Origin: Prevotella sp.
GTDB taxonomy: Bacteria; Bacteroidota; Bacteroidia; Bacteroidales; Bacteroidaceae
NCBI GenBank assembly: GCA_016286995.1
Contig: JAEEVA010000016.1
Coordinates: 1-61,805 of the forward strand
Direction: 5' to 3'
DNA length: 61,805 bases
This document shows positions 1-61,805 of this stretch, piece after piece; within the stretch, counting starts at the first letter, position 1; every line of letters starts with the position of its first letter. The position numbers and the translations under genes were made by a program. Under the pieces are notes generated by a model that made no database searches, was not told the origin of the DNA, and was given only the letters and a program-made list of their open reading frames with translations.

Positions 1-20
1 TATTTCTACAAAGAGAAATA

Positions 21-47
21 ATTCGTGTAATTCGTTAAATTCGTTGT
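21..47. repeat. 9-bp tandem words upstream of nqrE
   Basis: Three units ATTCGTGTA, ATTCGTTAA and ATTCGTTGT lie end to end, 20 bases before the nqrE start. Similar ATTCGT words recur in the nqrE-nqrF gap. The array is seen directly; no function can be read from it. Confidence 0.6.
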
Positions 48-66
48 AGAAAAAATTGAAGTAATT

Positions 67-693
67 ATGGAACACGCAATATCATTACTGTTCAGGTCGA
101 TTTTTGTCGACAATATGATCTTCGCCTTCTTCCTCGGCATGTGCTCCTATCTGGCTGTGTCGAAGACCGTGAAGACTTCGCTGGGACTCGGTCTCGCTGT
201 GACCTTCGTGCTTACCGTTACCGTTCCCGTTAACTATCTGTTGCAGACCAAGGTGCTGGGCCCCGACTGCCTCGTTGAAGGTGTCGACCTCAGCTACCTG
301 TCGTTCATTCTCTTCATCGCCGTGATTGCCGGTATGGTGCAGTTGGTTGAGATGACGGTCGAGAAGTACTCTCCCTCGCTCTATGCCGCGCTGGGTATCT
401 TCCTGCCGCTGATTGCCGTAAACTGCGCTATCATGGGTGCCTCGCTGTTCATGCAGCAGCGCATCCTGATGGACCCGTCTAACTCGCAGGCCATTACCAG
501 CGTTTGGGATGCCATCGTCTATGGCTTTGGCTCTGGTATCGGTTGGGCGCTGGCCATTGTGGCTATGGGTGCCATCCGTGAGAAGATGCAGTACTCGGAT
601 GTGCCCAAGCCTCTGCAGGGCCTCGGCATCGTGTTTATCACCGTGGGCCTCATGGCTATGGCGATGATGTGTTTCTCTGGCTTAAACATATAA
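67..693 (+). CDS. nqrE: Na+-translocating NADH:quinone reductase subunit E
   Basis: NqrE is one of the membrane subunits of the Na+-pumping NADH:quinone oxidoreductase. The 208-residue product has the family's usual length and about six hydrophobic segments. Cys26 (in FFLGMCSYL) and Cys120 (in AVNCAIMG) fall at exactly the positions of the two NqrE cysteines that, together with two from NqrD, hold the intramembrane 2Fe-2S centre in Vibrio cholerae. nqrF follows on the same strand, so nqrA-D probably lie just outside the left edge. The gap to nqrF is unusually long at 199 bp and is filled with AT-rich repeated words. Confidence 0.97.
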
Positions 694-892
694 GAAATGA
701 ATGAAGTTATTAACTGAAACGTATTATTATTAAGAAACGAATGTGAATAATGAGAATAATTAATCCACGAATGAGAACGAATTATTATTTTAATGAGAAT
801 TATTATTCTAATTTGTGGCCAAAATTATTCTAATTATACTAATTCGTTTCCCCAAAAACAACAATTCGTTTCCAAAAAGAAAAAAGATAATT
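694..892. other. AT-rich filler between nqrE and nqrF
   Basis: This 199-bp stretch contains no credible gene. It is made of degenerate AT-rich words (ATTATT, AACGAATG, AATTCGTTTCC). AATTCGTTTCC occurs twice, near 841 and 863, just before the nqrF start. No promoter of the TTTG/TAnnTTTG form was found, so nqrE and nqrF are probably cotranscribed across it. Confidence 0.5.
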
Positions 893-2161
893 ATGATACA
901 ATTTATTTCTTATAGTATAGGAGTATTCCTCCTGGTAATCATCTTGCTGGTGATTATCCTGTTGGTGGCAAAGAAGTATCTCAGCCCCAGCGGCAATGTG
1001 AATATTACAGTTAACGGTGATAAGGTGCTGAACGTTCCTCAGGGCAACAACCTGATGGCGACGCTCAACCAGAACGGCATCTTCCTGCCCTCAGCTTGTG
1101 GTGGTAAAGCCTCCTGCGGACAGTGTAAGGTACAAGTGCTTGAGGGTGGGGGAGAAATCCTCGACTCTGAAAAGCCTCACTTCACCCGCAAGCAGATCAA
1201 GGACCATTGGCGTCTGGGTTGCCAGTGCAAGGTGAAGGGTGACCTGAAGATTCATGTCGATGAGTCTATCCTGGGTGTCAAGGAGTACGAGTGTACCGTT
1301 ATCTCTAACAAGAACGTGGCTACGTTCATCAAGGAGTTCAAGGTTCAGCTGCCTGCTGGCGAGCATATGGACTTCCTGCCTGGTTCCTACGCACAGATTA
1401 AGATTCCTAAGTTCGACTGCATCGACTACGATAAGGACATCGACAAGAGCCTCATTGGCGACGAGTATCTGCCCAGCTGGGAGAAGTTCGGTTTGTTCCC
1501 GTTGAAGTGTAAGAACCCCGAGGACACCATCCGTGCCTACTCAATGGCCAACTATCCTGCCGAGGGTGATGTGTTCATGCTCACCGTTCGTATTGCTACG
1601 CCTCCGTTCAAGGCCGACAAGAGCGGTTTCATGGATGTCAACCCGGGTATCGCCTCGTCGTACATCTTTTCGCTGAAACCCGGCGACAAGGTGATTATGA
1701 GCGGTCCTTTCGGCGACTTCCACCCGCACTTTGACTCGAAGAAGGAGATGATTTGGGTTGGTGGTGGTGCCGGTATGGCTCCGCTGCGCGCACAGATCAT
1801 GCACATGACCAAGACGCTGCACACCACCGATCGCGAGATGCACTACTTCTATGGTGCCCGTGCGCTGAACGAGGTGTTCTATCTGGAGGACTTCCTGGGC
1901 TTGGAGAAGGAGTATCCCAACTTCCACTTCCACCTGGCTCTCGACCGTCCCGACCCCGCAGCCGATGCCGCTGGCGTCAAGTACACCCCGGGCTTCGTCC
2001 ATCAGGTCATGCTCAACACCTATCTGAAGGACCACGAGGCTCCCGAGGATATCGAGTACTACATGTGCGGCCCTGGCCCCATGTCGAAGGCTGTCGTCTC
2101 TATGCTCGACTCTCTCGGCGTAGATCCCGAAAGCATCATGTACGATAACTTTGGTGGATAA
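893..2161 (+). CDS. nqrF: Na+-translocating NADH:quinone reductase subunit F
   Basis: NqrF is the NADH-oxidising entry subunit of the complex, carrying a 2Fe-2S cluster and FAD. From the ATG at 893 the protein has 422 residues. It begins with one membrane helix (residues 5-26), followed by a plant-type ferredoxin domain with Cys69, Cys75, Cys78 and Cys110. Next comes an FAD domain with the RAYS motif at 214-217, then an NADH domain with GGGAGMAPLR, and the protein ends YDNFGG. An open frame continues upstream to 815, but those 26 codons lie in repeat-like sequence and would put a basic stretch in front of the membrane anchor, so the later ATG is preferred. A terminator hairpin follows 26 bp after the stop. 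Confidence 0.97.
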   Translation: MIQFISYSIGVFLLVIILLVIILLVAKKYLSPSGNVNITVNGDKVLNVPQGNNLMATLNQNGIFLPSACGGKASCGQCKVQVLEGGGEILDSEKPHFTRKQIKDHWRLGCQCKVKGDLKIHVDESILGVKEYECTVISNKNVATFIKEFKVQLPAGEHMDFLPGSYAQIKIPKFDCIDYDKDIDKSLIGDEYLPSWEKFGLFPLKCKNPEDTIRAYSMANYPAEGDVFMLTVRIATPPFKADKSGFMDVNPGIASSYIFSLKPGDKVIMSGPFGDFHPHFDSKKEMIWVGGGAGMAPLRAQIMHMTKTLHTTDREMHYFYGARALNEVFYLEDFLGLEKEYPNFHFHLALDRPDPAADAAGVKYTPGFVHQVMLNTYLKDHEAPEDIEYYMCGPGPMSKAVVSMLDSLGVDPESIMYDNFGG

Positions 2162-2163
2162 AT

Positions 2164-2356
2164 TTTGTTTTTGTCCTCACTTATTTGTACCTTTTCGCTT
2201 TGCGAGAAGGTACTTTTGTTTGATAGGCCAAAGAAAAATAAGTTTTCCTTTGGTCCTTTGCTCACTTATTCGTACCTTTGACTTCGTCGAAAGTACTTTC
2301 GTTCGACAAAAAAAGAATAATTTCTTTTGTTATGTGCTCACTTATTCGTACCTTTG
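2164..2356 (+). promoter_or_regulatory. three tandem promoter modules upstream of thrS
   Basis: Three related modules begin CTCACTTATTYGTACCTTT. The -7 boxes are TACCTTTT (2188-2195), TACCTTTG (2273-2280) and TACCTTTG (2349-2356). Each has a TTTG -33 box at a good distance: 2164-2167 with a 20-base spacer, 2249-2252 with 20, and 2326-2329 with 19. The first two modules are followed by GTAC...GTAC hairpins (2187-2213 and 2272-2296). The third lies 32 bases before the thrS ATG and is the best match. This arrangement could give several thrS transcripts, the outer two of which pass through hairpins. Confidence 0.7.
2187..2220 (+). terminator. terminator after nqrF, overlapping the first thrS promoter copy
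   Basis: A 12-bp stem (GTACCTTTTCGC paired with GCGAGAAGGTAC, one G-U pair) has a TTT loop and is followed by TTTTGTTT. This fits a rho-independent terminator for the nqr operon. Its left arm contains the -7 box of the first promoter module. Confidence 0.65.
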
Positions 2357-2388
2357 CAGGCGATTTAAATTAAACATATCTCGTATTT

Positions 2389-4335
2389 ATGGAAATTAAG
2401 ATTACTTTTCCGGACGGATCTGTTCGCTCGTATGAACAGGGCGTGACCGGATTTCAGATTGCCGAGAGCATTTCTCCAGCTCTGGCACGCAGCGTAGTGA
2501 GCTGTGGCGTGAATGGAGAAACCGTTGAGTTGAACCGTCCTATCAACGAGGACGCCACCATTGAGCTTTACAAGTTCGACGACGAGCAGGGTAAGCACAC
2601 CTTCTGGCACACTTCCGCCCACCTGTTGGCTGAGGCACTGCAGGAGTTGTATCCTGGCATCCAGTTCGGTTTCGGACCTGCCGTCGAGAATGGATTCTTC
2701 TACGATGTCCTGCTGCCTAACGGTGAGATGATTAAGGAGAGCGACTTCCCGACGATTGAAGCCAAGATGAAGGAATTAGCCGGTAAGAAGGAGCCCGTAG
2801 TCCGTAAGGAGGTGGCCAAGGCCGAGGCTTTGAAGCAGTTTGCTGCCGATGGTCAGACCTACAAGTGCGAACACATTGAGCAGGACTTGGAGGACGGTAC
2901 CATCACGACCTATACGCAGGGCGCATTCACCGACCTCTGTCGTGGTCCGCACCTTGTCGATACAGGTGAGATCAAGGCCATCAAGTTGACGAGTGTTGCC
3001 GGTGCCTTCTGGCGTGGCGATGCCACCAAACAGCAGCTGCAGCGTCTGTACGGCATCTCGTTCCCGAAGAAGAAGATGCTCGACGACTATCTCGTCCTGT
3101 TAGAGGAGGCCAAGAAACGCGACCACCGCAAGATTGGTAAGGAGATGGAACTGTTTATGTTCTCGGATAAGGTCGGCAAGGGTCTGCCCATCTGGTTGCC
3201 GAAGGGTACCGAGCTGCGTCTGCGTCTGCAGGACCACTTGCGTAAGGTTCAGAAGCGCTTTGGCTATCAGGAGGTTATCACACCGCACATTGGTTCGAAG
3301 AACCTCTATGTGACCTCGGGCCACTATGCCCACTACGGCAAGGATTCGTTCCAGCCCATCCATACCCCTGAGGAGGATGAGGAGTATATGCTGAAGCCCA
3401 TGAACTGTCCGCACCACTGCGAAATCTTCGCATGGAAGCCCCGTTCATACCGCGACCTGCCCTTACGTATTGCTGAGTTCGGTACGGTATACCGCTACGA
3501 GCAGAGTGGTGAGCTGCATGGCTTGACCCGTGTACGTTCCTTTACGCAGGACGACGCCCACTTGTTCTGTCGTCCAGACCAGGTGAAGCAGGAGTTCCTG
3601 AACGTGATGGACATCATCGGTATCGTGCTCAAGGCCTTTGGTTTCAACTTCGAGGCACAGATTTCGCTGCGCGACCCCAATGACCACACCAAATATGTAG
3701 GCTCCGACGAAGACTGGGCTCTGGCCGAGCGTGCCATCCAGGAGGCTTGCGAGGAGAAGGGCCTGCCCGCCAAGGTGGAATACGGTGAGGCTGCCTTCTA
3801 CGGTCCGAAGCTCGACTTCATGATCAAGGACGCCATCGGTCGTCGCTGGCAGTTAGGTACCATTCAGGTTGACTACAACCTGCCCAAGCGCTTCCAGCTG
3901 GAGTACACCGACGAGGACAACACGAAGAAGACACCCGTCATGATTCACCGAGCACCCTTCGGTTCTATGGAGCGTTTCTGTGCTGTGCTCATCGAGCATA
4001 CCAGCGGTCACTTCCCCTTGTGGCTTACGCCCGACCAGGTGGCCATCCTGCCGCTGTCGGAGAAGTACAATGACTATGCCAAGGAGGTTGCCAAGAAGTT
4101 CGACCTGGGTGGCGTTCGTCCCACCATCGACCTGCGCAACGAGAAGCTGGGCCGCAAGATTCGCGACAACGAGTTGAAGCGTATACCTTATATGGTCATT
4201 GTCGGTGAGAAGGAAGCTGCCGATGGCACCGTAGCCGTACGTCCTCAGGGCGGTGGCGAGCAGACGGTGATGACCATCCAGCAGTTCATTGACCACATCA
4301 ACGCCGAGGTCAAGGAAATGACGAAAGACTTCTAA
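2389..4335 (+). CDS. thrS: threonyl-tRNA synthetase
   Basis: ThrS charges tRNA-Thr in the cytoplasm. The 648-residue product has the full family layout. An N-terminal TGS domain (about 1-62) is followed by the editing domain with HTSAHLLAE (His74 and His78) and LCRGPHL. The class II catalytic core has MNCPHHCE with the zinc-binding Cys and His, and motif 2 in [17 protein letters not shown]-terminal anticodon-binding domain completes it. The ATG at 2389 gives the standard [10 protein letters not shown] beginning. In many Bacteroidota infC-rpmI-rplT come next; here nspC follows after only 4 bp. Expression is probably driven by the tandem promoters upstream. Confidence 0.98.
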
Positions 4336-4339
4336 GCAA

Positions 4340-5527
4340 TTGATAATTGACAATTTGAAGACTCCCGTCTATATTATAGAAGAAAACCGGTTGCGGCACA
4401 ACCTCACGTTGATTCGTGAGGTTGCCTGCCGCACCGATTCTGAATGGATACTGGCGTTCAAGGCCTTTGCGCTGTGGAAGACTTTCCCGATATTCCGTGA
4501 GTACATCCATGCGACAACAGCGAGTTCGCTCAGCGAGGCACGACTGGCATTGGAGGAGTTTGGGGCTAAGGCGCACACATATTCGCCAGCCTATAAGGAC
4601 GATGAGTTCGATGCTATTGTGCGCTGTTCGAGTCACCTGACGTTCAATTCTCTCTCGCAGTATGAACGATTCCACGCGAGGGCAGGGGAGTGTTCTTTAG
4701 GACTGAGGGTGAATCCTGAGTATAGCGAGGTGGGCACGATGCTGTATAATCCCTGTGCGCCAGGTACGCGCTTCGGGGTGACGGCTGACAAGCTTCCCGA
4801 ACAACTGCCGAAGGACATCCGTGGTTTCCACTGCCACTGCCACTGCGAGAGCGGTTCGGACGTGTTTGAGCGTACCCTGCAGCACATCGAGGAGAAGTTT
4901 GCGAAGTGGTTTCCGCAAATAGAGTGGATCAACTTCGGCGGTGGACATCTTGTGACGCGCAAAGACTATGACATCGAACTGCTGGTACGGCTGATGGAGG
5001 AATTCCATAAGCGCTATCCGTGGCTGAAGGTCATCTTTGAACCCGGTAGTGCCTTTGCCTGGCAGACGGGGCCGCTGGTAGCCAGTGTCGTTGATATTGT
5101 CGAGGACAAAGGCATCCGCACCGCCATTCTGGACGTGAGCTTCACCTGCCACATGCCCGACTGTCTGGAAATGCCGTACTATCCCGAAGTTCGTGGAGCC
5201 TCTTTGTCCCCTAAGTTAGGGGACGACAGGGGTCTGGAGGAGGACTATTGTTCAGACCCCCAACCCCCTAACTTAGGGGGCTTATACTGCTACCGGCTGG
5301 GCGGCAACAGCTGTCTGAGCGGTGACTTCATGGGCGATTGGTGCTTCGACCACGAGCTACAGGTTGGCGAGGAGGTGGTTTTCGAGGATATGATACACTA
5401 CACGACGGTGAAAACGAATACCTTTAACGGCATCACCCATCCTGCTATTGGCATGCTGAGAAGCGACGGAAGCCTGCAGATTTTGCGCCAGTTTGGCTAC
5501 GAAGACTATCGAAATAGGATGGATTGA
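4340..5527 (+). CDS. nspC: carboxynorspermidine/carboxyspermidine decarboxylase
   Basis: NspC is a PLP enzyme of the alanine-racemase fold that decarboxylates carboxyspermidine or carboxynorspermidine in polyamine synthesis. The PLP lysine is Lys41 in LAFKAFALW. FHCHCHCESG, NFGGGHLVT and FEPGSAFAW match conserved stretches, and the C-terminus has YRLGGNSCLSGD. No ATG is available. The frame opens at TTG 4340, and a second TTG at 4355 gives a more typical MKTPVYIIEE start. Both lie inside AATTGAT/AATTGAC repeat words only 4-19 bp after thrS. Residues about 288-314 are encoded by an inserted inverted repeat (see 5208-5280), making the 395-residue protein slightly long for the family. Confidence 0.93.
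   Translation: MIIDNLKTPVYIIEENRLRHNLTLIREVACRTDSEWILAFKAFALWKTFPIFREYIHATTASSLSEARLALEEFGAKAHTYSPAYKDDEFDAIVRCSSHLTFNSLSQYERFHARAGECSLGLRVNPEYSEVGTMLYNPCAPGTRFGVTADKLPEQLPKDIRGFHCHCHCESGSDVFERTLQHIEEKFAKWFPQIEWINFGGGHLVTRKDYDIELLVRLMEEFHKRYPWLKVIFEPGSAFAWQTGPLVASVVDIVEDKGIRTAILDVSFTCHMPDCLEMPYYPEVRGASLSPKLGDDRGLEEDYCSDPQPPNLGGLYCYRLGGNSCLSGDFMGDWCFDHELQVGEEVVFEDMIHYTTVKTNTFNGITHPAIGMLRSDGSLQILRQFGYEDYRNRMD
5208..5280. repeat. REPIN-like inverted repeat inserted in frame in nspC
   Basis: The left arm (5208-5236) is CCCCTAAGTTAGGGG followed after six bases by GGGGTCTG. The right arm (5253-5280) is CAGACCCC, CAA, then CCCCCTAACTTAGGGGG. Each arm is itself palindromic, and the two arms are inverted copies of each other around a 16-base centre. 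The sequence keeps the nspC frame open and encodes a Gly/Pro/Asp-rich stretch between RGAS and YCYRLGG. The structure is seen directly; calling it an inserted REPIN-type element is inference. Confidence 0.75.
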
Positions 5528-5557
5528 TACTTTTTTTGAAAAAAAACGCCCAAAAAA

Positions 5558-5588
5558 TTTGGCAGTTCAAAAAAAAGTAGTACCTTTG
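5558..5588 (+). promoter_or_regulatory. promoter of the tRNA cluster
   Basis: TTTG at 5558-5561, a 19-base spacer, and TACCTTTG at 5581-5588 match the Bacteroidota housekeeping promoter. It lies 43 bases before the first tRNA gene and no other promoter of this form was seen inside the cluster. Confidence 0.85.
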
Positions 5589-5631
5589 CATCCGCAATCG
5601 AGAGAGATGCCCCTTTTAAAGGGAAGAAAAT

Positions 5632-5704
5632 GCGGAAATAGCTCAGTTGGTAGAGCACAACCTTGCCAAGGTTGGGGTCGCGGGTCCGAGTCCCGTTTTC
5701 CGCT
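5632..5704 (+). tRNA. tRNA-Gly (GCC)
   Basis: A 73-nt cloverleaf has acceptor GCGGAAA/TTTCCGC, D arm GCTC...GAGC, anticodon stem CAACC/GGTTG around loop TTGCCAA (anticodon GCC), and a T arm with TCCGAGT. The discriminator is T and no CCA is encoded. An identical copy lies at 5978-6050. Confidence 0.96.
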
Positions 5705-5757
5705 CAACATGTTGAACAAAAAAGAGCACTGACGAGATTGGCTTGCAGTGAACTAAT

Positions 5758-5839
5758 GCCCAGGTGGCGGAATTGGTAGACGCGCACGTTTCAGGTGCGT
5801 GTGCCGCGAGGCGTGCAGGTTCGAGTCCTGTTCTGGGCA
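5758..5839 (+). tRNA. tRNA-Leu (CAG)
   Basis: An 82-nt class II tRNA has acceptor GCCCAGG/TCTGGGC, loop TTCAGGT giving anticodon CAG, a long variable arm TGCCGCGAGGCGT, and T arm GCAGG-TTCGAGT-CCTGT. The discriminator is A; CCA is not encoded. Confidence 0.95.
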
Positions 5840-5871
5840 CTCTCTTTTTTGGTCAGCGGTTATTACATGAT

Positions 5872-5955
5872 GGAGAGGTGGCGGAATTGGTAGACGCGCT
5901 ACTTTGAGGGGGTAGTGTCAATTGCGACGTGGGAGTTCGAGTCTCCTCCTCTTCA
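5872..5955 (+). tRNA. tRNA-Leu (GAG)
   Basis: An 84-nt class II tRNA has acceptor GGAGAGG/CCTCTTC, anticodon stem CTACT/GGTAG around TTGAGGG (anticodon GAG), a long variable arm, and T arm GGGAG-TTCGAGT-CTCCT. Discriminator A is followed by genomic CCA (5956-5958), unlike the other tRNAs here. Confidence 0.94.
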
Positions 5956-5977
5956 CCATCATAATTAGATTTTTATT

Positions 5978-6050
5978 GCGGAAATAGCTCAGTTGGTAGA
6001 GCACAACCTTGCCAAGGTTGGGGTCGCGGGTCCGAGTCCCGTTTTCCGCT
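5978..6050 (+). tRNA. tRNA-Gly (GCC), second copy
   Basis: This 73-nt gene is identical base for base to the tRNA-Gly at 5632-5704. It is followed directly by CTTTTTTATA, which could end transcription of the cluster. Confidence 0.96.
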
Positions 6051-6087
6051 CTTTTTTATACAGGAAAACAAAAACCGACCAAATCTA

Positions 6088-6624
6088 ATGAATTTATATT
6101 TACGGTACTTTGATAGAGAAGTATTGGTGACTAATGTCGATGATGCCATCGCATTTCTTGCTGATATTGATGAGATAGGAATGAATGCCATGCTGGAGCG
6201 CGACATCCGCGACTATGTTGCCAGCGATGTGGCATATCCCAAACGTTATAAGATTCGTCCTCGCGTGTACTTTATTATTATAAAGACCGAGGCAGCTACG
6301 ATGGCCGACTTCAAGGACAAGAAGGCTGTGCGTACACCATCCGCCAGTTCCAAACCCATGGCTCCTGCCGTGATGCGGCTGAACGAGGAGCGTTACGGTT
6401 GGTATGAGGGCGCCTTGGACTTCAAGCGTGTATCGATCGTGCCTGGAACGGGTAAGTTCCAGTATCGTGACACCCACTTTGAGGCGTGCTGCAAGGCCGA
6501 GTCTGGTCTGGACTGCTATCAGCGCATAGTCGATCACTTGATGGAACGCGTCGATCCCCGCAGTCAGTTCCCCTCAGCCAAGGGTAAAAACTTCAAGTTC
6601 CGCTATCTGGGCGACTGCAAGTAG
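6088..6624 (+). CDS. conserved hypothetical protein upstream of ssb
   Basis: The 178-residue protein has no signal peptide or membrane segment and is predicted to be cytoplasmic. It begins MNLYLRYFDREVLV and has a basic patch PKRYKIRPRVYFII near residues 50-65. A Ser/Ala/Pro-rich linker (about 83-95) follows, and then a second part with an aromatic-rich core (RYGWYEGALDF). I recognise it as a Bacteroidales-type conserved hypothetical but cannot name a domain or activity. It starts 37 bp after the tRNA cluster and ends 47 bp before ssb, so it may be cotranscribed with ssb and gldE. Confidence 0.8.
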   Translation: MNLYLRYFDREVLVTNVDDAIAFLADIDEIGMNAMLERDIRDYVASDVAYPKRYKIRPRVYFIIIKTEAATMADFKDKKAVRTPSASSKPMAPAVMRLNEERYGWYEGALDFKRVSIVPGTGKFQYRDTHFEACCKAESGLDCYQRIVDHLMERVDPRSQFPSAKGKNFKFRYLGDCK

Positions 6625-6633
6625 AAGGGAAAA

Positions 6634-6659
6634 GTGAAAAGTGAATAATTTGCTTCCGC
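6634..6659 (+). repeat. GTGAAAA/GTGAATA plus ATTTGCTTCCGC element before ssb
   Basis: Heptamers GTGAAAA (6634-6640) and GTGAATA (6641-6647) are followed by the 12-mer ATTTGCTTCCGC (6648-6659), which ends 12 bases before the ssb ATG. The same composite lies before the starts at 20327, 34682 and, on the minus strand, 29353. Confidence 0.75.
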
Positions 6660-6671
6660 AATAAAGAAGGT

Positions 6672-7019
6672 ATGAATAAGGTCATGTTGATAGGAAATGT
6701 GGGGCAGGAGCCTGAGGTGCGCTATGTCGATCAGGGCATTGCCTGTGCCCGCTTGCGACTGGCTACCACTGAGCGTGCCTATACGCTCCAGAACGGTACG
6801 CAGGTGCCTGAACATACTGACTGGCATAACGTTATCTTATGGCGACGACTGGCAGAAATCGTCGAACAGTATGTGCACAAGGGTGACAAGCTCTACATCG
6901 AAGGGCGCATCCGCTACAGCACCTATGACGACAAGCAGGGTCAGCGCCGTAACGTAACGGAGATTTGGGCCGATAATATGGAAATGCTGACGCCTAAGTC
7001 TGCTGCCGGTGCGGAATAA
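6672..7019 (+). CDS. ssb: short single-stranded DNA-binding protein
   Basis: This OB-fold protein begins MNKVMLIGNVGQEPEVRY, the classic SSB opening, and retains the DWHNVILW and KLYIEGRI strands. At 115 residues it is essentially only the OB domain. It ends LTPKSAAGAE and lacks the acidic tail (usually DDDLPF-like) through which standard SSBs recruit partners. Bacteroidota usually carry a second, longer SSB elsewhere, so this may be an accessory copy. It sits 6 bp before gldE, an association common in the phylum. Confidence 0.92.
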   Translation: MNKVMLIGNVGQEPEVRYVDQGIACARLRLATTERAYTLQNGTQVPEHTDWHNVILWRRLAEIVEQYVHKGDKLYIEGRIRYSTYDDKQGQRRNVTEIWADNMEMLTPKSAAGAE

Positions 7020-7025
7020 ATCAAG

Positions 7026-8336
7026 ATGGAAGAATTTCTAAGCTTATGTAATGAGGTGACGCTGTTGTCGCCATCAGTAGGAGCTATTGTGGCAGGTGTT
7101 GCTGCCTGTCTGCTGCTATTGGTGTCGGGCTTCGCCTCAGGTTCCGAGATAGCCATCTTTTCTCTGTCGCCTGCCGACCTGAGTGAGTTGGACGAGGAGA
7201 AGACACAGATTGATATCGACATCAAGCGCCTGCACGAGGAATCGGAGCGTACGCTGGCCACCATCCTGATTACCAACAACTTGGTGAACGTCACCATCAT
7301 CATGCTTTTCGGCTATTTCTTTGCCCATACCGTCGACTTCGGTGGTGCGTGGTGGCTGGAATTCCTGTGCATCACGGTACTGCTGACATTCCTGCTGTTG
7401 CTGTTTGGCGAAATCATGCCGAAGATGTACTGCGGACAGCATGCTTTGAGTTTCTGTCGTAAGGCCGTAGGCGGTCTGCTTTTTTTCCGAAAGCTGTTCT
7501 ATTCCTTTGCCAGCATCGTCATGAGTTCCGGTAAGCTGACGGAGCGCGTGGTGCAGAAGGAGAGTCACACGCTGAGTGTCGATGACCTGGAGCAGGCGCT
7601 GGAGCTGACCGACAAGGAGGATATCAAGGAAGAGCAGCGCATGCTGGAAGGCATCGTGCGCTTTGGTGACGAGACGGCGAAGGAGATTATGACGTCGCGT
7701 CAGGATGTCGTTGACCTCGACTTCAAGTCGACATTCCAAGAGGTGATGCAGTGTGTGGTGGAGAACAACTATTCGCGCATTCCCGTATACCAGGACAATA
7801 GCGACAACATCCGCGGCATCCTGTATATCAAGGATTTGCTGCCACATCTGTCGAAGGGCAGCAACTTCCGCTGGCAGTCGCTCATCCGTCCGCCGTATTT
7901 CGTGCCGGAAACGAAGAAGATTGACGACCTGCTGCGTGAGTTCCAGGAGAACAAGGTACACATCGCCATTGTTGTCGACGAGTTTGGCGGCACCAGCGGC
8001 ATCGTGACCTTAGAGGACATCCTTGAGGAAATCGTGGGTGAGATCAACGACGAGTACGACGAGGACGAGAAGTCGTACCAGCGTATCAATAACAACACCT
8101 TTGTCTTTGAGGGCAAGACCATGCTCAGCGACTTCTACAAAATACTGAAGCTCGACGACGACATCTTCGAGGATGTGGAGGGTGATGCCGATACGATTGC
8201 CGGCCTGCTGCTCGAAATCAAGGGTGACTTCCCGAAGCTTCGCGAGAAGATAGACTATAAGAACTTTACCTTCGAGATACTCGATATGGAGGAACGACGC
8301 ATCTCAAAGGTAAAGGTTGTATTGCATGATGTATGA
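7026..8336 (+). CDS. gldE: GldE-like CNNM/CBS membrane protein
   Basis: The layout is that of the hemolysin-C/CorC class. An N-terminal CNNM (DUF21) membrane domain with about three or four helices (20-180) is followed by a pair of CBS domains (about 215-335, with VVDEFGGTSGIVT) and a C-terminal CorC/HlyC domain. In Bacteroidota this subfamily, next to ssb, is called GldE. It is essential for gliding in Flavobacterium, but it is also kept in non-gliding Prevotella-like species, where ion transport or another envelope role is more likely. The usual partner gldD is not adjacent. The last codons, HDV and the stop, lie in the first unit of a heptamer array. Confidence 0.88.
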   Translation: MEEFLSLCNEVTLLSPSVGAIVAGVAACLLLLVSGFASGSEIAIFSLSPADLSELDEEKTQIDIDIKRLHEESERTLATILITNNLVNVTIIMLFGYFFAHTVDFGGAWWLEFLCITVLLTFLLLLFGEIMPKMYCGQHALSFCRKAVGGLLFFRKLFYSFASIVMSSGKLTERVVQKESHTLSVDDLEQALELTDKEDIKEEQRMLEGIVRFGDETAKEIMTSRQDVVDLDFKSTFQEVMQCVVENNYSRIPVYQDNSDNIRGILYIKDLLPHLSKGSNFRWQSLIRPPYFVPETKKIDDLLREFQENKVHIAIVVDEFGGTSGIVTLEDILEEIVGEINDEYDEDEKSYQRINNNTFVFEGKTMLSDFYKILKLDDDIFEDVEGDADTIAGLLLEIKGDFPKLREKIDYKNFTFEILDMEERRISKVKVVLHDV

Positions 8337-8404
8337 TGTCAGATGGCTGAGGGCTGAAGTCAGATGGCTGAGGGCTGATGGCTGAGGGCTGATGGCTGAG
8401 GGCT
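8328..8404. repeat. eleven heptamer units between gldE and the C11 peptidase gene
   Basis: Eleven contiguous 7-bp units run from GATGTAT (8328) through GATGTCA, GATGGCT, GAGGGCT, GAAGTCA, then alternating GATGGCT/GAGGGCT to 8404. The first unit includes most of the gldE stop codon, and the array ends two bases before the stop codon of the convergent gene. The whole gap is therefore repeat. Confidence 0.85.
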
Positions 8405-8406
8405 GA

Positions 8407-9660
8407 TTACCAGCCGTAGCGGCTCCAGTTCATAACGTTGTTCCATTCGAAGTTGTTGGCGTACTTGTTGTACTGGAAATCACCGTAGGTATAGCCTTTG
8501 CCTTCTTTGGGTAAATACATGCTGACACAGCCATAGGGCAGTTTGTCATCGAACGTGTCGAAGGCTGCGACGAGATTGTAGCTGCCGCTGGAACCGTCGT
8601 AGATGGTCATCCATTTCATGGACATGCGATAGTAGGGCACGGCCTGCTGGAACGAACTTTCCCACTGTTTGAAGACGTCGGCAGGAGCCAGGCGGTTGAT
8701 GACGGCACGCATGTCGTACATCAGCGGTGCGTCGTAGCCCCAATAGAAGGCTATGCCCGAGAAGTCGGGTGAGTCAGGACACTGCGGATAGCCGCCGGTA
8801 GTCTGGTCGATGGCATCCCGCGTTTTGGCGCACAGATCTATGATATAGCGCGTGTCAACGACCGACAGCGGCACGCTGTAGCCATTGAGATACGACGACT
8901 TGAAGGCCTGCAGGTAGTAGTCGAAGTAGGCGTCGATGATACCCTTGTACATATTGGCATCGCTCTTGAACAGGTGCGGCATCACCTTGTCGTACGGCGC
9001 ACCGTTGCCAGGAATCTCGGCAGGCGAGCCTATCAGGTATTCCGTAGCGTCGCGCAGTTCGTAGGCCACCTCGGCACACATCATGTTACAACAGTCGGCA
9101 AAGATGTACTTCATCTTCGGCAGACTCTTCAGCGCCTTGGCCATCTGTGTGATGTTCATCCACTTGTAGTCATCCAGACCGTAGGCACGTCGAGGTACTC
9201 GGCTGGCACTGCGTGTCTGAGCTATCGTGTCAGTAGATACCGCCCAGCCACAGGCATGTCCCCACAGCACCAGGGCGTATTCGTGAGCCGGAGCGAGTGA
9301 TGTCATGCGCTGCAGGACAGCCGTAAACTGCTCAGGGTCAGAGGCGTAGAAGTCGCTGGTGAACTTATAGAGCGTGTCGACGGGCTGATTCTGGTTGTTG
9401 GTGATTTTGGCGATGAAGGGCTTCTCCTTGCCCGACTTGCGGTCGACGAAGACGAGCAGGTTGTTGCGATTGGGAATCTGGTTGGCAGCGGCCTTCATCT
9501 CGTTAATGTCGTCCTGGGCATACGCCGACAGGTCGTTGTCACCGGACATATAAACCATCACGGTACGCTGGGCCATGGGGTCGAGCGGTTCGTCATTCTC
9601 GCTCTTGCTACAGGCTGCGAACAGCAGCACCGTGCTAATCAAAGGCAATAAATATTTCAT
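8407..9660 (-). CDS. clostripain-like (C11) cysteine peptidase, lipoprotein
   Basis: The 417-residue product begins with a lipoprotein signal (lipobox LFAAC, Cys17), so it is probably anchored in the outer or inner membrane facing outward. The C11 fold is recognised by VMVYMSGDNDL, the catalytic His135 in LWGHACGW, and the catalytic Cys in FADCCNMM. Cys191 matches the family position DxC, and Cys190 beside it is unusual. These peptidases are abundant in gut Bacteroidales and cleave after basic residues in characterised members. The gene is monocistronic and divergent from the GH25 gene, with a TACCTTTG box (9681-9688, minus strand) 21 bases upstream of its start. Confidence 0.93.
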   Translation of the reverse strand: MKYLLPLISTVLLFAACSKSENDEPLDPMAQRTVMVYMSGDNDLSAYAQDDINEMKAAANQIPNRNNLLVFVDRKSGKEKPFIAKITNNQNQPVDTLYKFTSDFYASDPEQFTAVLQRMTSLAPAHEYALVLWGHACGWAVSTDTIAQTRSASRVPRRAYGLDDYKWMNITQMAKALKSLPKMKYIFADCCNMMCAEVAYELRDATEYLIGSPAEIPGNGAPYDKVMPHLFKSDANMYKGIIDAYFDYYLQAFKSSYLNGYSVPLSVVDTRYIIDLCAKTRDAIDQTTGGYPQCPDSPDFSGIAFYWGYDAPLMYDMRAVINRLAPADVFKQWESSFQQAVPYYRMSMKWMTIYDGSSGSYNLVAAFDTFDDKLPYGCVSMYLPKEGKGYTYGDFQYNKYANNFEWNNVMNWSRYGW

Positions 9661-9680
9661 TCTTCTTATTATTTTTCGTG

Positions 9681-9717
9681 CAAAGGTACAATATTTTTTT
9701 ATTTTTTTGTAACTTTG
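9681..9717. promoter_or_regulatory. divergent promoters, C11 peptidase and GH25 lysozyme
   Basis: The minus strand carries TACCTTTG at 9681-9688 and the plus strand TAACTTTG at 9710-9717, back to back with 21 bases between them. Neither has a clear TTTG -33 box because the gap is mostly poly-T. The two promoters may interfere with each other. Confidence 0.6.
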
Positions 9718-9738
9718 CAGGCAAAATATTTGATAACG

Positions 9739-10473
9739 ATGAATAAACTGATTGTCTTAACGACTATATTTACGCTTTTTGTGGTATCTGTGAAAGCCCA
9801 GGATGTTGAGGACACCCTGGTTGTCAGTGAAGTGAAGGTGCCGTCGAACGTCTTATGCGAGGACACCTGTTCACACATTCACGGCATCGACCTCAGCCAC
9901 TATCAGGGGCAGGTGTTCTGGGAAACCGTGGGCGACAACACCAAGATGGCCTACGTCTATCTGAAGGCCACCGAGGGTGGCGACCGCATCGATGCCACCT
10001 TCGAAAGGAATATCGAGCTGGCCCATAAGTACGGCCTGAAGGTGGGTTCCTACCATTTCTACCGTCCGCTGACCGACCAGCAGAAGCAGTTGAAGAACTT
10101 CATGTCGCAATGTCTGCCTGGCGAACAGGACCTCATTCCGATGATTGACATCGAGTCCACCGGCGGCCTGTCTACCGATGTCTTCTGCGATTCGCTGTTC
10201 TACTTTCTCGACCTCGTGGAGGAAGCCTACCACCAGAAGCCGCTGCTCTACACTTTCCGCAACTTCTACAACAAGCACCTGCAGGGGAAGATTGACGACT
10301 ACAAGCTGATGGTGGCCATGTATACCGACGAGCCTCCCATACTGGCCGACGACCGCGACTACACCATGTGGCAGTATTCTGCTAAGGGTCGCATTGTGGG
10401 CATCAACGGCTATGTTGACAAGAGTCGCTTCATGGGTAACCACACCCTCCGTGAAATCCGGTTCAGGCACTGA
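9739..10473 (+). CDS. GH25 family lysozyme (secreted)
   Basis: The ATG at 9739 gives a 244-residue protein with a signal peptide ending VKAQ (residue 21). An earlier TTG-initiated frame (9715) begins within the promoter and is rejected. The GH25 muramidase core shows GIDLSHYQG (catalytic Asp51), YLKATEG, SYHFYRP, PMIDIES (Asp137 and Glu139) and MWQYSAKG. It should cleave the MurNAc-GlcNAc bond of peptidoglycan in the periplasm or outside the cell. It could act in wall turnover or against competitors; the context does not decide. No immunity-like gene is adjacent. Confidence 0.94.
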   Translation: MNKLIVLTTIFTLFVVSVKAQDVEDTLVVSEVKVPSNVLCEDTCSHIHGIDLSHYQGQVFWETVGDNTKMAYVYLKATEGGDRIDATFERNIELAHKYGLKVGSYHFYRPLTDQQKQLKNFMSQCLPGEQDLIPMIDIESTGGLSTDVFCDSLFYFLDLVEEAYHQKPLLYTFRNFYNKHLQGKIDDYKLMVAMYTDEPPILADDRDYTMWQYSAKGRIVGINGYVDKSRFMGNHTLREIRFRH

Positions 10474-10502
10474 CACTTTCTTGAAAAATAATTGGCGAAA
10501 TC

Positions 10503-10534
10503 TTTGCATTTTCGCCATTTTTTTTGTATCTTTG
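10503..10534 (+). promoter_or_regulatory. promoter facing a gene-free region
   Basis: TTTG at 10503-10506, a 20-base spacer and TATCTTTG at 10527-10534 form a near-consensus promoter. The next credible plus-strand coding start is almost 900 bp away, so this promoter probably drives a non-coding transcript. Confidence 0.75.
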
Positions 10535-10539
10535 CATCA

Positions 10540-10810
10540 GGAAAGGTTGGTGAGCACTTTTCGCTTTCAAACTGAAACTACCATCCAAAATGCATGCCGA
10601 CCCTTCGCTCCGCATATACCGAGTGCCCGCTCCACGATTGTGGGGTGGGCGCTCTGCATTTGTTGAGCGGTCGCCCTGCATGACTTTCCTGCCTGTAAAC
10701 CCATAGTTTCCTCCGTGCAAACCTGTCGTTTCCTCCGTCCTCTCAACCCGCCCGCTCCGTCCTCTCACCACGCCTGCTCCGTGCAGACGAGGTTCCCGTC
10801 TTTGTTTTTT
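10540..10810 (+). ncRNA. candidate structured non-coding RNA
   Basis: A GC-rich 270-base stretch with no conserved ORF lies between a good promoter and a terminator-like hairpin. Possible hairpins are GCCC/GGGC enclosing CCAC-GATT-GTGG (10625-10650) and GGGCG/CGCCC enclosing CTC/GAG (10647-10676). The distal half repeats TTTCCTCCGT twice, GCTCCGT and CCGTCCTCTC. I did not find the hallmarks of tmRNA, RNase P, SRP or 6S RNA. The call rests on promoter, terminator and structure only. Confidence 0.4.
10785..10810 (+). terminator. terminator of the candidate ncRNA
   Basis: AGACG (10785-10789) pairs with CGTCT (10797-10801) and is followed by TTGTTTTTT. The stem is short but the U-tract is good. 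Confidence 0.5.
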
Positions 10811-10981
10811 ATCACGAATTAGAGAATTAGAGAATTTTTATTTAGAGAGTGCATCTAAAGATGCTTTGAATTTAGAGAATTGGTGACGCACAGCCTCATC
10901 TCTACATTCCAGATCGCTTGCGACCTCATTCTGACAAGCAGCACCCAATAAAAATTCTCTAATTCTCTAATTCTTGATAAA
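10808..10981. mobile_element. MITE-like element with 32-35 bp terminal inverted repeats
   Basis: The left end (10811-10842) and the right end (10947-10978) are inverted copies matching at 31 of 32 positions; a further three bases on each side also match. Each arm holds AATTAGAG words in tandem. The interior of about 100 bp has no ORF. Size and ends fit a miniature inverted-repeat element. No clear target duplication was seen. The left end begins exactly at the preceding U-tract. Confidence 0.65.
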
Positions 10982-11325
10982 TATAAGAAAAAGTGATGAA
11001 GTAAAAGGGTCGTGATAAAATTGTATTTCTTGTAATTTCTGGATCATTTCTGGCCATTTCTTTCTCCCCCCTAAAAATAGTGGCCATTATGGCCATTTCT
11101 TTCCATCACCCCCCGAGATTGGGGTATACAAGGGGTATATGTGGGGTACTTAAATTTAACATGATTACCCCTGCTAACTTATTGTTTAACAGTTGTTTAT
11201 CTCGTTTGGGGCACTTGGGGTATATATTTTCTATTGTTTGACGTATATAGAGCTGTTTTTTAGGTCGACAAAAAGGTACAGAAGTATGGCGTCCCAATCG
11301 GAAATGAAAATAAATCCTAATTTAT
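10982..11325. other. gene-free stretch before the transposase
   Basis: No credible gene is present. TGGCCATTTCTTTC occurs twice (near 11051 and 11089). Three 11-bp units begin GGGGTA at 11121, 11132 and 11143, with a further GGGGTATAT near 11217. A CCCC-GAGATT-GGGG hairpin (about 11111-11124) overlaps the first unit. Such GGGG-headed palindromic pieces are what RAYT transposases recognise in other bacteria, but a functional link here is only a guess. Confidence 0.4.
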
Positions 11326-11356
11326 TTTGCATTTCGTTCGGTTTGCACTACCTTTG
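11326..11356 (+). promoter_or_regulatory. promoter of the Y1 transposase gene
   Basis: TTTG at 11326-11329, a 19-base spacer and TACCTTTG at 11349-11356 match the consensus exactly, 62 bases before the preferred ATG. Confidence 0.8.
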
Positions 11357-11418
11357 AAGCGTCAAATTAAAATGAAGGAAATGTGATAAAAGACATCAGA
11401 AAACCGACAATGCACAAT

Positions 11419-12654
11419 ATGAAGCGGCGTAGTAAAACGCACGACTACAGCCGCAGCGGCTATTATCATATCACCATTAGCGTGACTAAGGCACTTCATC
11501 AGCCGCTTGGACAGATGGCCGGACGGCTTGACAAGCAGGACGGCGATAGCGATGCACCGCATGTGCAACTCTCTGCTATTGGACACATGGTGGAGCGAGA
11601 ATTGCGCGATAGCATCCATGCATGCTATCCCATGCTGGAAGTGATGGATTACGTGATCATGCCCGAACATATACATTTCCTGTTGGCAGCACATAGAAAC
11701 ATCGTTTCGAAGAGCGGGAAACCAACGCATTTAGGGCATGTCATTGCCGGCTTCAAATACGGATGCAATATGCGCTATTGGGAAATGACGGGAATGATAG
11801 CACCCGCTGCCGCTGCCCCCCAAGCGGCGGAAGGCGCGGCAAATGCCCTGGCGGCAAATGCCCTGGCGGCAAATATCCTGGCGACAGAATCGCCAGGCAC
11901 TCGAGGCGCCTCCACAGTGCTTGGCGCTACCGTCGCCAAGCCTGCTACCGTCGCCAAGCCTGCTGCCGCCGCCAAGCCCGCTGCTCCCGCCAAGCCCGCT
12001 ACCGCCGCCAAGCCTGCTGCCGCCGCCAAGCCCGCTGCTCCCGCCAAGCCCGGCCTGCCGCCCCTCTTCGATGCCGGCTATTGCGACGTGATGCCCATCG
12101 ACGAAGCGCAGCTCGCCACCCAGCGGGCCTATATTCGCGCCAATCCGCGCAGCCGCCTGCTCCGAACCACCAACCGCGCATGGCTCCAGCCACAGCGCCA
12201 CACCGTCAATACGGCCGTGAGCCTCCCTGCCCTAAACGGCTACCTGCAGCGCGAATGCCCCCGACAGGTGACACCTGACAGCTTCGCTGCGATAACCCGG
12301 CGTCTGCTGCAAAAGGATGGCTACGTGTTTTGCGACAGCTACGGCAATGTCGGGCTTTTGCAACGGCGGCTGCTTCCCGTCGTATGCCACCGCAAGGATG
12401 TCGCCATCTTCCACCAGCAAAAGGCCCAATGCCTTGCCGCTGCAGCATCAGGCGCAGTGCTTGTCTCTGCCCGTATTTCGAAAGGCGAACAAGAGATCAT
12501 GGATGCCGCACTGCTTTCGGGTTTCCCCATCATTCGCATTGAGGATAACGGCTTTCCTGAAATCTATCATCCTTCAGCCCAGCGTATGGACGATTGTGCC
12601 GCCGGCTCTCTGCTGCTGCTGACGCCTTGGGCATATCAGTTCCGCAGCCATTAG
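11419..12654 (+). CDS. Y1 (REP-associated type) transposase with C-terminal DprA-like domain, amber-truncated
   Basis: The N-terminal half is a Y1 HUH transposase of the RAYT/IS200-like class. It begins MKRRSKTHDYSRSGYYHITI, has the metal-binding HUH motif in PEHIHFLL, and the catalytic tyrosine in AYIRANPRSRL. Between these lies a long Ala/Pro/Lys loop coded by two tandem repeats. The C-terminal third (SGAVLVSARISKGEQEIMDA, then EDNGFPEIYHP) resembles the Rossmann region of DprA-like proteins; that is my inference. The frame is open from GTG 11383, with ATGs at 11410 and 11419; the last fits the family start. After TAG 12652-12654 the same frame stays open for 32 sensible codons to TAA 12751, suggesting a recent nonsense mutation. 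Confidence 0.82.
   Translation: MKRRSKTHDYSRSGYYHITISVTKALHQPLGQMAGRLDKQDGDSDAPHVQLSAIGHMVERELRDSIHACYPMLEVMDYVIMPEHIHFLLAAHRNIVSKSGKPTHLGHVIAGFKYGCNMRYWEMTGMIAPAAAAPQAAEGAANALAANALAANILATESPGTRGASTVLGATVAKPATVAKPAAAAKPAAPAKPATAAKPAAAAKPAAPAKPGLPPLFDAGYCDVMPIDEAQLATQRAYIRANPRSRLLRTTNRAWLQPQRHTVNTAVSLPALNGYLQRECPRQVTPDSFAAITRRLLQKDGYVFCDSYGNVGLLQRRLLPVVCHRKDVAIFHQQKAQCLAAAASGAVLVSARISKGEQEIMDAALLSGFPIIRIEDNGFPEIYHPSAQRMDDCAAGSLLLLTPWAYQFRSH
11842..11886 (+). repeat. 15-bp tandem repeat in the transposase gene
   Basis: Three 15-bp units encode NALAA, NALAA and NILAT in frame. They lie in the variable loop between the HUH motif and the catalytic tyrosine. Confidence 0.8.
11929..12054 (+). repeat. 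18-bp tandem repeat encoding xxAKPA units
   Basis: Seven in-frame 18-bp units encode TVAKPA twice, then AAAKPA, APAKPA, TAAKPA, AAAKPA and APAKPG. This is a flexible Ala-Lys-Pro linker. The unit length is a multiple of three, so copy number can change without a frameshift. Confidence 0.9.
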
Positions 12655-12774
12655 GAGGGCGTCACCATCCCTTTCTGCAAGACCATGAACTGCGTCGCTC
12701 AGGCAGTGTGCCGGATGAAGGATGACTGGTGGAAGCAGTCATGCGTTAAATAATGTGACAAAAACGAGTTCTCC

Positions 12775-12806
12775 TTTGGTTCTTTCCCTTCTTATTTGTA
12801 ATTTTG
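12775..12806 (+). promoter_or_regulatory. promoter of the lipoprotein gene
   Basis: TTTG at 12775-12778, a 20-base spacer and TAATTTTG at 12799-12806. The leader to the ATG at 12962 is about 150 bases and contains a direct repeat. Confidence 0.7.
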
Positions 12807-12809
12807 CAT

Positions 12810-12904
12810 CGTCCTTGCATACTGCGAGAACGGGCGGCGCCTCAGCAAAGTTCAAGCATGCTTGGCTTTACGTTCGACTTGCACCGTCCTTGCATACTGC
12901 GAGA
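12810..12904 (+). repeat. 20-bp direct repeat in a 5' leader
   Basis: CGTCCTTGCATACTGCGAGA occurs exactly at 12810-12829 and again at 12885-12904, 75 bp apart. The gap and what follows also share words (GCGGCGCCTCAGC versus GCTCACGCTCAGC). It lies just after the -7 box, so it would be transcribed. Confidence 0.85.
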
Positions 12905-12961
12905 CTGCTCACGCTCAGCCATTGATGCAAGCATCATAAATAAATAAGAATATAACAAGTT

Positions 12962-13792
12962 ATGAGACGATTCCTGCAATGGGTGATGGCCGCAGCCCTG
13001 ATATGCGGCACAAGTGTGTTTATGTCCTCATGCTCGAAGGACGACGATAATCCTGTGAATAGATATCGGCTGGTACAGCGTAAGGATGTCTACGCAGATA
13101 CTGACAAGTATCACATCAACCATTACAGCTACGACGACCAGGGCCGCCTGGCATCGTTTGTCAGATATGGCTATAATACTGAGTGGGGTGACATCATAGA
13201 AGCGAATTATACCTATACCTATGGCGACCACTACATTAAAGAATATGGAAAAGAGGGTTATGACTATTATACGCTAAACGACGACGGGCTGATCGTCAAG
13301 CATGAGAGTATCAGAGTGACGGATGGCGTAGAAAGTGCTACCGCTGTTATCTATTATCAATACGACAACGGGAGAATAACATCGTACAGCGAAAATGAAC
13401 CATCGGTGAAGTATCTCTTCCATTGGAAAGACGGCGACCTGATGTCCTACGGTATAGAAGAACGGGATGATGCCGTGGACGTGACAGAGTATACTTGGTC
13501 GGCACTAACGGTAGACCACGGCTACAGAGAACCTCCTTTGACAGTGATGAGGGAGCCGTTGTACATGATGGGTTACTATGGCAAGGCGTCGAAGCACCTC
13601 GAATCACATAAAAAGAAAACAGGCAATAATGCCTACATGTCCTTATTATATGATTACGATTATACTTACACCATTGACAAGGGACATATCGTAGAGATGG
13701 TGGACAACTATAAAGTAACCACCGAAATGGGAGCGTATAAATCGGAAACAATTAACTCAAAGACTTACACCTTCACCTATGAGGAGTATTAA
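12962..13792 (+). CDS. secreted lipoprotein of unknown function
   Basis: The 276-residue protein has a lipoprotein signal peptide with lipobox FMSSC (Cys24) followed by SKDDDN, the acidic residues common after the lipid cysteine of surface-exposed Bacteroidota lipoproteins. The rest is rich in Tyr and in short YDDQGRL, YTYGDHYI and YDNGRITSY units. These are the RHS/YD-like beta-strand repeats seen in DUF4595-type Bacteroidales lipoproteins. No catalytic motif is visible. It stands alone with its own promoter and lies 31 bp before the metallophosphoesterase gene. Confidence 0.8.
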   Translation: MRRFLQWVMAAALICGTSVFMSSCSKDDDNPVNRYRLVQRKDVYADTDKYHINHYSYDDQGRLASFVRYGYNTEWGDIIEANYTYTYGDHYIKEYGKEGYDYYTLNDDGLIVKHESIRVTDGVESATAVIYYQYDNGRITSYSENEPSVKYLFHWKDGDLMSYGIEERDDAVDVTEYTWSALTVDHGYREPPLTVMREPLYMMGYYGKASKHLESHKKKTGNNAYMSLLYDYDYTYTIDKGHIVEMVDNYKVTTEMGAYKSETINSKTYTFTYEEY

Positions 13793-13823
13793 GACGACCC
13801 TGATTAACGAATAAGATGGAGAT

Positions 13824-14915
13824 ATGTGGATGTTGATTTTCACGCTGTTGCCTTTGTCTGCACTCGCCTATATCGGCTGGCACGTATGGTGCCTGCTGCC
13901 TCTCAGTTGGGTGTGGAAGGTGCTGATAGTGGCGCTGATGACGGGAGCGTTTCTGCTGTTGTTCGCAGGCTTCATGCGTGTGACAGACAGGATGCCGATG
14001 CCATTGGCGATAGCTACCTACGAGATTGGCACGTCGAGCATCATCATACTGCTTTATCTCTTTATGCTTTTCCTGCTACTCGACCTGGGAAGACTGCTGC
14101 ACCTGTTGCCACGTACCTTATTATATAATAATTGGTGGACTGCAGGAGGTATCACCGTTGGCATGTTCGCCCTCTTTTTATATGGCTATCTGCACTATCA
14201 GCACAAGCACCGTGAGGAGATACAGCTTTCCACAGAGAAACGGCTGACCAAACCCCTGAAGATTGTGGCGATGAGTGACCTGCACATCGGCTATCACAAC
14301 CGTCGCAGCGAACTGCACCGTTGGGTGGAGATGATCAACGCCGAGCAACCAGACCTGATTCTCATTGCCGGTGACATCATCGACGGTAGCATGCGCCCTG
14401 TGATAGAACAGCAGATGCACGAGGAGTTCAAACTGCTGAAAGCGCCTGTCTATGCCTGCATCGGTAACCATGAATACTATAGCGGAGAGCCCAGGGCCAG
14501 ACAGTTTTATCAGGAGGCCAACATCCATCTGTTGCAGGATTCCTGTGTCACCGTTGGCGATGTCTGCATCATCGGACGTGATGACCGCACCAACTTCCGT
14601 CGTGATTCGTTAGGCGTGCTGATGCAGAAGGCAGACCGTTCGAAATACTGCATTCTGCTCGACCACCAACCCTATCATCTGGATCAGGCTGAGCGTCAGC
14701 AGATTGACTTCCAGTTCAGTGGTCACACGCATCACGGACAGGTGTGGCCCATCTCGTGGATTACGGAACATGTCTACGAATGTGCTTTCGGCCCTTACCA
14801 GCGAGGCAATACACACTATTATGTTAGCAGCGGACTGGGCATCTGGGGCGGCAAGTTCCGTATCGGCACCCGCTCAGAATATGTCGTCATAACGCTGACA
14901 GCTGTTAGCCGTTAG
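13824..14915 (+). CDS. membrane-bound calcineurin-like metallophosphoesterase
   Basis: The first 125 residues form about four membrane helices. The rest is a metallophosphoesterase domain with all metal-binding motifs: SDLH (151-154), GDIID (183-187), GNHE (214-217) and GHTHHGQ (about 297). It resembles YkuE/YaeI-type enzymes, which act on phosphodiester lipids or other envelope substrates; the true substrate cannot be read from sequence. The final codons (AVSR and TAG) fall in the start of a heptamer array, so the original C-terminus may have been replaced. Confidence 0.9.
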   Translation: MWMLIFTLLPLSALAYIGWHVWCLLPLSWVWKVLIVALMTGAFLLLFAGFMRVTDRMPMPLAIATYEIGTSSIIILLYLFMLFLLLDLGRLLHLLPRTLLYNNWWTAGGITVGMFALFLYGYLHYQHKHREEIQLSTEKRLTKPLKIVAMSDLHIGYHNRRSELHRWVEMINAEQPDLILIAGDIIDGSMRPVIEQQMHEEFKLLKAPVYACIGNHEYYSGEPRARQFYQEANIHLLQDSCVTVGDVCIIGRDDRTNFRRDSLGVLMQKADRSKYCILLDHQPYHLDQAERQQIDFQFSGHTHHGQVWPISWITEHVYECAFGPYQRGNTHYYVSSGLGIWGGKFRIGTRSEYVVITLTAVSR

Positions 14916-14994
14916 CAGTTAGCTGTTAGCAGTTAGCTGTTAGCAGTTAGCTGTTAGCAGTTGGCAGTTAGCCAAAAGCCAAAAGCTAAAAGCC
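14904..14994. repeat. thirteen heptamer units after the phosphoesterase gene
   Basis: Ten GTTAGCN-type units (GTTAGCC, then GTTAGCA and GTTAGCT in alternation, with one GTTGGCA and a final GTTAGCC; 14904-14973) are followed by AAAAGCC, AAAAGCT and AAAAGCC (14974-14994). The stop codon of the upstream gene is in the second unit. The array abuts the truncated reading frame that follows. Confidence 0.9.
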
Positions 14995-16268
14995 ACTCAG
15001 CTAACGAGGGTGTATGGTCTGGCACAGGAAACACTGCTACATGGGTAGTGGAAGACGGTGGTACTGCCGATGCATACCTCGACCGTTTAGGCTATAAGCC
15101 TATGGGCGGCAAGAAGGCTAACGTGGCTATCAAGGGCGTATGGAGCAATACTTATAACGATGCTACGGTGGATTATGCCAATGGCGGATTCTCGGTGATG
15201 GTGATGAACCACCTGAAGGGGGCGGCAAACGACGAAAGCAATGACATCTCCATCATCCGTCTGCCCAAGGAGGATACGATGTATGACTACTATGAATTCT
15301 CGCAGACCGGTGCCAATGATGGTGGAACGGATACAAACCTGAGCGATGTGTACAGTAAGGACCGTGCCAAGAACCGCGGTCGTCTGAAGACCGACCTGCT
15401 ACTACCGACATCTGCCCAGAAGACGGAGACACCTGCCAACGTATATTACGGCCAGCGAACGTACACTCGCATACCAATTAAGGAGAGTGAGTTGAACACG
15501 ATGTTGTCTGGCATCAGGGACCATACAGAAACGGTGTCTGCCGGTGCCTCTAACTTAGGCTATTATTTGGTGGAAAACCCGTTCACCTGTGGACTGGATA
15601 TGGATGCGTTCTTTGCAGCGAACACCGGACTGCAACCGAGATACTGGCTGCTTACCGCCACAGGACAGCACTTGGTACAGCGGGCTGCAACTGGCGACTG
15701 GATTAATCTTAGTGGCACATCCTTTGCAGCTAATAATGCCGTGGTGGCTTCCGGACAGGGATTCTTCGTACAGGCAAAAACGGCAGGTCAGGCTACCGAC
15801 ATTACCTTTAATAAGGATATGCAGGTACAGTCGCGCTTTGGCAAGAAGGATAACGGCACCCCCTATACTGTTGTCATTGGAACTCAATATAACGAGAGTA
15901 CCGGCGAGATTGAAGATATTACAGATGTTGTTACTATCTACAACTATGTGCAGGATACTGGTGATGGCAAGGTGTTCCCGCTGAGAGCTCCTACTCGTGG
16001 CGTCCAGACCGTGAGCACTCTGATTCAGGAACAAGCAGCCACAGAAACCCATCTGCAGATCTTCGCAATGGACAGGACTGTTACAGTGTTAGCTTCTACT
16101 GACGAGCCGCTGACGAGTGTGCGCTGCTACGATACCGGTGGTCGTCTGGTACATAGCGCCAGTCCACAGACTGCAACGTACAGCTTTGGCGTGCCGAGTG
16201 CCGGCATCTATGTCATCGATGCACAGACTGGAAACGACCGCAAGACCCTGAAGGTGACAATCAGATAA
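14995..16268 (+). pseudogene. 5'-truncated surface protein with type IX-like C-terminal domain
   Basis: The open frame can be traced back to a TTG at 14961, but its first codons are heptamer repeat. Recognisable protein begins only near NEGVWSGTGNTATW, with no start codon, promoter or signal peptide. The middle (NPFTCGLDMDAFFAAN, YWLLTATGQHLVQ) resembles the C-terminal regions of very large Prevotella-type surface proteins. The last about 75 residues (SVRCYDTGGRLV, AGIYVIDAQ, KTLKVTIR) look like a type A sorting domain for the type IX secretion system. I infer that a rearrangement, with the repeat array at the junction, removed the 5' end. Confidence 0.72.
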
Positions 16269-16341
16269 ATACCGCTTTTGGGGTGAGTAAAGTACAAAAT
16301 GTCGGATAATTCTTAAAAACTGCAAAATAATTGGCTAAATG

Positions 16342-16373
16342 TTTGGTCAATTATTTTTTTCTTCGTACCTTTG
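16342..16373 (+). promoter_or_regulatory. promoter of tRNA-Phe
   Basis: TTTG at 16342-16345, a 20-base spacer and TACCTTTG at 16366-16373. Confidence 0.85.
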
Positions 16374-16415
16374 CACCCGCAAACGAAAGGAAAGCGATCT
16401 TTCAAATGATGAAAT

Positions 16416-16488
16416 GGTGCCTTAGCTCAGTTGGTAGAGCATCGGACTGAAAATCCGTGTGTCCCCGGTTCGATTCCTGGAGGTACCA
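16416..16488 (+). tRNA. tRNA-Phe (GAA)
   Basis: A 73-nt cloverleaf has acceptor GGTGCCT/AGGTACC, D arm GCTC...GAGC, anticodon stem TCGGA/TCCGT around CTGAAAA (anticodon GAA), and T arm CCCGG-TTCGATT-CCTGG. Discriminator A; the next bases are CA, so CCA is not encoded. Confidence 0.96.
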
Positions 16489-16512
16489 CATTTTTTTTCC
16501 TCCTTTCATTAG

Positions 16513-16556
16513 AACCCCTGTCTTGGATTTTTTTCCAACCAGGGGTTTTCCTTTTC
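16513..16556 (+). terminator. terminator after tRNA-Phe
   Basis: AACCCCTG (16513-16520) pairs with CAGGGGTT (16540-16547), with an inner TTGGA/TCCAA stem, and is followed by TTCCTTTT. The double stem makes this the strongest terminator in the window. Confidence 0.85.
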
Positions 16557-16683
16557 AACAAACTTTCCTGACTTTCTCGGCTGCTCCTGACTCTTCCTAC
16601 TGTTAATATTCCGTTAAATATGGCATTCTTATCGAAGAATTGACATATTATTTCTATTAACGGCTCAAAAAGTGCCGAAAATG

Positions 16684-16715
16684 TTTGGCAATTTCGTCGA
16701 TAATCTTTACCTTTG
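16684..16715 (+). promoter_or_regulatory. promoter of the tolC-macA-macB operon
   Basis: TTTG at 16684-16687, a 20-base spacer and TACCTTTG at 16708-16715, 39 bases before the tolC ATG. No other strong promoter was seen up to cysE, so it may serve all the genes to 24.3 kb. Confidence 0.8.
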
Positions 16716-16754
16716 CATCGTGGAAAAGCTTATAGTTATAATATAATAAGGTAT

Positions 16755-18128
16755 ATGAAGCAAAATGATTTCAATCAGGGAGTCAGGTGGGTCAAGACGA
16801 GCATTGTGCTTGGTCTGCTGACCCTTTTGCCTTTGTCGGCTAATGCTCAGAAACAGTGGACACTGGCCGACTGCATCAATTATGCCATTGAGAACAACAT
16901 CACGCTACGCCAGGCAAGGCTGAAGCAGTATGGAGCAACGGAAACCCGCAAACAGTCGGCGGCTGCTTTGTTCCCTACACTCTCGGCCTCGACCAACCAG
17001 AGTGTGGGCTACCGTCCTTGGCAGAATGCTGGTACGGCGACTGTGTCCAATGGCACGGTGAGCACATCGGCGAACAAGAGCTATTATAATGGCAGCTATA
17101 GCGTGAGTGCCCAGTGGACGGTTTGGAACGGCTGGCAGAATGTTAACCAGTTAAAAAAGAACCGGTTGTCGGAGGAACAAGCTGGTCTGACAGCAGACGA
17201 GACGGCCAACTCCATCCAGGAGAAGATAGCCCAGCTGTACGTCAAAATATTATATATGACGGAGGCTATCGAGGTGCATCGCCAGAGTTTGGAGACCAGC
17301 AAGAAGAATGAAGAGCGTGGCCGGCAGATGGTGGACGTGGGTAAAATGTCGAAGGCCGACCTGGCTCAGTTGACTGCCCAGCGTTCCACTGACGAATATA
17401 ATATTGTGGAGGCCGAGTCGAATCTGGCCGACTCAAAGTTGCAGTTGAAGCAGTTGCTGGAGATTACGAGCACGGATGCTTTCGAGATAGCTGTTCCCAA
17501 TGCTACTGATGAACAGGCACTGGCTCCGATTCCATCGCTGGCTGAAGTCTATGAGACTGCCTTGGAGTTGCGTCCTGAGATTCGTAACTCAAAGCTGGGT
17601 ATTGAGTCGAGCGAGCTGCAGCTGAAGATAGCCCGTGCAGGTTGGCTGCCCACTGTCAGCATGACGGGTGGATTGGGAACCTCTACCAATTCGATGTCGC
17701 AGAATGGCTGGGGCTCGCAGGTGAAGACCAACTTCGATGCTTCGGCAGGTGTCAGCGTCAGTATTCCCATCGTCGACGGACGTAAGGCCAGAACAGCTGT
17801 CAACAGTGCCCGTATTGCTATGGAGGAGGCACAGCTTGAATTGCAGGACAGGGAGAAACAGCTGTATTCTACCCTTGAGGGCTTCTGGCTTGACGCCCAG
17901 AACAACCAACAGAAGTTCCGCACGTCACTGACTACGGTGGAGAGTGAGCAAGCTTCGTATAACCTGCTGTCAGAGCAGTTCCAGCTGGGACTGAAGAACA
18001 TTGTGGAGCTGATGACGGGTAAGGACAAACTGTTGCAGGCCCAGCAGAATAAGCTGCAGTCAAAGTATATAACGATTCTGGCGATGCAGCTGCTGAAGTT
18101 CTATCAGGGATATGAGATGAGTCTCTGA
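16755..18128 (+). CDS. tolC: TolC-family outer membrane efflux protein
   Basis: From the ATG at 16755 the protein has 457 residues with a signal peptide ending SANAQ. The mature start, QWTLADCINYAIENN, is the typical opening of OEP/TolC proteins, and two long alpha-helical coiled repeats rich in Gln, Glu and Ala follow (about 60-240 and 265-450). It should form the outer membrane channel of a tripartite exporter with the MacA-like adaptor and MacB-like ABC transporter encoded next. The longer TTG-started frame at 16713 runs through the promoter and is rejected. Confidence 0.92.
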   Translation: MKQNDFNQGVRWVKTSIVLGLLTLLPLSANAQKQWTLADCINYAIENNITLRQARLKQYGATETRKQSAAALFPTLSASTNQSVGYRPWQNAGTATVSNGTVSTSANKSYYNGSYSVSAQWTVWNGWQNVNQLKKNRLSEEQAGLTADETANSIQEKIAQLYVKILYMTEAIEVHRQSLETSKKNEERGRQMVDVGKMSKADLAQLTAQRSTDEYNIVEAESNLADSKLQLKQLLEITSTDAFEIAVPNATDEQALAPIPSLAEVYETALELRPEIRNSKLGIESSELQLKIARAGWLPTVSMTGGLGTSTNSMSQNGWGSQVKTNFDASAGVSVSIPIVDGRKARTAVNSARIAMEEAQLELQDREKQLYSTLEGFWLDAQNNQQKFRTSLTTVESEQASYNLLSEQFQLGLKNIVELMTGKDKLLQAQQNKLQSKYITILAMQLLKFYQGYEMSL

Positions 18129-18130
18129 GA

Positions 18131-18241
18131 ATTAAGAGTTAAGAAGTAAGAATTAAGAGGTGTCGGCTTCGCCGAGTAAGAGTTAAGAAGTAAGAATTAA
18201 GAGTTATTGCCCTTGGGCAATTTAAGAATTGAGGATTTAAG
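18131..18241. repeat. heptamer array with two small hairpins, tolC-macA gap
   Basis: ATTAAGA, GTTAAGA, AGTAAGA, ATTAAGA (18131-18158) are followed by the hairpin TCGGC-TTC-GCCGA (18163-18175). Then come AGTAAGA, GTTAAGA, AGTAAGA, ATTAAGA (18175-18202), the hairpin TTGCCC-TT-GGGCAA (18207-18220), and three looser units. The array fills the whole gap. The hairpins lack U-tracts, so they are not obvious terminators. Confidence 0.85.
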
Positions 18242-18243
18242 AT

Positions 18244-19440
18244 ATGATGAAGAATAAGAAAGTTTGGTGGGGCATCGGTGCCGTCGTCATCATCGCCCTG
18301 GTCATTTGGATGTGTTCAGGTGGCAAGAAAGAAGAAAAGGTAGAGTTCGAGACTGCCAAGATCGTGAAGCAGGACATCAAGACGTCCGTCACCGCAACAG
18401 GTACCATTGAGCCTGTGACCAGCGTCACCGTGGGTACGCAGGTGTCGGGCATCGTGTCGAAGCTGTATGTTGACTACAACAGTATCGTCAAGAAGGGACA
18501 GGTTATTGCCGAACTCGACAAGACCAATCTCATCAGTGAGTTGAATACGGCCAAGGCCAACCTCTCGTCGGCCCAGAGTACGCTGAATTATGAGCAGGCC
18601 AACTACAACCGATACAAGACGCTGTACGACAAAGGGCTGGTTTCTGCCGATGAGTATGAGAATGCCCGCTTGTCGTATGACAAAGCTCGCCAGCAGGTCA
18701 ACACCAGTCGTGAGAGTGTACAGAAGGCTCAGACCAATCTGGGCTATGCTACCATTACCAGTCCTATTGACGGCGTTGTACTCTCGAAGAGTGTCGAGGA
18801 AGGCCAGACCGTGGCAGCATCGTTCAATACGCCTGAGCTGTTCACTATTGCCCAGGACCTCACCGATATGCGTGTCATTGCCAACATCGACGAGGCTGAC
18901 ATTGGTGGTGTGAAGGAAGGTCAGCACGTGACATTCACCGTTGACGCCTTCCCTGACGACAAGTTTGAGGGACAGGTGACGCAGGTGCGTCAGCAGGCCA
19001 CTACCGAGAGCAATGTGGTGACTTACGAGGTGGTCATTTCAGCTCCCAACAACGACCTGAAGCTGAAGCCTGGTCTGACGGCCAATGTCACCATCTTCAC
19101 ACTTGAAAAGAACAATGTGCTGTCAGCTCCTGCCAAAGCCCTGCGTTTCGTACCTAACGAGGCCCTGCTGACCAAGGACCAGAAGATTGAGGACGTGGAG
19201 GCTCCCACCAAGGTGTGGACGCTGGAGGGTAACACTTTCAAGGCCCATGCCGTCGAAGTCGGTACCACCAACGGTATGCTGACTGAGATTGTCAGTGGCA
19301 TTGGCGAGGGTACGGAGGTGCTTGTCGACTTCACTATCAGCGGTGGTGAGGAAATGCCGCAGGAACAGGCCTCGAATCCCTTCATGCCGCGTCCGAGACA
19401 GAACAACAGACAACAGAACGGTCAACAACCGAAAAAGTAA
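18244..19440 (+). CDS. macA: MacA-like periplasmic adaptor protein
   Basis: The 398-residue protein has one N-terminal membrane anchor (residues 7-24, with Cys24 in a poor lipobox). The barrel-sandwich and hairpin architecture of membrane-fusion adaptors follows: TVTVGTQVSGIVSKLYV and LGYATITSPIDGVVLSKSVE are the two lipoyl half-motifs, flanking a coiled-coil hairpin (about 95-165). It ends in a Gln/Asn/Pro-rich tail. It should couple the MacB-like transporter to TolC, exporting peptides, lipopeptides or macrolide-like compounds; the substrate is unknown. ATG 18244 or 18247 could serve as start. Confidence 0.92.
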   Translation: MMKNKKVWWGIGAVVIIALVIWMCSGGKKEEKVEFETAKIVKQDIKTSVTATGTIEPVTSVTVGTQVSGIVSKLYVDYNSIVKKGQVIAELDKTNLISELNTAKANLSSAQSTLNYEQANYNRYKTLYDKGLVSADEYENARLSYDKARQQVNTSRESVQKAQTNLGYATITSPIDGVVLSKSVEEGQTVAASFNTPELFTIAQDLTDMRVIANIDEADIGGVKEGQHVTFTVDAFPDDKFEGQVTQVRQQATTESNVVTYEVVISAPNNDLKLKPGLTANVTIFTLEKNNVLSAPAKALRFVPNEALLTKDQKIEDVEAPTKVWTLEGNTFKAHAVEVGTTNGMLTEIVSGIGEGTEVLVDFTISGGEEMPQEQASNPFMPRPRQNNRQQNGQQPKK

Positions 19441-19446
19441 TTAACA

Positions 19447-19505
19447 ATGGATTACACGGATTGAACGGACTAAATAATCATCGTGTTTGAATCCGTATAA
19501 TCCAT
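19447..19505. repeat. inverted repeat with dispersed GGATTGAACGG word, macA-macB gap
   Basis: ATGGATTACACGGATT (19447-19462) and AATCCGTATAATCCAT (19490-19505) are inverted copies with one mismatch around a 27-base centre. The 14-mer ACGGATTGAACGGA at 19456-19469 recurs exactly at 38943-38956. It lies inside an operon, so it would be transcribed as a hairpin. Confidence 0.75.
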
Positions 19506-19531
19506 GAAATCCGTTGTCGAAAGAAAGAAAT

Positions 19532-20284
19532 ATGGAAGAAAGAAAAGTAGTCATAGAGTTGCAGAACGTCAAGCGCTACTTCCAGGTGGGTTCCGAAACG
19601 GTGAAGGCTCTGCGTGGTGTCTCGTTCAAGATTTATGAGGGCGAGTTTGTTACTATTCAGGGAACATCGGGAAGTGGCAAGTCGACGCTGCTCAACCAGC
19701 TGGGCTGTCTGGACACACCCACCAGCGGTGAGTATTTCCTTGACGGCATCAGCGTGCGTTCCATGTCGAAGACCCAGCGTGCCCACTTGCGCAACCAGAA
19801 GATAGGTTTTGTGTTTCAGAACTACAACCTGCTGGCCAAGACCACCGCTGTGGAGAATGTCGAACTGCCCTTGATGTACAACTCGAAATACGATGCCAGC
19901 CAGCGTCGCGAGGCAGCCATCAAGGCTTTACAGGCCGTAGGTTTGGGCGATCGATTGCAACATAAGAGCAACGAGATGTCGGGCGGTCAGATGCAGCGTG
20001 TGGCCATTGCCCGTGCCTTGGTGAATAACCCTGCCGTGCTGTTGGCCGACGAGGCCACCGGTAACCTCGATACACGTACGTCGTTCGAGATGCTGGTACT
20101 CTTCCAAGAGCTGTACAAACAGGGTCACACCATCATCTTTGTGACCCACAACCCTGAAATTGCCGAATACAGCAGTCGTAATATCAACCTGCGTGACGGC
20201 AAGATTCGCGAGGACACTATCAATACGAATATCAAATCGGCAGCCGAGGCACTGGCCAAGCTGCCTGCCCCACAGGATGATTAA
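19532..20284 (+). CDS. macB: MacB-type ABC transporter ATP-binding protein
   Basis: The 250-residue ATPase has Walker A GTSGSGKS (44-51), a Q-loop, signature MSGGQMQRVAIARAL, Walker B VLLADEATGNLD and the switch histidine in VTHNPE. It belongs to the LolD/MacB group that works with FtsX-like permeases. In the classic MacB one polypeptide carries both parts; here the ATPase and permease are separate genes. The ATG at 19532 is preferred over the TTG at 19514, which lies in filler sequence. Confidence 0.93.
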   Translation: MEERKVVIELQNVKRYFQVGSETVKALRGVSFKIYEGEFVTIQGTSGSGKSTLLNQLGCLDTPTSGEYFLDGISVRSMSKTQRAHLRNQKIGFVFQNYNLLAKTTAVENVELPLMYNSKYDASQRREAAIKALQAVGLGDRLQHKSNEMSGGQMQRVAIARALVNNPAVLLADEATGNLDTRTSFEMLVLFQELYKQGHTIIFVTHNPEIAEYSSRNINLRDGKIREDTINTNIKSAAEALAKLPAPQDD

Positions 20285-20293
20285 AAGGTAAAA

Positions 20294-20326
20294 GTGAAAA
20301 GTGAATAGTGAATAATTTGCTACCGC
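20294..20326 (+). repeat. GTGAATA heptamers plus ATTTGCTACCGC before the permease gene
   Basis: GTGAAAA, GTGAATA, GTGAATA (20294-20314) are followed by ATTTGCTACCGC (20315-20326), which touches the ATG at 20327. This is one of four copies of the composite element. Confidence 0.85.
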
Positions 20327-21544
20327 ATGAATATATCAAATTTATTTAAGGTTAGCCTGAAGGCCGTTGCCAACAACAAGATGCGGTCGTTCCTATCGAT
20401 GCTGGGTATCATCATCGGTGTGGCTGCCGTCATCATCATGATGGCCATTGGACAAGGGTCGAAGGAGAGTATCCGTAAGGAACTGTCGACGATGGGTACC
20501 AACCTGCTGACTATCCGTCCGGGTGCCGATATGCGTGGTGGTGTACGTCAGGACCCGTCAGCCATGCAGACATTGAAGATGGCCGATTATGAGCGTATTG
20601 TACGTGAGAAGAAGTTTGTGACGAAGGTGTCACCGGAGGTCACCGCCAGCGGTCAGGCCATCTACGGCAACAACAATACCAATGCCTCAATGTATGGTGA
20701 GTCCATCGACTACCTCGACATCCGCCAGTGGGTCATCGAGGAGGGTGACTGCTTCACGGAAGAGGATATCAAGAAAGCCGCCAAGGTGTGTGTCATAGGT
20801 GCTACCATCGTTAAGGAACTCTTTGGCGAACATACCGACCCCATTGGAAAGACCATTCGTTTCAAGTCGATTCCTATGCGTGTCGTCGGTGTGCTGAAAT
20901 CGAAGGGCTACAACTCGTGGGGTATGGATCAGGACAACGTCATCATTGCTCCCTATACCACCGTCATGAAGCGTATCGCTGCGCAGACCTATTTCTCGAG
21001 CATTGTCTGTTCGGCCATCACTGAAGAGTTGTCGGATGCAGCCATCGAGGAACTGACACAGATTCTACGCGACAACCATAAGCTGAAAGAAGATGCAGAT
21101 GACGACTTCACCATTCGTTCGCAGGCTGAGATGATGGAAACGATGTCGTCAACGATGGATACCGTCACCATCATCCTCGTCGTGGCCGCAGCCTTCTCGT
21201 TGCTCGTGGCTGGTATCGGCATCATGAATATCATGCTGGTGTCCGTGACAGAGCGAACGAAGGAAATCGGACTGCGTATGGCCGTGGGTGCAACAGGTCC
21301 AGTTATATCGCTGCAGTTCCTCATCGAGTCGGTGCTCATATCCGTCACGGGTGGTCTGATAGGGATCCTCGTAGGCTGTTCAGCCAGCGCTTTCCTCGGC
21401 TCCTTCGGCATGCCGTCCAGTGTGCCGGCATGGAGTATCTACGTTTCGTTCTTCGTATGTGTGTGCATTGGCGTACTCTTCGGCTACATCCCAGCCCAGA
21501 AAGCCGCCAATATGGATCCTATAGAAGCTATCAGGCACGAGTAG
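20327..21544 (+). CDS. MacB/FtsX-like ABC transporter permease
   Basis: The 405-residue product has an N-terminal helix (about 20-45), a large periplasmic MacB core domain (about 50-270), and three C-terminal helices with an FtsX domain (SVTERTKEIGLRMAVGA at about 305). It ends in the typical NMDPIEAIRHE. It should form the inner membrane part of the exporter, using mechanical transmission rather than direct substrate passage as in E. coli MacB. The start codon touches the upstream composite repeat, so any ribosome contact lies within that element. Confidence 0.92.
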   Translation: MNISNLFKVSLKAVANNKMRSFLSMLGIIIGVAAVIIMMAIGQGSKESIRKELSTMGTNLLTIRPGADMRGGVRQDPSAMQTLKMADYERIVREKKFVTKVSPEVTASGQAIYGNNNTNASMYGESIDYLDIRQWVIEEGDCFTEEDIKKAAKVCVIGATIVKELFGEHTDPIGKTIRFKSIPMRVVGVLKSKGYNSWGMDQDNVIIAPYTTVMKRIAAQTYFSSIVCSAITEELSDAAIEELTQILRDNHKLKEDADDDFTIRSQAEMMETMSSTMDTVTIILVVAAAFSLLVAGIGIMNIMLVSVTERTKEIGLRMAVGATGPVISLQFLIESVLISVTGGLIGILVGCSASAFLGSFGMPSSVPAWSIYVSFFVCVCIGVLFGYIPAQKAANMDPIEAIRHE

Positions 21545-21548
21545 AATT

Positions 21549-21576
21549 GAGAAGTGTTAAGTGAGAAGTGTTAAGT
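21549..21576. repeat. four heptamer units before the histidine kinase gene
   Basis: GAGAAGT, GTTAAGT, GAGAAGT, GTTAAGT (21549-21576) fill the gap between the permease stop and the kinase ATG at 21578. Confidence 0.85.
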
Positions 21577-21577
21577 T

Positions 21578-22648
21578 ATGAATAAACGACTGAAGGTTTT
21601 CCTGCATATCGTCTTCTGGGCATATATGTTCCTGTCGCCCATGCAATACATGCGTGGTACGGGTATGTCTATGTTGCAGTACGCCATGAACTGCATGTCG
21701 CCGTTGCTGCTTATGGTAGTATTCTATGCCAACTACAAATGGTTGACACCCCAGTATTTCGTGGCTGGCAAGCATCGCTACTTCCTGCTCATCAATGCTT
21801 TTATGATATTGGCGTTCAGCATCGTGCTGTACTACTGGGGGGACTTTACTCGTGAGATGTTCCAACCTGGCTCCAGTCAGCGCAAGCCTGACGCCTTGGA
21901 TTCCTTCTTCTTCTTTGTCCGCGACGGCATCAACTTCGCCATCTTTGCTACGGTGGCCACCTGCCTCAAACTGGCACAGCAGTGGATGTGGGCCGACGAT
22001 GCACGTCGTGCGGCAGAGACGGCGCGAGCCGATGCTGAGTTGAGTAATCTGCGCAACCAAATCAATCCGCACTTCCTGCTCAACACGCTGAATAACATCT
22101 ATGCGCTGACGGCCTTCGATACCCCCAAAGCTCAGGAATCCATTCAGGAACTCTCCAAGATGTTGCGTCACATTCTCTATGACTACCAGCAGCCCACGGT
22201 ATCGTTCAAGGACGAGGTGGAATTCCTCGAGAACTATGTCAAGCTGATGCGTATCCGTTTGCCGCAGTCTGTCGACGTCACCTTCAAGTCGCGCTGTTCG
22301 ACGTTCAATGTTGAGGTGGCTCCCATGATCTTCATCTCGCTTGTGGAGAACGCCTTTAAGCATGGTGTTAGCCCAACGGAACCCTCGTTTATCCATATTA
22401 GCTTGGAAGCCGACGAGCATCAGATCGTCTGTGACATCCAGAACTCGAACTTCCCCAAGGCCATTGGTGACCATAGTGGTCATGGCATCGGTTTGCAACA
22501 GGTGCAGCGTCGTCTGGAACTGGCCTACTACGAGAACCACACTTGGACGAAAGGTGTCTCTGACGACGGCAAAACCTATCATTCTCGCATCCAGATTACT
22601 GACTGGATGGAGGCGAATAGTAAGTTAAGAGTGAAGAGTGAAGAATAA
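21578..22648 (+). CDS. LytS-type sensor histidine kinase
   Basis: The protein has 356 residues. Four N-terminal membrane helices (to about 135) have little extracytoplasmic sequence, which suggests sensing at the membrane. The His_kinase domain follows, with phospho-acceptor His165 in NQINPHFLLNTLNNIY, an N-box in SLVENAFKHGV and a G-box in HGIGLQQVQRRL. It pairs with the LytTR regulator encoded 31 bp downstream. Being cotranscribed with a MacAB-TolC set, the pair may sense envelope stress or the exported compound; that is inference. Its last residues, NSKLRVKSEE, are encoded by the heptamer array at 22621. Confidence 0.92.
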   Translation: MNKRLKVFLHIVFWAYMFLSPMQYMRGTGMSMLQYAMNCMSPLLLMVVFYANYKWLTPQYFVAGKHRYFLLINAFMILAFSIVLYYWGDFTREMFQPGSSQRKPDALDSFFFFVRDGINFAIFATVATCLKLAQQWMWADDARRAAETARADAELSNLRNQINPHFLLNTLNNIYALTAFDTPKAQESIQELSKMLRHILYDYQQPTVSFKDEVEFLENYVKLMRIRLPQSVDVTFKSRCSTFNVEVAPMIFISLVENAFKHGVSPTEPSFIHISLEADEHQIVCDIQNSNFPKAIGDHSGHGIGLQQVQRRLELAYYENHTWTKGVSDDGKTYHSRIQITDWMEANSKLRVKSEE

Positions 22649-22676
22649 ATAGTAAATTATCAAATCGTAAATAAAC
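22621..22676. repeat. heptamer array across the kinase stop codon
   Basis: TAAGTTA, AGAGTGA, AGAGTGA, AGAATAA, ATAGTAA and looser units ATTATCA, AATCGTA, AATAAAC run to the regulator ATG at 22680. The kinase stop codon TAA (22646-22648) is in the fourth unit. Confidence 0.7.
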
Positions 22677-22679
22677 ATT

Positions 22680-23390
22680 ATGACCATCAATTGCGCCATT
22701 ATCGACGATGAGCCATTGGCAGCAGGCCTGCTGAAGAGCTACACAGAGAAAACCCCGTTTCTCAACCTGATAGGAACCTATGGCTCCGCACTGGAAGCCA
22801 TGAAGGAACTGCGCGACCGTCCTGCACAGCTACTGTTCCTCGACATCCAGATGCCGGAACTGTCAGGCATCGAGTTTGCCAAGATACTGCCTGCCGACAC
22901 GAAGATTATCTTTACTACGGCCTTCCAGCAGTATGCCATCGAAGGCTATAAAGTCAATGCCATCGACTACCTCATGAAGCCCATCTCCTACGACGACTTC
23001 CTGAAGGCAGCCAACAAGGCCCTCGACTGGTTCTCTGTGTCACAGCGTCAACAGGCTACCGCTCTGGATCGTTTTATGTTTGTCAAGAGTGATTATAAGC
23101 TTATCCGCGTGTCCCTCGACAACATCCTGTATATCGAGGGACTGAAGGACTACGTGCGCATCTACCTCGAGGACGGTACCAAGATTATGTCGCTCATGAA
23201 TATGAAGAAACTCGAAGACTACATGCCCCGTCCCGAGTTCCTGCGTACCCATCGTTCCTACATTGTCCACATGACCAAAGTGCAACAGGTAGACCGCTTT
23301 CGTATTGTCTTCGGCACCGAGTATATACCTATTTCCGATAGCTACAAGGACGACGTGCAACAGTATTTCGAGCAGCACACACTGTCATAG
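22680..23390 (+). CDS. LytTR-family response regulator
   Basis: The receiver domain (1-120) has the acidic pair in IIDDEPLAAG, phospho-acceptor Asp55 in LFLDIQMPELSG, and the conserved Lys in YLMKPISYDDF. A LytTR DNA-binding domain fills about 140-236 (KSDYKLIRV, ILYIEGLKDYVRIY, RTHRSYIVHM). It is the cognate partner of the LytS-type kinase upstream, and LytTR regulators typically act on promoters close to their own genes, so the efflux operon or cysE is a plausible target. The stop TAG leads directly into a TTCATAG repeat array. Confidence 0.94.
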   Translation: MTINCAIIDDEPLAAGLLKSYTEKTPFLNLIGTYGSALEAMKELRDRPAQLLFLDIQMPELSGIEFAKILPADTKIIFTTAFQQYAIEGYKVNAIDYLMKPISYDDFLKAANKALDWFSVSQRQQATALDRFMFVKSDYKLIRVSLDNILYIEGLKDYVRIYLEDGTKIMSLMNMKKLEDYMPRPEFLRTHRSYIVHMTKVQQVDRFRIVFGTEYIPISDSYKDDVQQYFEQHTLS

Positions 23391-23397
23391 TTTTCAG

Positions 23398-23418
23398 TTC
23401 ATAGTTTATAGTTTATAG
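23398..23418. repeat. three heptamer units before cysE
   Basis: TTCATAG, TTTATAG, TTTATAG (23398-23418) lie between the regulator stop and the cysE ATG at 23421. The same TCATAG word contains the regulator's stop codon. Confidence 0.75.
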
Positions 23419-23420
23419 TT

Positions 23421-24329
23421 ATGAAGGATAACGACATACTGCTGAAGAATGTGACCCTGCTGTCGAAACTCGCTGAGCAGGAAGTCCGCATGATGCCTGC
23501 AACAGAGGCACCATTGCCCTCTGTCGAGAAGGTTCGCCAGATTGTCAGTCTGGTTAAGAGCATCATCTTCCCTGACTACTTCAACAAGCGCCAGCCCGAT
23601 GAGACTGTTCGCTCCTATACCATCGGCGTACACATGGTGGAACTGGTGCGACTCCTTGTCAAACAGATAGCCCACGGCCTGCAATTCTGCGAGTGCGACG
23701 CTGTCGATACCAAGCAGAAAGCCTATGCCGAGGCCGAGCGCCTGTGTAGTGAGTTCATCAACGCTTTACCCGAAATCAAGCGCATGCTCTATACCGACGT
23801 TCAGGCTATGTTTGACAATGACCCTGCCGCCCCTAACTATGGCGAAGTCATTTTCTGCTATCCTGTTGTCAATGCTATGACTCACTACCGCATCGCCCAT
23901 AAACTACATGAGCTGAAGGTTCCTGTCATCCCACGCATCATCACCGAGCAGGCACACTCCAAAACCGGCATCGACATCCATCCAGGTGCCCAGATTGGCG
24001 AATACTTCGCCATCGATCACGGTACGGGCGTCGTCATTGGCGAGACGTGCATCATCGGCAATCACGTCACTCTTTATCAAGGTGTCACCCTTGGTGCTAA
24101 GAGTTTCAAGTATGACGAGCAAGGTAATATGCTCAACGTGCCACGCCACCCAGTTATCGAGGACCATGTCACTATCTACTCCAACGCCTCTATTTTGGGA
24201 CGCATCACTATCGGCCATCATTCCACCATTGGTGGCAACATCTGGCTTACTCACGATGTGCCGCCTCATTCGCGTATCCTTCAGTCGAAGGCTGTCGACG
24301 TCTCATTCAATGGTGGACTGGGCATTTAA
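23421..24329 (+). CDS. cysE: serine O-acetyltransferase
   Basis: It transfers acetyl from acetyl-CoA to L-serine, the first step of cysteine synthesis. The 302-residue protein has an N-terminal helical domain (about 1-180) followed by a left-handed beta-helix of hexapeptide repeats: GIDIHPGAQIGEYFAIDHG carries the catalytic Asp-His, and VVIGETCIIGNHVTLYQGV and LGRITIGHHSTIGGNIW continue the helix. Length and layout match the longer EpsC-type enzymes of Bacteroidota. It follows the two-component genes closely and converges on clpC. Confidence 0.94.
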   Translation: MKDNDILLKNVTLLSKLAEQEVRMMPATEAPLPSVEKVRQIVSLVKSIIFPDYFNKRQPDETVRSYTIGVHMVELVRLLVKQIAHGLQFCECDAVDTKQKAYAEAERLCSEFINALPEIKRMLYTDVQAMFDNDPAAPNYGEVIFCYPVVNAMTHYRIAHKLHELKVPVIPRIITEQAHSKTGIDIHPGAQIGEYFAIDHGTGVVIGETCIIGNHVTLYQGVTLGAKSFKYDEQGNMLNVPRHPVIEDHVTIYSNASILGRITIGHHSTIGGNIWLTHDVPPHSRILQSKAVDVSFNGGLGI

Positions 24330-24378
24330 TTTGTCCAGTCGAAGTAGTTTGAATTGACGGAGAATACAGAGACGGGAG

Positions 24379-26907
24379 TCAGCTAATGAAGTTGAGCTCG
24401 TCTTTGTCTGCGTCCTTGTCAATGTGGATGATGGCTCCGATTGGGAGGTCACTGTTGACGATGAGTTCGGAGATGCCGTCTTCGATATAGGTTTGGATGG
24501 CGCGCTTCAACGGACGGGCACCGAACTGGACATCGTAGCCCTTGGTGGCCACGAATTCCTTGGCGGCGTCGGTGAGCTCCATCTGATAGCCCATGTCGTT
24601 GATGCGCTTATAAAGTCCCTTCAGTTCGACGTCGATGATGCGCTTGATGGCGTCAAGGTCGAGTTGGTCGAAGGTGATGATTTCGTCAAGACGGTTAAGG
24701 AACTCGGGCGAGAACTGCTTCGACAGGGCCTTCTGCACAATCTGGCGGGCATGCTCCTTGTCCTTTTCGTCAAGCATGAGCGATGATGAGCCGGCGCTGT
24801 TGAAGCCGATGCCCCGTCCGAAGTCTTTCAGCTGGCGTGTGCCGGCATTGGAGGTCATGATGATAACGGTGTTGCGGAAGTCGACGAAACGTCCGTTGCC
24901 ATCTGTCAGACGACCTTCGTCGAGCACTTGCAGCAGCAGGTTGAACACGTTGCCGTGGGCTTTCTCAATCTCGTCAAGCAGAACGATGGAGTAGGGGTGT
25001 CGGCGCACGCGTTCCGTGAGCTGTCCGCCCTCTTCGTAGCCGACGTAGCCCGGAGGGGCACCGATGAGTCGCGACACGTTAAACGACTCAGTATATTCTG
25101 ACATGTCGATGCGGATAAGTGCGTCGGTGGTGCCGAACATGAACTCAGCGAGTTTCTTGGCGAGATAGGTCTTGCCGACACCTGTTGGACCGAGGAACAT
25201 GAAGGCACCGATGGGGTGGTTCGGCTCTTTCAGTCCCACGCGATTGCGCTGGATAGCCTTAACCATCTTCTCGATGGCCTTGTCCTGGGCAATGACGGCC
25301 TGCTTGAGTTCGGTAGCCATACCTTTCAGGCGAATGCCTTCCTCCTGGGCCATGCGCTGTACGGGGACGCCTGACATCATTGACACCACGTCGGCCACCT
25401 GTTCGGCGGTCACCTCCTGACGGTCGTCGACTTCACCGCTAAGCCACTTCTGGTTAAGTTCCTGGAGTTCGCGGTTCAGAATGGTTTCGCGGTCACGGTA
25501 GCTGGCAGCCAGCTCGAAGTTCTGATTGCCGACAGCCTGCTGCTTGAGTTCCTTGATGTCCCTGATTTCTTTTTCCTTATCGGCTATCTCGGGTGGTATG
25601 CTGGCATTCTGCAGATGAACGCGTGAGCCCGTTTCGTCCATCGCGTCGATGGCTTTGTCGGGCATAAAACGGTCGTTGACATAGCGTGCTGTCAATTTGA
25701 CACATGCCAGCAATGCCTCGTCGGTATAGGTGACGTGGTGGTGGTATTCGTAGCGTCCGCGGACGTTCTTCAGAATCTGCAGCGTCTCCTCGTCGGTGGT
25801 GGGTTCTACCAGCACTTTCTGGAAGCGGCGCTCAAGTGCTCCGTCCTTTTCGATGCTGTTACGGTATTCGTCGAGCGTGGTAGCTCCGATGCACTGGATG
25901 GTGCCGCGTGCCAATGCCGGTTTCAGAATGTTGGCTGCATCCATTGTACCTGCTGCCGAACCCGCCCCAATCATGGTGTGTATCTCGTCGATAAAGATGA
26001 TGATATCTGGGTTCTGCTCCAGTTCTTTGACGAGCATCTTCATGCGTTCCTCGAACTGTCCGCGATATTTCGTGCCTGCCACGACACCCGTCATGTCGAG
26101 TGTCACAATGCGCTTGTTGAAGAGCATGGGCGAGCAGTGGTGAGAGGCAATCATCTGGGCGAGGCCTTCGACGATGGCGCTTTTGCCGACACCGGGTTCA
26201 CCGATGAGGATGGGATTGTTCTTCTTGCGGCGACCGAGAATCTCGATGACACGCTGGATTTCGCGCTCACGACCTACGCAGGGGTCGAGTTTCGAATCCA
26301 TAGCCTCTTGTGTCAGATCGGTGCCGAAATTATCGAGCACGGGTGTCTTCGACTTGGTTTGCTTGGCCTGTGCCGTAGTGGCTTTCCCGTTGGCGGAACC
26401 ACCGGGCACACTATTGGCAGAGCTAGTGTTTTCTTCCTCTTCGTAGTCCTCTTCGGGCAGACCTATGCCATTTTTGACGCTGAGCATGGTCAGGGCGTCT
26501 TCGTAGTTCATGTTGTTCATTTCCAGTATTTGTTTGGCACCATTGTCGGCTGCGTCGTGCAGGATGGCCAGCAGCACGTGCTGTTCCTCCACACGTTCGG
26601 CGTGTTGGAGACGGGCTTCGAGTACGGCGAGCTTCAGAATGTTGCTTGCATGTTCGTTAAGCACTAATTGTTGTGTATATATGGGGCGTCCTATCTCATC
26701 CTCGCGGACACGTATTTCCAGTGCCGACTTGACATTGGGCATGTTGATGTCGAGTCGGTGGAAGAGGTCGATGACCGGTCCGTCCTTGGCGCGCAGCAAC
26801 CCTAACAGCAGGTGTTCGGGTGCCACAGTCTGACAGGCCAGACGGGCAGCTTCCTCGCGTGAAAAAGCGAGAATCTCGGATACCTTGGATGAAAATTGGC
26901 TACTCAA
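24379..26907 (-). CDS. clpC: ATP-dependent Clp protease ATP-binding subunit ClpC
   Basis: This 842-residue unfoldase feeds substrates to ClpP. It has a double Clp N-domain (1-145), an acidic Ser/Ala linker (150-190), first AAA module with Walker A GEPGVGKS (236-243), a UVR coiled motif (about 455-495), a second AAA module with GPTGVGKT and [10 protein letters not shown], and the C-terminal D2-small domain. The start is unusual: TTG at 26905-26907 gives [15 protein letters not shown], which aligns with ClpC starts, and the frame closes at a TAA seven codons upstream without any ATG. It is the last gene of the minus-strand run that begins with ftsK, 59 bp after the ABC ATPase gene. Confidence 0.96.
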
Positions 26908-26966
26908 TGTTTCTTTGTTGTTTCGTTATCTTGATGTGTCGTTATTTCGACGTTATGCTGACAAGG

Positions 26967-28307
26967 CTACAAATTCCGTGCCAAAAATTTCCGGTGGGTA
27001 ATGGCGGCGGGCAGTTCCGACTCGTAGTGGGTGACCATAATCATGGTTTTGTTGCGCCGCTGACAGAAGGTTTCGATGATGTCCTTCACCAGTCGGCGGT
27101 TCCATAGGTCGAGGCCGTGAAGAGGTTCGTCGAGGATGAGCAGTTGCGGGTCTTTGACGAAAGCACGGGCCAGCAGCACCAGCCGTTGTTCGCCGCTTGA
27201 CAATTGCAGGAAGGGACGGTCTGCCAGCTGCCCGATGCCGAAGATATCGAGCCACCATCGGCATTTGTCATAGTCGTCGGCATTGGGTACAGCATAGAGT
27301 CCGATGCTGTCCATGAGTCCGCTGGCTACGATGCGGATGGCCGGCAGGTTACGTTTGTAGCTGCGGTGCATCTCGGGCGATACGTAGCCAATATGTCGCT
27401 TGATGTCCCAGATGCTTTCCCCTGAGCCTCTTGGACGGTCGAAGAGTGTGATGTCACAGGCATAGCTCTGCGGATTGTCGGCACAGATGAGTGACAGTAG
27501 TGTTGACTTGCCACTGCCATTTTGTCCTGACAACGCCCAGCGTTCACCGTTCATCACCGTCCAGTCGAGGTCGTTCAGAATGGTGCGCTGGCCATAGCGG
27601 ATGGTGACGTGGTGCATGTCGACGACACACTGGCATTGGTAGTCGTTGTCGTGGTTTTGAAGCGACAGAATCGCCTCACGCTTTGTTTCCGGCAACACGT
27701 GGGCTGGTACTGGCTCTTGCCTCTCATAGTAAGCCTGACGCGAACAGGCGGGTAGGACAGTTCCGTCACGAAGTTCTATCACCTTGCCGACGAATTCCGG
27801 GACGTCGTCGGTTTTCGAGATGACGAGCATGATGTCCATGTCACGCTCCTGACTGAGTGTCAGCAGCAGCACCTTCAGTTGGTCGCGCGTCTCTGCGTCA
27901 AGACCGATGAAGGGGTTGTCCATGATGAGCAGACGGGGATTGGCAAAGAGTGTCTTCGTCAGTTGGAACTTGCGCAGTTCACCGCTCGACAGGGTGATGA
28001 TGTACTTGTCGAGCAGCGTGTCCATGTGGAACAACCGGTATAGCTGGCTTTGCAGCTGACGCCGTTCGCTGGTGTCATCGCCAGTCTGCAGGTAGGCCCG
28101 TTGCAATAGTTCGCCGACGGTGGGTGTCTCGTGGTCGATGTCGTGCTGGTTCCATCGCAATTGCAGATAATACTGGCTGTCGACGTTCGGACCGTAGGAG
28201 TCGGAGAAGGCGATATAGCGCACACGGTCAGATGCCAGCTGGCGCCGCAGCTGTTCAATGTATTGCGTCTTACCGCTTCCGTTCAATCCTATGACTGCTG
28301 TTACCAT
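26967..28307 (-). CDS. double ABC ATPase, ModF/PhrA-like
   Basis: Two ABC modules lie in one 446-residue chain without membrane segments. The first has GLNGSGKT, the signature LSSGELRKFQL and LLIMDNPFIGLD. The second has GQNGSGKS, QLSSGEQRLVLLARAF and LLILDEPLHGLD. This layout and the degenerate first site resemble E. coli ModF (PhrA), a soluble duplicated ATPase of uncertain role. No transporter subunit is encoded nearby. Its ATG overlaps the ruvC stop by one base (TAATG), implying translational coupling. Confidence 0.88.
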   Translation of the reverse strand: MVTAVIGLNGSGKTQYIEQLRRQLASDRVRYIAFSDSYGPNVDSQYYLQLRWNQHDIDHETPTVGELLQRAYLQTGDDTSERRQLQSQLYRLFHMDTLLDKYIITLSSGELRKFQLTKTLFANPRLLIMDNPFIGLDAETRDQLKVLLLTLSQERDMDIMLVISKTDDVPEFVGKVIELRDGTVLPACSRQAYYERQEPVPAHVLPETKREAILSLQNHDNDYQCQCVVDMHHVTIRYGQRTILNDLDWTVMNGERWALSGQNGSGKSTLLSLICADNPQSYACDITLFDRPRGSGESIWDIKRHIGYVSPEMHRSYKRNLPAIRIVASGLMDSIGLYAVPNADDYDKCRWWLDIFGIGQLADRPFLQLSSGEQRLVLLARAFVKDPQLLILDEPLHGLDLWNRRLVKDIIETFCQRRNKTMIMVTHYESELPAAITHRKFLARNL

Positions 28308-28861
28308 TATTTCTTCACGCGTTCCTTGTTTTTATTGATAAAGTCCTTCCAACCCTTGTAGTGTGCCTGACTCTCCGGACGGTTCATCTGCATGAAGTGG
28401 CAGTAGGCTGCACCAAGGGCATCTGTAGCGTCCATGAACTTTGACAGGGCCTCCTCGTCGAACTTCAGCAAACGTTGCAGCATGCCGGCTACTTGTTCCT
28501 TCGAGGCTGCACCGTTGCCGGTAATGGCCATCTTGATCTTCATCGGTGCATACTCGTGAACGGGAACACCGTGATGGATGGCGGCAGCAATAGCCGTTCC
28601 CTGGGCACGTCCCAGCTTCAGCGTGGTCTGCACGTTCTTCTGCAGAAACGGTGCCTCGATAGCCATTTCATCGGGCAGATAGCCGTCGATGATGCCCGTG
28701 ACTCGTTCGAAGATATGTCCCAGCTTCAGGTAGCCGTCACCAAAGCGACGGAGATCGATAACCCCCATAGTCACCATCTCAGCCTTGTTGTCCTTGACCT
28801 TGATGACACCATATCCCATGATATTCGTGCCTGGATCTATGCCTAGAATAATCTTTTCCAT
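28307..28861 (-). CDS. ruvC: Holliday junction resolvase RuvC
   Basis: RuvC cuts Holliday junctions during recombination. The 184-residue protein begins MEKIILGIDPGT, with the first catalytic Asp9; the second acidic residue lies in AIEAPFLQKN and the C-terminal pair in KFMDATDALGAAYCH. The ATG at 28861 is preferred over a TTG four codons upstream. It is placed between rlmH (21 bp gap) and the ABC ATPase gene (1-base overlap). ruvA and ruvB are not in the window, as is common in Bacteroidota. Confidence 0.96.
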   Translation of the reverse strand: MEKIILGIDPGTNIMGYGVIKVKDNKAEMVTMGVIDLRRFGDGYLKLGHIFERVTGIIDGYLPDEMAIEAPFLQKNVQTTLKLGRAQGTAIAAAIHHGVPVHEYAPMKIKMAITGNGAASKEQVAGMLQRLLKFDEEALSKFMDATDALGAAYCHFMQMNRPESQAHYKGWKDFINKNKERVKK

Positions 28862-28882
28862 ACGCTGCAACAATCGATTATA

Positions 28883-29353
28883 TTACTCATGGTGATAGGG
28901 CTCACCTTTAATAATCGTACACGCGCGATAAACCTGTTCGGTAAATGTGAGGCGTATCATCTGGTGTGAAAAGGTCATCTTGGAGAGTGAAAGCTGTTCG
29001 TTGGCCCGTGCATAGACGGCAGGGGAGAAACCGTATGGGCCGCCGATGACGAAAACGAGCCTGCGGGCTGTCTGCTGCTTCTGTTCCAACCACCTGGCGA
29101 ACTCTATGCTGCGGTATTCGCGGCCGTGCTCGTCCAACAGTACGACAGTATCCGAAGGCTGTAGCTGTTTGAGGATTAACTCTCCCTCGGCTTGTTTCTG
29201 TTGATCCTCGCTAAGACTTTTGGCATTCTTCAACTCAGGGATGATCACGACTTCGAAGGGCATGTAGTGGCTGATGCGCTCTACATAGTCGTCAATACCG
29301 GCTATGAAGTGCTTATTGACGGTCTTGCCCACCTGAATGAGAATGGTTTTCAT
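28883..29353 (-). CDS. rlmH: 23S rRNA (pseudouridine-1915-N3) methyltransferase
   Basis: RlmH is a SPOUT methyltransferase acting on helix 69 of 23S rRNA. The 156-residue product has the family's usual length, the knot region FVIGGPYGFSPAVY, SLSKMTFSHQM, RLTFTEQVYRA, and the characteristic C-terminal GEPYHHE. The start codon is preceded directly by the ATTTGTTTCCGC form of the composite repeat. Confidence 0.97.
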   Translation of the reverse strand: MKTILIQVGKTVNKHFIAGIDDYVERISHYMPFEVVIIPELKNAKSLSEDQQKQAEGELILKQLQPSDTVVLLDEHGREYRSIEFARWLEQKQQTARRLVFVIGGPYGFSPAVYARANEQLSLSKMTFSHQMIRLTFTEQVYRACTIIKGEPYHHE

Positions 29354-29393
29354 GCGGAAACAAATTTTTCACTTTTCACTATTCCCTTTTACC
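29354..29393 (-). repeat. GTGAAAA heptamers plus ATTTGTTTCCGC before rlmH
   Basis: Reading on the minus strand: GGTAAAA, GGGAATA, GTGAAAA, GTGAAAA (29393 down to 29366), then ATTTGTTTCCGC (29365-29354) touching the rlmH ATG. The stop codon of the DUF5687 gene lies in the first unit. This is the minus-strand copy of the composite element. Confidence 0.8.
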
Positions 29394-30882
29394 TCGTAGT
29401 GTGGAAACCTTCAAGGTTGTCGTAGCGACGCAGCATCATGCGACGATAGATGTTGCGCATCCAGTATTGCTCAGTTACTGTGAACAGAATACCAATGATG
29501 AGGAGAATCCAATAAGCGACAGTTTCATCGAAGGCTGCTTTCAGGATGAACACCAGGATAATGGGTGCAAACATGCTGGACATGGATACGATGAACTGCC
29601 ACTTGTTCTCCATCTGGTTCTTGCCGGTGATTTTCTCGTTCAGCGGCAGTGTGGTCTTGTTGAATACAGCCATCTGAAACAGCATGAAATAGATGGGACC
29701 TGTTGCCGTGAAGAGGTAGGCCAGCACCATGAGAATGGAGAATTTGCCGGCGAAGACGGGTATCAGGGTGAATAGCAGCGGCAGTATCAGAATGGCACAA
29801 TAATAATAGTATTTGGCACGTAGCAGGGTGAGGATGTTTTCCTCGTGAACCATCAGCAGGTCGATGTAGTTGCCCTCAGGACACATCACCTTGGTCAGAT
29901 TGACGCTACCGAAGAAAATGAAAGCGTAGAGGCACCAGAAGTTACGCTCGAATGATGAGTTGTAGGTGCTGGTGAACGCTATCATCAGCGAGAAGAAGGT
30001 GATGAAGCAGACACCTTGGATGAAACGTGAGCGGATGGCCTTGTTGCGCATGGTACTCTTGATTTCCAGTTTCAGGTATTCGCCGATTTGTCCGAAACGG
30101 TTCAGGGCCTTGAATTCTGAGACCGTCCTCAGCTTGGTCTTCTCTTTTTTGCTGATTTCATCATAGACAAAGCGCATCTGCATGTGGCGGTTGATGGCAA
30201 AGAGAACGATGAAAAGTATGGCAAAAATCAGTAGCAGCCACCCCGTAGAGACGTAGGCCTCCAAGGTGTCGGAGATGACGTCGAGGATGGGATCCAGTAT
30301 GCGGTCTGGCAGGAAAATGAAGGGTAGGGTCAGCGAACCGTAGAACACGATGGGCAATGCCACCCACCAGATGCTTTGGTTGATGAGTGTGCGCACAAGC
30401 AGGTACCACTGGCTGTTGACGACCACCATCAGATGCAGCGTCAGCAACATGCCCAAGGCAGCCCATGTGGTCATGCCGCCGCACCACACGATGAATACGA
30501 AGGGCAGTACCAGCGTCATCCACATCAGGTTGCTGGTGTCGAGTACCTGACGCACCAGGAAACAGTCGATGGCGGCATATTTACTGATGGGTGTCAGCAG
30601 ATATGGCTTCACCATCATCATTGGCGTCTGCTGGGAATAGAAGCGCATGCAGAAGTCCATAATGAGGACAAACGGCATGACGTAGTACATCATTTCGGGA
30701 ACATCCTCTTTGGCACCAATCCATCCGAGGAAGGTACCGAGGGCAATGAACTCAATGGCCAAGATGGCAACGAAGATGTATCCGATGAGCTTACCGTACT
30801 GGTTCGACTCAAACATTGGATGGCGTTTCTCGCTCAGCTTGGTGTTCTTTCTTAATAGGAAGAATAGTTGTATCTTATTCAT
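29389..30882 (-). CDS. DUF5687 family multi-pass membrane protein
   Basis: The 497-residue protein has about ten to twelve membrane helices and begins with a short basic amphipathic segment. I recognise it as DUF5687, a Bacteroidota family resembling ABC-2-type permeases that is often found beside an ABC ATPase gene. Here no ATPase is next to it; the double ABC protein three genes downstream is not an obvious partner. Its ATG overlaps the lolA stop in an ATGA arrangement. A role in export or lipid transport is possible but unproven. Confidence 0.82.
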   Translation of the reverse strand: MNKIQLFFLLRKNTKLSEKRHPMFESNQYGKLIGYIFVAILAIEFIALGTFLGWIGAKEDVPEMMYYVMPFVLIMDFCMRFYSQQTPMMMVKPYLLTPISKYAAIDCFLVRQVLDTSNLMWMTLVLPFVFIVWCGGMTTWAALGMLLTLHLMVVVNSQWYLLVRTLINQSIWWVALPIVFYGSLTLPFIFLPDRILDPILDVISDTLEAYVSTGWLLLIFAILFIVLFAINRHMQMRFVYDEISKKEKTKLRTVSEFKALNRFGQIGEYLKLEIKSTMRNKAIRSRFIQGVCFITFFSLMIAFTSTYNSSFERNFWCLYAFIFFGSVNLTKVMCPEGNYIDLLMVHEENILTLLRAKYYYYCAILILPLLFTLIPVFAGKFSILMVLAYLFTATGPIYFMLFQMAVFNKTTLPLNEKITGKNQMENKWQFIVSMSSMFAPIILVFILKAAFDETVAYWILLIIGILFTVTEQYWMRNIYRRMMLRRYDNLEGFHTTR

Positions 30883-31475
30883 CGTAAGTCAATTACCTCT
30901 GCGTTGGGAAAGTCTTTTGAGTTGAAACGGAACATGCTATCCGACAGGTTGGCTTTCTTGAAGTCGCGGATATCGATGGTGTTCCAGCCTTTCTTATGGT
31001 GAATGCGGATTTGCGAGGGAATATACGTCTTCGCATTGATGACGATATACATTTCGCGCAGTCCCTTCTTCTGGGTTTGTTGCAGGTGTACCTCGTAGTT
31101 GCCACCCTTTTTTTCCATCGTGTACGAATAGCCTTTCTTGTACATATAGATGAAGTTGTAGGGATTGATGGCCTGTATCTCAGCCTCTGTAGGATTGGCA
31201 ATGTTCACTTCGTCGTTCTTCTTCATGTAAGTCCACTGGGTCTTGCCGTCAAACCAGATGATGGCATCGGGTGTGGTGACCTGAAACATGCGGCCTTTGA
31301 TGCTGATGGTGCCGTTGTCGCTCATCTGTCCGCCTTTCAGCGTAAACGATGCGGTGACACCCGATTTGTTTGATACGGCAGCTGCCGTCTTGTCCAACAC
31401 TTCCTTGGCGCTTTGTGCGCTGATGGGTGAAAAGGCAAAAAGGGAAAACAGTAATAATGTGATTAATTTCTCCAT
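30879..31475 (-). CDS. lolA: LolA-like outer membrane lipoprotein carrier
   Basis: The 198-residue protein has a signal peptide ending PISAQ (residue 21) and a LolA-like half-barrel. TASFTLKGGQMSDNGTISIKG, FQVTTPDAIIWFDGKTQWTY and NPYNFIYMYKKGYS match the family. It should carry lipoproteins across the periplasm to the outer membrane. Its first codons overlap the end of ftsK by 13 bases and its stop overlaps the DUF5687 start, so the three genes are translationally linked. Confidence 0.9.
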   Translation of the reverse strand: MEKLITLLLFSLFAFSPISAQSAKEVLDKTAAAVSNKSGVTASFTLKGGQMSDNGTISIKGRMFQVTTPDAIIWFDGKTQWTYMKKNDEVNIANPTEAEIQAINPYNFIYMYKKGYSYTMEKKGGNYEVHLQQTQKKGLREMYIVINAKTYIPSQIRIHHKKGWNTIDIRDFKKANLSDSMFRFNSKDFPNAEVIDLR

Positions 31476-33910
31476 TGTGTTAATAAGTTTTCAAGGGACA
31501 TTTCGTCCATAATTAATACTTCACGGGGCTTGCTGCCGTGTGCGGCACCGACAATACCCGCCTTTTCCAGCTGGTCCATCAAGCGGCCGGCACGGTTGTA
31601 GCCGATGGCGAACTTACGCTGAATCAAACTCGTGCTGCCACTTTGCTCACGGACGATGAGACGGGCGGCATCCTCGAACATCGGGTCAAGGTGCTGCATG
31701 TCCACATCACGGCTCTCGCCGCCGTCGCCGTCGTCGGTATCAGGCTCAGGCAACTCGAAGGCTGAGATGTAGCCCTGTTGCTGGGCGATGAACTGGTTGA
31801 TGCGTTCCACTTCTGGGGTATCGACGAAGGCACACTGAACACGCACTGGCTCACCACCATTCAGGTAGAGCATGTCGCCTCGGCCTACCAGCTGCTGGGC
31901 ACCTGGGCGGTCGAGAATGGTACGCGAGTCAATCATGGCACCTACACGGAAAGCTATGCGGCTTGGGAAGTTGGCCTTGATAGTACCCGTGATGATGTTT
32001 GTCGTAGGACGCTGTGTGGCGATGATCATGTGGATGCCGACGGCACGGGCTAGCTGGGCAATACGTGCGATGGGTAATTCCACCTCCTTGCCGGCAGTCA
32101 TGATGAGGTCGCCGAACTCGTCGATGACCACCACGATATACGGCATGAAACGGTGGCCGTGCTCAGGATTGAGCTGGCGGTCGATGAACTTCTTGTTGTA
32201 TTCCTTGATGTTACGAGCTTGGGCAATCTTCAGGAGGTCGTAACGCGTATCCATCTCCTTACACAGCGACTGTAGTGTGCGAATCACCTTGCTGGTATCG
32301 GTGATGATGGGCTCTTCACCGTCATCGGGAACCTTCGCCAGGAAGTGTTTCTCTATGCTGCTATAGACGCTGAACTCCACCTTCTTCGGGTCAACGAGCA
32401 CGATTTTCATCTCTGCAGGATGCTTCTTATATAATAAAGAGGTGATGATGGCGTTCAAACCGACCGACTTACCCTGACCGGTGGCACCGGCTACAAGCAG
32501 GTGGGGCGCCTTGGCGAGGTCGAACATAAAGACTTCATTGGTGATGGTCTTACCGACGGCACAAGGCAATTCCATCGTTGACTCCTGGAACTTTTTCGAG
32601 TTCAGGATGCTTTCCATCGAGACGGTAGCCGGTTTGGCATTCGGAACCTCGATACCCACAGTACCCTTGCCGGGAATGGGTGCAATGATACGGATGCCGA
32701 GGGCAGCCAGACTCAGGGCGATATCATCCTCCAGATTCTTGATGCGGGAGATGCGGACACCAGGGGCAGGTGTGATTTCATATAAGGTAATCGTTGGTCC
32801 TACGGTAGCCTTGATGCTCGAAATTTCCACACCGAAGTTACGCAGCACGTCAACGATACGGTTTTTGTTGGCCGTCTGCTCAGCCATATCGATATAGGGC
32901 TTGCCGTCGGTTTCATACTTCTTCAGCAGGTCGAGAGTGGGATAGTGGTAGTTTTCCAAGTCGCGTTTGGGGTCGTAGGGAGTGCTGATGTCCCCATAGT
33001 TGTCGGCAGCCACATCCTTACCCTTTGCCTTTTCCTCACTTTTACCCGTCTCGACCGTCATCTCCACCTCTTTGCCGGTTTTGTTGTCTGTGTTGTTACT
33101 GGTCTGCGTGACCGTCACCTTGGCCTTTTGGGGTTCATCATTATCGATGGGGAACTCTATCTGCTCTGTTTCGGGGTTGTCAAATACTGTGGGGTCTTCT
33201 AACGTATTGAAAGAACCGTTGTCCGTACTGTCGCCACCACCCACATTGATGGTCATGGGTATCTTCTTCAGGTAGTGCAGGGGATTGAACACCTTGCGAA
33301 TGATGATGACGGTCTCCATGCTCAGGTACACCAGGAAGGCAATGGCAATCAGAGCCAGCAGGGCCGTGAGTCCAGGAACACCAATAATTCCTTCTATCAT
33401 CTGGCAGATGGTCAGTCCGTGGTCGCCGCCAGGATTGAAGCAGGCATCTGCAAAGAACGGCGCAAGGAATTTCGAGAAGGTGACCGATGCCCATATCATG
33501 ATGATTGCCAGACACATAAACCACTTCAGCAGGTTCACCTTGTAGGCGCGCATCATGTTGATGGCTAACAAGAAGATGAATACGGGAATGACGAAGGCTG
33601 CCAAACCGAAGCAGCGCTTGATGAAAAACCATGAGGTATAGGCTCCAAGGCTACCGCATGCATTTTGAAATTCGTGATTCTGATTGAGTATCTCGCCATC
33701 GCGTGGTGTCTCGATGATACTCTGGTCGGCTGCACCCGTTACGAAGAACGATACGAAGGCCCATACCAGATACCCTGCAATGAAGAGCAGGCAGAAGCCT
33801 AGAACGAAATTGAGACGCTCGTTATTGAAGATTTTCTCTATGCCGATGGCTTCACGGAACGACGATGCTGTCTTCTCTCTTGAAGTCTTTACTGTTTTCT
33901 TTTTTGCCAT
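31463..33910 (-). CDS. ftsK: DNA translocase FtsK/SpoIIIE family
   Basis: The 815-residue protein has four or five N-terminal membrane helices (about 33-205), a charged linker (220-320), and the motor with Walker A GATGQGKS (475-482) and Walker B VVVIDEFGDLIM, followed by GTIKANFPSRIAFRV. A winged-helix gamma domain at the C-terminus (SLIQRKFAIGYNRAGRLMDQ) reads chromosome orientation sequences. It pumps DNA through the septum during division. It heads the minus-strand run ftsK-lolA-DUF5687-rlmH-ruvC-ABC-clpC. A TAATTTTG -7 box lies at 33939-33946 (minus strand), without a clear -33 box. Confidence 0.97.
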   Translation of the reverse strand: MAKKKTVKTSREKTASSFREAIGIEKIFNNERLNFVLGFCLLFIAGYLVWAFVSFFVTGAADQSIIETPRDGEILNQNHEFQNACGSLGAYTSWFFIKRCFGLAAFVIPVFIFLLAINMMRAYKVNLLKWFMCLAIIMIWASVTFSKFLAPFFADACFNPGGDHGLTICQMIEGIIGVPGLTALLALIAIAFLVYLSMETVIIIRKVFNPLHYLKKIPMTINVGGGDSTDNGSFNTLEDPTVFDNPETEQIEFPIDNDEPQKAKVTVTQTSNNTDNKTGKEVEMTVETGKSEEKAKGKDVAADNYGDISTPYDPKRDLENYHYPTLDLLKKYETDGKPYIDMAEQTANKNRIVDVLRNFGVEISSIKATVGPTITLYEITPAPGVRISRIKNLEDDIALSLAALGIRIIAPIPGKGTVGIEVPNAKPATVSMESILNSKKFQESTMELPCAVGKTITNEVFMFDLAKAPHLLVAGATGQGKSVGLNAIITSLLYKKHPAEMKIVLVDPKKVEFSVYSSIEKHFLAKVPDDGEEPIITDTSKVIRTLQSLCKEMDTRYDLLKIAQARNIKEYNKKFIDRQLNPEHGHRFMPYIVVVIDEFGDLIMTAGKEVELPIARIAQLARAVGIHMIIATQRPTTNIITGTIKANFPSRIAFRVGAMIDSRTILDRPGAQQLVGRGDMLYLNGGEPVRVQCAFVDTPEVERINQFIAQQQGYISAFELPEPDTDDGDGGESRDVDMQHLDPMFEDAARLIVREQSGSTSLIQRKFAIGYNRAGRLMDQLEKAGIVGAAHGSKPREVLIMDEMSLENLLTQWRN

Positions 33911-33997
33911 TGATACGTTATTTTATAATTACAAGATGCAAAATTACAAAGAATATCTCAGATTTCATCATAAAAAGGTCGTTTTTTTATTTTTTTC

Positions 33998-34028
33998 TTT
34001 GTATTTCGCTTGTTTTGCACTACCTTTG
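33998..34028 (+). promoter_or_regulatory. promoter of the exonuclease gene, likely leaderless
   Basis: TTTG at 33998-34001, a 19-base spacer and TACCTTTG at 34021-34028. The ATG begins only eight bases after the -7 box, so the transcript should start at or within a few bases of the start codon. Confidence 0.8.
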
Positions 34029-34036
34029 CACGCTGA

Positions 34037-34669
34037 ATGAAGAAAACTATCTATAACAAATATGATAAGACTCGCATAGCCACATTGCCGCGGGTGCTCT
34101 TCGAGGGACGTATTGTCGTTGTCTGGACGGAGCGCGAGGCTGAGAAGGCTGTCCGTTTCCTGCTGTCGCAACCTGTTTTAGGTATCGATACCGAAACGCG
34201 CCCCAATTTCCGTAAGGGCCCTATGCACCAGGTGGCGCTGCTTCAGGTGGCGTGTCACGATGTCTGCTTCTTGTTCCGCATGAACCGACTGGGAATGTCG
34301 CCATCGGTCAAGCGTCTGCTGGAGGATACCACGGTGCCGAAGATAGGACTGTCGCTGACCGATGACATGAATCAGCTGCATCGCCTGGGTGACTTCGAAG
34401 CGGGCTATTTCGTTGACCTTCAGCATCATGTGAAAGAAATTGGTGTCGAGGACATGAGCCTTCAGAAACTGTACGCCAACTTCTTTGGCCAGAAGATTTC
34501 CAAGCGTCAGCAGCTGACCAATTGGGAGGCCGACGTACTGAATGACCATCAGAAAGGCTATGCAGCCACAGATGCCTGGGCGTGCATCATGCTCTACGAG
34601 GAGCTGATGCGATTGGAACAGTCTGGTGATTATTGTTTAGTGAAGAGTGAAGAAGTGAAGAGTGAATAA
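34037..34669 (+). CDS. DEDDy 3'-5' exonuclease (RNase D/WRN-like)
   Basis: The 210-residue protein is a minimal DEDD exonuclease. Exo I is GIDTETRP, Exo II lies in KIGLSLTDDMNQL, and Exo III is KGYAATDAWA with the catalytic Tyr and Asp. There is no HRDC domain, so it is closer to stand-alone WRN-like exonucleases of Bacteroidota than to RNase D itself. Substrate, DNA or RNA, cannot be decided. The last residues, LVKSEEVKSE, are encoded by the GTGAAGA array at 34640, so they are unlikely to belong to the original fold. Confidence 0.9.
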   Translation: MKKTIYNKYDKTRIATLPRVLFEGRIVVVWTEREAEKAVRFLLSQPVLGIDTETRPNFRKGPMHQVALLQVACHDVCFLFRMNRLGMSPSVKRLLEDTTVPKIGLSLTDDMNQLHRLGDFEAGYFVDLQHHVKEIGVEDMSLQKLYANFFGQKISKRQQLTNWEADVLNDHQKGYAATDAWACIMLYEELMRLEQSGDYCLVKSEEVKSE

Positions 34670-34680
34670 TTTGCTACCGC
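34640..34680 (+). repeat. GTGAAGA heptamers plus ATTTGCTACCGC before the rRNA methylase gene
   Basis: GTGAAGA, GTGAAGA, one extra A, GTGAAGA, GTGAATA (34640-34668), then ATTTGCTACCGC (34669-34680), one base before the ATG at 34682. The upstream stop codon TAA lies in the last heptamer. Confidence 0.85.
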
Positions 34681-34681
34681 T

Positions 34682-35908
34682 ATGATAGATTATAAGCAAA
34701 TAAGATTACGCAAAGGTAAGGAGGAGAGCTTACGGAGATTCCATCCGTGGGTGTTTTCTGGTGCTATCGCCAGTATTGATGAAGGCGTTACAGAGGGTGA
34801 AATAGTGCGTGTGGTGACCAATTCGGGCGATTTCATCGCTGTCGGACACTATCAACAGGGAAGCATTGCAGTCCGCGTGTTGACATTTTCTGACGTGCCT
34901 ATCGATGCAGAGTTTTGGGCTTCACGCCTGCGTTCAGCCCTCCAGATGCGACAAGCCATCGGACTGGTGACGGATGATACTACTCATTCTAATTCCTACC
35001 GCTTGGTTCATGGCGAAGGTGACCACCTGCCTGGGCTTATTATTGATGTCTATGGCGAGACGGCAGTCATGCAGGCGCATTCTATCGGTATGCATCTGTG
35101 TCGTAAGGAGATAGCTTCTCAGCTTATAGTAGTTATGGAGGGTTACATCAAGCATATCTACTATAAGAGTGAGACCACGCTACCTTTCATGACGGCTGAT
35201 GACATGAGCGGATTCCTTTATGGTGGCAGTAATGATAATATCGCGATGGAGAACGGCCTGAAGTTTCGTGTCGACTGGCTGAAAGGTCAGAAGACAGGTT
35301 TCTTCGTCGACCAGCGCGAGAACCGTTCGTTGCTGGAGCATTATGCCCGTGGTAAGCGTGTGCTGAACATGTTCTGCTATACGGGTGGCTTCTCGTTCTA
35401 TGCCATGCGGGGTGGGGCCGAACTCGTTCATAGTGTGGACTCGTCGGCTAAGGCCATCGAGTTGACCAAGCAGAACGTAGAGCTCAATTTCCCTGGCGAC
35501 CCGCGTCATGAGGCCTTCTGCGAGGATGCTTTTAAGTTCCTGGAGGGTATCGGTAATCATAATGTTCAATGGTCAATGGTCAATGTTCAATGTTCCTACG
35601 ACCTTATCATCCTCGACCCGCCAGCTTTTGCCAAGCATCGTGGAGCCCTGCACAACGCCCTGAAGGGCTATACGCGCCTGAATCAGAAGGCTTTCGAGAA
35701 AATCGAACGGGGCGGCATTCTCTTTACGTTCTCTTGTTCGCAGGTAGTCACAAAGGACCACTTCCGCAATGCCGTCTTCACAGCAGCAGCATTGGCTAAG
35801 CGTAAGGTGCGCATCCTTCATCAGCTGCATCAGCCTGCTGATCATCCCATCAACATCTATCATCCGGAGGGTGAATATCTGAAGGGTTTGGTGCTCTATG
35901 TGGAGTAA
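34682..35908 (+). CDS. rlmI: class I rRNA methyltransferase, RlmI-like
   Basis: An N-terminal PUA domain (about 1-80, RFHPWVFSGAI) precedes a central linker domain and a SAM-dependent Rossmann domain (VLNMFCYTGGFSFYA, VDSSAKAI, LIILDPPAFAKH). The family methylates C5 of cytidine 1962 in 23S rRNA in E. coli. At 408 residues it is a little long. The excess is a stretch at about 294-305 (NVQWSMVNVQCS), just before the catalytic LDPPAF strand, coded by a 7-bp tandem repeat. The end overlaps tilS by 11 bp. Confidence 0.92.
   Translation: MIDYKQIRLRKGKEESLRRFHPWVFSGAIASIDEGVTEGEIVRVVTNSGDFIAVGHYQQGSIAVRVLTFSDVPIDAEFWASRLRSALQMRQAIGLVTDDTTHSNSYRLVHGEGDHLPGLIIDVYGETAVMQAHSIGMHLCRKEIASQLIVVMEGYIKHIYYKSETTLPFMTADDMSGFLYGGSNDNIAMENGLKFRVDWLKGQKTGFFVDQRENRSLLEHYARGKRVLNMFCYTGGFSFYAMRGGAELVHSVDSSAKAIELTKQNVELNFPGDPRHEAFCEDAFKFLEGIGNHNVQWSMVNVQCSYDLIILDPPAFAKHRGALHNALKGYTRLNQKAFEKIERGGILFTFSCSQVVTKDHFRNAVFTAAALAKRKVRILHQLHQPADHPINIYHPEGEYLKGLVLYVE
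35562..35595. repeat. heptamer array inside the rlmI-like coding region
   Basis: ATGTTCA, ATGGTCA, ATGGTCA, ATGTTCA and a six-base partial ATGTTC run without interruption and stay in frame. They encode an extra loop in a conserved enzyme core domain. Confidence 0.9.
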
Positions 35909-37190
35909 AGTAGAGGCATATATCAGCAAACATAAACTGCTTGATAGTAATGAGTTGTATCTTGTTGCTTTAAGCGGTGGTGCAGATAGTGTGGCGCTGC
36001 TGTTGCTGCTGTCTGAGGCGGGCTACAAGGTGCATGCTGCACATTGCAATTTCCATCTTCGTGGAACAGAGTCGGATAGGGATGAAGCTTTTTGTGTGGA
36101 GCTGTGTGGTGCTCTTGGTATTGAGCTGCATCGGGCTCATTTCGATACCCAGACTTATGCCGAACTACACAAGGTAAGCATCGAGATGGCAGCCCGCGAA
36201 CTGCGCTACAAGTGGTTTGAACAGCTCCGTGAAGACATTGGTGCAGCAGGAATCTGCGTGGCTCACCATCGCGATGACTCTGTGGAAACGGTACTTTTAA
36301 ACCTTGTCAGAGGTACCGGATTGAGGGGATTGTGTGGTATTCAACCGCGAAATGGTTATATTCTGCGACCACTCTTGTGTGTTTCCAGAGCAGAAATCGA
36401 GGCATTCTTGGCTGAAAAAGGGCAAAAATACGTCACGGACAGCACGAATTTGGAGGCTGACGTGATGCGTAATAAGATTCGTTTGCAGGTCCTTCCTCTG
36501 CTTCAAACACTTAATCCGGCTGTTGCGGAGAATGTTCAGCGTACAGCAGAGAACCTGGCGGAAGCTCAGGCTGTGTTGGATGGCATCGTTTGTAAATACG
36601 CAAATTGTAAAACGCTTGATTTAAATGAGTTAAGCCAATACGGTTCAAGTGAATATATTATCTTTGAATGGCTCAAAAACTTCGGTTTCAACGGAACTCA
36701 GGTTCGTCAGATTCTGGACGCTGATACTGGTAAAATCGTCAGTTCTGTGACGGGTTATGATGTCTTGAAGGATCGTGGACGCTTGATGGTTGAACCAGCT
36801 CTTGAACCCTTCAATCCTGTGCGTATTCCTGAAGAGGGAACGTATATTTTGGGGGAAACAACCCGTTTCTCGCTGCGTAAAAAGCCTGTTTACGTGTCGA
36901 AAGAAGCCCATATTGCTACCCTTGATGCTGCCAAAGTCCACTTCCCGCTGACCGTCCGAAGGGTAGAGGAGGGTGACTGGATGCAGCCCTACGGCATGAA
37001 AGGCCGCAAGCTGTTGAGTGACCTGATGACCGACCTGAAGATGACTGCTTTCGAGAAGCGCCGCCAGTTGTTAGTCGTTGATGCTCAGGGCGTTGTCCTG
37101 TGGGCTGTGGGTTTGCGTACAGACCAGCGCGCAGCTGTTTCTGCTGAGACGAAAGAGGTGTTAGAGTTAACATCTTCCACTTCAGCGTAA
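35898..37190 (+). CDS. tilS: tRNA(Ile)-lysidine synthetase
   Basis: TilS converts C34 of the AUA-decoding tRNA-Ile to lysidine. The 430-residue product has the PP-loop SGGADS (26-31), HCNFHLRGTESDRDE and AHHRDDSVET in the N-terminal catalytic domain (to about 220), and the C-terminal TilS domain with RVEEGDWMQPYGMKGRKLLSD. The start overlaps the upstream gene by 11 bp, suggesting coupling. The base composition is slightly more AT-rich than in the preceding gene. Confidence 0.96.
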   Translation: MWSKVEAYISKHKLLDSNELYLVALSGGADSVALLLLLSEAGYKVHAAHCNFHLRGTESDRDEAFCVELCGALGIELHRAHFDTQTYAELHKVSIEMAARELRYKWFEQLREDIGAAGICVAHHRDDSVETVLLNLVRGTGLRGLCGIQPRNGYILRPLLCVSRAEIEAFLAEKGQKYVTDSTNLEADVMRNKIRLQVLPLLQTLNPAVAENVQRTAENLAEAQAVLDGIVCKYANCKTLDLNELSQYGSSEYIIFEWLKNFGFNGTQVRQILDADTGKIVSSVTGYDVLKDRGRLMVEPALEPFNPVRIPEEGTYILGETTRFSLRKKPVYVSKEAHIATLDAAKVHFPLTVRRVEEGDWMQPYGMKGRKLLSDLMTDLKMTAFEKRRQLLVVDAQGVVLWAVGLRTDQRAAVSAETKEVLELTSSTSA

Positions 37191-37230
37191 CCAATTCAAT
37201 CAGGTAAACAATACATTTTTCCGCAATTTC

Positions 37231-37261
37231 TTTGTTATTTCAAAATTATTCCCTAATTTTG
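37231..37261 (+). promoter_or_regulatory. promoter of the DUF4160 remnant/DUF2442 pair
   Basis: TTTG at 37231-37234, a 19-base spacer and TAATTTTG at 37254-37261. Confidence 0.75.
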
Positions 37262-37289
37262 CAGCAAGAAAGACTAGTTCATATATGCC

Positions 37290-37415
37290 TAAAATACTAC
37301 TACGCGAGAAGTCCTTGCTATAGCACAGGAGTATCGGGAGAAGTTGCTTCATCAGTGGCAGCTGTTCAAGGATGGTAAGAGAATAAGGATTATAACGGTA
37401 AAGAAGAAGAGATAA
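37290..37415 (+). pseudogene. DUF4160-like remnant
   Basis: In one frame the sequence reads TTTREVLAIAQEYREKLLHQ and ends WQLFKDGKRIRIITVKKKR before TAA 37413-37415. This looks like the C-terminal helix of DUF4160 proteins, which are often encoded just before DUF2442 genes. There is no start codon in this frame. An ATG at 37285 starts another frame and stops after 12 codons. The N-terminal half therefore seems deleted. Confidence 0.55.
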
Positions 37416-37419
37416 GATC

Positions 37420-37689
37420 ATGTATAAGAAAGAAGGATATTGGGACGTAAAGCCAAAGATTAAGCGTTTGTCGTTCCCCAAACGCGGTAAGTTTCAGGTC
37501 GACCTGCAAGATGGTCGTTCTGTGGTGATGCCGATTTCAGCATTCCCGTCGCTGAAGAGAGTACCCATGAAGGAACGCGATAATTGGTATCTGATGGGCG
37601 GTGGAGTCACATGGGATTCCTGTCCTGAAGTCATACATATCGAGCAGATTCTGGGCAACTATCAGAACTACGCTCATGAAATTGCATAA
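37420..37689 (+). CDS. DUF2442 family small protein
   Basis: The 89-residue protein shows the DUF2442 pattern of a short beta-rich domain: KFQVDLQDGRSVVMPISAFPSLKRV, then a WYLMGGGVTWDSCPEVIHIEQIL end. DUF2442 genes commonly pair with DUF4160 genes and a toxin-antitoxin-like role has been suggested for such pairs; here the partner is broken. It starts 4 bp after the remnant's stop. The ATG at 37420 is the only good start. Confidence 0.78.
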   Translation: MYKKEGYWDVKPKIKRLSFPKRGKFQVDLQDGRSVVMPISAFPSLKRVPMKERDNWYLMGGGVTWDSCPEVIHIEQILGNYQNYAHEIA

Positions 37690-37787
37690 AAACAGCGAAT
37701 GTCGAACCCTCTAAAACTGATGATGCCTATGGGCTGAGAGAGAAATATAACATAGGACATATAGGATGAATATCCACTTTTAGATTC

Positions 37788-37988
37788 TTGTTTCCGAATA
37801 TCGCCAATATAAAGAAATTGTCAAGAACTGAAGTAGGAGTTGATGTACGTGGTCTTCAGGGCGACGTGAACCGGGATGGCAAGGTGACAATTACTGATGC
37901 CGTGAGCGTAGTGAACATCATCCTGAATGGTGAGGCTTCAGCAGCTCCAGCGATAGAAACTCCAGATGCTGATAAGAATCCTGAGTAG
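37788..37988 (+). pseudogene. dockerin-like C-terminal remnant
   Basis: The frame contains GDVNRDGKVTITDAVSVVNI, a calcium-binding dockerin/EF-hand-like repeat typically found at the C-terminus of secreted Bacteroidales proteins, and ends DADKNPE. Only a TTG is available as start and there is no signal peptide or N-terminal domain, so this is the tail of a lost gene. Confidence 0.6.
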
Positions 37989-38024
37989 TGAAGTAACGTA
38001 GAATCATACTGCAAATAGAGAAAG

Positions 38025-38061
38025 AGGGCAGGCTTCCGATTGGAGACCTGTCCTTTGCTTT
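38025..38061 (+). terminator. terminator after the dockerin remnant
   Basis: AGGGCAGG (38025-38032) pairs with CCTGTCCT (38047-38054, one G-U pair) and is followed by TTGCTTT. Confidence 0.6.
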
Positions 38062-38157
38062 AAAGCCATGAGAATGTTTGATACAACGGACAGGTGTCAC
38101 TAGATGTTAGATGGAGGAGGAAGGATGGTATTAACGTAAGAGATTAAGCCTGTGAAG

Positions 38158-38247
38158 ATGGACAACGGCTTCAGCCTGGAGCGCTATATTGCCGGAGTCG
38201 CCAACGAACTGCTATGTGCGCTGCTGGGCCTGGTAGAGGAAGAGTGA
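38158..38247 (+). other. 29-codon open frame, probable remnant
   Basis: From ATG 38158 the frame reads MDNGFSLERYIAGVANELL and continues to EEE and TGA. It looks protein-like (amphipathic helix) but I do not recognise it. Between the dockerin remnant and the primase-like remnant it is most likely another gene fragment. Confidence 0.3.
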
Positions 38248-38256
38248 GTGAATAGA

Positions 38257-38409
38257 AATCTTACAATCTTACAATCTTACAATTAAAAAAAGGGGTATCG
38301 CCATCCTTATATATATTATATAACTAATTGATATATAGATATTTATATATATTATGCGAAGAATGGCACCCCTCAAAAAACAACTGTAAGACTGTAAGAC
38401 TGTAAGAAC
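38257..38409. repeat. 150-bp inverted element with 8-bp tandem arms
   Basis: The left arm is AATCTTAC three times (38257-38280). The right arm is GTAAGACT twice and GTAAGAAC (38386-38409), close to the inverse of the left. Inside, GGGGT...GCCAT (38292-38304) faces ATGGC-ACCCC (38363-38372). The centre is about 55 bp of almost pure A/T. It precedes the primase-like remnant and could be a replication-related or mobile palindrome. Confidence 0.75.
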
Positions 38410-38445
38410 GTAACAAGTTTAATTCATCTAAAAAGCTGAAATACA

Positions 38446-38871
38446 ATGAGATACGATATTAGTAAATCCAAGGCACCCGAGATGCCTAACCTCGGAAAAG
38501 GTACAGAATGCATCAAATTACTGCTCTCACAGGCCTCAAAAGACATGTACGAAACGCTGGTTCCGATGTTTTTCCCTGTACTTGGCGCGCATATTAGTGG
38601 CGCAGAATTTCAGTATCCCGACCTCACTTGGAAGGAAATGTGTGGCCAAATGGCCCATCTTGTAGCCGATTCGGGGGGTAACAAGGGCCAATTACCGCTA
38701 TTGGTTGATGCCATTCACAGGGATTCGCGCCAACATGACAAGTTCATCACCTACTCGAACCAGACGGGACTGTACACGAAAACTGAGGATTATCTGAAGA
38801 CAAGGACTTCAACGACAACTACCGCTCTGTATGCAAAGGCACTTCCTGAACGCTCCGAAGGCACATCGTGA
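38446..38871 (+). pseudogene. primase/helicase-like (DUF3987-like) remnant, deleted and frameshifted
   Basis: The start MRYDISKSKAPEMPNLGKGT and GAHISGAEFQYPDLTWKEMCG resemble the N-terminus of a large Bacteroidales primase/helicase-like protein usually several hundred residues long. After RDSRQHD the frame jumps directly to KFITYSNQTGLYTKTEDYL, which I take to be the C-terminal end of the same family. It then loses frame: the neighbouring frame reads EDKDFNDNYRSVCKGTS and stops at 38847-38849. An internal deletion plus a frameshift is the simplest reading. Confidence 0.55.
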
Positions 38872-38937
38872 ACCGAGAGAAGGCACATCCTGACGCGTTC
38901 GAAGGCACATCACGACAAAGGATGTGCCTTTTCTTTT
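38857..38937 (+). terminator. 22-bp tandem repeat ending in a terminator
   Basis: GAAGGCACATC occurs at 38857, 38879 and 38901, exactly 22 bp apart. The last copy pairs with GATGTGCCTT (38921-38930) and is followed by TTCTTTT, giving a 10-bp rho-independent terminator. Copies one and two could pair with the same strand, so alternative folds exist. Confidence 0.75.
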
Positions 38938-39009
38938 AAACAACGGATTGAACGGATTATATTAAAAACAACGAAATAAGAGGGATTACACGTTTTCGCT
39001 GCTATAAAA

Positions 39010-39041
39010 TTTGGTGGTTCGGAAAAAAATGATTACCTTTG
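39010..39041 (+). promoter_or_regulatory. promoter of ileS
   Basis: TTTG at 39010-39013, a 20-base spacer and TACCTTTG at 39034-39041. The leader is about 40 bases with no T-box or other recognised riboswitch. Confidence 0.85.
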
Positions 39042-39088
39042 CACGTCAATTGAGAAGAATCAAAATTAAAAGGTAAAAAATAAGTAAA

Positions 39089-42000
39089 ATGAGTAAGAGA
39101 TTTGCCGAGCATAACGGCTTGAATTTGACGCAGACAAACAACGATGTGCTGCAGATGTGGAAGGAGCAAGATATCTTCTGGCGCTCTGTGAAAGAACGCG
39201 AAGGTTGTCCACAGTTTGTATTCTATGAAGGTCCTCCTTCAGCCAATGGACATCCTGGAATCCATCACGTGCTGGCGCGTAGCATCAAGGATACCTTCAA
39301 CCGCTATAAGACCATGCAGGGCTTCCAAGTGAAGCGTAAGGCTGGTTGGGACACTCACGGACTGCCCGTTGAGCTGGGCGTCGAGAAGGAGTTGGGCATC
39401 ACCAAGGCTGATATTGACAACAAGGAGAGCGACAAGTATATTTCCACCGAGGACTACAACAAGAAGTGTCGCGAGAATGTGATGATGTACACGCAGGAGT
39501 GGCGTGACCTGACGGAGAAGATGGGTTACTTCGTGGACCTGGACAATCCCTATATCACCTACGACAACAAGTATATTGAGACGTTGTGGTGGCTGCTGAA
39601 GCAGTTCTACAAGAAGGGCCTGCTGTACAAGGGCTACACCATCCAGCCGTATTCGCCAGCCGCAGGAACGGGACTTTCAAGTCATGAATTGAACCAGCCT
39701 GGTTGCTATCGTGACGTGAAGGACACCACGTGTACGGCAATGTTCAAGATGAAGACTCCAAAGCCGGAGATGACCAAGTGGGGTACGCCATACTTCTTGG
39801 CATGGACCACGACTCCGTGGACTCTGGCTGCCAACTCAGCCCTCTGCGTAGGTCCGAAGATTGACTACGTGGCCGTAGAGACATTCAACCCCTACACAGC
39901 CGACAAGGTGACATTGGTTCTGGCCGAGGCTCGTCTGAATGCTTACCTGCCTGCAGAAGGAAACATCACCGACGGTGGTGAGATGCCTGAATATAAGAAA
40001 GGTGACAAGCTGGTTCCCTACCGCATCGTGGCCCGCTACAAGGGTACTGACCTGGTTGGTATGGAGTATGAGCAGCTGATGCCCGCCATCAAGCCCATGG
40101 GCGATGCCTTCAAGGTGATTCCCGGTGACTATGTCACGACTGAGGACGGTGCAGGTATCGTTCATATTGCTCCTAACTTTGGTGCTGACGACGCCTTCGT
40201 AGCCAAGAAAGCCGGTATCTGTCCGATTGTGCTGATTGACAAGAAGGGTGCTGAGCGTCCTGTGGTTGATTTGCAGGGTAAGTACTTTGTGATTGAGGAT
40301 CTCGACAATGAATTTGTCGAGCACTATGTGAATGTGGAGGAATGGAGCAAGTTTGCAGGCCGCTATGTGAAGAACGCCTACGACGAGACGCTGACCGACA
40401 AGGACGAGACGCTGGATATCTCGATCTGTATGGACCTGAAGGCTCAGAACAAGGTGTTCAAGATTGAGAAGCACGTGCACAACTATCCTCACTGCTGGCG
40501 TACAGACAAGCCCGTGCTGTACTATCCGTTGGACAGCTGGTTTATCAAGTCGTCGGCCTGCAAGGAGCGCATGTCAGAGCTCAACAAGACCATCAACTGG
40601 CAGCCTGAGTCAACAGGTACGGGCCGCTTTGGCAACTGGCTGGAGAACCTGAACGACTGGAACCTGAGCCGTTCGCGTTTCTGGGGTACTCCGTTGCCCA
40701 TCTGGCGCTCAGAGGACGGCGAGGAAATCTGCATCGGCAGCGTTGAAGAGCTGTATAATGAGATGGAGAAGAGCGTCAAGGCAGGCTTCATGAAGAGCAA
40801 TCTGCTGAAGGATCAGGGCTTTGTGCCTGGCGACATGTCGAAGGAGAACTACGACAAGATTGACCTGCACCGTCCGTACGTGGATTATATCGTGCTGGTC
40901 AGCGAGAGTGGCAAGCCCATGAAGCGTGAGACCGACCTGATTGACGTTTGGTTCGACTCTGGTTCAATGCCTTATGCGCAAGTGCACTATCCGTTCGAGA
41001 ATGCCGAACTCATCGACAAGAATGTTGCTTTCCCCTGTGACTTCATCAACGAGGGTGTTGACCAAACGCGTGGTTGGTTCTTTACTTTGCATGCCATTGC
41101 TACGATGATCTTTGACTCAGTAGCCTTCAAGAACGTTATCTCCAGCGGTCTTGTGCTCGATGCCAAGGGCAACAAGATGTCGAAGCATGTGGGTAACGTG
41201 GTGAATCCGTTTGAAATGATTGACAAGTACGGTTCTGATGCCGTGCGCCTGTATATGATGACGAATAGCGAGCCCTGGGACAACCTGAAGTTCGACCCAG
41301 AGGGCGTTGCTGAAATCAGCCGCAAGTTCTTTGGTACCTTATATAATACATATTCGCTCTTTGCGATGTATGCCAACGTGGATGGCTTCGACCCGCAGAC
41401 ACCACAGATTCCCGTCAGCGAGCGTCCTGAGTTTGACCGTTGGATTCTCTCTTGTCTGAACTCGCTGGTTCAGGGTGTTCAGCAGGAGATGGACGGCTAT
41501 GACCCCACACGTGCCGGACGACTCATCGATGCCTTTGTCGATGAAGACCTGTCTAACTGGTATGTCCGTCTGAACAAGAAGCGCTTCTGGGGCAAGGAGA
41601 TGGATAACGACAAGTTGGCTGCCTATCAGACCTTGTACGAGTGCCTGATGACCGTTGCCAAGCTGTTGGCACCATTCGCTCCGTTCTTTGCCGACCAGCT
41701 GTATAAGGACCTTGGTGGCGCCCTGGATAGCGTGCATCTGGACAAATTCCCTGTGGTCGATGGTTCTGCCATCGACAGAGAACTGGAAGGCCGCATGAGT
41801 ATTGCCCAGCGCATCACCACCATTGTGCTGTCGCTGCGTAAGAAGGAGGGCATTGCCGTGAAGCAGCCTCTGCAGACGCTGATGATTCCTCCCGTTGACC
41901 AGGCTCAGCGCGAAGCTATTGACACCGTGAAGCAGATTATCCTGCAGGAGGTGAACGTCAAGGACGTGAAGTTCGTTGAGGGTGCCGGCATCCTGGTGAA

Positions 42001-42499
42001 GAAGGTGAAGTGTAACTTCCGCACGATGGGTAAGAAGTTCGGCAAGGACATGAAGGCCGTTGCTGCTGCTGTTGCTGAGATGTCGCAGGAGCAGATTGCT
42101 GAACTGGAGACCAACGGCAAGGTGCTGCTGGGCAGCTATGAGATTCTGGCTGAGGACGTGGAGATCATCAGCGAGGATATTCCAGGCTGGCTGGTTGGCA
42201 ACGACGGCAACTTGACTGTAGCCCTCGATATCACCCTGACCGACGAGCTGCGTGCTGAGGGTATGGCCCGCACACTGGTGAACCGCATCCAGAATATGCG
42301 TAAGAAGAACGGACTGGAAATAACAGACCACATCCGCGTGAGCATCGAGCCCAACGAGGCATCAACGAAGGCTGTCGAGGCCTTTGGCGACTATATTGCC
42401 CGTCAGGTGCTGGCCGACGACTTGAAGCTGGAGGCTAACGATGGTCAGGCTGTGGAATTCGACGACTTTAAACTGAATATTCAAATAACTAAAATCTAA
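39089..42499 (+). CDS. ileS: isoleucyl-tRNA synthetase
   Basis: The 1136-residue enzyme charges tRNA-Ile. The first class I signature is PPSANGHPGIHHVLARS, a HIGH variant typical of the longer, eukaryote-like type 2 IleRS; the second is GNKMSKHVGN. The CP1 editing domain (about 200-430) has TTTPWTLAANSA. Type 2 enzymes are often naturally insensitive to mupirocin, so that can be expected but is not shown here. dksA-like follows after 5 bp, then lspA, making one operon. Confidence 0.97.
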   Translation: MSKRFAEHNGLNLTQTNNDVLQMWKEQDIFWRSVKEREGCPQFVFYEGPPSANGHPGIHHVLARSIKDTFNRYKTMQGFQVKRKAGWDTHGLPVELGVEKELGITKADIDNKESDKYISTEDYNKKCRENVMMYTQEWRDLTEKMGYFVDLDNPYITYDNKYIETLWWLLKQFYKKGLLYKGYTIQPYSPAAGTGLSSHELNQPGCYRDVKDTTCTAMFKMKTPKPEMTKWGTPYFLAWTTTPWTLAANSALCVGPKIDYVAVETFNPYTADKVTLVLAEARLNAYLPAEGNITDGGEMPEYKKGDKLVPYRIVARYKGTDLVGMEYEQLMPAIKPMGDAFKVIPGDYVTTEDGAGIVHIAPNFGADDAFVAKKAGICPIVLIDKKGAERPVVDLQGKYFVIEDLDNEFVEHYVNVEEWSKFAGRYVKNAYDETLTDKDETLDISICMDLKAQNKVFKIEKHVHNYPHCWRTDKPVLYYPLDSWFIKSSACKERMSELNKTINWQPESTGTGRFGNWLENLNDWNLSRSRFWGTPLPIWRSEDGEEICIGSVEELYNEMEKSVKAGFMKSNLLKDQGFVPGDMSKENYDKIDLHRPYVDYIVLVSESGKPMKRETDLIDVWFDSGSMPYAQVHYPFENAELIDKNVAFPCDFINEGVDQTRGWFFTLHAIATMIFDSVAFKNVISSGLVLDAKGNKMSKHVGNVVNPFEMIDKYGSDAVRLYMMTNSEPWDNLKFDPEGVAEISRKFFGTLYNTYSLFAMYANVDGFDPQTPQIPVSERPEFDRWILSCLNSLVQGVQQEMDGYDPTRAGRLIDAFVDEDLSNWYVRLNKKRFWGKEMDNDKLAAYQTLYECLMTVAKLLAPFAPFFADQLYKDLGGALDSVHLDKFPVVDGSAIDRELEGRMSIAQRITTIVLSLRKKEGIAVKQPLQTLMIPPVDQAQREAIDTVKQIILQEVNVKDVKFVEGAGILVKKVKCNFRTMGKKFGKDMKAVAAAVAEMSQEQIAELETNGKVLLGSYEILAEDVEIISEDIPGWLVGNDGNLTVALDITLTDELRAEGMARTLVNRIQNMRKKNGLEITDHIRVSIEPNEASTKAVEAFGDYIARQVLADDLKLEANDGQAVEFDDFKLNIQITKI

Positions 42500-42504
42500 T
42501 AATT

Positions 42505-42885
42505 ATGGCAGAAAAGACTCGTTATACGGACGAAGAATTAGAAGAGTTCCGTGAGATTATCAATGAAAAGTTATCTTTGGCTAAGCGCGACTATGATCAG
42601 ATGATGAACGCTTTGATGAACAAAGATTCAAATGATGTTGACGATACATCCCCCACGTACAAGGCTTTGGAAGAGGGTAGTGTTACACAGTCTAAAGAGG
42701 AGATTATCTCGCTGGCAGCCCGTCAGCAGAAGTTCATTCAGGGACTGAAGGCAGCGTTGACACGTATTGAAAACAAGACCTACGGCATAGACCGTATTAC
42801 GGGAAAGCTGATTCCGAAGGAGCGTCTGAAGGCAGTACCTCATGCCACGCTCAGCGTTGAATCGAAGATGGCTGGCAACAAGTGA
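42505..42885 (+). CDS. DksA/TraR-family protein without zinc cysteines
   Basis: The 126-residue protein has an N-terminal coiled coil (about 8-75) and the TraR/DksA-type C-terminal domain, YGIDRITGKLIPKERLKAVPHATLS. The usual cysteines of the zinc finger are absent; in related Bacteroidota proteins YGIC is common, and here it is YGID. It may still bind in the RNA polymerase secondary channel, without metal support. It is cotranscribed with ileS (5 bp) and overlaps lspA. Confidence 0.9.
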   Translation: MAEKTRYTDEELEEFREIINEKLSLAKRDYDQMMNALMNKDSNDVDDTSPTYKALEEGSVTQSKEEIISLAARQQKFIQGLKAALTRIENKTYGIDRITGKLIPKERLKAVPHATLSVESKMAGNK

Positions 42886-43532
42886 GCATACAACGCAATA
42901 TAGTGCAGCGCGGGTGGCTCGCCATAGCTATTGTGGTGGGCGTCCTCGTCATTGACCAGATTCTCAAAATCTGGGTCAAGACACACATGACACTTCACGA
43001 ACAGATTGAAATACTGTCGTGGTTCAAGATCGTTTTCATTGAAAACAACGGTATGGCCTACGGCATGGAAATAGGTTCGAAGCTTGTCTTGAGCATCTTT
43101 CGCGTTATTGCTATCGGCGTGCTGACGTATTACATGATCCAACAGGTTAAGAAAAAAGCCCGTTGGGGATATATAGCGTGTCTGGCAATGGTTACTTCCG
43201 GAGCTGCCGGCAACATCATCGACTCGATGCTGTATGGACTTATTTTCAACGGTAGTTCAGAGCATTACGTCAGTTACTTCGTGCCCTTCGGAACCGGTTA
43301 TGCGCCCTTCCTGATGGGTAAGGTTGTCGACATGTTCTACTTTCCACTCATTGTGACCACTTGGCCTGAATGGGTTCCAATTGTTGGTGGCAATGAGTTC
43401 GTCTTTTTCAGTCCAATATTCAACTTCGCCGACTCAGCCATTTCGGTAGGCGTCGTACTGCTGCTGTTGTTCTATCGCCGTGAAATCGGTGAGATGTCCT
43501 TCAGTAAAAAGAAAACTGATGAGGAAACTTAG
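42882..43532 (+). CDS. lspA: lipoprotein signal peptidase
   Basis: LspA cuts the signal peptide of prolipoproteins in the inner membrane. The 216-residue product has four membrane helices, ENNGMAYGM, GAAGNIID, and the catalytic aspartates in GKVVDMFYF (Asp150) and FNFADSAIS (Asp184). An insertion of about 35 residues before VVD makes it longer than E. coli LspA, as in other Bacteroidota. It starts with GTG overlapping the upstream TGA (GTGA). Confidence 0.96.
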   Translation: MSIQRNIVQRGWLAIAIVVGVLVIDQILKIWVKTHMTLHEQIEILSWFKIVFIENNGMAYGMEIGSKLVLSIFRVIAIGVLTYYMIQQVKKKARWGYIACLAMVTSGAAGNIIDSMLYGLIFNGSSEHYVSYFVPFGTGYAPFLMGKVVDMFYFPLIVTTWPEWVPIVGGNEFVFFSPIFNFADSAISVGVVLLLLFYRREIGEMSFSKKKTDEET

Positions 43533-44430
43533 TCTGTTACCCGTGCTGTTGCTGCTGCTTATTGCATGTAAGCCAACTGTGCCTTCGAAATATATCCAGC
43601 CAGGAGATATGGAGGATGTACTCTACGACTATCATGTGGCAATGGCTATGGCAAAGGCAGAAAGAAGTGATGGAACGAGCAGTTTTGACCAATCGAAATA
43701 TTTTTATGCCGTGCTGAAGAAACATGGACTGACTAAGGCCGAATTCGATACCTCGATGGTGTACTACTATACCCATGTGGATTATCTGAAGGAGATATAC
43801 AAAGAAGTCAACGAGAAATTGTCGGATGAAGCCAAGTCGTTGGGAACCAGTGTCGGCGACATCAACCGTTATTCGCAGTTCAGCGCTTCGGGTGACACAG
43901 CAAGTATCTGGACTGGAGCCACCGACTTGTTGCTGATGCCGTATCCAACGATGAATCGCTATGACTTCACGATTAACGTGGACACGTCGTTCTATATGGG
44001 CGACTCGTTTATGTTCCAGTTTATGTCAGAATATCTCTATCAAAGTGGTTCGCGTGATGCGGTGGTATGTATTGCCTCCAAGTATGACGGCGACAGCATT
44101 ATCCAGACCAGCAGCCACATATCGGTTGCTGGACTTGCTCAGGTTCGCATACCTGCCGTGAAAGACAAGAAGTTAAAGGAAATGAACGGTTTCATCTATC
44201 TGAGTGGTGGCAATGACGATGAATCGACGCGAAAGATGATGTTCCTCAGTCAGATACAGTTCATCAGATTCCATAACAGGGAGAAAAGCAATGAAACAAC
44301 AGGACAAGTTAAGACGGATAGCGTGCAACGAGTTAGTGATGCCCGACGGTCAGAAGTTGACTCTATGCGTCGTGGAAATTTCGAACGGTTGCATGGTAAA
44401 CCACTACCCGCTCCGCCAAGAAAGCGCTGA
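43519..44430 (+). CDS. DUF4296 lipoprotein
   Basis: From the ATG at 43519, which overlaps the lspA end by 14 bp, the protein has 303 residues with a lipoprotein signal (LLLLIAC, Cys17). The DUF4296 domain occupies about 25-110 (YIQPGDMEDVLYDYHVAMAM, KKHGLTKAEFDTSMVYYYTH). A second beta-rich part runs to about 250, and the tail is charged and Arg-rich (RRSEVDSMRRGNFER). A longer GTG-started frame at 43480 lies entirely in lspA. Its function is unknown; the link to lspA is common in Bacteroidales. The last 140 bp overlap the next gene in another frame. Confidence 0.88.
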   Translation: MRKLSLLPVLLLLLIACKPTVPSKYIQPGDMEDVLYDYHVAMAMAKAERSDGTSSFDQSKYFYAVLKKHGLTKAEFDTSMVYYYTHVDYLKEIYKEVNEKLSDEAKSLGTSVGDINRYSQFSASGDTASIWTGATDLLLMPYPTMNRYDFTINVDTSFYMGDSFMFQFMSEYLYQSGSRDAVVCIASKYDGDSIIQTSSHISVAGLAQVRIPAVKDKKLKEMNGFIYLSGGNDDESTRKMMFLSQIQFIRFHNREKSNETTGQVKTDSVQRVSDARRSEVDSMRRGNFERLHGKPLPAPPRKR

Positions 44431-44518
44431 CACCGAATGGTGGCGAGGAGAAATTGTGCTGAAGGACCAAGGTGACGGCACCGTCAGCGCATATTATAAA
44501 GGAAAGCTAATTATTTAA
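44291..44518 (+). CDS. small conserved hypothetical protein overlapping the DUF4296 gene
   Basis: The 75-residue product MKQQDKLRRIACNELVMPDG... has the look of a small Bacteroidales protein: a basic start, LTLCVVEISNGCMVNHYPL, TEWWRGEIVL and YYKGKLII. It starts 140 bp before the end of the DUF4296 gene in the +1 frame and ends 12 bp before the transporter gene. Its Trp/Tyr-rich C-terminal half lies outside the overlap and reads as real protein. Function unknown. Confidence 0.68.
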   Translation: MKQQDKLRRIACNELVMPDGQKLTLCVVEISNGCMVNHYPLRQESADTEWWRGEIVLKDQGDGTVSAYYKGKLII

Positions 44519-44530
44519 ATTATTACTACT

Positions 44531-45859
44531 ATGAATACGAAATTACGTTTAGCGGTTATGAACTTCTTGGAGTTCGCCGTTTGGGGTGCATACCTCACGT
44601 GTATGGGAAACTATCTGGGAATAGCCGGATTAGGTGACAAAATCTCATGGTTCTATGCCATTCAGGGCATTGTCAGCATCTTTATGCCCACTCTGATGGG
44701 TATTGTGGCCGACAAGTACATCCAGCCACAGCGCCTGCTGGGTCTTTGCCATTTGCTGGCCGGTGCCTTCATGATCAGCTGTTGGTGGATGGGCGAACAG
44801 GCTGGCTTCGGTAATGAACTGACCGACAAATCGTTATTCATCGCTCTATACACCATGAGTGTGGCATTCTATATGCCGACTATCGCGCTGACCAATACGG
44901 CAGCATTCACCATCCTGAAGAACAACGGTCTGGATACCGTCAGGGACTTCCCGCCCATCCGTGTGCTCGGAACAGTTGGTTTCATCGCTACCATGTGGTT
45001 TGTCAACTGCGCCTTCCTCGACGATACGGGCTTTGGCTTCACGCTCGGCGAGAACGCCCATAAGTTCCAGTACACCTACCTGCAGTTCCTCGTATCAGGT
45101 GTACTCAGTCTGGTACTCTTCGTCTATTGTTTCACGCTGCCCGAGTGCAAGCTGACCAAGAAGGAAGGCAAGGTGTCGCTCACAGAGAGTCTCGGACTCA
45201 ACGCCTTCAAGCTCTTCAAGCGCCGTCAGATGGCTTTGTTCTTCATCTTCTCGGCGTTGCTGGGCATGTGTCTGCAGGTCACCAACGGCTTTGCCGGTCC
45301 TTTCCTCACCAGTTTCAAGGGCGTACCGGAGTATGCCGACTCCTTCGCTGCCAACAATGCCACCATGCTGACCTCCATCTCCCAGATTAGTGAGGCCTGC
45401 TGCATTCTGATGATTCCTTTCTTCCTGAAGCGTTTTGGCATCAAGGTGGTGATGCTCATGTCGTTGTTTGCATGGGTATTCCGCTTCGGATTCTTCGGCA
45501 TCGGTAATCCTGCTATGCCTGGTGTTATCTTCTTTATCCTGTCATGCGTCGTTTATGGCGTAGCCTTCGACTTCTTCAATGTGTCTGGTGGTATCTTTGT
45601 TGACCAAGAGTGTGCCCCCGATATCAAGGCTTCTGCACAGGGACTGTTCATGATGATGACCAATGGAATCGGTGCCACCATCGGAACATTGGCTGCCGGC
45701 GAAATCGTCAACAGCTTCTGCCATTGGGAAGGCGGATACCTCGTTGGCGAGTGGCAGACGTGTTGGTTCGTCTTTGCTAGTTTTGCCTTTGTGGTAGGTG
45801 TATTGTTCGCTATCGTATTTAAGCCGGAAAAGAAACCCATTGGGGAAATAAGACATTAA
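44531..45859 (+). CDS. NupG/XapB-like nucleoside transporter (MFS)
   Basis: The 442-residue protein has about twelve helices. The opening MNFLEFAVWGAYLTCMGNYL and the PTLMGIVADKYIQPQRLL loop are typical of the nucleoside:H+ symporter family in the inner membrane. It should import purine and pyrimidine nucleosides; specificity cannot be read. It is followed by an A-rich filler (45860-45905) of TAAAAAA-like words and then rsmE. Confidence 0.9.
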   Translation: MNTKLRLAVMNFLEFAVWGAYLTCMGNYLGIAGLGDKISWFYAIQGIVSIFMPTLMGIVADKYIQPQRLLGLCHLLAGAFMISCWWMGEQAGFGNELTDKSLFIALYTMSVAFYMPTIALTNTAAFTILKNNGLDTVRDFPPIRVLGTVGFIATMWFVNCAFLDDTGFGFTLGENAHKFQYTYLQFLVSGVLSLVLFVYCFTLPECKLTKKEGKVSLTESLGLNAFKLFKRRQMALFFIFSALLGMCLQVTNGFAGPFLTSFKGVPEYADSFAANNATMLTSISQISEACCILMIPFFLKRFGIKVVMLMSLFAWVFRFGFFGIGNPAMPGVIFFILSCVVYGVAFDFFNVSGGIFVDQECAPDIKASAQGLFMMMTNGIGATIGTLAAGEIVNSFCHWEGGYLVGEWQTCWFVFASFAFVVGVLFAIVFKPEKKPIGEIRH

Positions 45860-45916
45860 AAAATAAAAAAATAAAAAATTAAAAAAATAAAAGAATAAAA
45901 AAGCTACAGTAGACTG

Positions 45917-46636
45917 ATGAAAGAAGTCAGATTCTTTTATGTCCCCGATGCGTTAAACAACAGCGAGCTGCCCAACGACGAGGCCATGCACGCCCTGCGC
46001 GTGCTGCGGCTGAAAATGGGCGACGAAATGATGCTGATGGACGGCGAGGGCAACTACTATCGTGCAGAGGTGACATTGGCTCATACAAAGCATTGCATGT
46101 ATGAAATCAAGGAAACAATACCACAGGAGCGTCAATGGCAAGGGCATGTGCACCTTGCCATAGCACCAACCAAAATGATGGACCGCATCGAATGGATGGT
46201 GGAAAAGATCGTTGAGATTGGTGTTGACGAAATCACGTTCCTGACATGTCAGTTCTCTGAACGCCGCCTCATCAAGGTGCCACGTATCGATAAGATAGTA
46301 GTGTCAGCTGTCAAGCAGAGTAGAAAAGCCTGGAAAGCCCAAGTTAACGAGGTCGAGGCATTTCAAGAGTTTATACGTCAGCCCCGTAGTGGCAGGAAGT
46401 ATATTGCTCATTGTTACGATGAAATACCACGTACCTATCTGTACGACGAGCTTCGGAAACCTTCCGACACGCTTGATGCCACCGTGTTGATTGGGCCAGA
46501 AGGTGACTTCTCGATAGATGAGGTGAAGGAGGCAATTGCCAATGGCTACCTTTCAGTACATCTCGGACAAAGTCGACTGCGTACTGAAACGGCCGGCTTG
46601 GCTGCGGTTATGATGACACAGCTGAGTAAGACGTGA
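45917..46636 (+). CDS. rsmE: 16S rRNA (uracil-1498-N3) methyltransferase
   Basis: RsmE is a SPOUT methyltransferase of 239 residues. An N-terminal PUA-like part (HALRVLRLKMGDEMMLMDGEG) precedes the knot domain with KMMDRIEWMVEKIVEIGV, VLIGPEGDFSIDEV and LGQSRLRTETAGLAAV. All family motifs are present and the length is normal. Confidence 0.95.
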   Translation: MKEVRFFYVPDALNNSELPNDEAMHALRVLRLKMGDEMMLMDGEGNYYRAEVTLAHTKHCMYEIKETIPQERQWQGHVHLAIAPTKMMDRIEWMVEKIVEIGVDEITFLTCQFSERRLIKVPRIDKIVVSAVKQSRKAWKAQVNEVEAFQEFIRQPRSGRKYIAHCYDEIPRTYLYDELRKPSDTLDATVLIGPEGDFSIDEVKEAIANGYLSVHLGQSRLRTETAGLAAVMMTQLSKT

Positions 46637-46638
46637 GT

Positions 46639-46662
46639 GTTAAGAAGTTAAGACGTTAAGAA
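46639..46662. repeat. three 8-bp units after rsmE
   Basis: GTTAAGAA, GTTAAGAC and GTTAAGAA lie between the rsmE stop and the next ATG at 46667. Confidence 0.7.
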
Positions 46663-46666
46663 GATC

Positions 46667-47242
46667 ATGAGAAAAATTGTAATTCTGTGCTGCTTTTTTT
46701 GTTCGTTGACACTTTCTGCAGTGACCATGCGTGACGTGCTGAAGTCAATGCCAGATAGCATCATGCCCTTGCTAACTGAGAATAACATGTTGGATATGAT
46801 TGACTTCATGGATTCAAACATGACCGCAGAGGTTACGAATGTATTGCAGGGTAAAAGCCGGATGCTGATACTGTCTGAGCAATTTGCCAAAATTGCGCTG
46901 ACACAGTCTTCTGAAGTAGAACTGCGACTGCTTGATACACAGGAACCAGTGGACAGCATCTCACAGATTATCTGTCTTGTAAAAACCTATGGGACAGACG
47001 TGAAAGAGAGTAGGGTGGCGTTCTATTCTGCGAAATGGCGACAATTGAATACTGCAGACTATCTGGTTATGCCTCATCATGAACCGTATGAAGACACTAT
47101 GTGGTTGGCAAACTGGAATGATGAGGAACCCGCAATGACCGTCATGTCAGTACGTAGACTTAATCTGCCGGCAAATGAAGAACAAGAAAAACTTGAGGAT
47201 GTGTCAATAATTCTTAATTGGGATGGCAGAATTCTTAAATAG
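46667..47242 (+). CDS. DUF3256 family secreted protein
   Basis: The 191-residue protein has a signal peptide (cleavage near LSA, about residue 18), then VTMRDVLKSMPDSIMPLLTENNMLDMIDFMDS, which I recognise as the start of the Bacteroidales family DUF3256. VTNVLQGKSRM and VSIILNWDGRIL also fit. It is probably periplasmic. No catalytic residues are evident and the function is unknown. Confidence 0.82.
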   Translation: MRKIVILCCFFCSLTLSAVTMRDVLKSMPDSIMPLLTENNMLDMIDFMDSNMTAEVTNVLQGKSRMLILSEQFAKIALTQSSEVELRLLDTQEPVDSISQIICLVKTYGTDVKESRVAFYSAKWRQLNTADYLVMPHHEPYEDTMWLANWNDEEPAMTVMSVRRLNLPANEEQEKLEDVSIILNWDGRILK

Positions 47243-47273
47243 AACTAATTTTTGATACTTTCCTATCAAATTA

Positions 47274-47384
47274 CTTGCAATAAACGTAAAAAAGTTCGTA
47301 TATTTGCAAGTGTGTTTTTCATGGTATTAGATTATTAAGGTTAATTTAAAGATTGGTTGTCGTGAGACAATCAATCTTTTTTTT
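47274..47384 (+). ncRNA. candidate small RNA with promoter and strong terminator
   Basis: CTTG (47274-47277), 21 bases, and TATATTTG (47299-47306) form a promoter. The transcript would start near 47313, contain TTTTTCATGGTATTAG, and end in a stem AAAGATTG-TTGTC/GACAA-CAATCTTT (47348-47379, with a GTGA loop and small mismatches) followed by a run of T. There is no ORF of note in its about 70 bases. I have the impression of similar leaders elsewhere in Bacteroidales, but cannot name a family. Confidence 0.5.
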
Positions 47385-47449
47385 GTACGCTCAACACGGG
47401 GGTATGTTGGGGGCTATTATGATTCAGACGAAAAAAAACTTTCTGAATT

Positions 47450-47481
47450 TTTGTGAACTTCAGAAATAATTCGTACCTTTG
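47450..47481 (+). promoter_or_regulatory. promoter of the rluA-like gene, likely leaderless
   Basis: TTTG at 47450-47453, a 20-base spacer and TACCTTTG at 47474-47481. The ATG at 47489 begins seven bases after the -7 box, so the mRNA is expected to be leaderless or nearly so. Confidence 0.8.
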
Positions 47482-47488
47482 CATTATC

Positions 47489-48187
47489 ATGCAAGTAGTC
47501 TACGAAGATAACCATATCATTATCGTTTCGAAGCAGAGCGGCGAGATAGTGCAGGGCGACAAGACCGGCGACACGCCTCTGAGCGAAACGGTGAAGGCAT
47601 ATATCAAGGAGAAGTACCAGAAACCGGGTGCCGTGTTCCTGGGCGTCGTACACCGGCTGGACCGTCCTGTGTCCGGTTTGGTGGTGTTTGCCCGGACGTC
47701 GAAGGCATTGACCCGTCTGAACAATATGTTCCGCGACGGAGAAGTACATAAAACGTATTGGGCACTGGTAGGTAAGATGGAAGATGTCAGATGTCAGATG
47801 TCAGATGATGGTGAATGGCATACTGTGACGCATTGGCTGACGCGCAATGAGAAGCAGAACAAGAGCTACGCTTATGATCATGAGGTGCCGGGGGCGAAGA
47901 AGGCCGTGCTGCGATACAGGGTGATAGGCCATAGCGAGCGCTATACGCTGGTGGAGGTGCAGCTGCTGACGGGCCGTCACCACCAGATACGCTGTCAGCT
48001 GGCGGCAATAGGCTGTCCAATCAAGGGCGACTTGAAGTATGGCGCACGGCGCAGCAATCCCGACGGCAGCATCTCGTTGCTGGCGCGTCGCATAGAATTC
48101 GTGCATCCTGTGTCGAAGGAACCGATAGCCGTCGAGGCTCCGTTGCCAGACGATAAACTTTGGAGAGAGTTAAGAGTTAAGAATTAA
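47489..48187 (+). CDS. RluA-family pseudouridine synthase
   Basis: The 232-residue enzyme has no S4 domain. The catalytic Asp58 lies in HRLDRPVSGLV; LLTGRHHQIRCQLAAIG and LLARRIEFVHPV complete the family pattern. It should convert uridine to pseudouridine in rRNA or tRNA; the site is unknown. Residues about 99-107 (DVRCQMSDD) come from three GATGTCA repeats inside the gene. The last residues LRVKN and the stop codon come from the GTTAAGA array after it. The ATG at 47489 is preferred over a GTG at 47453 that lies in the promoter. Confidence 0.92.
   Translation: MQVVYEDNHIIIVSKQSGEIVQGDKTGDTPLSETVKAYIKEKYQKPGAVFLGVVHRLDRPVSGLVVFARTSKALTRLNNMFRDGEVHKTYWALVGKMEDVRCQMSDDGEWHTVTHWLTRNEKQNKSYAYDHEVPGAKKAVLRYRVIGHSERYTLVEVQLLTGRHHQIRCQLAAIGCPIKGDLKYGARRSNPDGSISLLARRIEFVHPVSKEPIAVEAPLPDDKLWRELRVKN
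47783..47803. repeat. three heptamers inside the rluA-like coding region
   Basis: GATGTCA repeated exactly three times (21 bp, seven codons) and followed by GATGATG. Three units keep the frame. The loop falls between KTYWALVGKM and WHTVTHWL. Confidence 0.88.
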
Positions 48188-48224
48188 GAGATAAGAGCTA
48201 AAAGCTAAGTGCTAAAAGCTAAAA
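48169..48224. repeat. eight heptamer units, rluA-like to tamB
   Basis: GTTAAGA, GTTAAGA, ATTAAGA, GATAAGA, GCTAAAA, GCTAAGT, GCTAAAA, GCTAAAA (48169-48224), followed by G and the tamB ATG at 48226. The upstream stop TAA (48185-48187) lies in the third unit. Confidence 0.9.
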
Positions 48225-48225
48225 G

Positions 48226-51200
48226 ATGAAGAAGGCGTTGTGGTGGATAATAGGCATTCTGCTGAGTCCGGTGCTGCTGTTTGCGGTACTGGTCTTACTG
48301 CTTTATCTGCCACCCGTCCAGAACTGGGCCGTTGACAAAGTGGCGGAGATAGCCTCTGAAAAAACGGGCATGGAAATCTCGGTAGGCCATGTGCAGCTGA
48401 AGTTCCCATTGGACTTGTCCATCGACGACTTCAAGATGATAAACGGCACGGACACTATTGCTGATATGTCACACATGGTGGTTGATGTAAAGCTGCGGCC
48501 TTTGTTAGACAAACGTGTAGTTATCAAACAGTTAGAGATAAACGACACAAAACTGAATACCAACGGTTTCATAGATGCCGTGCGAGTGAAGGGCGACTTC
48601 CGCCATCTGTCGCTGAAGAGTCGTGGTATCGACTTGGACAAGCAGACGGTAGAGGTGAACGGAGCCCGTTTGGAGGGTGCCGACCTCGACGTGCTGCTGC
48701 GCGACTCCGTACCCGAGGACACAACGACTACCAAGACGCTGTGGATCATCAATGCCGACAGCATCAGCATACGGCAGTCGGCTGTGGCCGTACACTTGAA
48801 CGATAGTACCGACGCTGCTGTCCGCTTTGGCTCGTTGACGGTTCGCGAGGTGCTGGCCGACTTGGGCAAGCCCGAATACCGAGTGGGCAGCATTGACTGG
48901 TTGGACGGCGGTGTGCGCTATGGCGACATCGACATGCCACAGCTGGCTCTGCATACTGGAGAGCTGAGCATGCACGGCGATAGCATCAGCATACCGTCGC
49001 TGCATGTGAAGACGCCCGACAGCGAACTGTCGCTGGCTTTCGACATGCCGCTATCGTTCACCGACAGCATCAGTCCCGGGAACATACAGCTGAACCTTGA
49101 TGCGCAGCTTGGCTATCAGGACATCAAAACTTTTACGGCTAGTCTGCCTGAAGCCATGATGGAACGGTGGCCCCGCTATCCGCTGCATGTGAAAGGGCAG
49201 GTGAACGGCAACATGCAGTACATGGAGTTTACTGGCCTCGATGTGGAGCTGCCTACCGCCTTTGCCGCCAAGGCTGACGGCTTTGTGGCTAACCTGACGG
49301 ACATGGACCGTCTGCGGGCCGATGTTCGCTTCAAGGCCGAGACGCAGAACCTGAACTTCATCATGGCTTCGCTACCGCGCGATGTCCAGCGTAACTACCG
49401 CATTCCGGCCGGTCTGCAGGCAGAGGGTAGGATGAAGGCCGACGGTGCCAACTACTTGGCCGACGTGAAATTGCGTGAGGGTCAGGGTATGGTGGCGCTG
49501 AACGGCAGCGTCAATACTGCTGTTATGCGCTACGACGCACAGGTGACGGTGAAGAACCTGAACGTGCATCACTTCATGCCGCATGATTCCATCTATACCG
49601 TTACCGCCGACATCAACGCCCAAGGTCAGGGTACGGACATCTTTTCGCGCAGCACCACGCTAACTGCCGATGCCAGAATAGCCCACATCGGTTACGGCCA
49701 CTGGAACCTGGACAACATGACTGTAGAGGGCGACATCAGGAACGGTCGCGGACATGCCGTCGTGCACAGCCGTAATGAGCTGTTGAACGGTACGGTGGGT
49801 TTCGACGCGCTGATGGACAAACGCAAGATTGACGGTACGTTGACTGCCGACATCAATTGCCTGGACTTCTATCGTATGGGACTGTTGCCCGAGCCGACGT
49901 CGATAAGCCTCTGCGGACATCTGGACCTCAGTTCAGACCTGAAGCAGACATACATACTGAGCGGACTGATTAACGACCTGAGCATTCGCGACTCTATTCA
50001 AACCTTCCGACCAGGCGACATCGGCATCCTGCTGAAGGCACGTCCGGACACCACTTACCTGCGGGCACAGAGCGGCGACTTCATCGTGAAGTTTGATGCC
50101 AGCGGCAACTACGAACGGCTGCTGAAGCAACTGACCATACTCGGCGATACTGTTGCCAGTAAATTCTCGCACCGTATCATCGACGAACCCGCTATGCGCC
50201 GTCTGCTGCCCACAATGAAACTGCACGTGGAGAGCAAACGCGAGAATCCGGTGGCGACATTCCTGAAAGCCACGCAGAACATAGAATTCAAGGAACTGCT
50301 GTTCGACATCGATGCCTCACCAGTCACGGGTTTGAACGGTAAAGGACACGTCCACTCGCTGACGTTGGACGACACGCGGCTCGATACCATCAATTTCCGC
50401 ATTACCCAGCGTGAAAAACACCTGTCGTTCGGCGGACAGGTGCGCAACAACAAGAAGAATCCGCAGTTTGTGTTCAATGCCCTGTTTGACGGCGTTCTGC
50501 AACAGCGTGGCCTGACCTTAGGCTTGCGCTACTTCGATGCTGACGACAAGATGGGTGTCCGTTTGGGTGCACAGGCCGAAATGGTGGACAGCGGCATCAG
50601 AGTCCATCTGGTACCAGAACGTCCAACGCTGGGTTACAAGGAGTTCAGCCTGAATAAGGACAACTATATCCTGATGGCATATAAGAAGAAAATGGAGGCT
50701 AATATAAACCTGTTAGCCGACGACGGCACCAGTGTGCAGATATACTCCGAGGAGAGCGACCCCACAGCCCTTCAGGACCTGACGGTGAGCCTGAACAAGT
50801 TCAACCTGGCTGAAATCACCTCCGTGATACCTTATGTGCCGCGCATGACAGGACTGCTGAACGGCGACTATCATGTGGTGCAGCATGAAGACGGCAATTT
50901 GTCGGTAGTTGGCGATATGGCCGTGCGCAACATGACCTACGAGCTGAGTCCCATCGGCAATATTAGTGCGGAGCTGGCCTATCTGCAGAAGGAGGGTGAC
51001 GCCCACGCCATCGAGGCGCGACTGATGAAGGACTATCAGGAATTCGGCATCCTGTCGGGTACCTATTATAATAGCGTTAAGGGGAGTGAGGATGGCAACG
51101 CCATTGATGCCAAGTTCGTGATGGAGCGACTGCCGCTGTCCATCATCAACGGCTTCATTCCCGACCAGTTGTTTGGTTTACAAGGCTACGGCGAGGGTGA

Positions 51201-52728
51201 GCTGGCCATCAAGGGAAGCTTGTCAAAACCCAAGGTCGACGGTGAGGTGTACCTTGACTCGTCGTATGTGGAGAGCATTCCCTACGGCGTGACGCTGCGC
51301 TTCGACAACGACCCTGTACGTATCGTTAATTCGAAGCTGCTGTTCGACAACTTCACCGTCTATGCCCACAACAATAATCCGCTGAATATTCAGGGCGACA
51401 TTGACTTCGGTGACATGGAGCGCATAATGGTGAATATGCGTATGAGGGCCAAAGACTATCAGATTATCAGCGCCAAGGAGAATCCGAACAGCATAGCCTA
51501 TGGTAAGGCCTTCGTAAACGTCTTGGCACGCATGAGCGGACCGCTCGACAGACTTTCGATGCGTGGCCGTGTGGAAGTGCTGGGCTCAACCGATATGTTC
51601 TATGTGCTGCGTGACTCGCCGCTGACCACCGACAACCAGTTGCAGAACCTGGTGAAGTTTACGGACTTCAGCGATACGACGCAGATTGTCGTAGAGCGTC
51701 CCGTACTGAACGGTTTCCAGATGGACCTGACCGTCGACGTGTCGAATGGAGCACATATCACGGCATTCCTCAATACAGACCATTCAAACTATGTCGACAT
51801 CATGGGTGGTGGCTCGCTGCGCATGCGCTATAACCCGCTTGATGACCTACAACTGCACGGCCGCTATACACTGACGAATGGTGAGATGAAATACTCGCTG
51901 CCGGTCATTCCGCTGAAGACTTGTACTATTCGCGACGGCAGCTACATTGAGTTTACCGGCGAGCCGATGAATCCAACGCTGAACATTACCGCCACAGAAC
52001 GCACGCGGGCTGCCGTAAATAGCAACGGCGCCAATCGCAGCGTGGCATTCGACTGTGGCGTCAAGATTACCCAGACACTGGATCACATGGGCGTGGAGTT
52101 TACGCTCGATGCTCCTGAGGACATGCAACTGCATAGCGAGCTGCAGGCGATGAGCGTCGAACAGCGTGGCAAGCTGGCCGTAACGATGCTGACAACAGGC
52201 ATGTACCTGGCCGACGGCAATACGGGGTCGTTCAGCATGAACTCGGCACTCAGCTCGTTCCTGAACTCTGAAATCAATAATATTACCGGCAATGCCTTGC
52301 GCACGCTGGACCTCTCATTCGGTATGGACAATTCGACAGACGCTACGGGAAATTCCCATACTGACTATTCCTTCAAGTTTGCCAAGCGCTTCATGAACAA
52401 TCGCCTGAAGGTGACAGTTGGAGGTCTGGTGTCGTCGGGTGCAGAACTGCAGCAACGCAACAACTCGTTCTTCGACAATGTCTCGCTGGAATACCGTCTG
52501 GACGATAGTGCCAACAAGTTTGTCACGCTGTTCTACCAGAACAATAGTTACGACTGGCTCGACGGCTATACGCAGAAGTACGGCGGCGGCTTCACGTGGC
52601 GGCGCAAGCTGCAAAGCTTCTGGGACATTTTCCGTTTCAAGGACCCACAGCCCGTCAGGCCGTCGACGCCGATGAGGAATGCCCTTCCTGTTGATACCCT
52701 AAAAACTGCCAACGATGAAAGAAGATAA
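48226..52728 (+). CDS. tamB: translocation/assembly module protein TamB
   Basis: The 1500-residue protein has one N-terminal membrane anchor (6-28) and an AsmA-like beginning (VGHVQLKFPLDLSIDDFKM). A long beta-rich periplasmic region follows, and the C-terminal TamB domain (DUF490) lies at about 1180-1450 (GGSLRMRYNPLDDLQLHGRY, GGGFTWRRKL near the end). TamB proteins form hydrophobic grooves bridging the two membranes for lipid transport and outer membrane protein insertion. Its partner tamL begins within or just after the end of this gene. Confidence 0.95.
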   Translation: MKKALWWIIGILLSPVLLFAVLVLLLYLPPVQNWAVDKVAEIASEKTGMEISVGHVQLKFPLDLSIDDFKMINGTDTIADMSHMVVDVKLRPLLDKRVVIKQLEINDTKLNTNGFIDAVRVKGDFRHLSLKSRGIDLDKQTVEVNGARLEGADLDVLLRDSVPEDTTTTKTLWIINADSISIRQSAVAVHLNDSTDAAVRFGSLTVREVLADLGKPEYRVGSIDWLDGGVRYGDIDMPQLALHTGELSMHGDSISIPSLHVKTPDSELSLAFDMPLSFTDSISPGNIQLNLDAQLGYQDIKTFTASLPEAMMERWPRYPLHVKGQVNGNMQYMEFTGLDVELPTAFAAKADGFVANLTDMDRLRADVRFKAETQNLNFIMASLPRDVQRNYRIPAGLQAEGRMKADGANYLADVKLREGQGMVALNGSVNTAVMRYDAQVTVKNLNVHHFMPHDSIYTVTADINAQGQGTDIFSRSTTLTADARIAHIGYGHWNLDNMTVEGDIRNGRGHAVVHSRNELLNGTVGFDALMDKRKIDGTLTADINCLDFYRMGLLPEPTSISLCGHLDLSSDLKQTYILSGLINDLSIRDSIQTFRPGDIGILLKARPDTTYLRAQSGDFIVKFDASGNYERLLKQLTILGDTVASKFSHRIIDEPAMRRLLPTMKLHVESKRENPVATFLKATQNIEFKELLFDIDASPVTGLNGKGHVHSLTLDDTRLDTINFRITQREKHLSFGGQVRNNKKNPQFVFNALFDGVLQQRGLTLGLRYFDADDKMGVRLGAQAEMVDSGIRVHLVPERPTLGYKEFSLNKDNYILMAYKKKMEANINLLADDGTSVQIYSEESDPTALQDLTVSLNKFNLAEITSVIPYVPRMTGLLNGDYHVVQHEDGNLSVVGDMAVRNMTYELSPIGNISAELAYLQKEGDAHAIEARLMKDYQEFGILSGTYYNSVKGSEDGNAIDAKFVMERLPLSIINGFIPDQLFGLQGYGEGELAIKGSLSKPKVDGEVYLDSSYVESIPYGVTLRFDNDPVRIVNSKLLFDNFTVYAHNNNPLNIQGDIDFGDMERIMVNMRMRAKDYQIISAKENPNSIAYGKAFVNVLARMSGPLDRLSMRGRVEVLGSTDMFYVLRDSPLTTDNQLQNLVKFTDFSDTTQIVVERPVLNGFQMDLTVDVSNGAHITAFLNTDHSNYVDIMGGGSLRMRYNPLDDLQLHGRYTLTNGEMKYSLPVIPLKTCTIRDGSYIEFTGEPMNPTLNITATERTRAAVNSNGANRSVAFDCGVKITQTLDHMGVEFTLDAPEDMQLHSELQAMSVEQRGKLAVTMLTTGMYLADGNTGSFSMNSALSSFLNSEINNITGNALRTLDLSFGMDNSTDATGNSHTDYSFKFAKRFMNNRLKVTVGGLVSSGAELQQRNNSFFDNVSLEYRLDDSANKFVTLFYQNNSYDWLDGYTQKYGGGFTWRRKLQSFWDIFRFKDPQPVRPSTPMRNALPVDTLKTANDERR

Positions 52729-55105
52729 AAGAAGATATATGAAGATGATGGAAGTGTGGCTGCTTCTGGCATTCTCCGTCTTCCTGATAACGTCCTGCTC
52801 GATGACCAAGGATATTCCTGACGATGAACAGTTGTTCACCGGATTGACCAAGATTAAATGGCAGGACTACGAACCCAACGATAACTTCACGCAGGCACAG
52901 CTGGAAGTAGAGACGGCGCTGGCCACGGCCCCCAATGGTGCCATTTTCGGTAGTTCCTACCGCCGCATGCCATTCTCGTGGGGCGTTACCGTCTGGAATA
53001 AATACCACGATAAGGACACACCCTTTGCCCGCTGGATGACGAAATCGTTTGGCAAGCAGCCTGTGCTGATGTCGTGGGTCAATCCTGCCCTGCGTTCGTC
53101 GGTAGCTCAGTCTGTATTGCACAATCACGGCTATTTCAGCGGCAATGTCACCTACGAGACCGTGCCGCAGAAGAATCCCAAGACGGCCAAAATAGCATAT
53201 ACAGTGAACTTCGGACCGCTGCACACTTTAGATAGCGTAGGCTATTTCGGTTTTCCCTCAGAAGCAGACAGCCTGATGCAGGCATCGCTGCCCGAGGCAT
53301 ACATCCATCGTGGTGACCCCTTTGTGGTGAGTAATCTTGAAGCCGAGCGACAGCGCATCAGCATGTTGCTGCGTAACAACGGATATTACTACTATCAGCC
53401 AAGCTTTGCCACGTATCTGGCTGACACCTTCGCCGTTGACCGCAAAGCTCAGTTACGATTACAGGTGGCCGATAGCATTCCCGACGTTGCCAAACGCAAG
53501 TGGTATATCGGACGCATCAATATCAACTTGAAAAAGAGCTTCATGGAACAGCTCAAGGACTCCGTTCGCCGCCGTTCCTTAACCGTTCACTTTAACGGCA
53601 AGAAACCGCCTGTCCGTACCCGTGTGCTGATGGCTGACATGAAGTTGCGCTCCCGTCAGCCATACAGCTACGATAACTACATGCAGACCATTTCCAAGAT
53701 TAATGCCTTGGGGCTGTTCTCGATGACCGACTTTAGCTTCACACCACGTAGCACGATGGTTAATGGTGCCTACGCCGACACCCTCGACCTGACGCTGAAC
53801 TGTGTGTTCGATAAGCCATGGGACTACTACGTCGAAACCAACATCAATGCTCGTACTATCGGCCGAGTAGGCCCAGAGGTGCGTATGGGTGTTGTTCGTC
53901 GTAATGCCTTCAGGGGCGGTGAGAAGATTGACGTCAACATTCATGGCTCATACGAATGGGCAACCAGTGGCGGCTCGTCGATGAATAATTACGAATATGG
54001 TGCCGACGCCTCTATCGAGTTCCCGCGTATTATTGCACCGTTCTTTGGCGGCAACCGTACACCTCGTCGTACTGAGAACGGACAGCGCCGTCGTCGTCGC
54101 CGTTTCTATGTCACACCTACTACCCTGGCCAAGGCGTCTGCCGATGTCATCTATCGCCCCAACTACTACAAGATGCATGTTGTTTCTGGTGAGTGGACCT
54201 ATCGTTGGCAGTCGTCAGCACAGAGTAGCCATGAGTTTTCGCCGCTGACGGTGAAGTATCAGTTTATGAACAGTCATACTGAAGCCTACGACTCTATCGT
54301 GCGCATCAATCCCTATCTGGCTGCTACCATGCAAGACTATTTCATTCCTGAGATGCGATATACTTATACCTACAACAGCCCCGCCTCGCTGATGAATCCC
54401 ATTCGCTGGGAGGTGACGCTGGCAGAGTCGGCCAATCTGGTGTCGCTGGGCTATCTGGCGGCAGGCCGGAGTTGGAATGAGAAAGACAAGAAGTTGTTCA
54501 AGAATCCCTACTCACAGTTTGTCAAACTGGAGACCGATTTCACCAAGACGTGGACCATCAATGATGCTTCACGGCTGGTAGGTCATGTCAATGCAGGCTT
54601 AATTTATGCCTACGGCAACAGCGACTGGCTGCCAAACAGCGAGATGTTTTATGTCGGTGGTGCCAATAGCATTCGAGCCTTCCATGTGCGCGGCATCGGT
54701 CCCGGAGAGTTCCCAGGAGTCGATGATAAAGCCATATCGTATCTGATGCAGAACGGCGACATCAAGCTGGTTATGAACTTGGAATATCGTCGTCAGCTGT
54801 TTGGCAAGCTGCATGGTGCCTTCTTCATCGATTCCGGTAATATATGGAACTTCGATGAAGACTACGAAGACGAATACTATAGAAAGTTATTTGCCAATAC
54901 CAAATTCCGCTGGAGCCACTTCCTAAAAGACTTGGCTTTGGGAACGGGTATCGGCATCCGCTACGACCTAGACTTCCTCATCCTTCGTCTGGACTGGGGC
55001 TTTGCGCTCCACGTTCCTTATGAAACGGGAAAGTCTGGCTACTTCAATATCAATAGTTTCAAGGACTGCCAAACGTTGCATTTTGCCATTGGCTATCCAT
55101 TCTGA
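52715..55105 (+). CDS. tamL: TamL, BamA/TamA-like outer membrane lipoprotein
   Basis: Unlike E. coli TamA, this 796-residue protein has a lipoprotein signal (LITSC, Cys28 from the first ATG). That is the mark of TamL, the Bacteroidota form of the Tam outer membrane subunit. POTRA-like repeats fill about 40-360, and a 16-strand Omp85 barrel follows (VGGANSIRAFHVRGIGPGEF, VMNLEYRRQLFGKLHGAFFI, ending HFAIGYPF). Starts are possible at 52715, 52739 and 52745; the first overlaps tamB by 14 bp, the later ones give a more typical signal peptide length. The 5' end is rich in GAAGAT words. Confidence 0.93.
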   Translation: MKEDKRRYMKMMEVWLLLAFSVFLITSCSMTKDIPDDEQLFTGLTKIKWQDYEPNDNFTQAQLEVETALATAPNGAIFGSSYRRMPFSWGVTVWNKYHDKDTPFARWMTKSFGKQPVLMSWVNPALRSSVAQSVLHNHGYFSGNVTYETVPQKNPKTAKIAYTVNFGPLHTLDSVGYFGFPSEADSLMQASLPEAYIHRGDPFVVSNLEAERQRISMLLRNNGYYYYQPSFATYLADTFAVDRKAQLRLQVADSIPDVAKRKWYIGRININLKKSFMEQLKDSVRRRSLTVHFNGKKPPVRTRVLMADMKLRSRQPYSYDNYMQTISKINALGLFSMTDFSFTPRSTMVNGAYADTLDLTLNCVFDKPWDYYVETNINARTIGRVGPEVRMGVVRRNAFRGGEKIDVNIHGSYEWATSGGSSMNNYEYGADASIEFPRIIAPFFGGNRTPRRTENGQRRRRRRFYVTPTTLAKASADVIYRPNYYKMHVVSGEWTYRWQSSAQSSHEFSPLTVKYQFMNSHTEAYDSIVRINPYLAATMQDYFIPEMRYTYTYNSPASLMNPIRWEVTLAESANLVSLGYLAAGRSWNEKDKKLFKNPYSQFVKLETDFTKTWTINDASRLVGHVNAGLIYAYGNSDWLPNSEMFYVGGANSIRAFHVRGIGPGEFPGVDDKAISYLMQNGDIKLVMNLEYRRQLFGKLHGAFFIDSGNIWNFDEDYEDEYYRKLFANTKFRWSHFLKDLALGTGIGIRYDLDFLILRLDWGFALHVPYETGKSGYFNINSFKDCQTLHFAIGYPF

Positions 55106-55157
55106 TAAAAAGGGTAAGAAGATTAGAAAGTAAAGAGTAATAGATAAGGGAATAACT

Positions 55158-55793
55158 ATGAAGACAGTATTTCTTGGCACATTGACATTGTTGCTGCTGT
55201 TAGCCTCATGTGGTGGACGTAAACACGATGCCGACTACTACATGGCGATGGTCGACAGCATCCGCAAGGCTGAACAAGTAAAGGATATCCAGCAGAAAGC
55301 CGGTATTTACAACGACCCTGTAGAAGCTTGGTTTGACACACTTCAGCTACGCACTCTACCCATTCAGTCGGCAGGTACGAACTTGGCACTACTGGGCGAG
55401 TTCAAAACTGTGCCAATGAATGTCAACGAGTATTTTGGCTACAACCCCAGTGCCAAACTCAAGGCTATCGCACTTCCCTCTGCTTACCGTCGTCAGGTTA
55501 TACTGTTGGCTGAGATGGTTGATTCCATAACGCCCCGTATGCAGCTCTATGTTATGGATAAGAAGCACATGCCCATCGACCAGTTGTGCATTTACGAACA
55601 GGCTAATGAAAGGTTCGATGGTGACTACGGTAAAACGTTCATGGAATACTTTATTACTACAAAATATGAAATTACGCTCATGCTATACTTTCAGTCACAC
55701 AACCGTGAGCGTAAACCCGAACTATTGAACTCACGTCGTTTCCTCATTAACAAAGACGGAATGTTTGAGGAAACGGTCATTGAGTTGGAGTGA
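55158..55793 (+). CDS. lipoprotein of unknown function
   Basis: The 211-residue protein begins with a clear lipoprotein signal (LLLLLASCGG, Cys18). The mature part has a helical start (DADYYMAMVDSIRKAEQVKD), VEAWFDTLQLRTLPIQ and a Tyr/Phe-rich second half. I do not recognise a family. It lies 52 bp after tamL in the same orientation and may be cotranscribed with tamB-tamL, which would place it in the outer membrane biogenesis context. Confidence 0.8.
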   Translation: MKTVFLGTLTLLLLLASCGGRKHDADYYMAMVDSIRKAEQVKDIQQKAGIYNDPVEAWFDTLQLRTLPIQSAGTNLALLGEFKTVPMNVNEYFGYNPSAKLKAIALPSAYRRQVILLAEMVDSITPRMQLYVMDKKHMPIDQLCIYEQANERFDGDYGKTFMEYFITTKYEITLMLYFQSHNRERKPELLNSRRFLINKDGMFEETVIELE

Positions 55794-55831
55794 TGAACTC
55801 GACGTTATATTGATATGTCGTTATCACGAAG

Positions 55832-56410
55832 TTAAAGGAGTTTTGCCAGACGGGAGCGCAGTTGTTCGGCTTCACTCTTTCGGATACTGAGCACTATCTC
55901 ACATGTATTGTCATATGTCTGGCTGATGATGCGTGGATTCATGTCCTTGACGATACGCATCACGTCGTTCATTTGAGGATAGGCAAAGGAATACTTCACC
56001 AGTTCTTCCACTTGACGGGTTATGATAGTGGCGTGGGCAATGGCGTCGGCGGCTGCCTCACGATAGGCCACAATGAGTCCGCTGGTACCTAAGTTGACGC
56101 CGCCGTAGTAGCGTACTACGACAATCAGGATGTTGGTCAGATCGTTGCTGTTGATTTGGCCGAGAATGGGCTTGCCGGCAGTACTTGATGGCTCACCGTC
56201 GTCATTGATGCGAAAGTCGGTACGGTCGGCCCCAAGCATGTAGGCAAAACAGACGTGACGAGCATCGTAGTATTTCTTGCGATACTGGGCAATGATGTCT
56301 TTCACCTCGTTGACAGTCTCAACGGGGTGGGCAAAAGCGAGGAACTTACTCCGTTTCTCGGTGTAATATCCCTCGCTTGTTGTTGCTATGGTGCGGTATT
56401 CGTCAGTCAT
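55832..56410 (-). CDS. YigZ/IMPACT family protein
   Basis: The 192-residue protein has the UPF0029/IMPACT N-terminal domain, with KRSKFLAFAHPVETV, RHVCFAYMLGADRTDFR, DDGEPSSTAGKPIL and VVRYYGGVNLGTSGLI, and a C-terminal DUF1949-like ferredoxin fold. Bacterial YigZ proteins are linked to stress survival and nucleic acid binding, with no settled activity. It is the third gene of the HIT-DUF1015-yigZ minus-strand group, separated from DUF1015 by a 9-bp repeat array. Confidence 0.92.
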   Translation of the reverse strand: MTDEYRTIATTSEGYYTEKRSKFLAFAHPVETVNEVKDIIAQYRKKYYDARHVCFAYMLGADRTDFRINDDGEPSSTAGKPILGQINSNDLTNILIVVVRYYGGVNLGTSGLIVAYREAAADAIAHATIITRQVEELVKYSFAYPQMNDVMRIVKDMNPRIISQTYDNTCEIVLSIRKSEAEQLRSRLAKLL

Positions 56411-56422
56411 AGATTGATGATA

Positions 56423-56458
56423 GTAACTATATTAACTATAGGTACTATAGTAACTATA
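56423..56458. repeat. four 9-bp units between DUF1015 and yigZ
   Basis: GTAACTATA, TTAACTATA, GGTACTATA and GTAACTATA lie end to end, ending at the last codons of the DUF1015 gene (minus strand). Confidence 0.8.
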
Positions 56459-57701
56459 CCAATTTATGAATCACTAGGCCAGAACGTAGTTTCGGCTCAA
56501 ACCAGGTCGCCTTTGGCGGCATAATCTTACCGCTGTCGGCAATGTCCATAATTTGCTGCATCGTGACAGGGTAGAGGGCCAATGCGGCACGCATCTCACC
56601 AGAGTCGACGCGACGTTTCAACTCACCCAGACCACGCAGACCGCCAACGAAGTCGATGCGCTTCGACGAACGCAGGTCGCCAATATTCAGAATCTCGTCA
56701 AGAATCAGACGGCTTGAAATATCTACATCAAGCACACCGATGGGGTCGTTATTGTCATAAGTGCCGTCTTTGGCTACCAGACTGTACCAATGACCGTCGA
56801 GATACAATGAGAATTCGTGTAACTGGGCTGGCTTGTAAGTGTCCGTACCCTTGTCCTTCACGTCAAAGTTCTTCTGAAGTGCGGCGAGGAACTCTTCCGA
56901 GGTCAGTCCGTTCAGGTCCTTTACTACGCGGTTGTAATCGAGAATGGTCAACTGTGAAGCCTGGAAGCATACGGCCATGAAGAAGTTATACTCCTCGTCA
57001 CCACGATGGTTGGGGTTCTGCTTCTGCTTCTCAGCACCCACAAGTGCGGCTGCTGCTGAGCGGTGGTGGCCGTCGGCAATGTAGAGGCTCGGCATCTTAG
57101 CAAACTCAGCAGTAATGGTCTGCATGTCCTGTTCGTCATCAATCACCCAGAACTGATGACGGAATCCGTCAATTGGAGCTATGAAGTCGTACACTGGTTC
57201 CGTTTTGGCATAGCGCATGATGATGGCGTCGAGTACCTTATTGTCAGGATAGGCGAAGAATACCGGCTCGATATTGGCATTGTTTACGCGAACATGCTTC
57301 ATGCGGTCTTCTTCCTTGTCACGGCGCGTCAGCTCGTGTTTCTTGATGTGCCCCTTCTGGTAGTCGTCAGTATGGGCGCATACTACCAAACCATATTGTG
57401 TCTTTCCATTCATGGTCTGTGCATATATATAATAATGTTCGTGCGAGTCCTGTACCAGCCAGCCTTTATCCTGAAACTTCTGGAAGTTCTCGGCAGCCTT
57501 CTCATACACCCTCGGGTCGTATTCCGATGTACCTTCTGGGAAATCAATCTCAGGTTTGATGATGTGGTACAAACTCTTCTCGTTGTCGCCAGCCTCGGCG
57601 CGAGCCTCTTCACTGTCAAGCACGTCGTAGGGACGGCTTTCTACTTGCTCCACCAATTCCTTTGGTGGGCGTATTCCCTTAAATGGTTTAATGATTGCCA
57701 T
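56454..57701 (-). CDS. DUF1015 family protein
   Basis: The 415-residue protein matches DUF1015: the start IIKPFKGIRPPKELVEQVESRPYDVL, SLYHIIKPEIDFPEG, LYIADGHHRSAAAALVGAE and FMAVCFQASQL. The GHHRS motif recalls ParB/Srx-like nucleotide-binding folds, and serine kinase activity is known for some SerK proteins related to it; whether this protein has it is unknown. In Bacteroidota DUF1015 genes often sit next to serC/serA, which is not the case here. Its ATG overlaps the HIT gene stop by one base. Confidence 0.92.
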   Translation of the reverse strand: MAIIKPFKGIRPPKELVEQVESRPYDVLDSEEARAEAGDNEKSLYHIIKPEIDFPEGTSEYDPRVYEKAAENFQKFQDKGWLVQDSHEHYYIYAQTMNGKTQYGLVVCAHTDDYQKGHIKKHELTRRDKEEDRMKHVRVNNANIEPVFFAYPDNKVLDAIIMRYAKTEPVYDFIAPIDGFRHQFWVIDDEQDMQTITAEFAKMPSLYIADGHHRSAAAALVGAEKQKQNPNHRGDEEYNFFMAVCFQASQLTILDYNRVVKDLNGLTSEEFLAALQKNFDVKDKGTDTYKPAQLHEFSLYLDGHWYSLVAKDGTYDNNDPIGVLDVDISSRLILDEILNIGDLRSSKRIDFVGGLRGLGELKRRVDSGEMRAALALYPVTMQQIMDIADSGKIMPPKATWFEPKLRSGLVIHKLV

Positions 57702-58138
57702 TATTTATTTAAATAAAGATTCTCCTTGATTTTCTCAATCATTTCGGCATATTCAGCATCGCTCAGATAGACTTTGCCAGGATTCATTTGGAATGTACCA
57801 CCATAGTCTGGACCATCGACATACTTCGGAGCCAAATGGAAATGCAGGTGCGACAACTTATCGCTGTAGGCACCATAGTTGATTTTTTCGGGATTGAAAG
57901 CACGCTGCATAGCACGGGTTACACGAGCAACGTCGGCCATAAAGGCATTACGCTCTTCGTCAGTCAGTTCATTCAGGTCGTTGACATGATCTTTGTAGGC
58001 CACCAGACAACGGCCATGATAGGTCTGCTCCTTGAATAAAAACGCGCGAGACACTTGAAGCTCGCAAATCTCAATCATTAAATCGTGTAACGTTTGATTG
58101 TTTGTGCAGTACAGACACTGCTTGGGGTCACTTTGCAT
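57701..58138 (-). CDS. HIT-family nucleotide-binding hydrolase
   Basis: The 145-residue protein has the histidine triad HLHFHLAPK (His97, His99, His101) and a likely metal-binding pair in KQCLYCTNN near the N-terminus. HIT proteins hydrolyse nucleoside phosphoramidates or dinucleoside polyphosphates. It leads the three-gene minus-strand group and is divergent from ftcD, sharing the repeat-filled promoter region. Confidence 0.92.
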   Translation of the reverse strand: MQSDPKQCLYCTNNQTLHDLMIEICELQVSRAFLFKEQTYHGRCLVAYKDHVNDLNELTDEERNAFMADVARVTRAMQRAFNPEKINYGAYSDKLSHLHFHLAPKYVDGPDYGGTFQMNPGKVYLSDAEYAEMIEKIKENLYLNK

Positions 58139-58173
58139 ATTGTTTTATTTGTTTTGATTTGTTATTTTCCCTG

Positions 58174-58307
58174 CAAAGGTACAATATTTTCAGTTCATAG
58201 TTCATAGTCCATAGTCCATAGTTGCAGTCGTTTAACATCTTTTATTACAAACAATTCAAAAAAACTATGAACTGTGAACTATGAACTATGAACTTTTTGT
58301 ACCTTTG
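58174..58307. promoter_or_regulatory. divergent promoters bracketed by inverted heptamer arrays
   Basis: The HIT promoter has TACCTTTG on the minus strand (58174-58181); the ftcD promoter has TACCTTTG on the plus strand (58300-58307). Directly behind each is an array of AACTATG-type heptamers: 58192-58223 (minus orientation) and 58263-58294 (plus orientation). The two arrays are inverted copies matching at 29 of 32 positions. Each array occupies the place of the -33 box, where no TTTG is found. Confidence 0.75.
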
Positions 58308-58330
58308 TCGCCAAATTATAGTGTTTTGAT

Positions 58331-59350
58331 ATGCCGATGAATGGACCATTGATGGAGTGTGTGCCCAACTTCAGTGAGGGGCGCGATATGCGAGTGATTC
58401 AGCAGATTACAGATGCTATTGCGTCAGTTTCTGGTGTTAGGGTGTTGCATGTTGATCCAGGCTATGCCACCAACCGTACTGTGGTTACCTTTGCGGGTAA
58501 TCCGAATGATGTCGTTGAGGCTGCTTTTCGCGGTGTTGCCAAGGCTGCTGAACTGATAGATATGCGCTATCATCACGGCACGCATCCTCGCCAGGGTGCC
58601 ACTGATGTGTTGCCACTCGTACCAATCAGCGGTATTACACTCAAAGAGTGTGCTGAACTGGCCCGTCAGTTGGCTGACCGCATGGCTCGGGAGTTGGGTA
58701 TACCTTGTTATTGCTATGAGGCTGCGGCCTACCGTCCGGCTTTCCGAAATCTGGCTGTGTGTAGGGCAGGAGAATACGAGGCCCTTCACGACAAGCTAAC
58801 CGATCCAGCCCGTCAGCCAGACAAGATGCCCGCCGACCTCTCCAAAGTCGAACGAACAGGCTGTTCCGTCGTCGGAGCTCGTAACTATCTTATTGCTGTC
58901 AACTTCAATCTCAACACCACCGACAAGCAGATTGCTCACGCTATTGCCTGTGATATTCGTGAGTCAGGTCGTAAAGTAACTGATGCCAATGGTAACATCG
59001 TCCATCAGTCTGGCACGTTGAAGTGTGTCAAGGCCATTGGCTGGTATATCGAGGAATACGGTATAGCCCAGGTGTCTGTGAATCTGACTGATATCAGCAT
59101 CACCTCCCTGCATGTCGCTTACGACGAAGTATGCCGCTGTGCCGCCTTACGGGGTGTTAAGGTTACTGGTACTGAAATTATCGGCATGCTACCCGAAAGT
59201 GTCCTTCTCGATGCCGGTCGACACTATCTGAAGCCCGTTACTACCAATGTCTCACCCTCTAAACTCATCGATGCTGCCATCCATAACATGCATCTTGATG
59301 ACCTCAAGCCTTTTATCCCTCAGGAGAAAATTATTGAGTTTGCCTTGTAA
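58331..59350 (+). CDS. ftcD: glutamate formimidoyltransferase
   Basis: FtcD transfers the formimino group of formiminoglutamate to tetrahydrofolate, the last part of histidine degradation. The 339-residue protein begins MECVPNFSEGRD after five residues and has HVDPGYATNRTVVTFAG, HHGTHPRQGATDVLPLVP and VGARNYLIAVNFNLNT, all typical of the formiminotransferase N and C subdomains. The cyclodeaminase domain is absent, as in other Bacteroidota, where fchA is separate. hutH, hutU and hutI are not nearby, so it seems to be transcribed alone from its own promoter. Confidence 0.94.
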   Translation: MPMNGPLMECVPNFSEGRDMRVIQQITDAIASVSGVRVLHVDPGYATNRTVVTFAGNPNDVVEAAFRGVAKAAELIDMRYHHGTHPRQGATDVLPLVPISGITLKECAELARQLADRMARELGIPCYCYEAAAYRPAFRNLAVCRAGEYEALHDKLTDPARQPDKMPADLSKVERTGCSVVGARNYLIAVNFNLNTTDKQIAHAIACDIRESGRKVTDANGNIVHQSGTLKCVKAIGWYIEEYGIAQVSVNLTDISITSLHVAYDEVCRCAALRGVKVTGTEIIGMLPESVLLDAGRHYLKPVTTNVSPSKLIDAAIHNMHLDDLKPFIPQEKIIEFAL

Positions 59351-59363
59351 CGGTCTTGTATTG

Positions 59364-60635
59364 TTACCCATTATTTACTCCTTGCCGGCCAAAAGGCTTG
59401 ATGGTTGCTTTTAATATTTCTATGGGGTTGTAGTCATTTAGTTGAATGCGAAGAAGTGTATCCTGGTGTAATCCAAGTTCTTCACATGCCTCGTTCCACA
59501 GTTGACGAGTAGAAGGCCGGCAGGTCATTTGTTCGACGACAGGTGATGTAACGCTATTCATGACGATGACACCATCAGGAGCGATAACATCTTTTACCTT
59601 TGACATGATTTCCTTGAGGTGACCACCGTGGCCGCCGATAAAGACGGCATCGGGGGTTGAGCTTGTGGCGATGACATCGCAACAACCAAGGAAGTCGCCC
59701 ATGTGGACGTTGATACCAGGGGCACCGAAGCGACGGACATTTTCGTGGATGATGGCCTTGCACTCTGGACGAATCTCGAAGGCTTCTATTTGAAGATGTG
59801 GAAACTGCAGACGCGCCTCAATACTGACGCTACCCGTACAGAAGCCAATGTCCCAAAGAACGTGACGCTTGTGTAAATCAAGAGCCTGAAGTGTGAGCAG
59901 GCGGATGGGCATCTTGGTAATCATCTTCTCGCGACCATCTAATAATTCAAATTGATTATCTGGAATTCCAAACCATGAATTAGGCAAATTGCACGAATCG
60001 ATTATTATGCAATTGGGCATTTCAAACTCCCGCTGAGTGGCTTCTTCAAGGGTGAGTGAACTGATTTTTTCGAGTAAGGGATTCCCGAGATGTTCGCCAA
60101 TATGAATGGTATAGTTGGTGTAGCCATAGTCGAGCATTCGTCGGGCTATGGCAGAGGGGGTGTGTTCTTTGTCGGTCAGCACACCAATCTTCTCTGCACG
60201 TTCAATGAGTGTACGGTCAAATTCATGCCAAGGGCGGCCGGTGAGTGATACGATACGCATATCGTGGTAAGGCATCACGAGACGGTGTGCCAGCATTTGC
60301 AAGGAGTTAAACGTTGGGTAGACCACGATATCGGCCTCAGGCAACTTCCGCTTGATGGTATTGGCAAATCCGAAGAAGAGAGGGTCGCCACTGGCGAAGA
60401 CAATAATTGAGTGCTCAGCGGTTTTCCCGCTGAGACTTTCGTAGCGCTCAAACACGGCATCGAGGGGAACGGTGATGTCAATCCATTGTGCGTCAGTGGG
60501 CAGTAATGGAGCCATTATCTCATGATGGCGCTTACCACCCGAGAATACCTTTCCATTTTTGATAATCTCCAGCACCTCTGGCGGAAAGAACGGCTGTGGA
60601 TTGTCCGTAATACCTATGACAATGAATCTAATCAT
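59364..60635 (-). CDS. cobL: bifunctional precorrin-7 methyltransferase/decarboxylase (CobL, CbiE-CbiT)
   Basis: The 423-residue protein fuses two corrin-ring enzymes. The N-terminal CbiE domain (about 1-210) methylates C5 (FVIGITDNPQPFF, VFASGDPLFFGF). The C-terminal CbiT domain (about 225-420) methylates C15 and decarboxylates, with its SAM site in LWDIGFCTGSVSIEA. ATG 60635 is preferred over a TTG at 60644 inside the CAATTCT array. The next corrin gene lies upstream on the same strand, so a cobalamin operon extends past the right edge. Confidence 0.93.
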   Translation of the reverse strand: MIRFIVIGITDNPQPFFPPEVLEIIKNGKVFSGGKRHHEIMAPLLPTDAQWIDITVPLDAVFERYESLSGKTAEHSIIVFASGDPLFFGFANTIKRKLPEADIVVYPTFNSLQMLAHRLVMPYHDMRIVSLTGRPWHEFDRTLIERAEKIGVLTDKEHTPSAIARRMLDYGYTNYTIHIGEHLGNPLLEKISSLTLEEATQREFEMPNCIIIDSCNLPNSWFGIPDNQFELLDGREKMITKMPIRLLTLQALDLHKRHVLWDIGFCTGSVSIEARLQFPHLQIEAFEIRPECKAIIHENVRRFGAPGINVHMGDFLGCCDVIATSSTPDAVFIGGHGGHLKEIMSKVKDVIAPDGVIVMNSVTSPVVEQMTCRPSTRQLWNEACEELGLHQDTLLRIQLNDYNPIEILKATIKPFGRQGVNNG

Positions 60636-60641
60636 AATTAT

Positions 60642-60683
60642 CAATTCTCAATTCTCAATTCTCAATTGTCAATTGTCAATTAA
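60642..60683. repeat. six heptamer units between two cobalamin genes
   Basis: CAATTCT three times, CAATTGT twice and CAATTAA (60642-60683) fill the gap exactly from the stop codon of the upstream gene to the start region of cobL on the minus strand. Confidence 0.9.
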
Positions 60684-61805
60684 TCACAGGTCGCGACCAG
60701 GTTTTAGTTGTGCTGCATCGTCAAAGGTCAGAATGGCATTACAAAGTGTTGCTGCGAGATTGCTGCCACCTTTTCTGCCCTCAACGATGATCTTGGGAAT
60801 CTGCTTCAACGTCTTGACGGCATGTTTACTTTCGCAAACATGTACAAAGCCGACTGGAGCGGCAATAATACCCACAGGCTGCATTTTGCCTTTACGCACC
60901 AAGTCGCAAATCTCGAAGAGCGCCGTTGGGGCGTTGCCCACCACATAGAACGCCTCGGGATATTCCTCTGCCGCCAGTTGCATACAAGCCTGACTGCGGG
61001 TGATGCCTTTCTCGTCGGCTATCTGTTTGGAACGTGGGTCGTTGATGTAGCAATGCACCTCGATGCCCAGTCGTTCCAAAGCTCCCTTACGGATACCGCT
61101 GGCAGCCATTGTGACGTCGGTGACAATATGTTTCATGCTGCCGTCAACCACTTTTCCGTATAGTATCTCTGTAGCACGATCGTCCATCCAGAGACACTCT
61201 TCCATACCAAAGTCAACCGTTGTATGAATGGCGTACAACAAGGGCCATAGACGCCACGTCGGCACATCGGGGTGCTGCATCTCGGAGCGTATCGTGCGGA
61301 AACTTTCCATCATAATAGACTGACCGGGTTTCACGCTTTCCTGCTTTTCTTCACGATAGTAGCCGCGTGGCGTAATCATCTTTCCTTCAACTACATATGA
61401 CTGAGAGTTGCCAATGAGAATGACAGTAAACATATCCACGTCTTCAGGGTCGAAGTCACCAAGGGTGGTTATCTTCACCTCTTGCTCCTCGCGACCAGCC
61501 TGGCGTACATAGCCTACAGGGGTGTTGGCAGCACGTTCCTGAAGGAAGAGTTCCTGTAATCGATATAATTGCCAATAGCGGCCGTGCGACTTGGGATTAT
61601 AGACGGCTGTGACGAAATCGCCTACGGCAGCTGCCTTGATGCGTCGTTCTATGACAGCCCAAGGTGTCATCAGGTCCGACAAAGAGATGATACACATATC
61701 GTGACCAATGGGAGCACCCAAGAGTGAAGCTGCTTTCTGAAAGGCAGAGATGCCAGGAAGCGATATGACCTCAATGTTAGCGGGGGAACCGCTGACCACA
61801 CGTTC
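60684..61805 (-). CDS. CobJ/CbiH-CbiC fusion: C17-methyltransferase and precorrin-8X methylmutase (partial)
   Basis: The gene runs off the right edge; the frame is open to base 61805 (ERVVSG). The visible N-terminal part is the second half of a C17-methyltransferase that contracts the corrin ring (LPGISAFQKAASLLGAPIGH, ISLSDLMTPWAVIERR, AVYNPKSHGRYWQL, VILIGNSQSYV). From about residue 160 it continues without a break into precorrin-8X methylmutase: AIHTTVDFGMEE with the catalytic His, TDVTMAASGIRK, YVVGNAPTALFEI and GFVHVCESKHAV. Fused in one chain, the two activities may hand over an unstable intermediate. Confidence 0.93.
   Translation of the reverse strand, partial: ERVVSGSPANIEVISLPGISAFQKAASLLGAPIGHDMCIISLSDLMTPWAVIERRIKAAAVGDFVTAVYNPKSHGRYWQLYRLQELFLQERAANTPVGYVRQAGREEQEVKITTLGDFDPEDVDMFTVILIGNSQSYVVEGKMITPRGYYREEKQESVKPGQSIMMESFRTIRSEMQHPDVPTWRLWPLLYAIHTTVDFGMEECLWMDDRATEILYGKVVDGSMKHIVTDVTMAASGIRKGALERLGIEVHCYINDPRSKQIADEKGITRSQACMQLAAEEYPEAFYVVGNAPTALFEICDLVRKGKMQPVGIIAAPVGFVHVCESKHAVKTLKQIPKIIVEGRKGGSNLAATLCNAILTFDDAAQLKPGRDL

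What the first reader, a model, noticed from the sequence alone, without database searches (positions are those of the whole stretch)
8328..60683. Many gene junctions are built from 7-bp tandem words, a different word at each place
Heptamer arrays lie at 4338, 6634, 8328-8404, 14904-14994, 18131-18241, 20294, 21549-21576, 22621, 23398, 29366-29393, 34640-34668, 48169-48224, 58192/58263 and 60642-60683; 8- and 9-bp arrays lie at 21, 38257, 46639 and 56423. Period 7 is kept while the word changes (GATGGCT, GTTAGCA, GAGAAGT, GTTAAGA, AACTATG, CAATTCT), so this is not one element copied around. The arrays fill gaps exactly from stop to start codon. They resemble the heptanucleotide STRR repeats described in cyanobacteria; I know of no account of the mechanism in Bacteroidota. 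A constant period with a changing word suggests a process that counts seven bases, such as a polymerase or repair slippage step.
Basis: partly seen in the sequence, partly recalled or inferred. Interest (0 to 1): 0.85.

Follow-up and report, generated by a model that had tools for sequence, protein, structure and literature searches.

The report
Six-plus-one repeat arrays litter Prevotella genome
This rumen Prevotella genome carries hundreds of short tandem DNA repeats, most built from a six-letter word plus one variable letter, between and inside its genes; relatives carry different words at the same spots, and the repeats likely grow by a copying slip that normal DNA repair would miss and that a second repair-type protein may otherwise hold down.

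Summary
The arrays are real. In 1.06 Mb of this genome (36%) a 6-mer recurs three or more times at 7-bp spacing 131 times between genes, against 36 at 8 bp, 16 at 9, 0 at 6 and none in shuffled DNA; 200 kb of E. coli gave none. (2) Words recur as partly species-specific families and are swapped at one orthologous site: RlmI proteins with 98.7% identical flanks carry unrelated repeat inserts; 14 of 97 macB gaps in relatives hold 12 words, some related. (3) Arrays also lie in frame inside genes. Heptamer bias and the slippage idea are in print, as are one-word arrays in Xanthomonas, Nostoc and Beggiatoaceae. I favour hexamer-primed slippage or template switching that escapes MutS1. A lead: arrays are sparser in 10 genomes with a MutS-domain paralog than in 6 without (p=0.004; 0.076 under full tree correction). 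New variant of a known kind.

The parts
20..45 (.). 9-bp array, core AATTCG + NNN
   Evidence: TRF
4337..4355 (+). 7-bp array CAATTGA, 2.7 copies (weak)
6625..6645 (+). 7-bp array AAGTGAA between genes ending 6624 and starting 6672
8334..8407 (.). 7/14-bp array GATGGCT/GAGGGCT between convergent genes (GldE and a clostripain-like protein); touches both gene ends
10816..10836 (.). 8-bp array GAATTAGA, left arm of an inverted array pair
10953..10974 (.). 8-bp array AATTCTCT, right arm of the pair
14900..14995 (+). 7-bp arrays GTTAGC+N, then AAAAGC+N; begins inside the upstream gene, whose stop codon lies in the array
18128..18241 (+). 7-bp arrays, TAAGA family, on both sides of a small GC-rich inverted word (by eye), between tolC-like and macA-like genes
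   Evidence: 12 of 92 orthologous gaps in relatives hold arrays
20290..20314 (+). 7-bp array NAGTGAA between ABC ATPase and macB-like permease; 14 of 97 orthologous gaps in relatives hold arrays, of 12 words
21548..21576 (+). 7/14-bp array (TGAGAAGTGTTAAG), stop to start
22623..22644 (+). 7-bp array AGTGAAG at the 3' end of a histidine-kinase gene
23387..23420 (+). 7-bp array ATAGTTT, stop to start
29366..29393 (-). 7-bp array TTTTCAC (sense GTGAAAA)
34639..34668 (+). 7-bp array AGTGAAG with one 8-bp step, at the 3' end of a 3'-5' exonuclease gene
34682..35908 (+). RlmI-like 23S rRNA methyltransferase (PUA + Methyltrans_SAM) that hosts an in-frame array
35561..35595 (+). In-gene 7-bp array TCAATG+N encoding VQWSMVNVQC; the same site in relatives is empty or holds other words
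38257..38283 (.). 8-bp array AATCTTAC, left arm of an inverted pair
38383..38407 (.). 8-bp array ACTGTAAG, right arm of the pair
45858..45902 (+). 8-bp A-rich array (TAAAAAA+N) in the gap between genes ending 45859 and starting 45917
46639..46663 (+). 8-bp array GTTAAGA+N
47782..47807 (+). In-gene 7-bp array AGATGTC inside a pseudouridine-synthase-like gene (47489-48187)
48166..48225 (+). 7-bp array TAAGAGN and derivatives, from inside the upstream gene end to the next start codon
56420..56458 (-). 9-bp array, core ACTATA + NNN
58192..58223 (-). 7-bp array AGTTCAT (sense ATGAACT) facing the left gene of a divergent pair
58263..58294 (+). 7-bp array ATGAACT facing the right gene; inverted partner of 58192-58223
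60636..60681 (-). 7-bp array AATTGA+N (N = C,C,G,G,G,T), nearly stop to start

Best explanation
The arrays are tandem runs, most often of six constant bases plus one variable base, that differ in word between relatives at the same sites, and they likely arise by slippage or template switching in which a nascent strand would re-anneal through the six-base core alone and leave a loop that MutS1 mismatch repair would miss. Shown: period 7 is the commonest of periods 4 to 12 between genes and periods 4 to 6 are nearly absent; six constant columns is the commonest state of four-unit 7-bp arrays; the variable base sits at the same position in unrelated loci of the same word far more often than chance; words are shared more within a genome than between species; the word at one orthologous site differs between close relatives; arrays in genes keep the frame open. 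Inferred: six matched bases are enough to prime a further round, so a family is defined by its priming core while the seventh base is copied without being checked; any array with the same core can serve as template, which would spread words through one genome; 7-nt loops escape MutS1, which all 15 genomes examined possess. Suggested, not shown: a further MutS-domain protein (about 600-650 aa, Pfam MutS domain V, with an N-terminal part that looks membrane-spanning by eye) suppresses such events, so lineages without it would accumulate arrays. Selection then only filters: between genes most is tolerated, in genes only inserts that keep the frame open survive.
For: Period spectrum and controls. 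With 4-base cores, 138 four-unit intergenic 7-bp arrays of G000 have 4, 5, 6, 7 constant columns in 18, 45, 67, 8 cases; with 6-base cores 27 of 151 four-unit arrays are perfect. Same variable position in 214 of 405 same-word pairs, 58 expected (pairs are not independent). Variable base nearly evenly used (G .22, T .28, C .22, A .27), core bases skewed (A 455, T 357, G 172, C 102). AATTGA: of 584 occurrences the next on the same strand is 7 bp away 150 times, 8 bp 13, 6 bp 1. Words shared within G000 in 4.6% of same-orientation pairs from different stretches and in other genomes 6.7%, between species 2.3%, letter-shuffled 0.33%. Word difference at RlmI and in gaps. Copy number differs by whole sets of three units (7 residues): RlmI proteins of 404, 411 and 425 aa with one word. 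MutS1 in 15 of 15 genomes; in S. pombe MMR handles loops up to 4 nt, and heptanucleotide repeat stability involves another MutS homologue, Msh3, outside MMR (PMC5427490, abstract seen). MutS-like paralog: arrays per 100 kb 0,3,7,0,10,0,0,0,5,0 with it and 19.2,17,27,22.8,8.5,5 without.
Against: Slippage loops of 5 and 6 nt might also escape MMR, yet such arrays are almost absent; the model does not explain that lower limit. Adjacent units differ at the variable base slightly more often than permuted (z=-2.9), which single-unit slippage would not give. Six constant columns is not a sharp rule: 63 of 138 have 4 or 5, and in relatives' five-unit arrays 5 is commonest (10, 14, 8, 2 for 4 to 7). 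With distinct variants collapsed, concentration at one position is marginal (10 arrays; 0.52 against 0.42 +- 0.05), and three or more bases at one position occur in 10 of 42 arrays, fewer than the 16.6 +- 2.9 of random substitution, which points to copied variants rather than random ones. Some words, such as AACTATG and AGTTCAT, showed no fixed variable position. No seed hexamer was shown at empty orthologous sites. Sharing of words could partly reflect base composition or recombination between species. The paralog link was noticed after the fact, is clustered on the tree (3 changes) and gives p=0.076 under full Brownian correction; G117 lacks the paralog and has few arrays, G027 has it and 45 AATTGAN matches. 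G000 is 84% complete.
Confidence: 0.45

Rival explanations
1. Plain replication slippage of whatever 7-bp word happens to lie at each place, period 7 set by the stretch of DNA held in the polymerase (the printed hypothesis), with neutral decay afterwards.
For: Heptamers are reported as the most abundant or favoured longer repeats in many bacteria (PMC4679880, PMC4692102 and PMC4060949, passages seen); copy number differs in whole units; variants within an array are mostly two-state, as copying gives.
Against: Decay should hit all seven positions, but same-word arrays vary at the same position; the same words recur across a genome far beyond composition; close orthologues differ by unrelated words.
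Confidence: 0.25
2. The arrays are functional: stop-codon ladders or binding sites that insulate or regulate translation of the next gene, kept by selection.
For: In codirectional gaps of G000 72 of 96 period-7 arrays carry a stop in sense against 45 in antisense; divergent gaps can hold inverted pairs, each facing its own gene; purine-rich, C-poor sense strand in codirectional gaps.
Against: Stop content is close to that of letter-shuffled units (29 of 36 against a mean of 25.5 and maximum of 30 in 200 shuffles); the same gap in relatives has other words or only a few nt; 63 arrays lie inside called genes.
Confidence: 0.12
3. A templated enzyme (telomerase-like or defence reverse transcriptase) writes six templated bases plus one untemplated base per cycle.
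For: Six constant plus one nearly evenly used base is the shape such a cycle would leave.
Against: No RVT_1 match in G000, G143 or G141, which are array- or word-rich, while G016, without arrays in 100 kb, has one; dozens of words would need dozens of templates; the three genomes are 81-89% complete, so absence is weak.
Confidence: 0.05
4. Dispersed mobile elements (small MITE- or palindrome-like units) that happen to be tandem.
For: Gaps and a gene loop act as repeated insertion spots, and at the same RlmI site one relative carries a GC-rich hairpin insert instead (L196).
Against: No shared flanks or ends seen by eye beyond the array; unit number and word vary freely.
Confidence: 0.08

Closest known systems
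GGGAATC / GGGANTN heptamer arrays of Xanthomonas and GGGGA(C/T)T of Nostoc (PMC4692102; passages and section 10 read)
   Same: Period 7; partly variable positions in the unit; mostly intergenic, nearer the upstream gene end; inverted pairs; some inside genes; same gene pairs differ between close species; function unknown.
   Different: One G-rich word type per genus; here dozens of mostly AT-rich words, partly species-specific, swapped at one site, and 63 in-gene arrays in 1.06 Mb.
TAACTGA direct repeats of Beggiatoaceae, Cyanobacteria and five Bacteroidetes (PMC4679880; abstract and passages read)
   Same: Heptamer, between genes, stop codons in all frames in the forward orientation, tolerated in genes mainly in reverse.
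   Different: One word; the author suggests horizontal transfer and a binding protein. Three TAACTGA in a row occur in none of the 311 loci held.
Long simple sequence repeats, heptanucleotide class (Mrazek 2007; not held, known through the two papers above; PMC4060949 passages read)
   Same: Heptamers over-represented; polymerase slippage proposed.
   Different: Most arrays here are imperfect, so counts of perfect repeats (as in PMC4060949, pattern 7n3) would undercount them (inference).
Cyanobacterial STRR heptamers (recalled; Calothrix heptanucleotides are mentioned in PMC4692102)
   Same: Several heptamer words in one genome.
   Different: Not compared by sequence here.
Rickettsia palindromic elements (recalled)
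   Same: In-frame inserts in conserved genes.
   Different: Those are palindromes with conserved ends (recalled); none was seen here.

Membership tests
Heptanucleotide long simple sequence repeats | Tandem units of 7 bp beyond chance | tested here: met
Heptanucleotide long simple sequence repeats | Perfect copies of one word per array | tested here: not met
   8 of 138 four-unit intergenic arrays perfect with 4-base cores; 27 of 151 with 6-base cores
TAACTGA direct-repeat family | The word TAACTGA in tandem | tested here: not met
   three in a row in 0 of 311 loci held; two in a row 0 times in the window
TAACTGA direct-repeat family | Forward (stop-bearing) orientation between genes, reverse in genes | tested here: met
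   AATTGA: G000 gaps 23 forward, 7 reverse; in genes 0 forward, 14 reverse; a bias, not a rule
Xanthomonas/Nostoc G-rich heptamers | G-tract able to form quadruplexes | tested here: not met
   the common words have no G-tract; a few rarer ones hold GGG
Xanthomonas/Nostoc G-rich heptamers | Partly variable unit positions, stop-proximal placement, inverted pairs | tested here: met
Cyanobacterial STRR | Resemblance to cyanobacterial arrays | not tested
   no cyanobacterial genome was examined
Mobile palindromic or MITE-like elements | Common ends or target-site duplication | tested here: inconclusive
   none seen by eye in the RlmI and gap listings; no systematic search

The most novel reading that the evidence does not exclude
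A membrane-linked MutS-domain protein, distinct from MutS1 and MutS2, guards Prevotella genomes against repeat growth that is primed by exactly six matched bases; lineages that lose it fill with six-plus-one arrays whose words spread through the genome, replace one another at permissive sites and rewrite loops of conserved proteins.
Probability: 0.2. Interest if true: 0.85.

Novelty: new variant of a known kind. Interest (0 to 1): 0.6.

Why it matters
Why bacterial repeats favour seven bases was raised in 2007 (as reported in PMC4692102) and I found no worked-out mechanism in the searches named. Here the pattern looks like six checked bases plus a free one, in a genus with cultured members, with dense and nearly empty species side by side and a candidate gene whose absence goes with denser arrays. 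That turns the question into a knock-out and reporter experiment. It also shows a conserved enzyme whose loop is rewritten by repeat DNA, a source of protein variation that reads as ordinary sequence.

Tried and rejected
Stop-codon ladder as the reason for the words: stop content was hardly above letter-shuffled units, so dropped as main explanation. Reverse transcriptase: no RVT_1 match in G000. Loss of MutS1: present in 15 of 15. Loss of MutS2: the MutS2 query matches in 149 of 150 genomes, though some of those matches are only to other MutS proteins; in G000 it is a fragment at a contig edge, so it does not separate the genomes. Local spreading of words along the chromosome: sharing did not fall steadily with distance (raised at 1-3 kb in the same orientation and at 60-1000 bp inverted). 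Literature on these arrays: SILNSQF and heptamer or repeat terms with Prevotella gave nothing on them in the listings; the claim of novelty rests on those searches. Mrazek 2007 is not held. No strain-level DNA comparison was possible: one genome per species is held. A guess that the 11383-12654 ORF is a REP-type transposase found no Pfam match.
Full report
What is there. The window is a contig of a 2.96 Mb, 73-contig, 84% complete genome. By its MacA-like protein the closest of 79 named loci are uncultured Prevotellaceae MAGs (up to 88% identity), with isolates such as Prevotella sp. tc2-28 (82%) and Xylanibacter ruminicola D31d (80%) further off.

More than chance. I called genes with a simple dicodon caller of my own (47 genes in the window, a few real ones missed) and measured matches at each lag. 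Between genes lag 7 has z=6.5 in the window and z=14.4 in 19 other stretches, the highest of lags 2-30 in both. In 78 relative loci it has z=17.9, below lags 3 (22.7) and 21 (20.7), but exact runs of 10 or more still peak at lag 7 (65; lag 21 has 55). Coding sequence of the 19 stretches also has 22 exact lag-7 runs, against 0-3 at the other lags from 2 to 10. Counting 6-mers that recur three or more times at constant spacing in 1.06 Mb of this genome, intergenic/coding: 131/73 at 7 bp, 36/3 at 8, 16/12 at 9, 4/0 at 10, 2/0 at 11, 0/1 at 6, none in shuffled intergenic DNA; 14 bp (41/26) reflects doubled units and 22 bp (30/1) another kind of repeat. The relatives' loci give 68/6 at 7 bp, 27/1 at 8 and 24/1 at 9, so the lead of 7 is smaller there. 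Four 50-kb stretches of E. coli K-12 give none at any period from 6 to 22.

Anatomy of a unit. Arrays are seldom perfect. With a 4-base core as the only requirement, 138 intergenic four-unit arrays in this genome have 4, 5, 6 or 7 constant columns in 18, 45, 67 and 8 cases. At 8 bp the numbers for 4 to 8 constant columns are 5, 7, 8, 5, 2; at 9 bp for 4, 5, 6 they are 1, 4, 3. So six constant bases is the commonest state at 7 and 8 bp, in a spread that includes 5; in relatives' five-unit 7-bp arrays 5 is commonest. The variable base sits at the same place in unrelated arrays of the same word: 214 of 405 pairs against 58 expected; AATTGAG varied at its last base in 7 of 7 arrays, AATTGAC in 6 of 6, AAAAGTG at one position in 9 of 10, whereas AACTATG and AGTTCAT showed no fixed place. 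Base use at the variable position is nearly even, at the core strongly skewed. Within an array the variable base mostly has two states, and neighbours differ slightly more than permuted. Some 9-bp arrays have palindromic cores (CTATAG+NNN, TCTAGA+NNN).

Where arrays lie. In gaps up to 600 nt, 72 of 482 codirectional, 17 of 69 divergent and 5 of 70 convergent gaps hold a period-7 array. They start near the upstream stop codon (median 5 nt) and end a median of 39 nt before the next start codon, so the 'stop to start' picture fits only part of them. Divergent gaps can carry inverted pairs, each array facing its own gene (58192/58263). Orientation is biased: for AATTGA 23 forward and 7 reverse in gaps of this genome, 0 forward and 14 reverse in genes.

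Inside genes. Sixty-three period-7 arrays lie more than 45 nt inside called genes of this genome; for 56 of them the coding score is at least 0.05 per codon on both sides (my count). The commonest unit, repeated, has a stop in sense in 7 of 63 and in antisense in 46. They read as SILNSQF, SMVNGQW, HSSLFTL, TIDHSPL and the like. In the 78 relative loci 3 such arrays were seen. The RlmI-like methyltransferase at 34682-35908 is the clearest case. Among the 120 homologues listed (of 7997 scored) one site holds inserts of several word families or none. By my sorting, 47 AGCCAA-type, 32 TCAATT-type, 11 TCAATG/TTCAAT-type, 11 CTCACC-type and 19 other, of which 14 have only 9-10 residues there. Different-word pairs (the 19 left out) with flanks at least 95% identical number 220; the closest has 98.7% (P0003 and P0104). 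The DNA of the site was found in 24 of the 30 loci searched, by anchors required to lie in one frame: 12 are 75 nt long without an array, the window has 111, and L196 carries a GC-rich hairpin instead.

Orthologous gaps. Between the ABC ATPase and macB genes 97 distinct gaps were compared; 14 hold arrays of 7 or 8 bp with 12 words, some related (TTAAGAN, GTAAGAN, AATTGAN, AGTGAAN, ATAACGNN and others). Before duplicates were removed 24 of 104 gaps were at most 8 nt, stop codon included. Five further gaps: 12 of 92, 4 of 99, 4 of 33, 3 of 26 and 1 of 24 hold arrays. L007 carries GAAGTTANN in two gaps, and L009 AATACCGN in two.

Distribution. AATTGAN four times in a row occurs in 71 of 150 species of the genus, this one included with 162 (overlapping) matches, and in 5 of 197 other Bacteroidota. 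Samples of 78-100 kb of eight other species show 7 as the commonest of periods 6-12 in seven, with partly their own words (CTCACC+N and AGTTAA+N in G143, CTAAGA+N in G098), and no 7-bp array in G016; in G010 and G117 22-bp arrays between genes equal or outnumber them. Word sharing: 4.6% within this genome across stretches, 6.7% within others, 2.3% between species, 0.33% after shuffling letters.

The MutS lead. MutS1 is present in 15 of 15 genomes. A further MutS-domain protein (query: a 481-aa part; Pfam MutS_V only; an N-terminal part with hydrophobic stretches, by eye) matches at E<1e-50 in 50 of 150 genomes, one of them a fragment (G081), and not in G000. In 16 sampled genomes arrays per 100 kb are 0,3,7,0,10,0,0,0,5,0 with it and 19.2,17,27,22.8,8.5,5 without (Mann-Whitney p=0.004). 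The idea came from the first nine genomes; the seven sampled afterwards all carry it and were low (0,10,0,0,0,5,0), but further genomes without it could not be fetched. In the 70 genomes at least 90% complete (two of them over 5% contaminated) AATTGAN occurs in 7 of 37 with and 18 of 33 without it, G081 counted as without (my tally; test); among less complete genomes G027 has both the protein and 45 matches. The label is clustered on a tree of part of IleS (3 changes); with a phylogenetic regression p is 0.0006 at lambda 0, the best fitting of five values tried, and 0.076 at lambda 1. I treat it as a lead.

How it likely works. See Best explanation. The pattern is shown; priming by six bases is inferred. 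From memory, structural work on DNA polymerases reports that mismatches are felt up to about six base pairs behind the primer end; I did not look this up. The near absence of 5- and 6-bp arrays is not explained by any model here.

What is known. Heptamer excess and the slippage idea are in print, and Xanthomonas arrays share variable positions, stop-proximal placement, inverted pairs and differences between close species (PMC4692102, section 10 read). New here, within the searches named, are the many partly species-specific words with one architecture, the word swap at one site, the number of in-frame inserts and the MutS-domain lead.

Noticed in passing
window 10638-10782: 22-bp period arrays; 22-bp spacing stands out in this genome (30 intergenic in 1.06 Mb) and occurs in 13 of 16 sampled species, including ones without heptamer arrays in the sample (G084: 13 in 60 kb).
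   Followed up: no
window 47312-47384: Rfam match to BTncRNA_FopS, a family of paralogous Bacteroidetes sRNAs.
   Followed up: no
L001, L014, L015, L018, L021 in the gap before macB; L196 in RlmI: GC-rich hairpin inserts (CCCCTCCC...GGGAGGGG) at the same sites where others carry heptamer arrays.
   Followed up: partly
L148 near 18622, L097 near 12591, L155 near 19609: 9-bp arrays of the palindrome TCTAGA plus three variable bases inside called ORFs.
   Followed up: no
window 38257/38383 and 10816/10953: Inverted pairs of 8-bp arrays about 100-120 bp apart in long gaps.
   Followed up: no
window 11836-12052: 15-, 18- and 54-bp coding repeats in an ORF (11383-12654) without Pfam match.
   Followed up: partly
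G074 (C11 and C68): Two RlmI copies of different length in one genome bin; may be contamination (7%).
   Followed up: no
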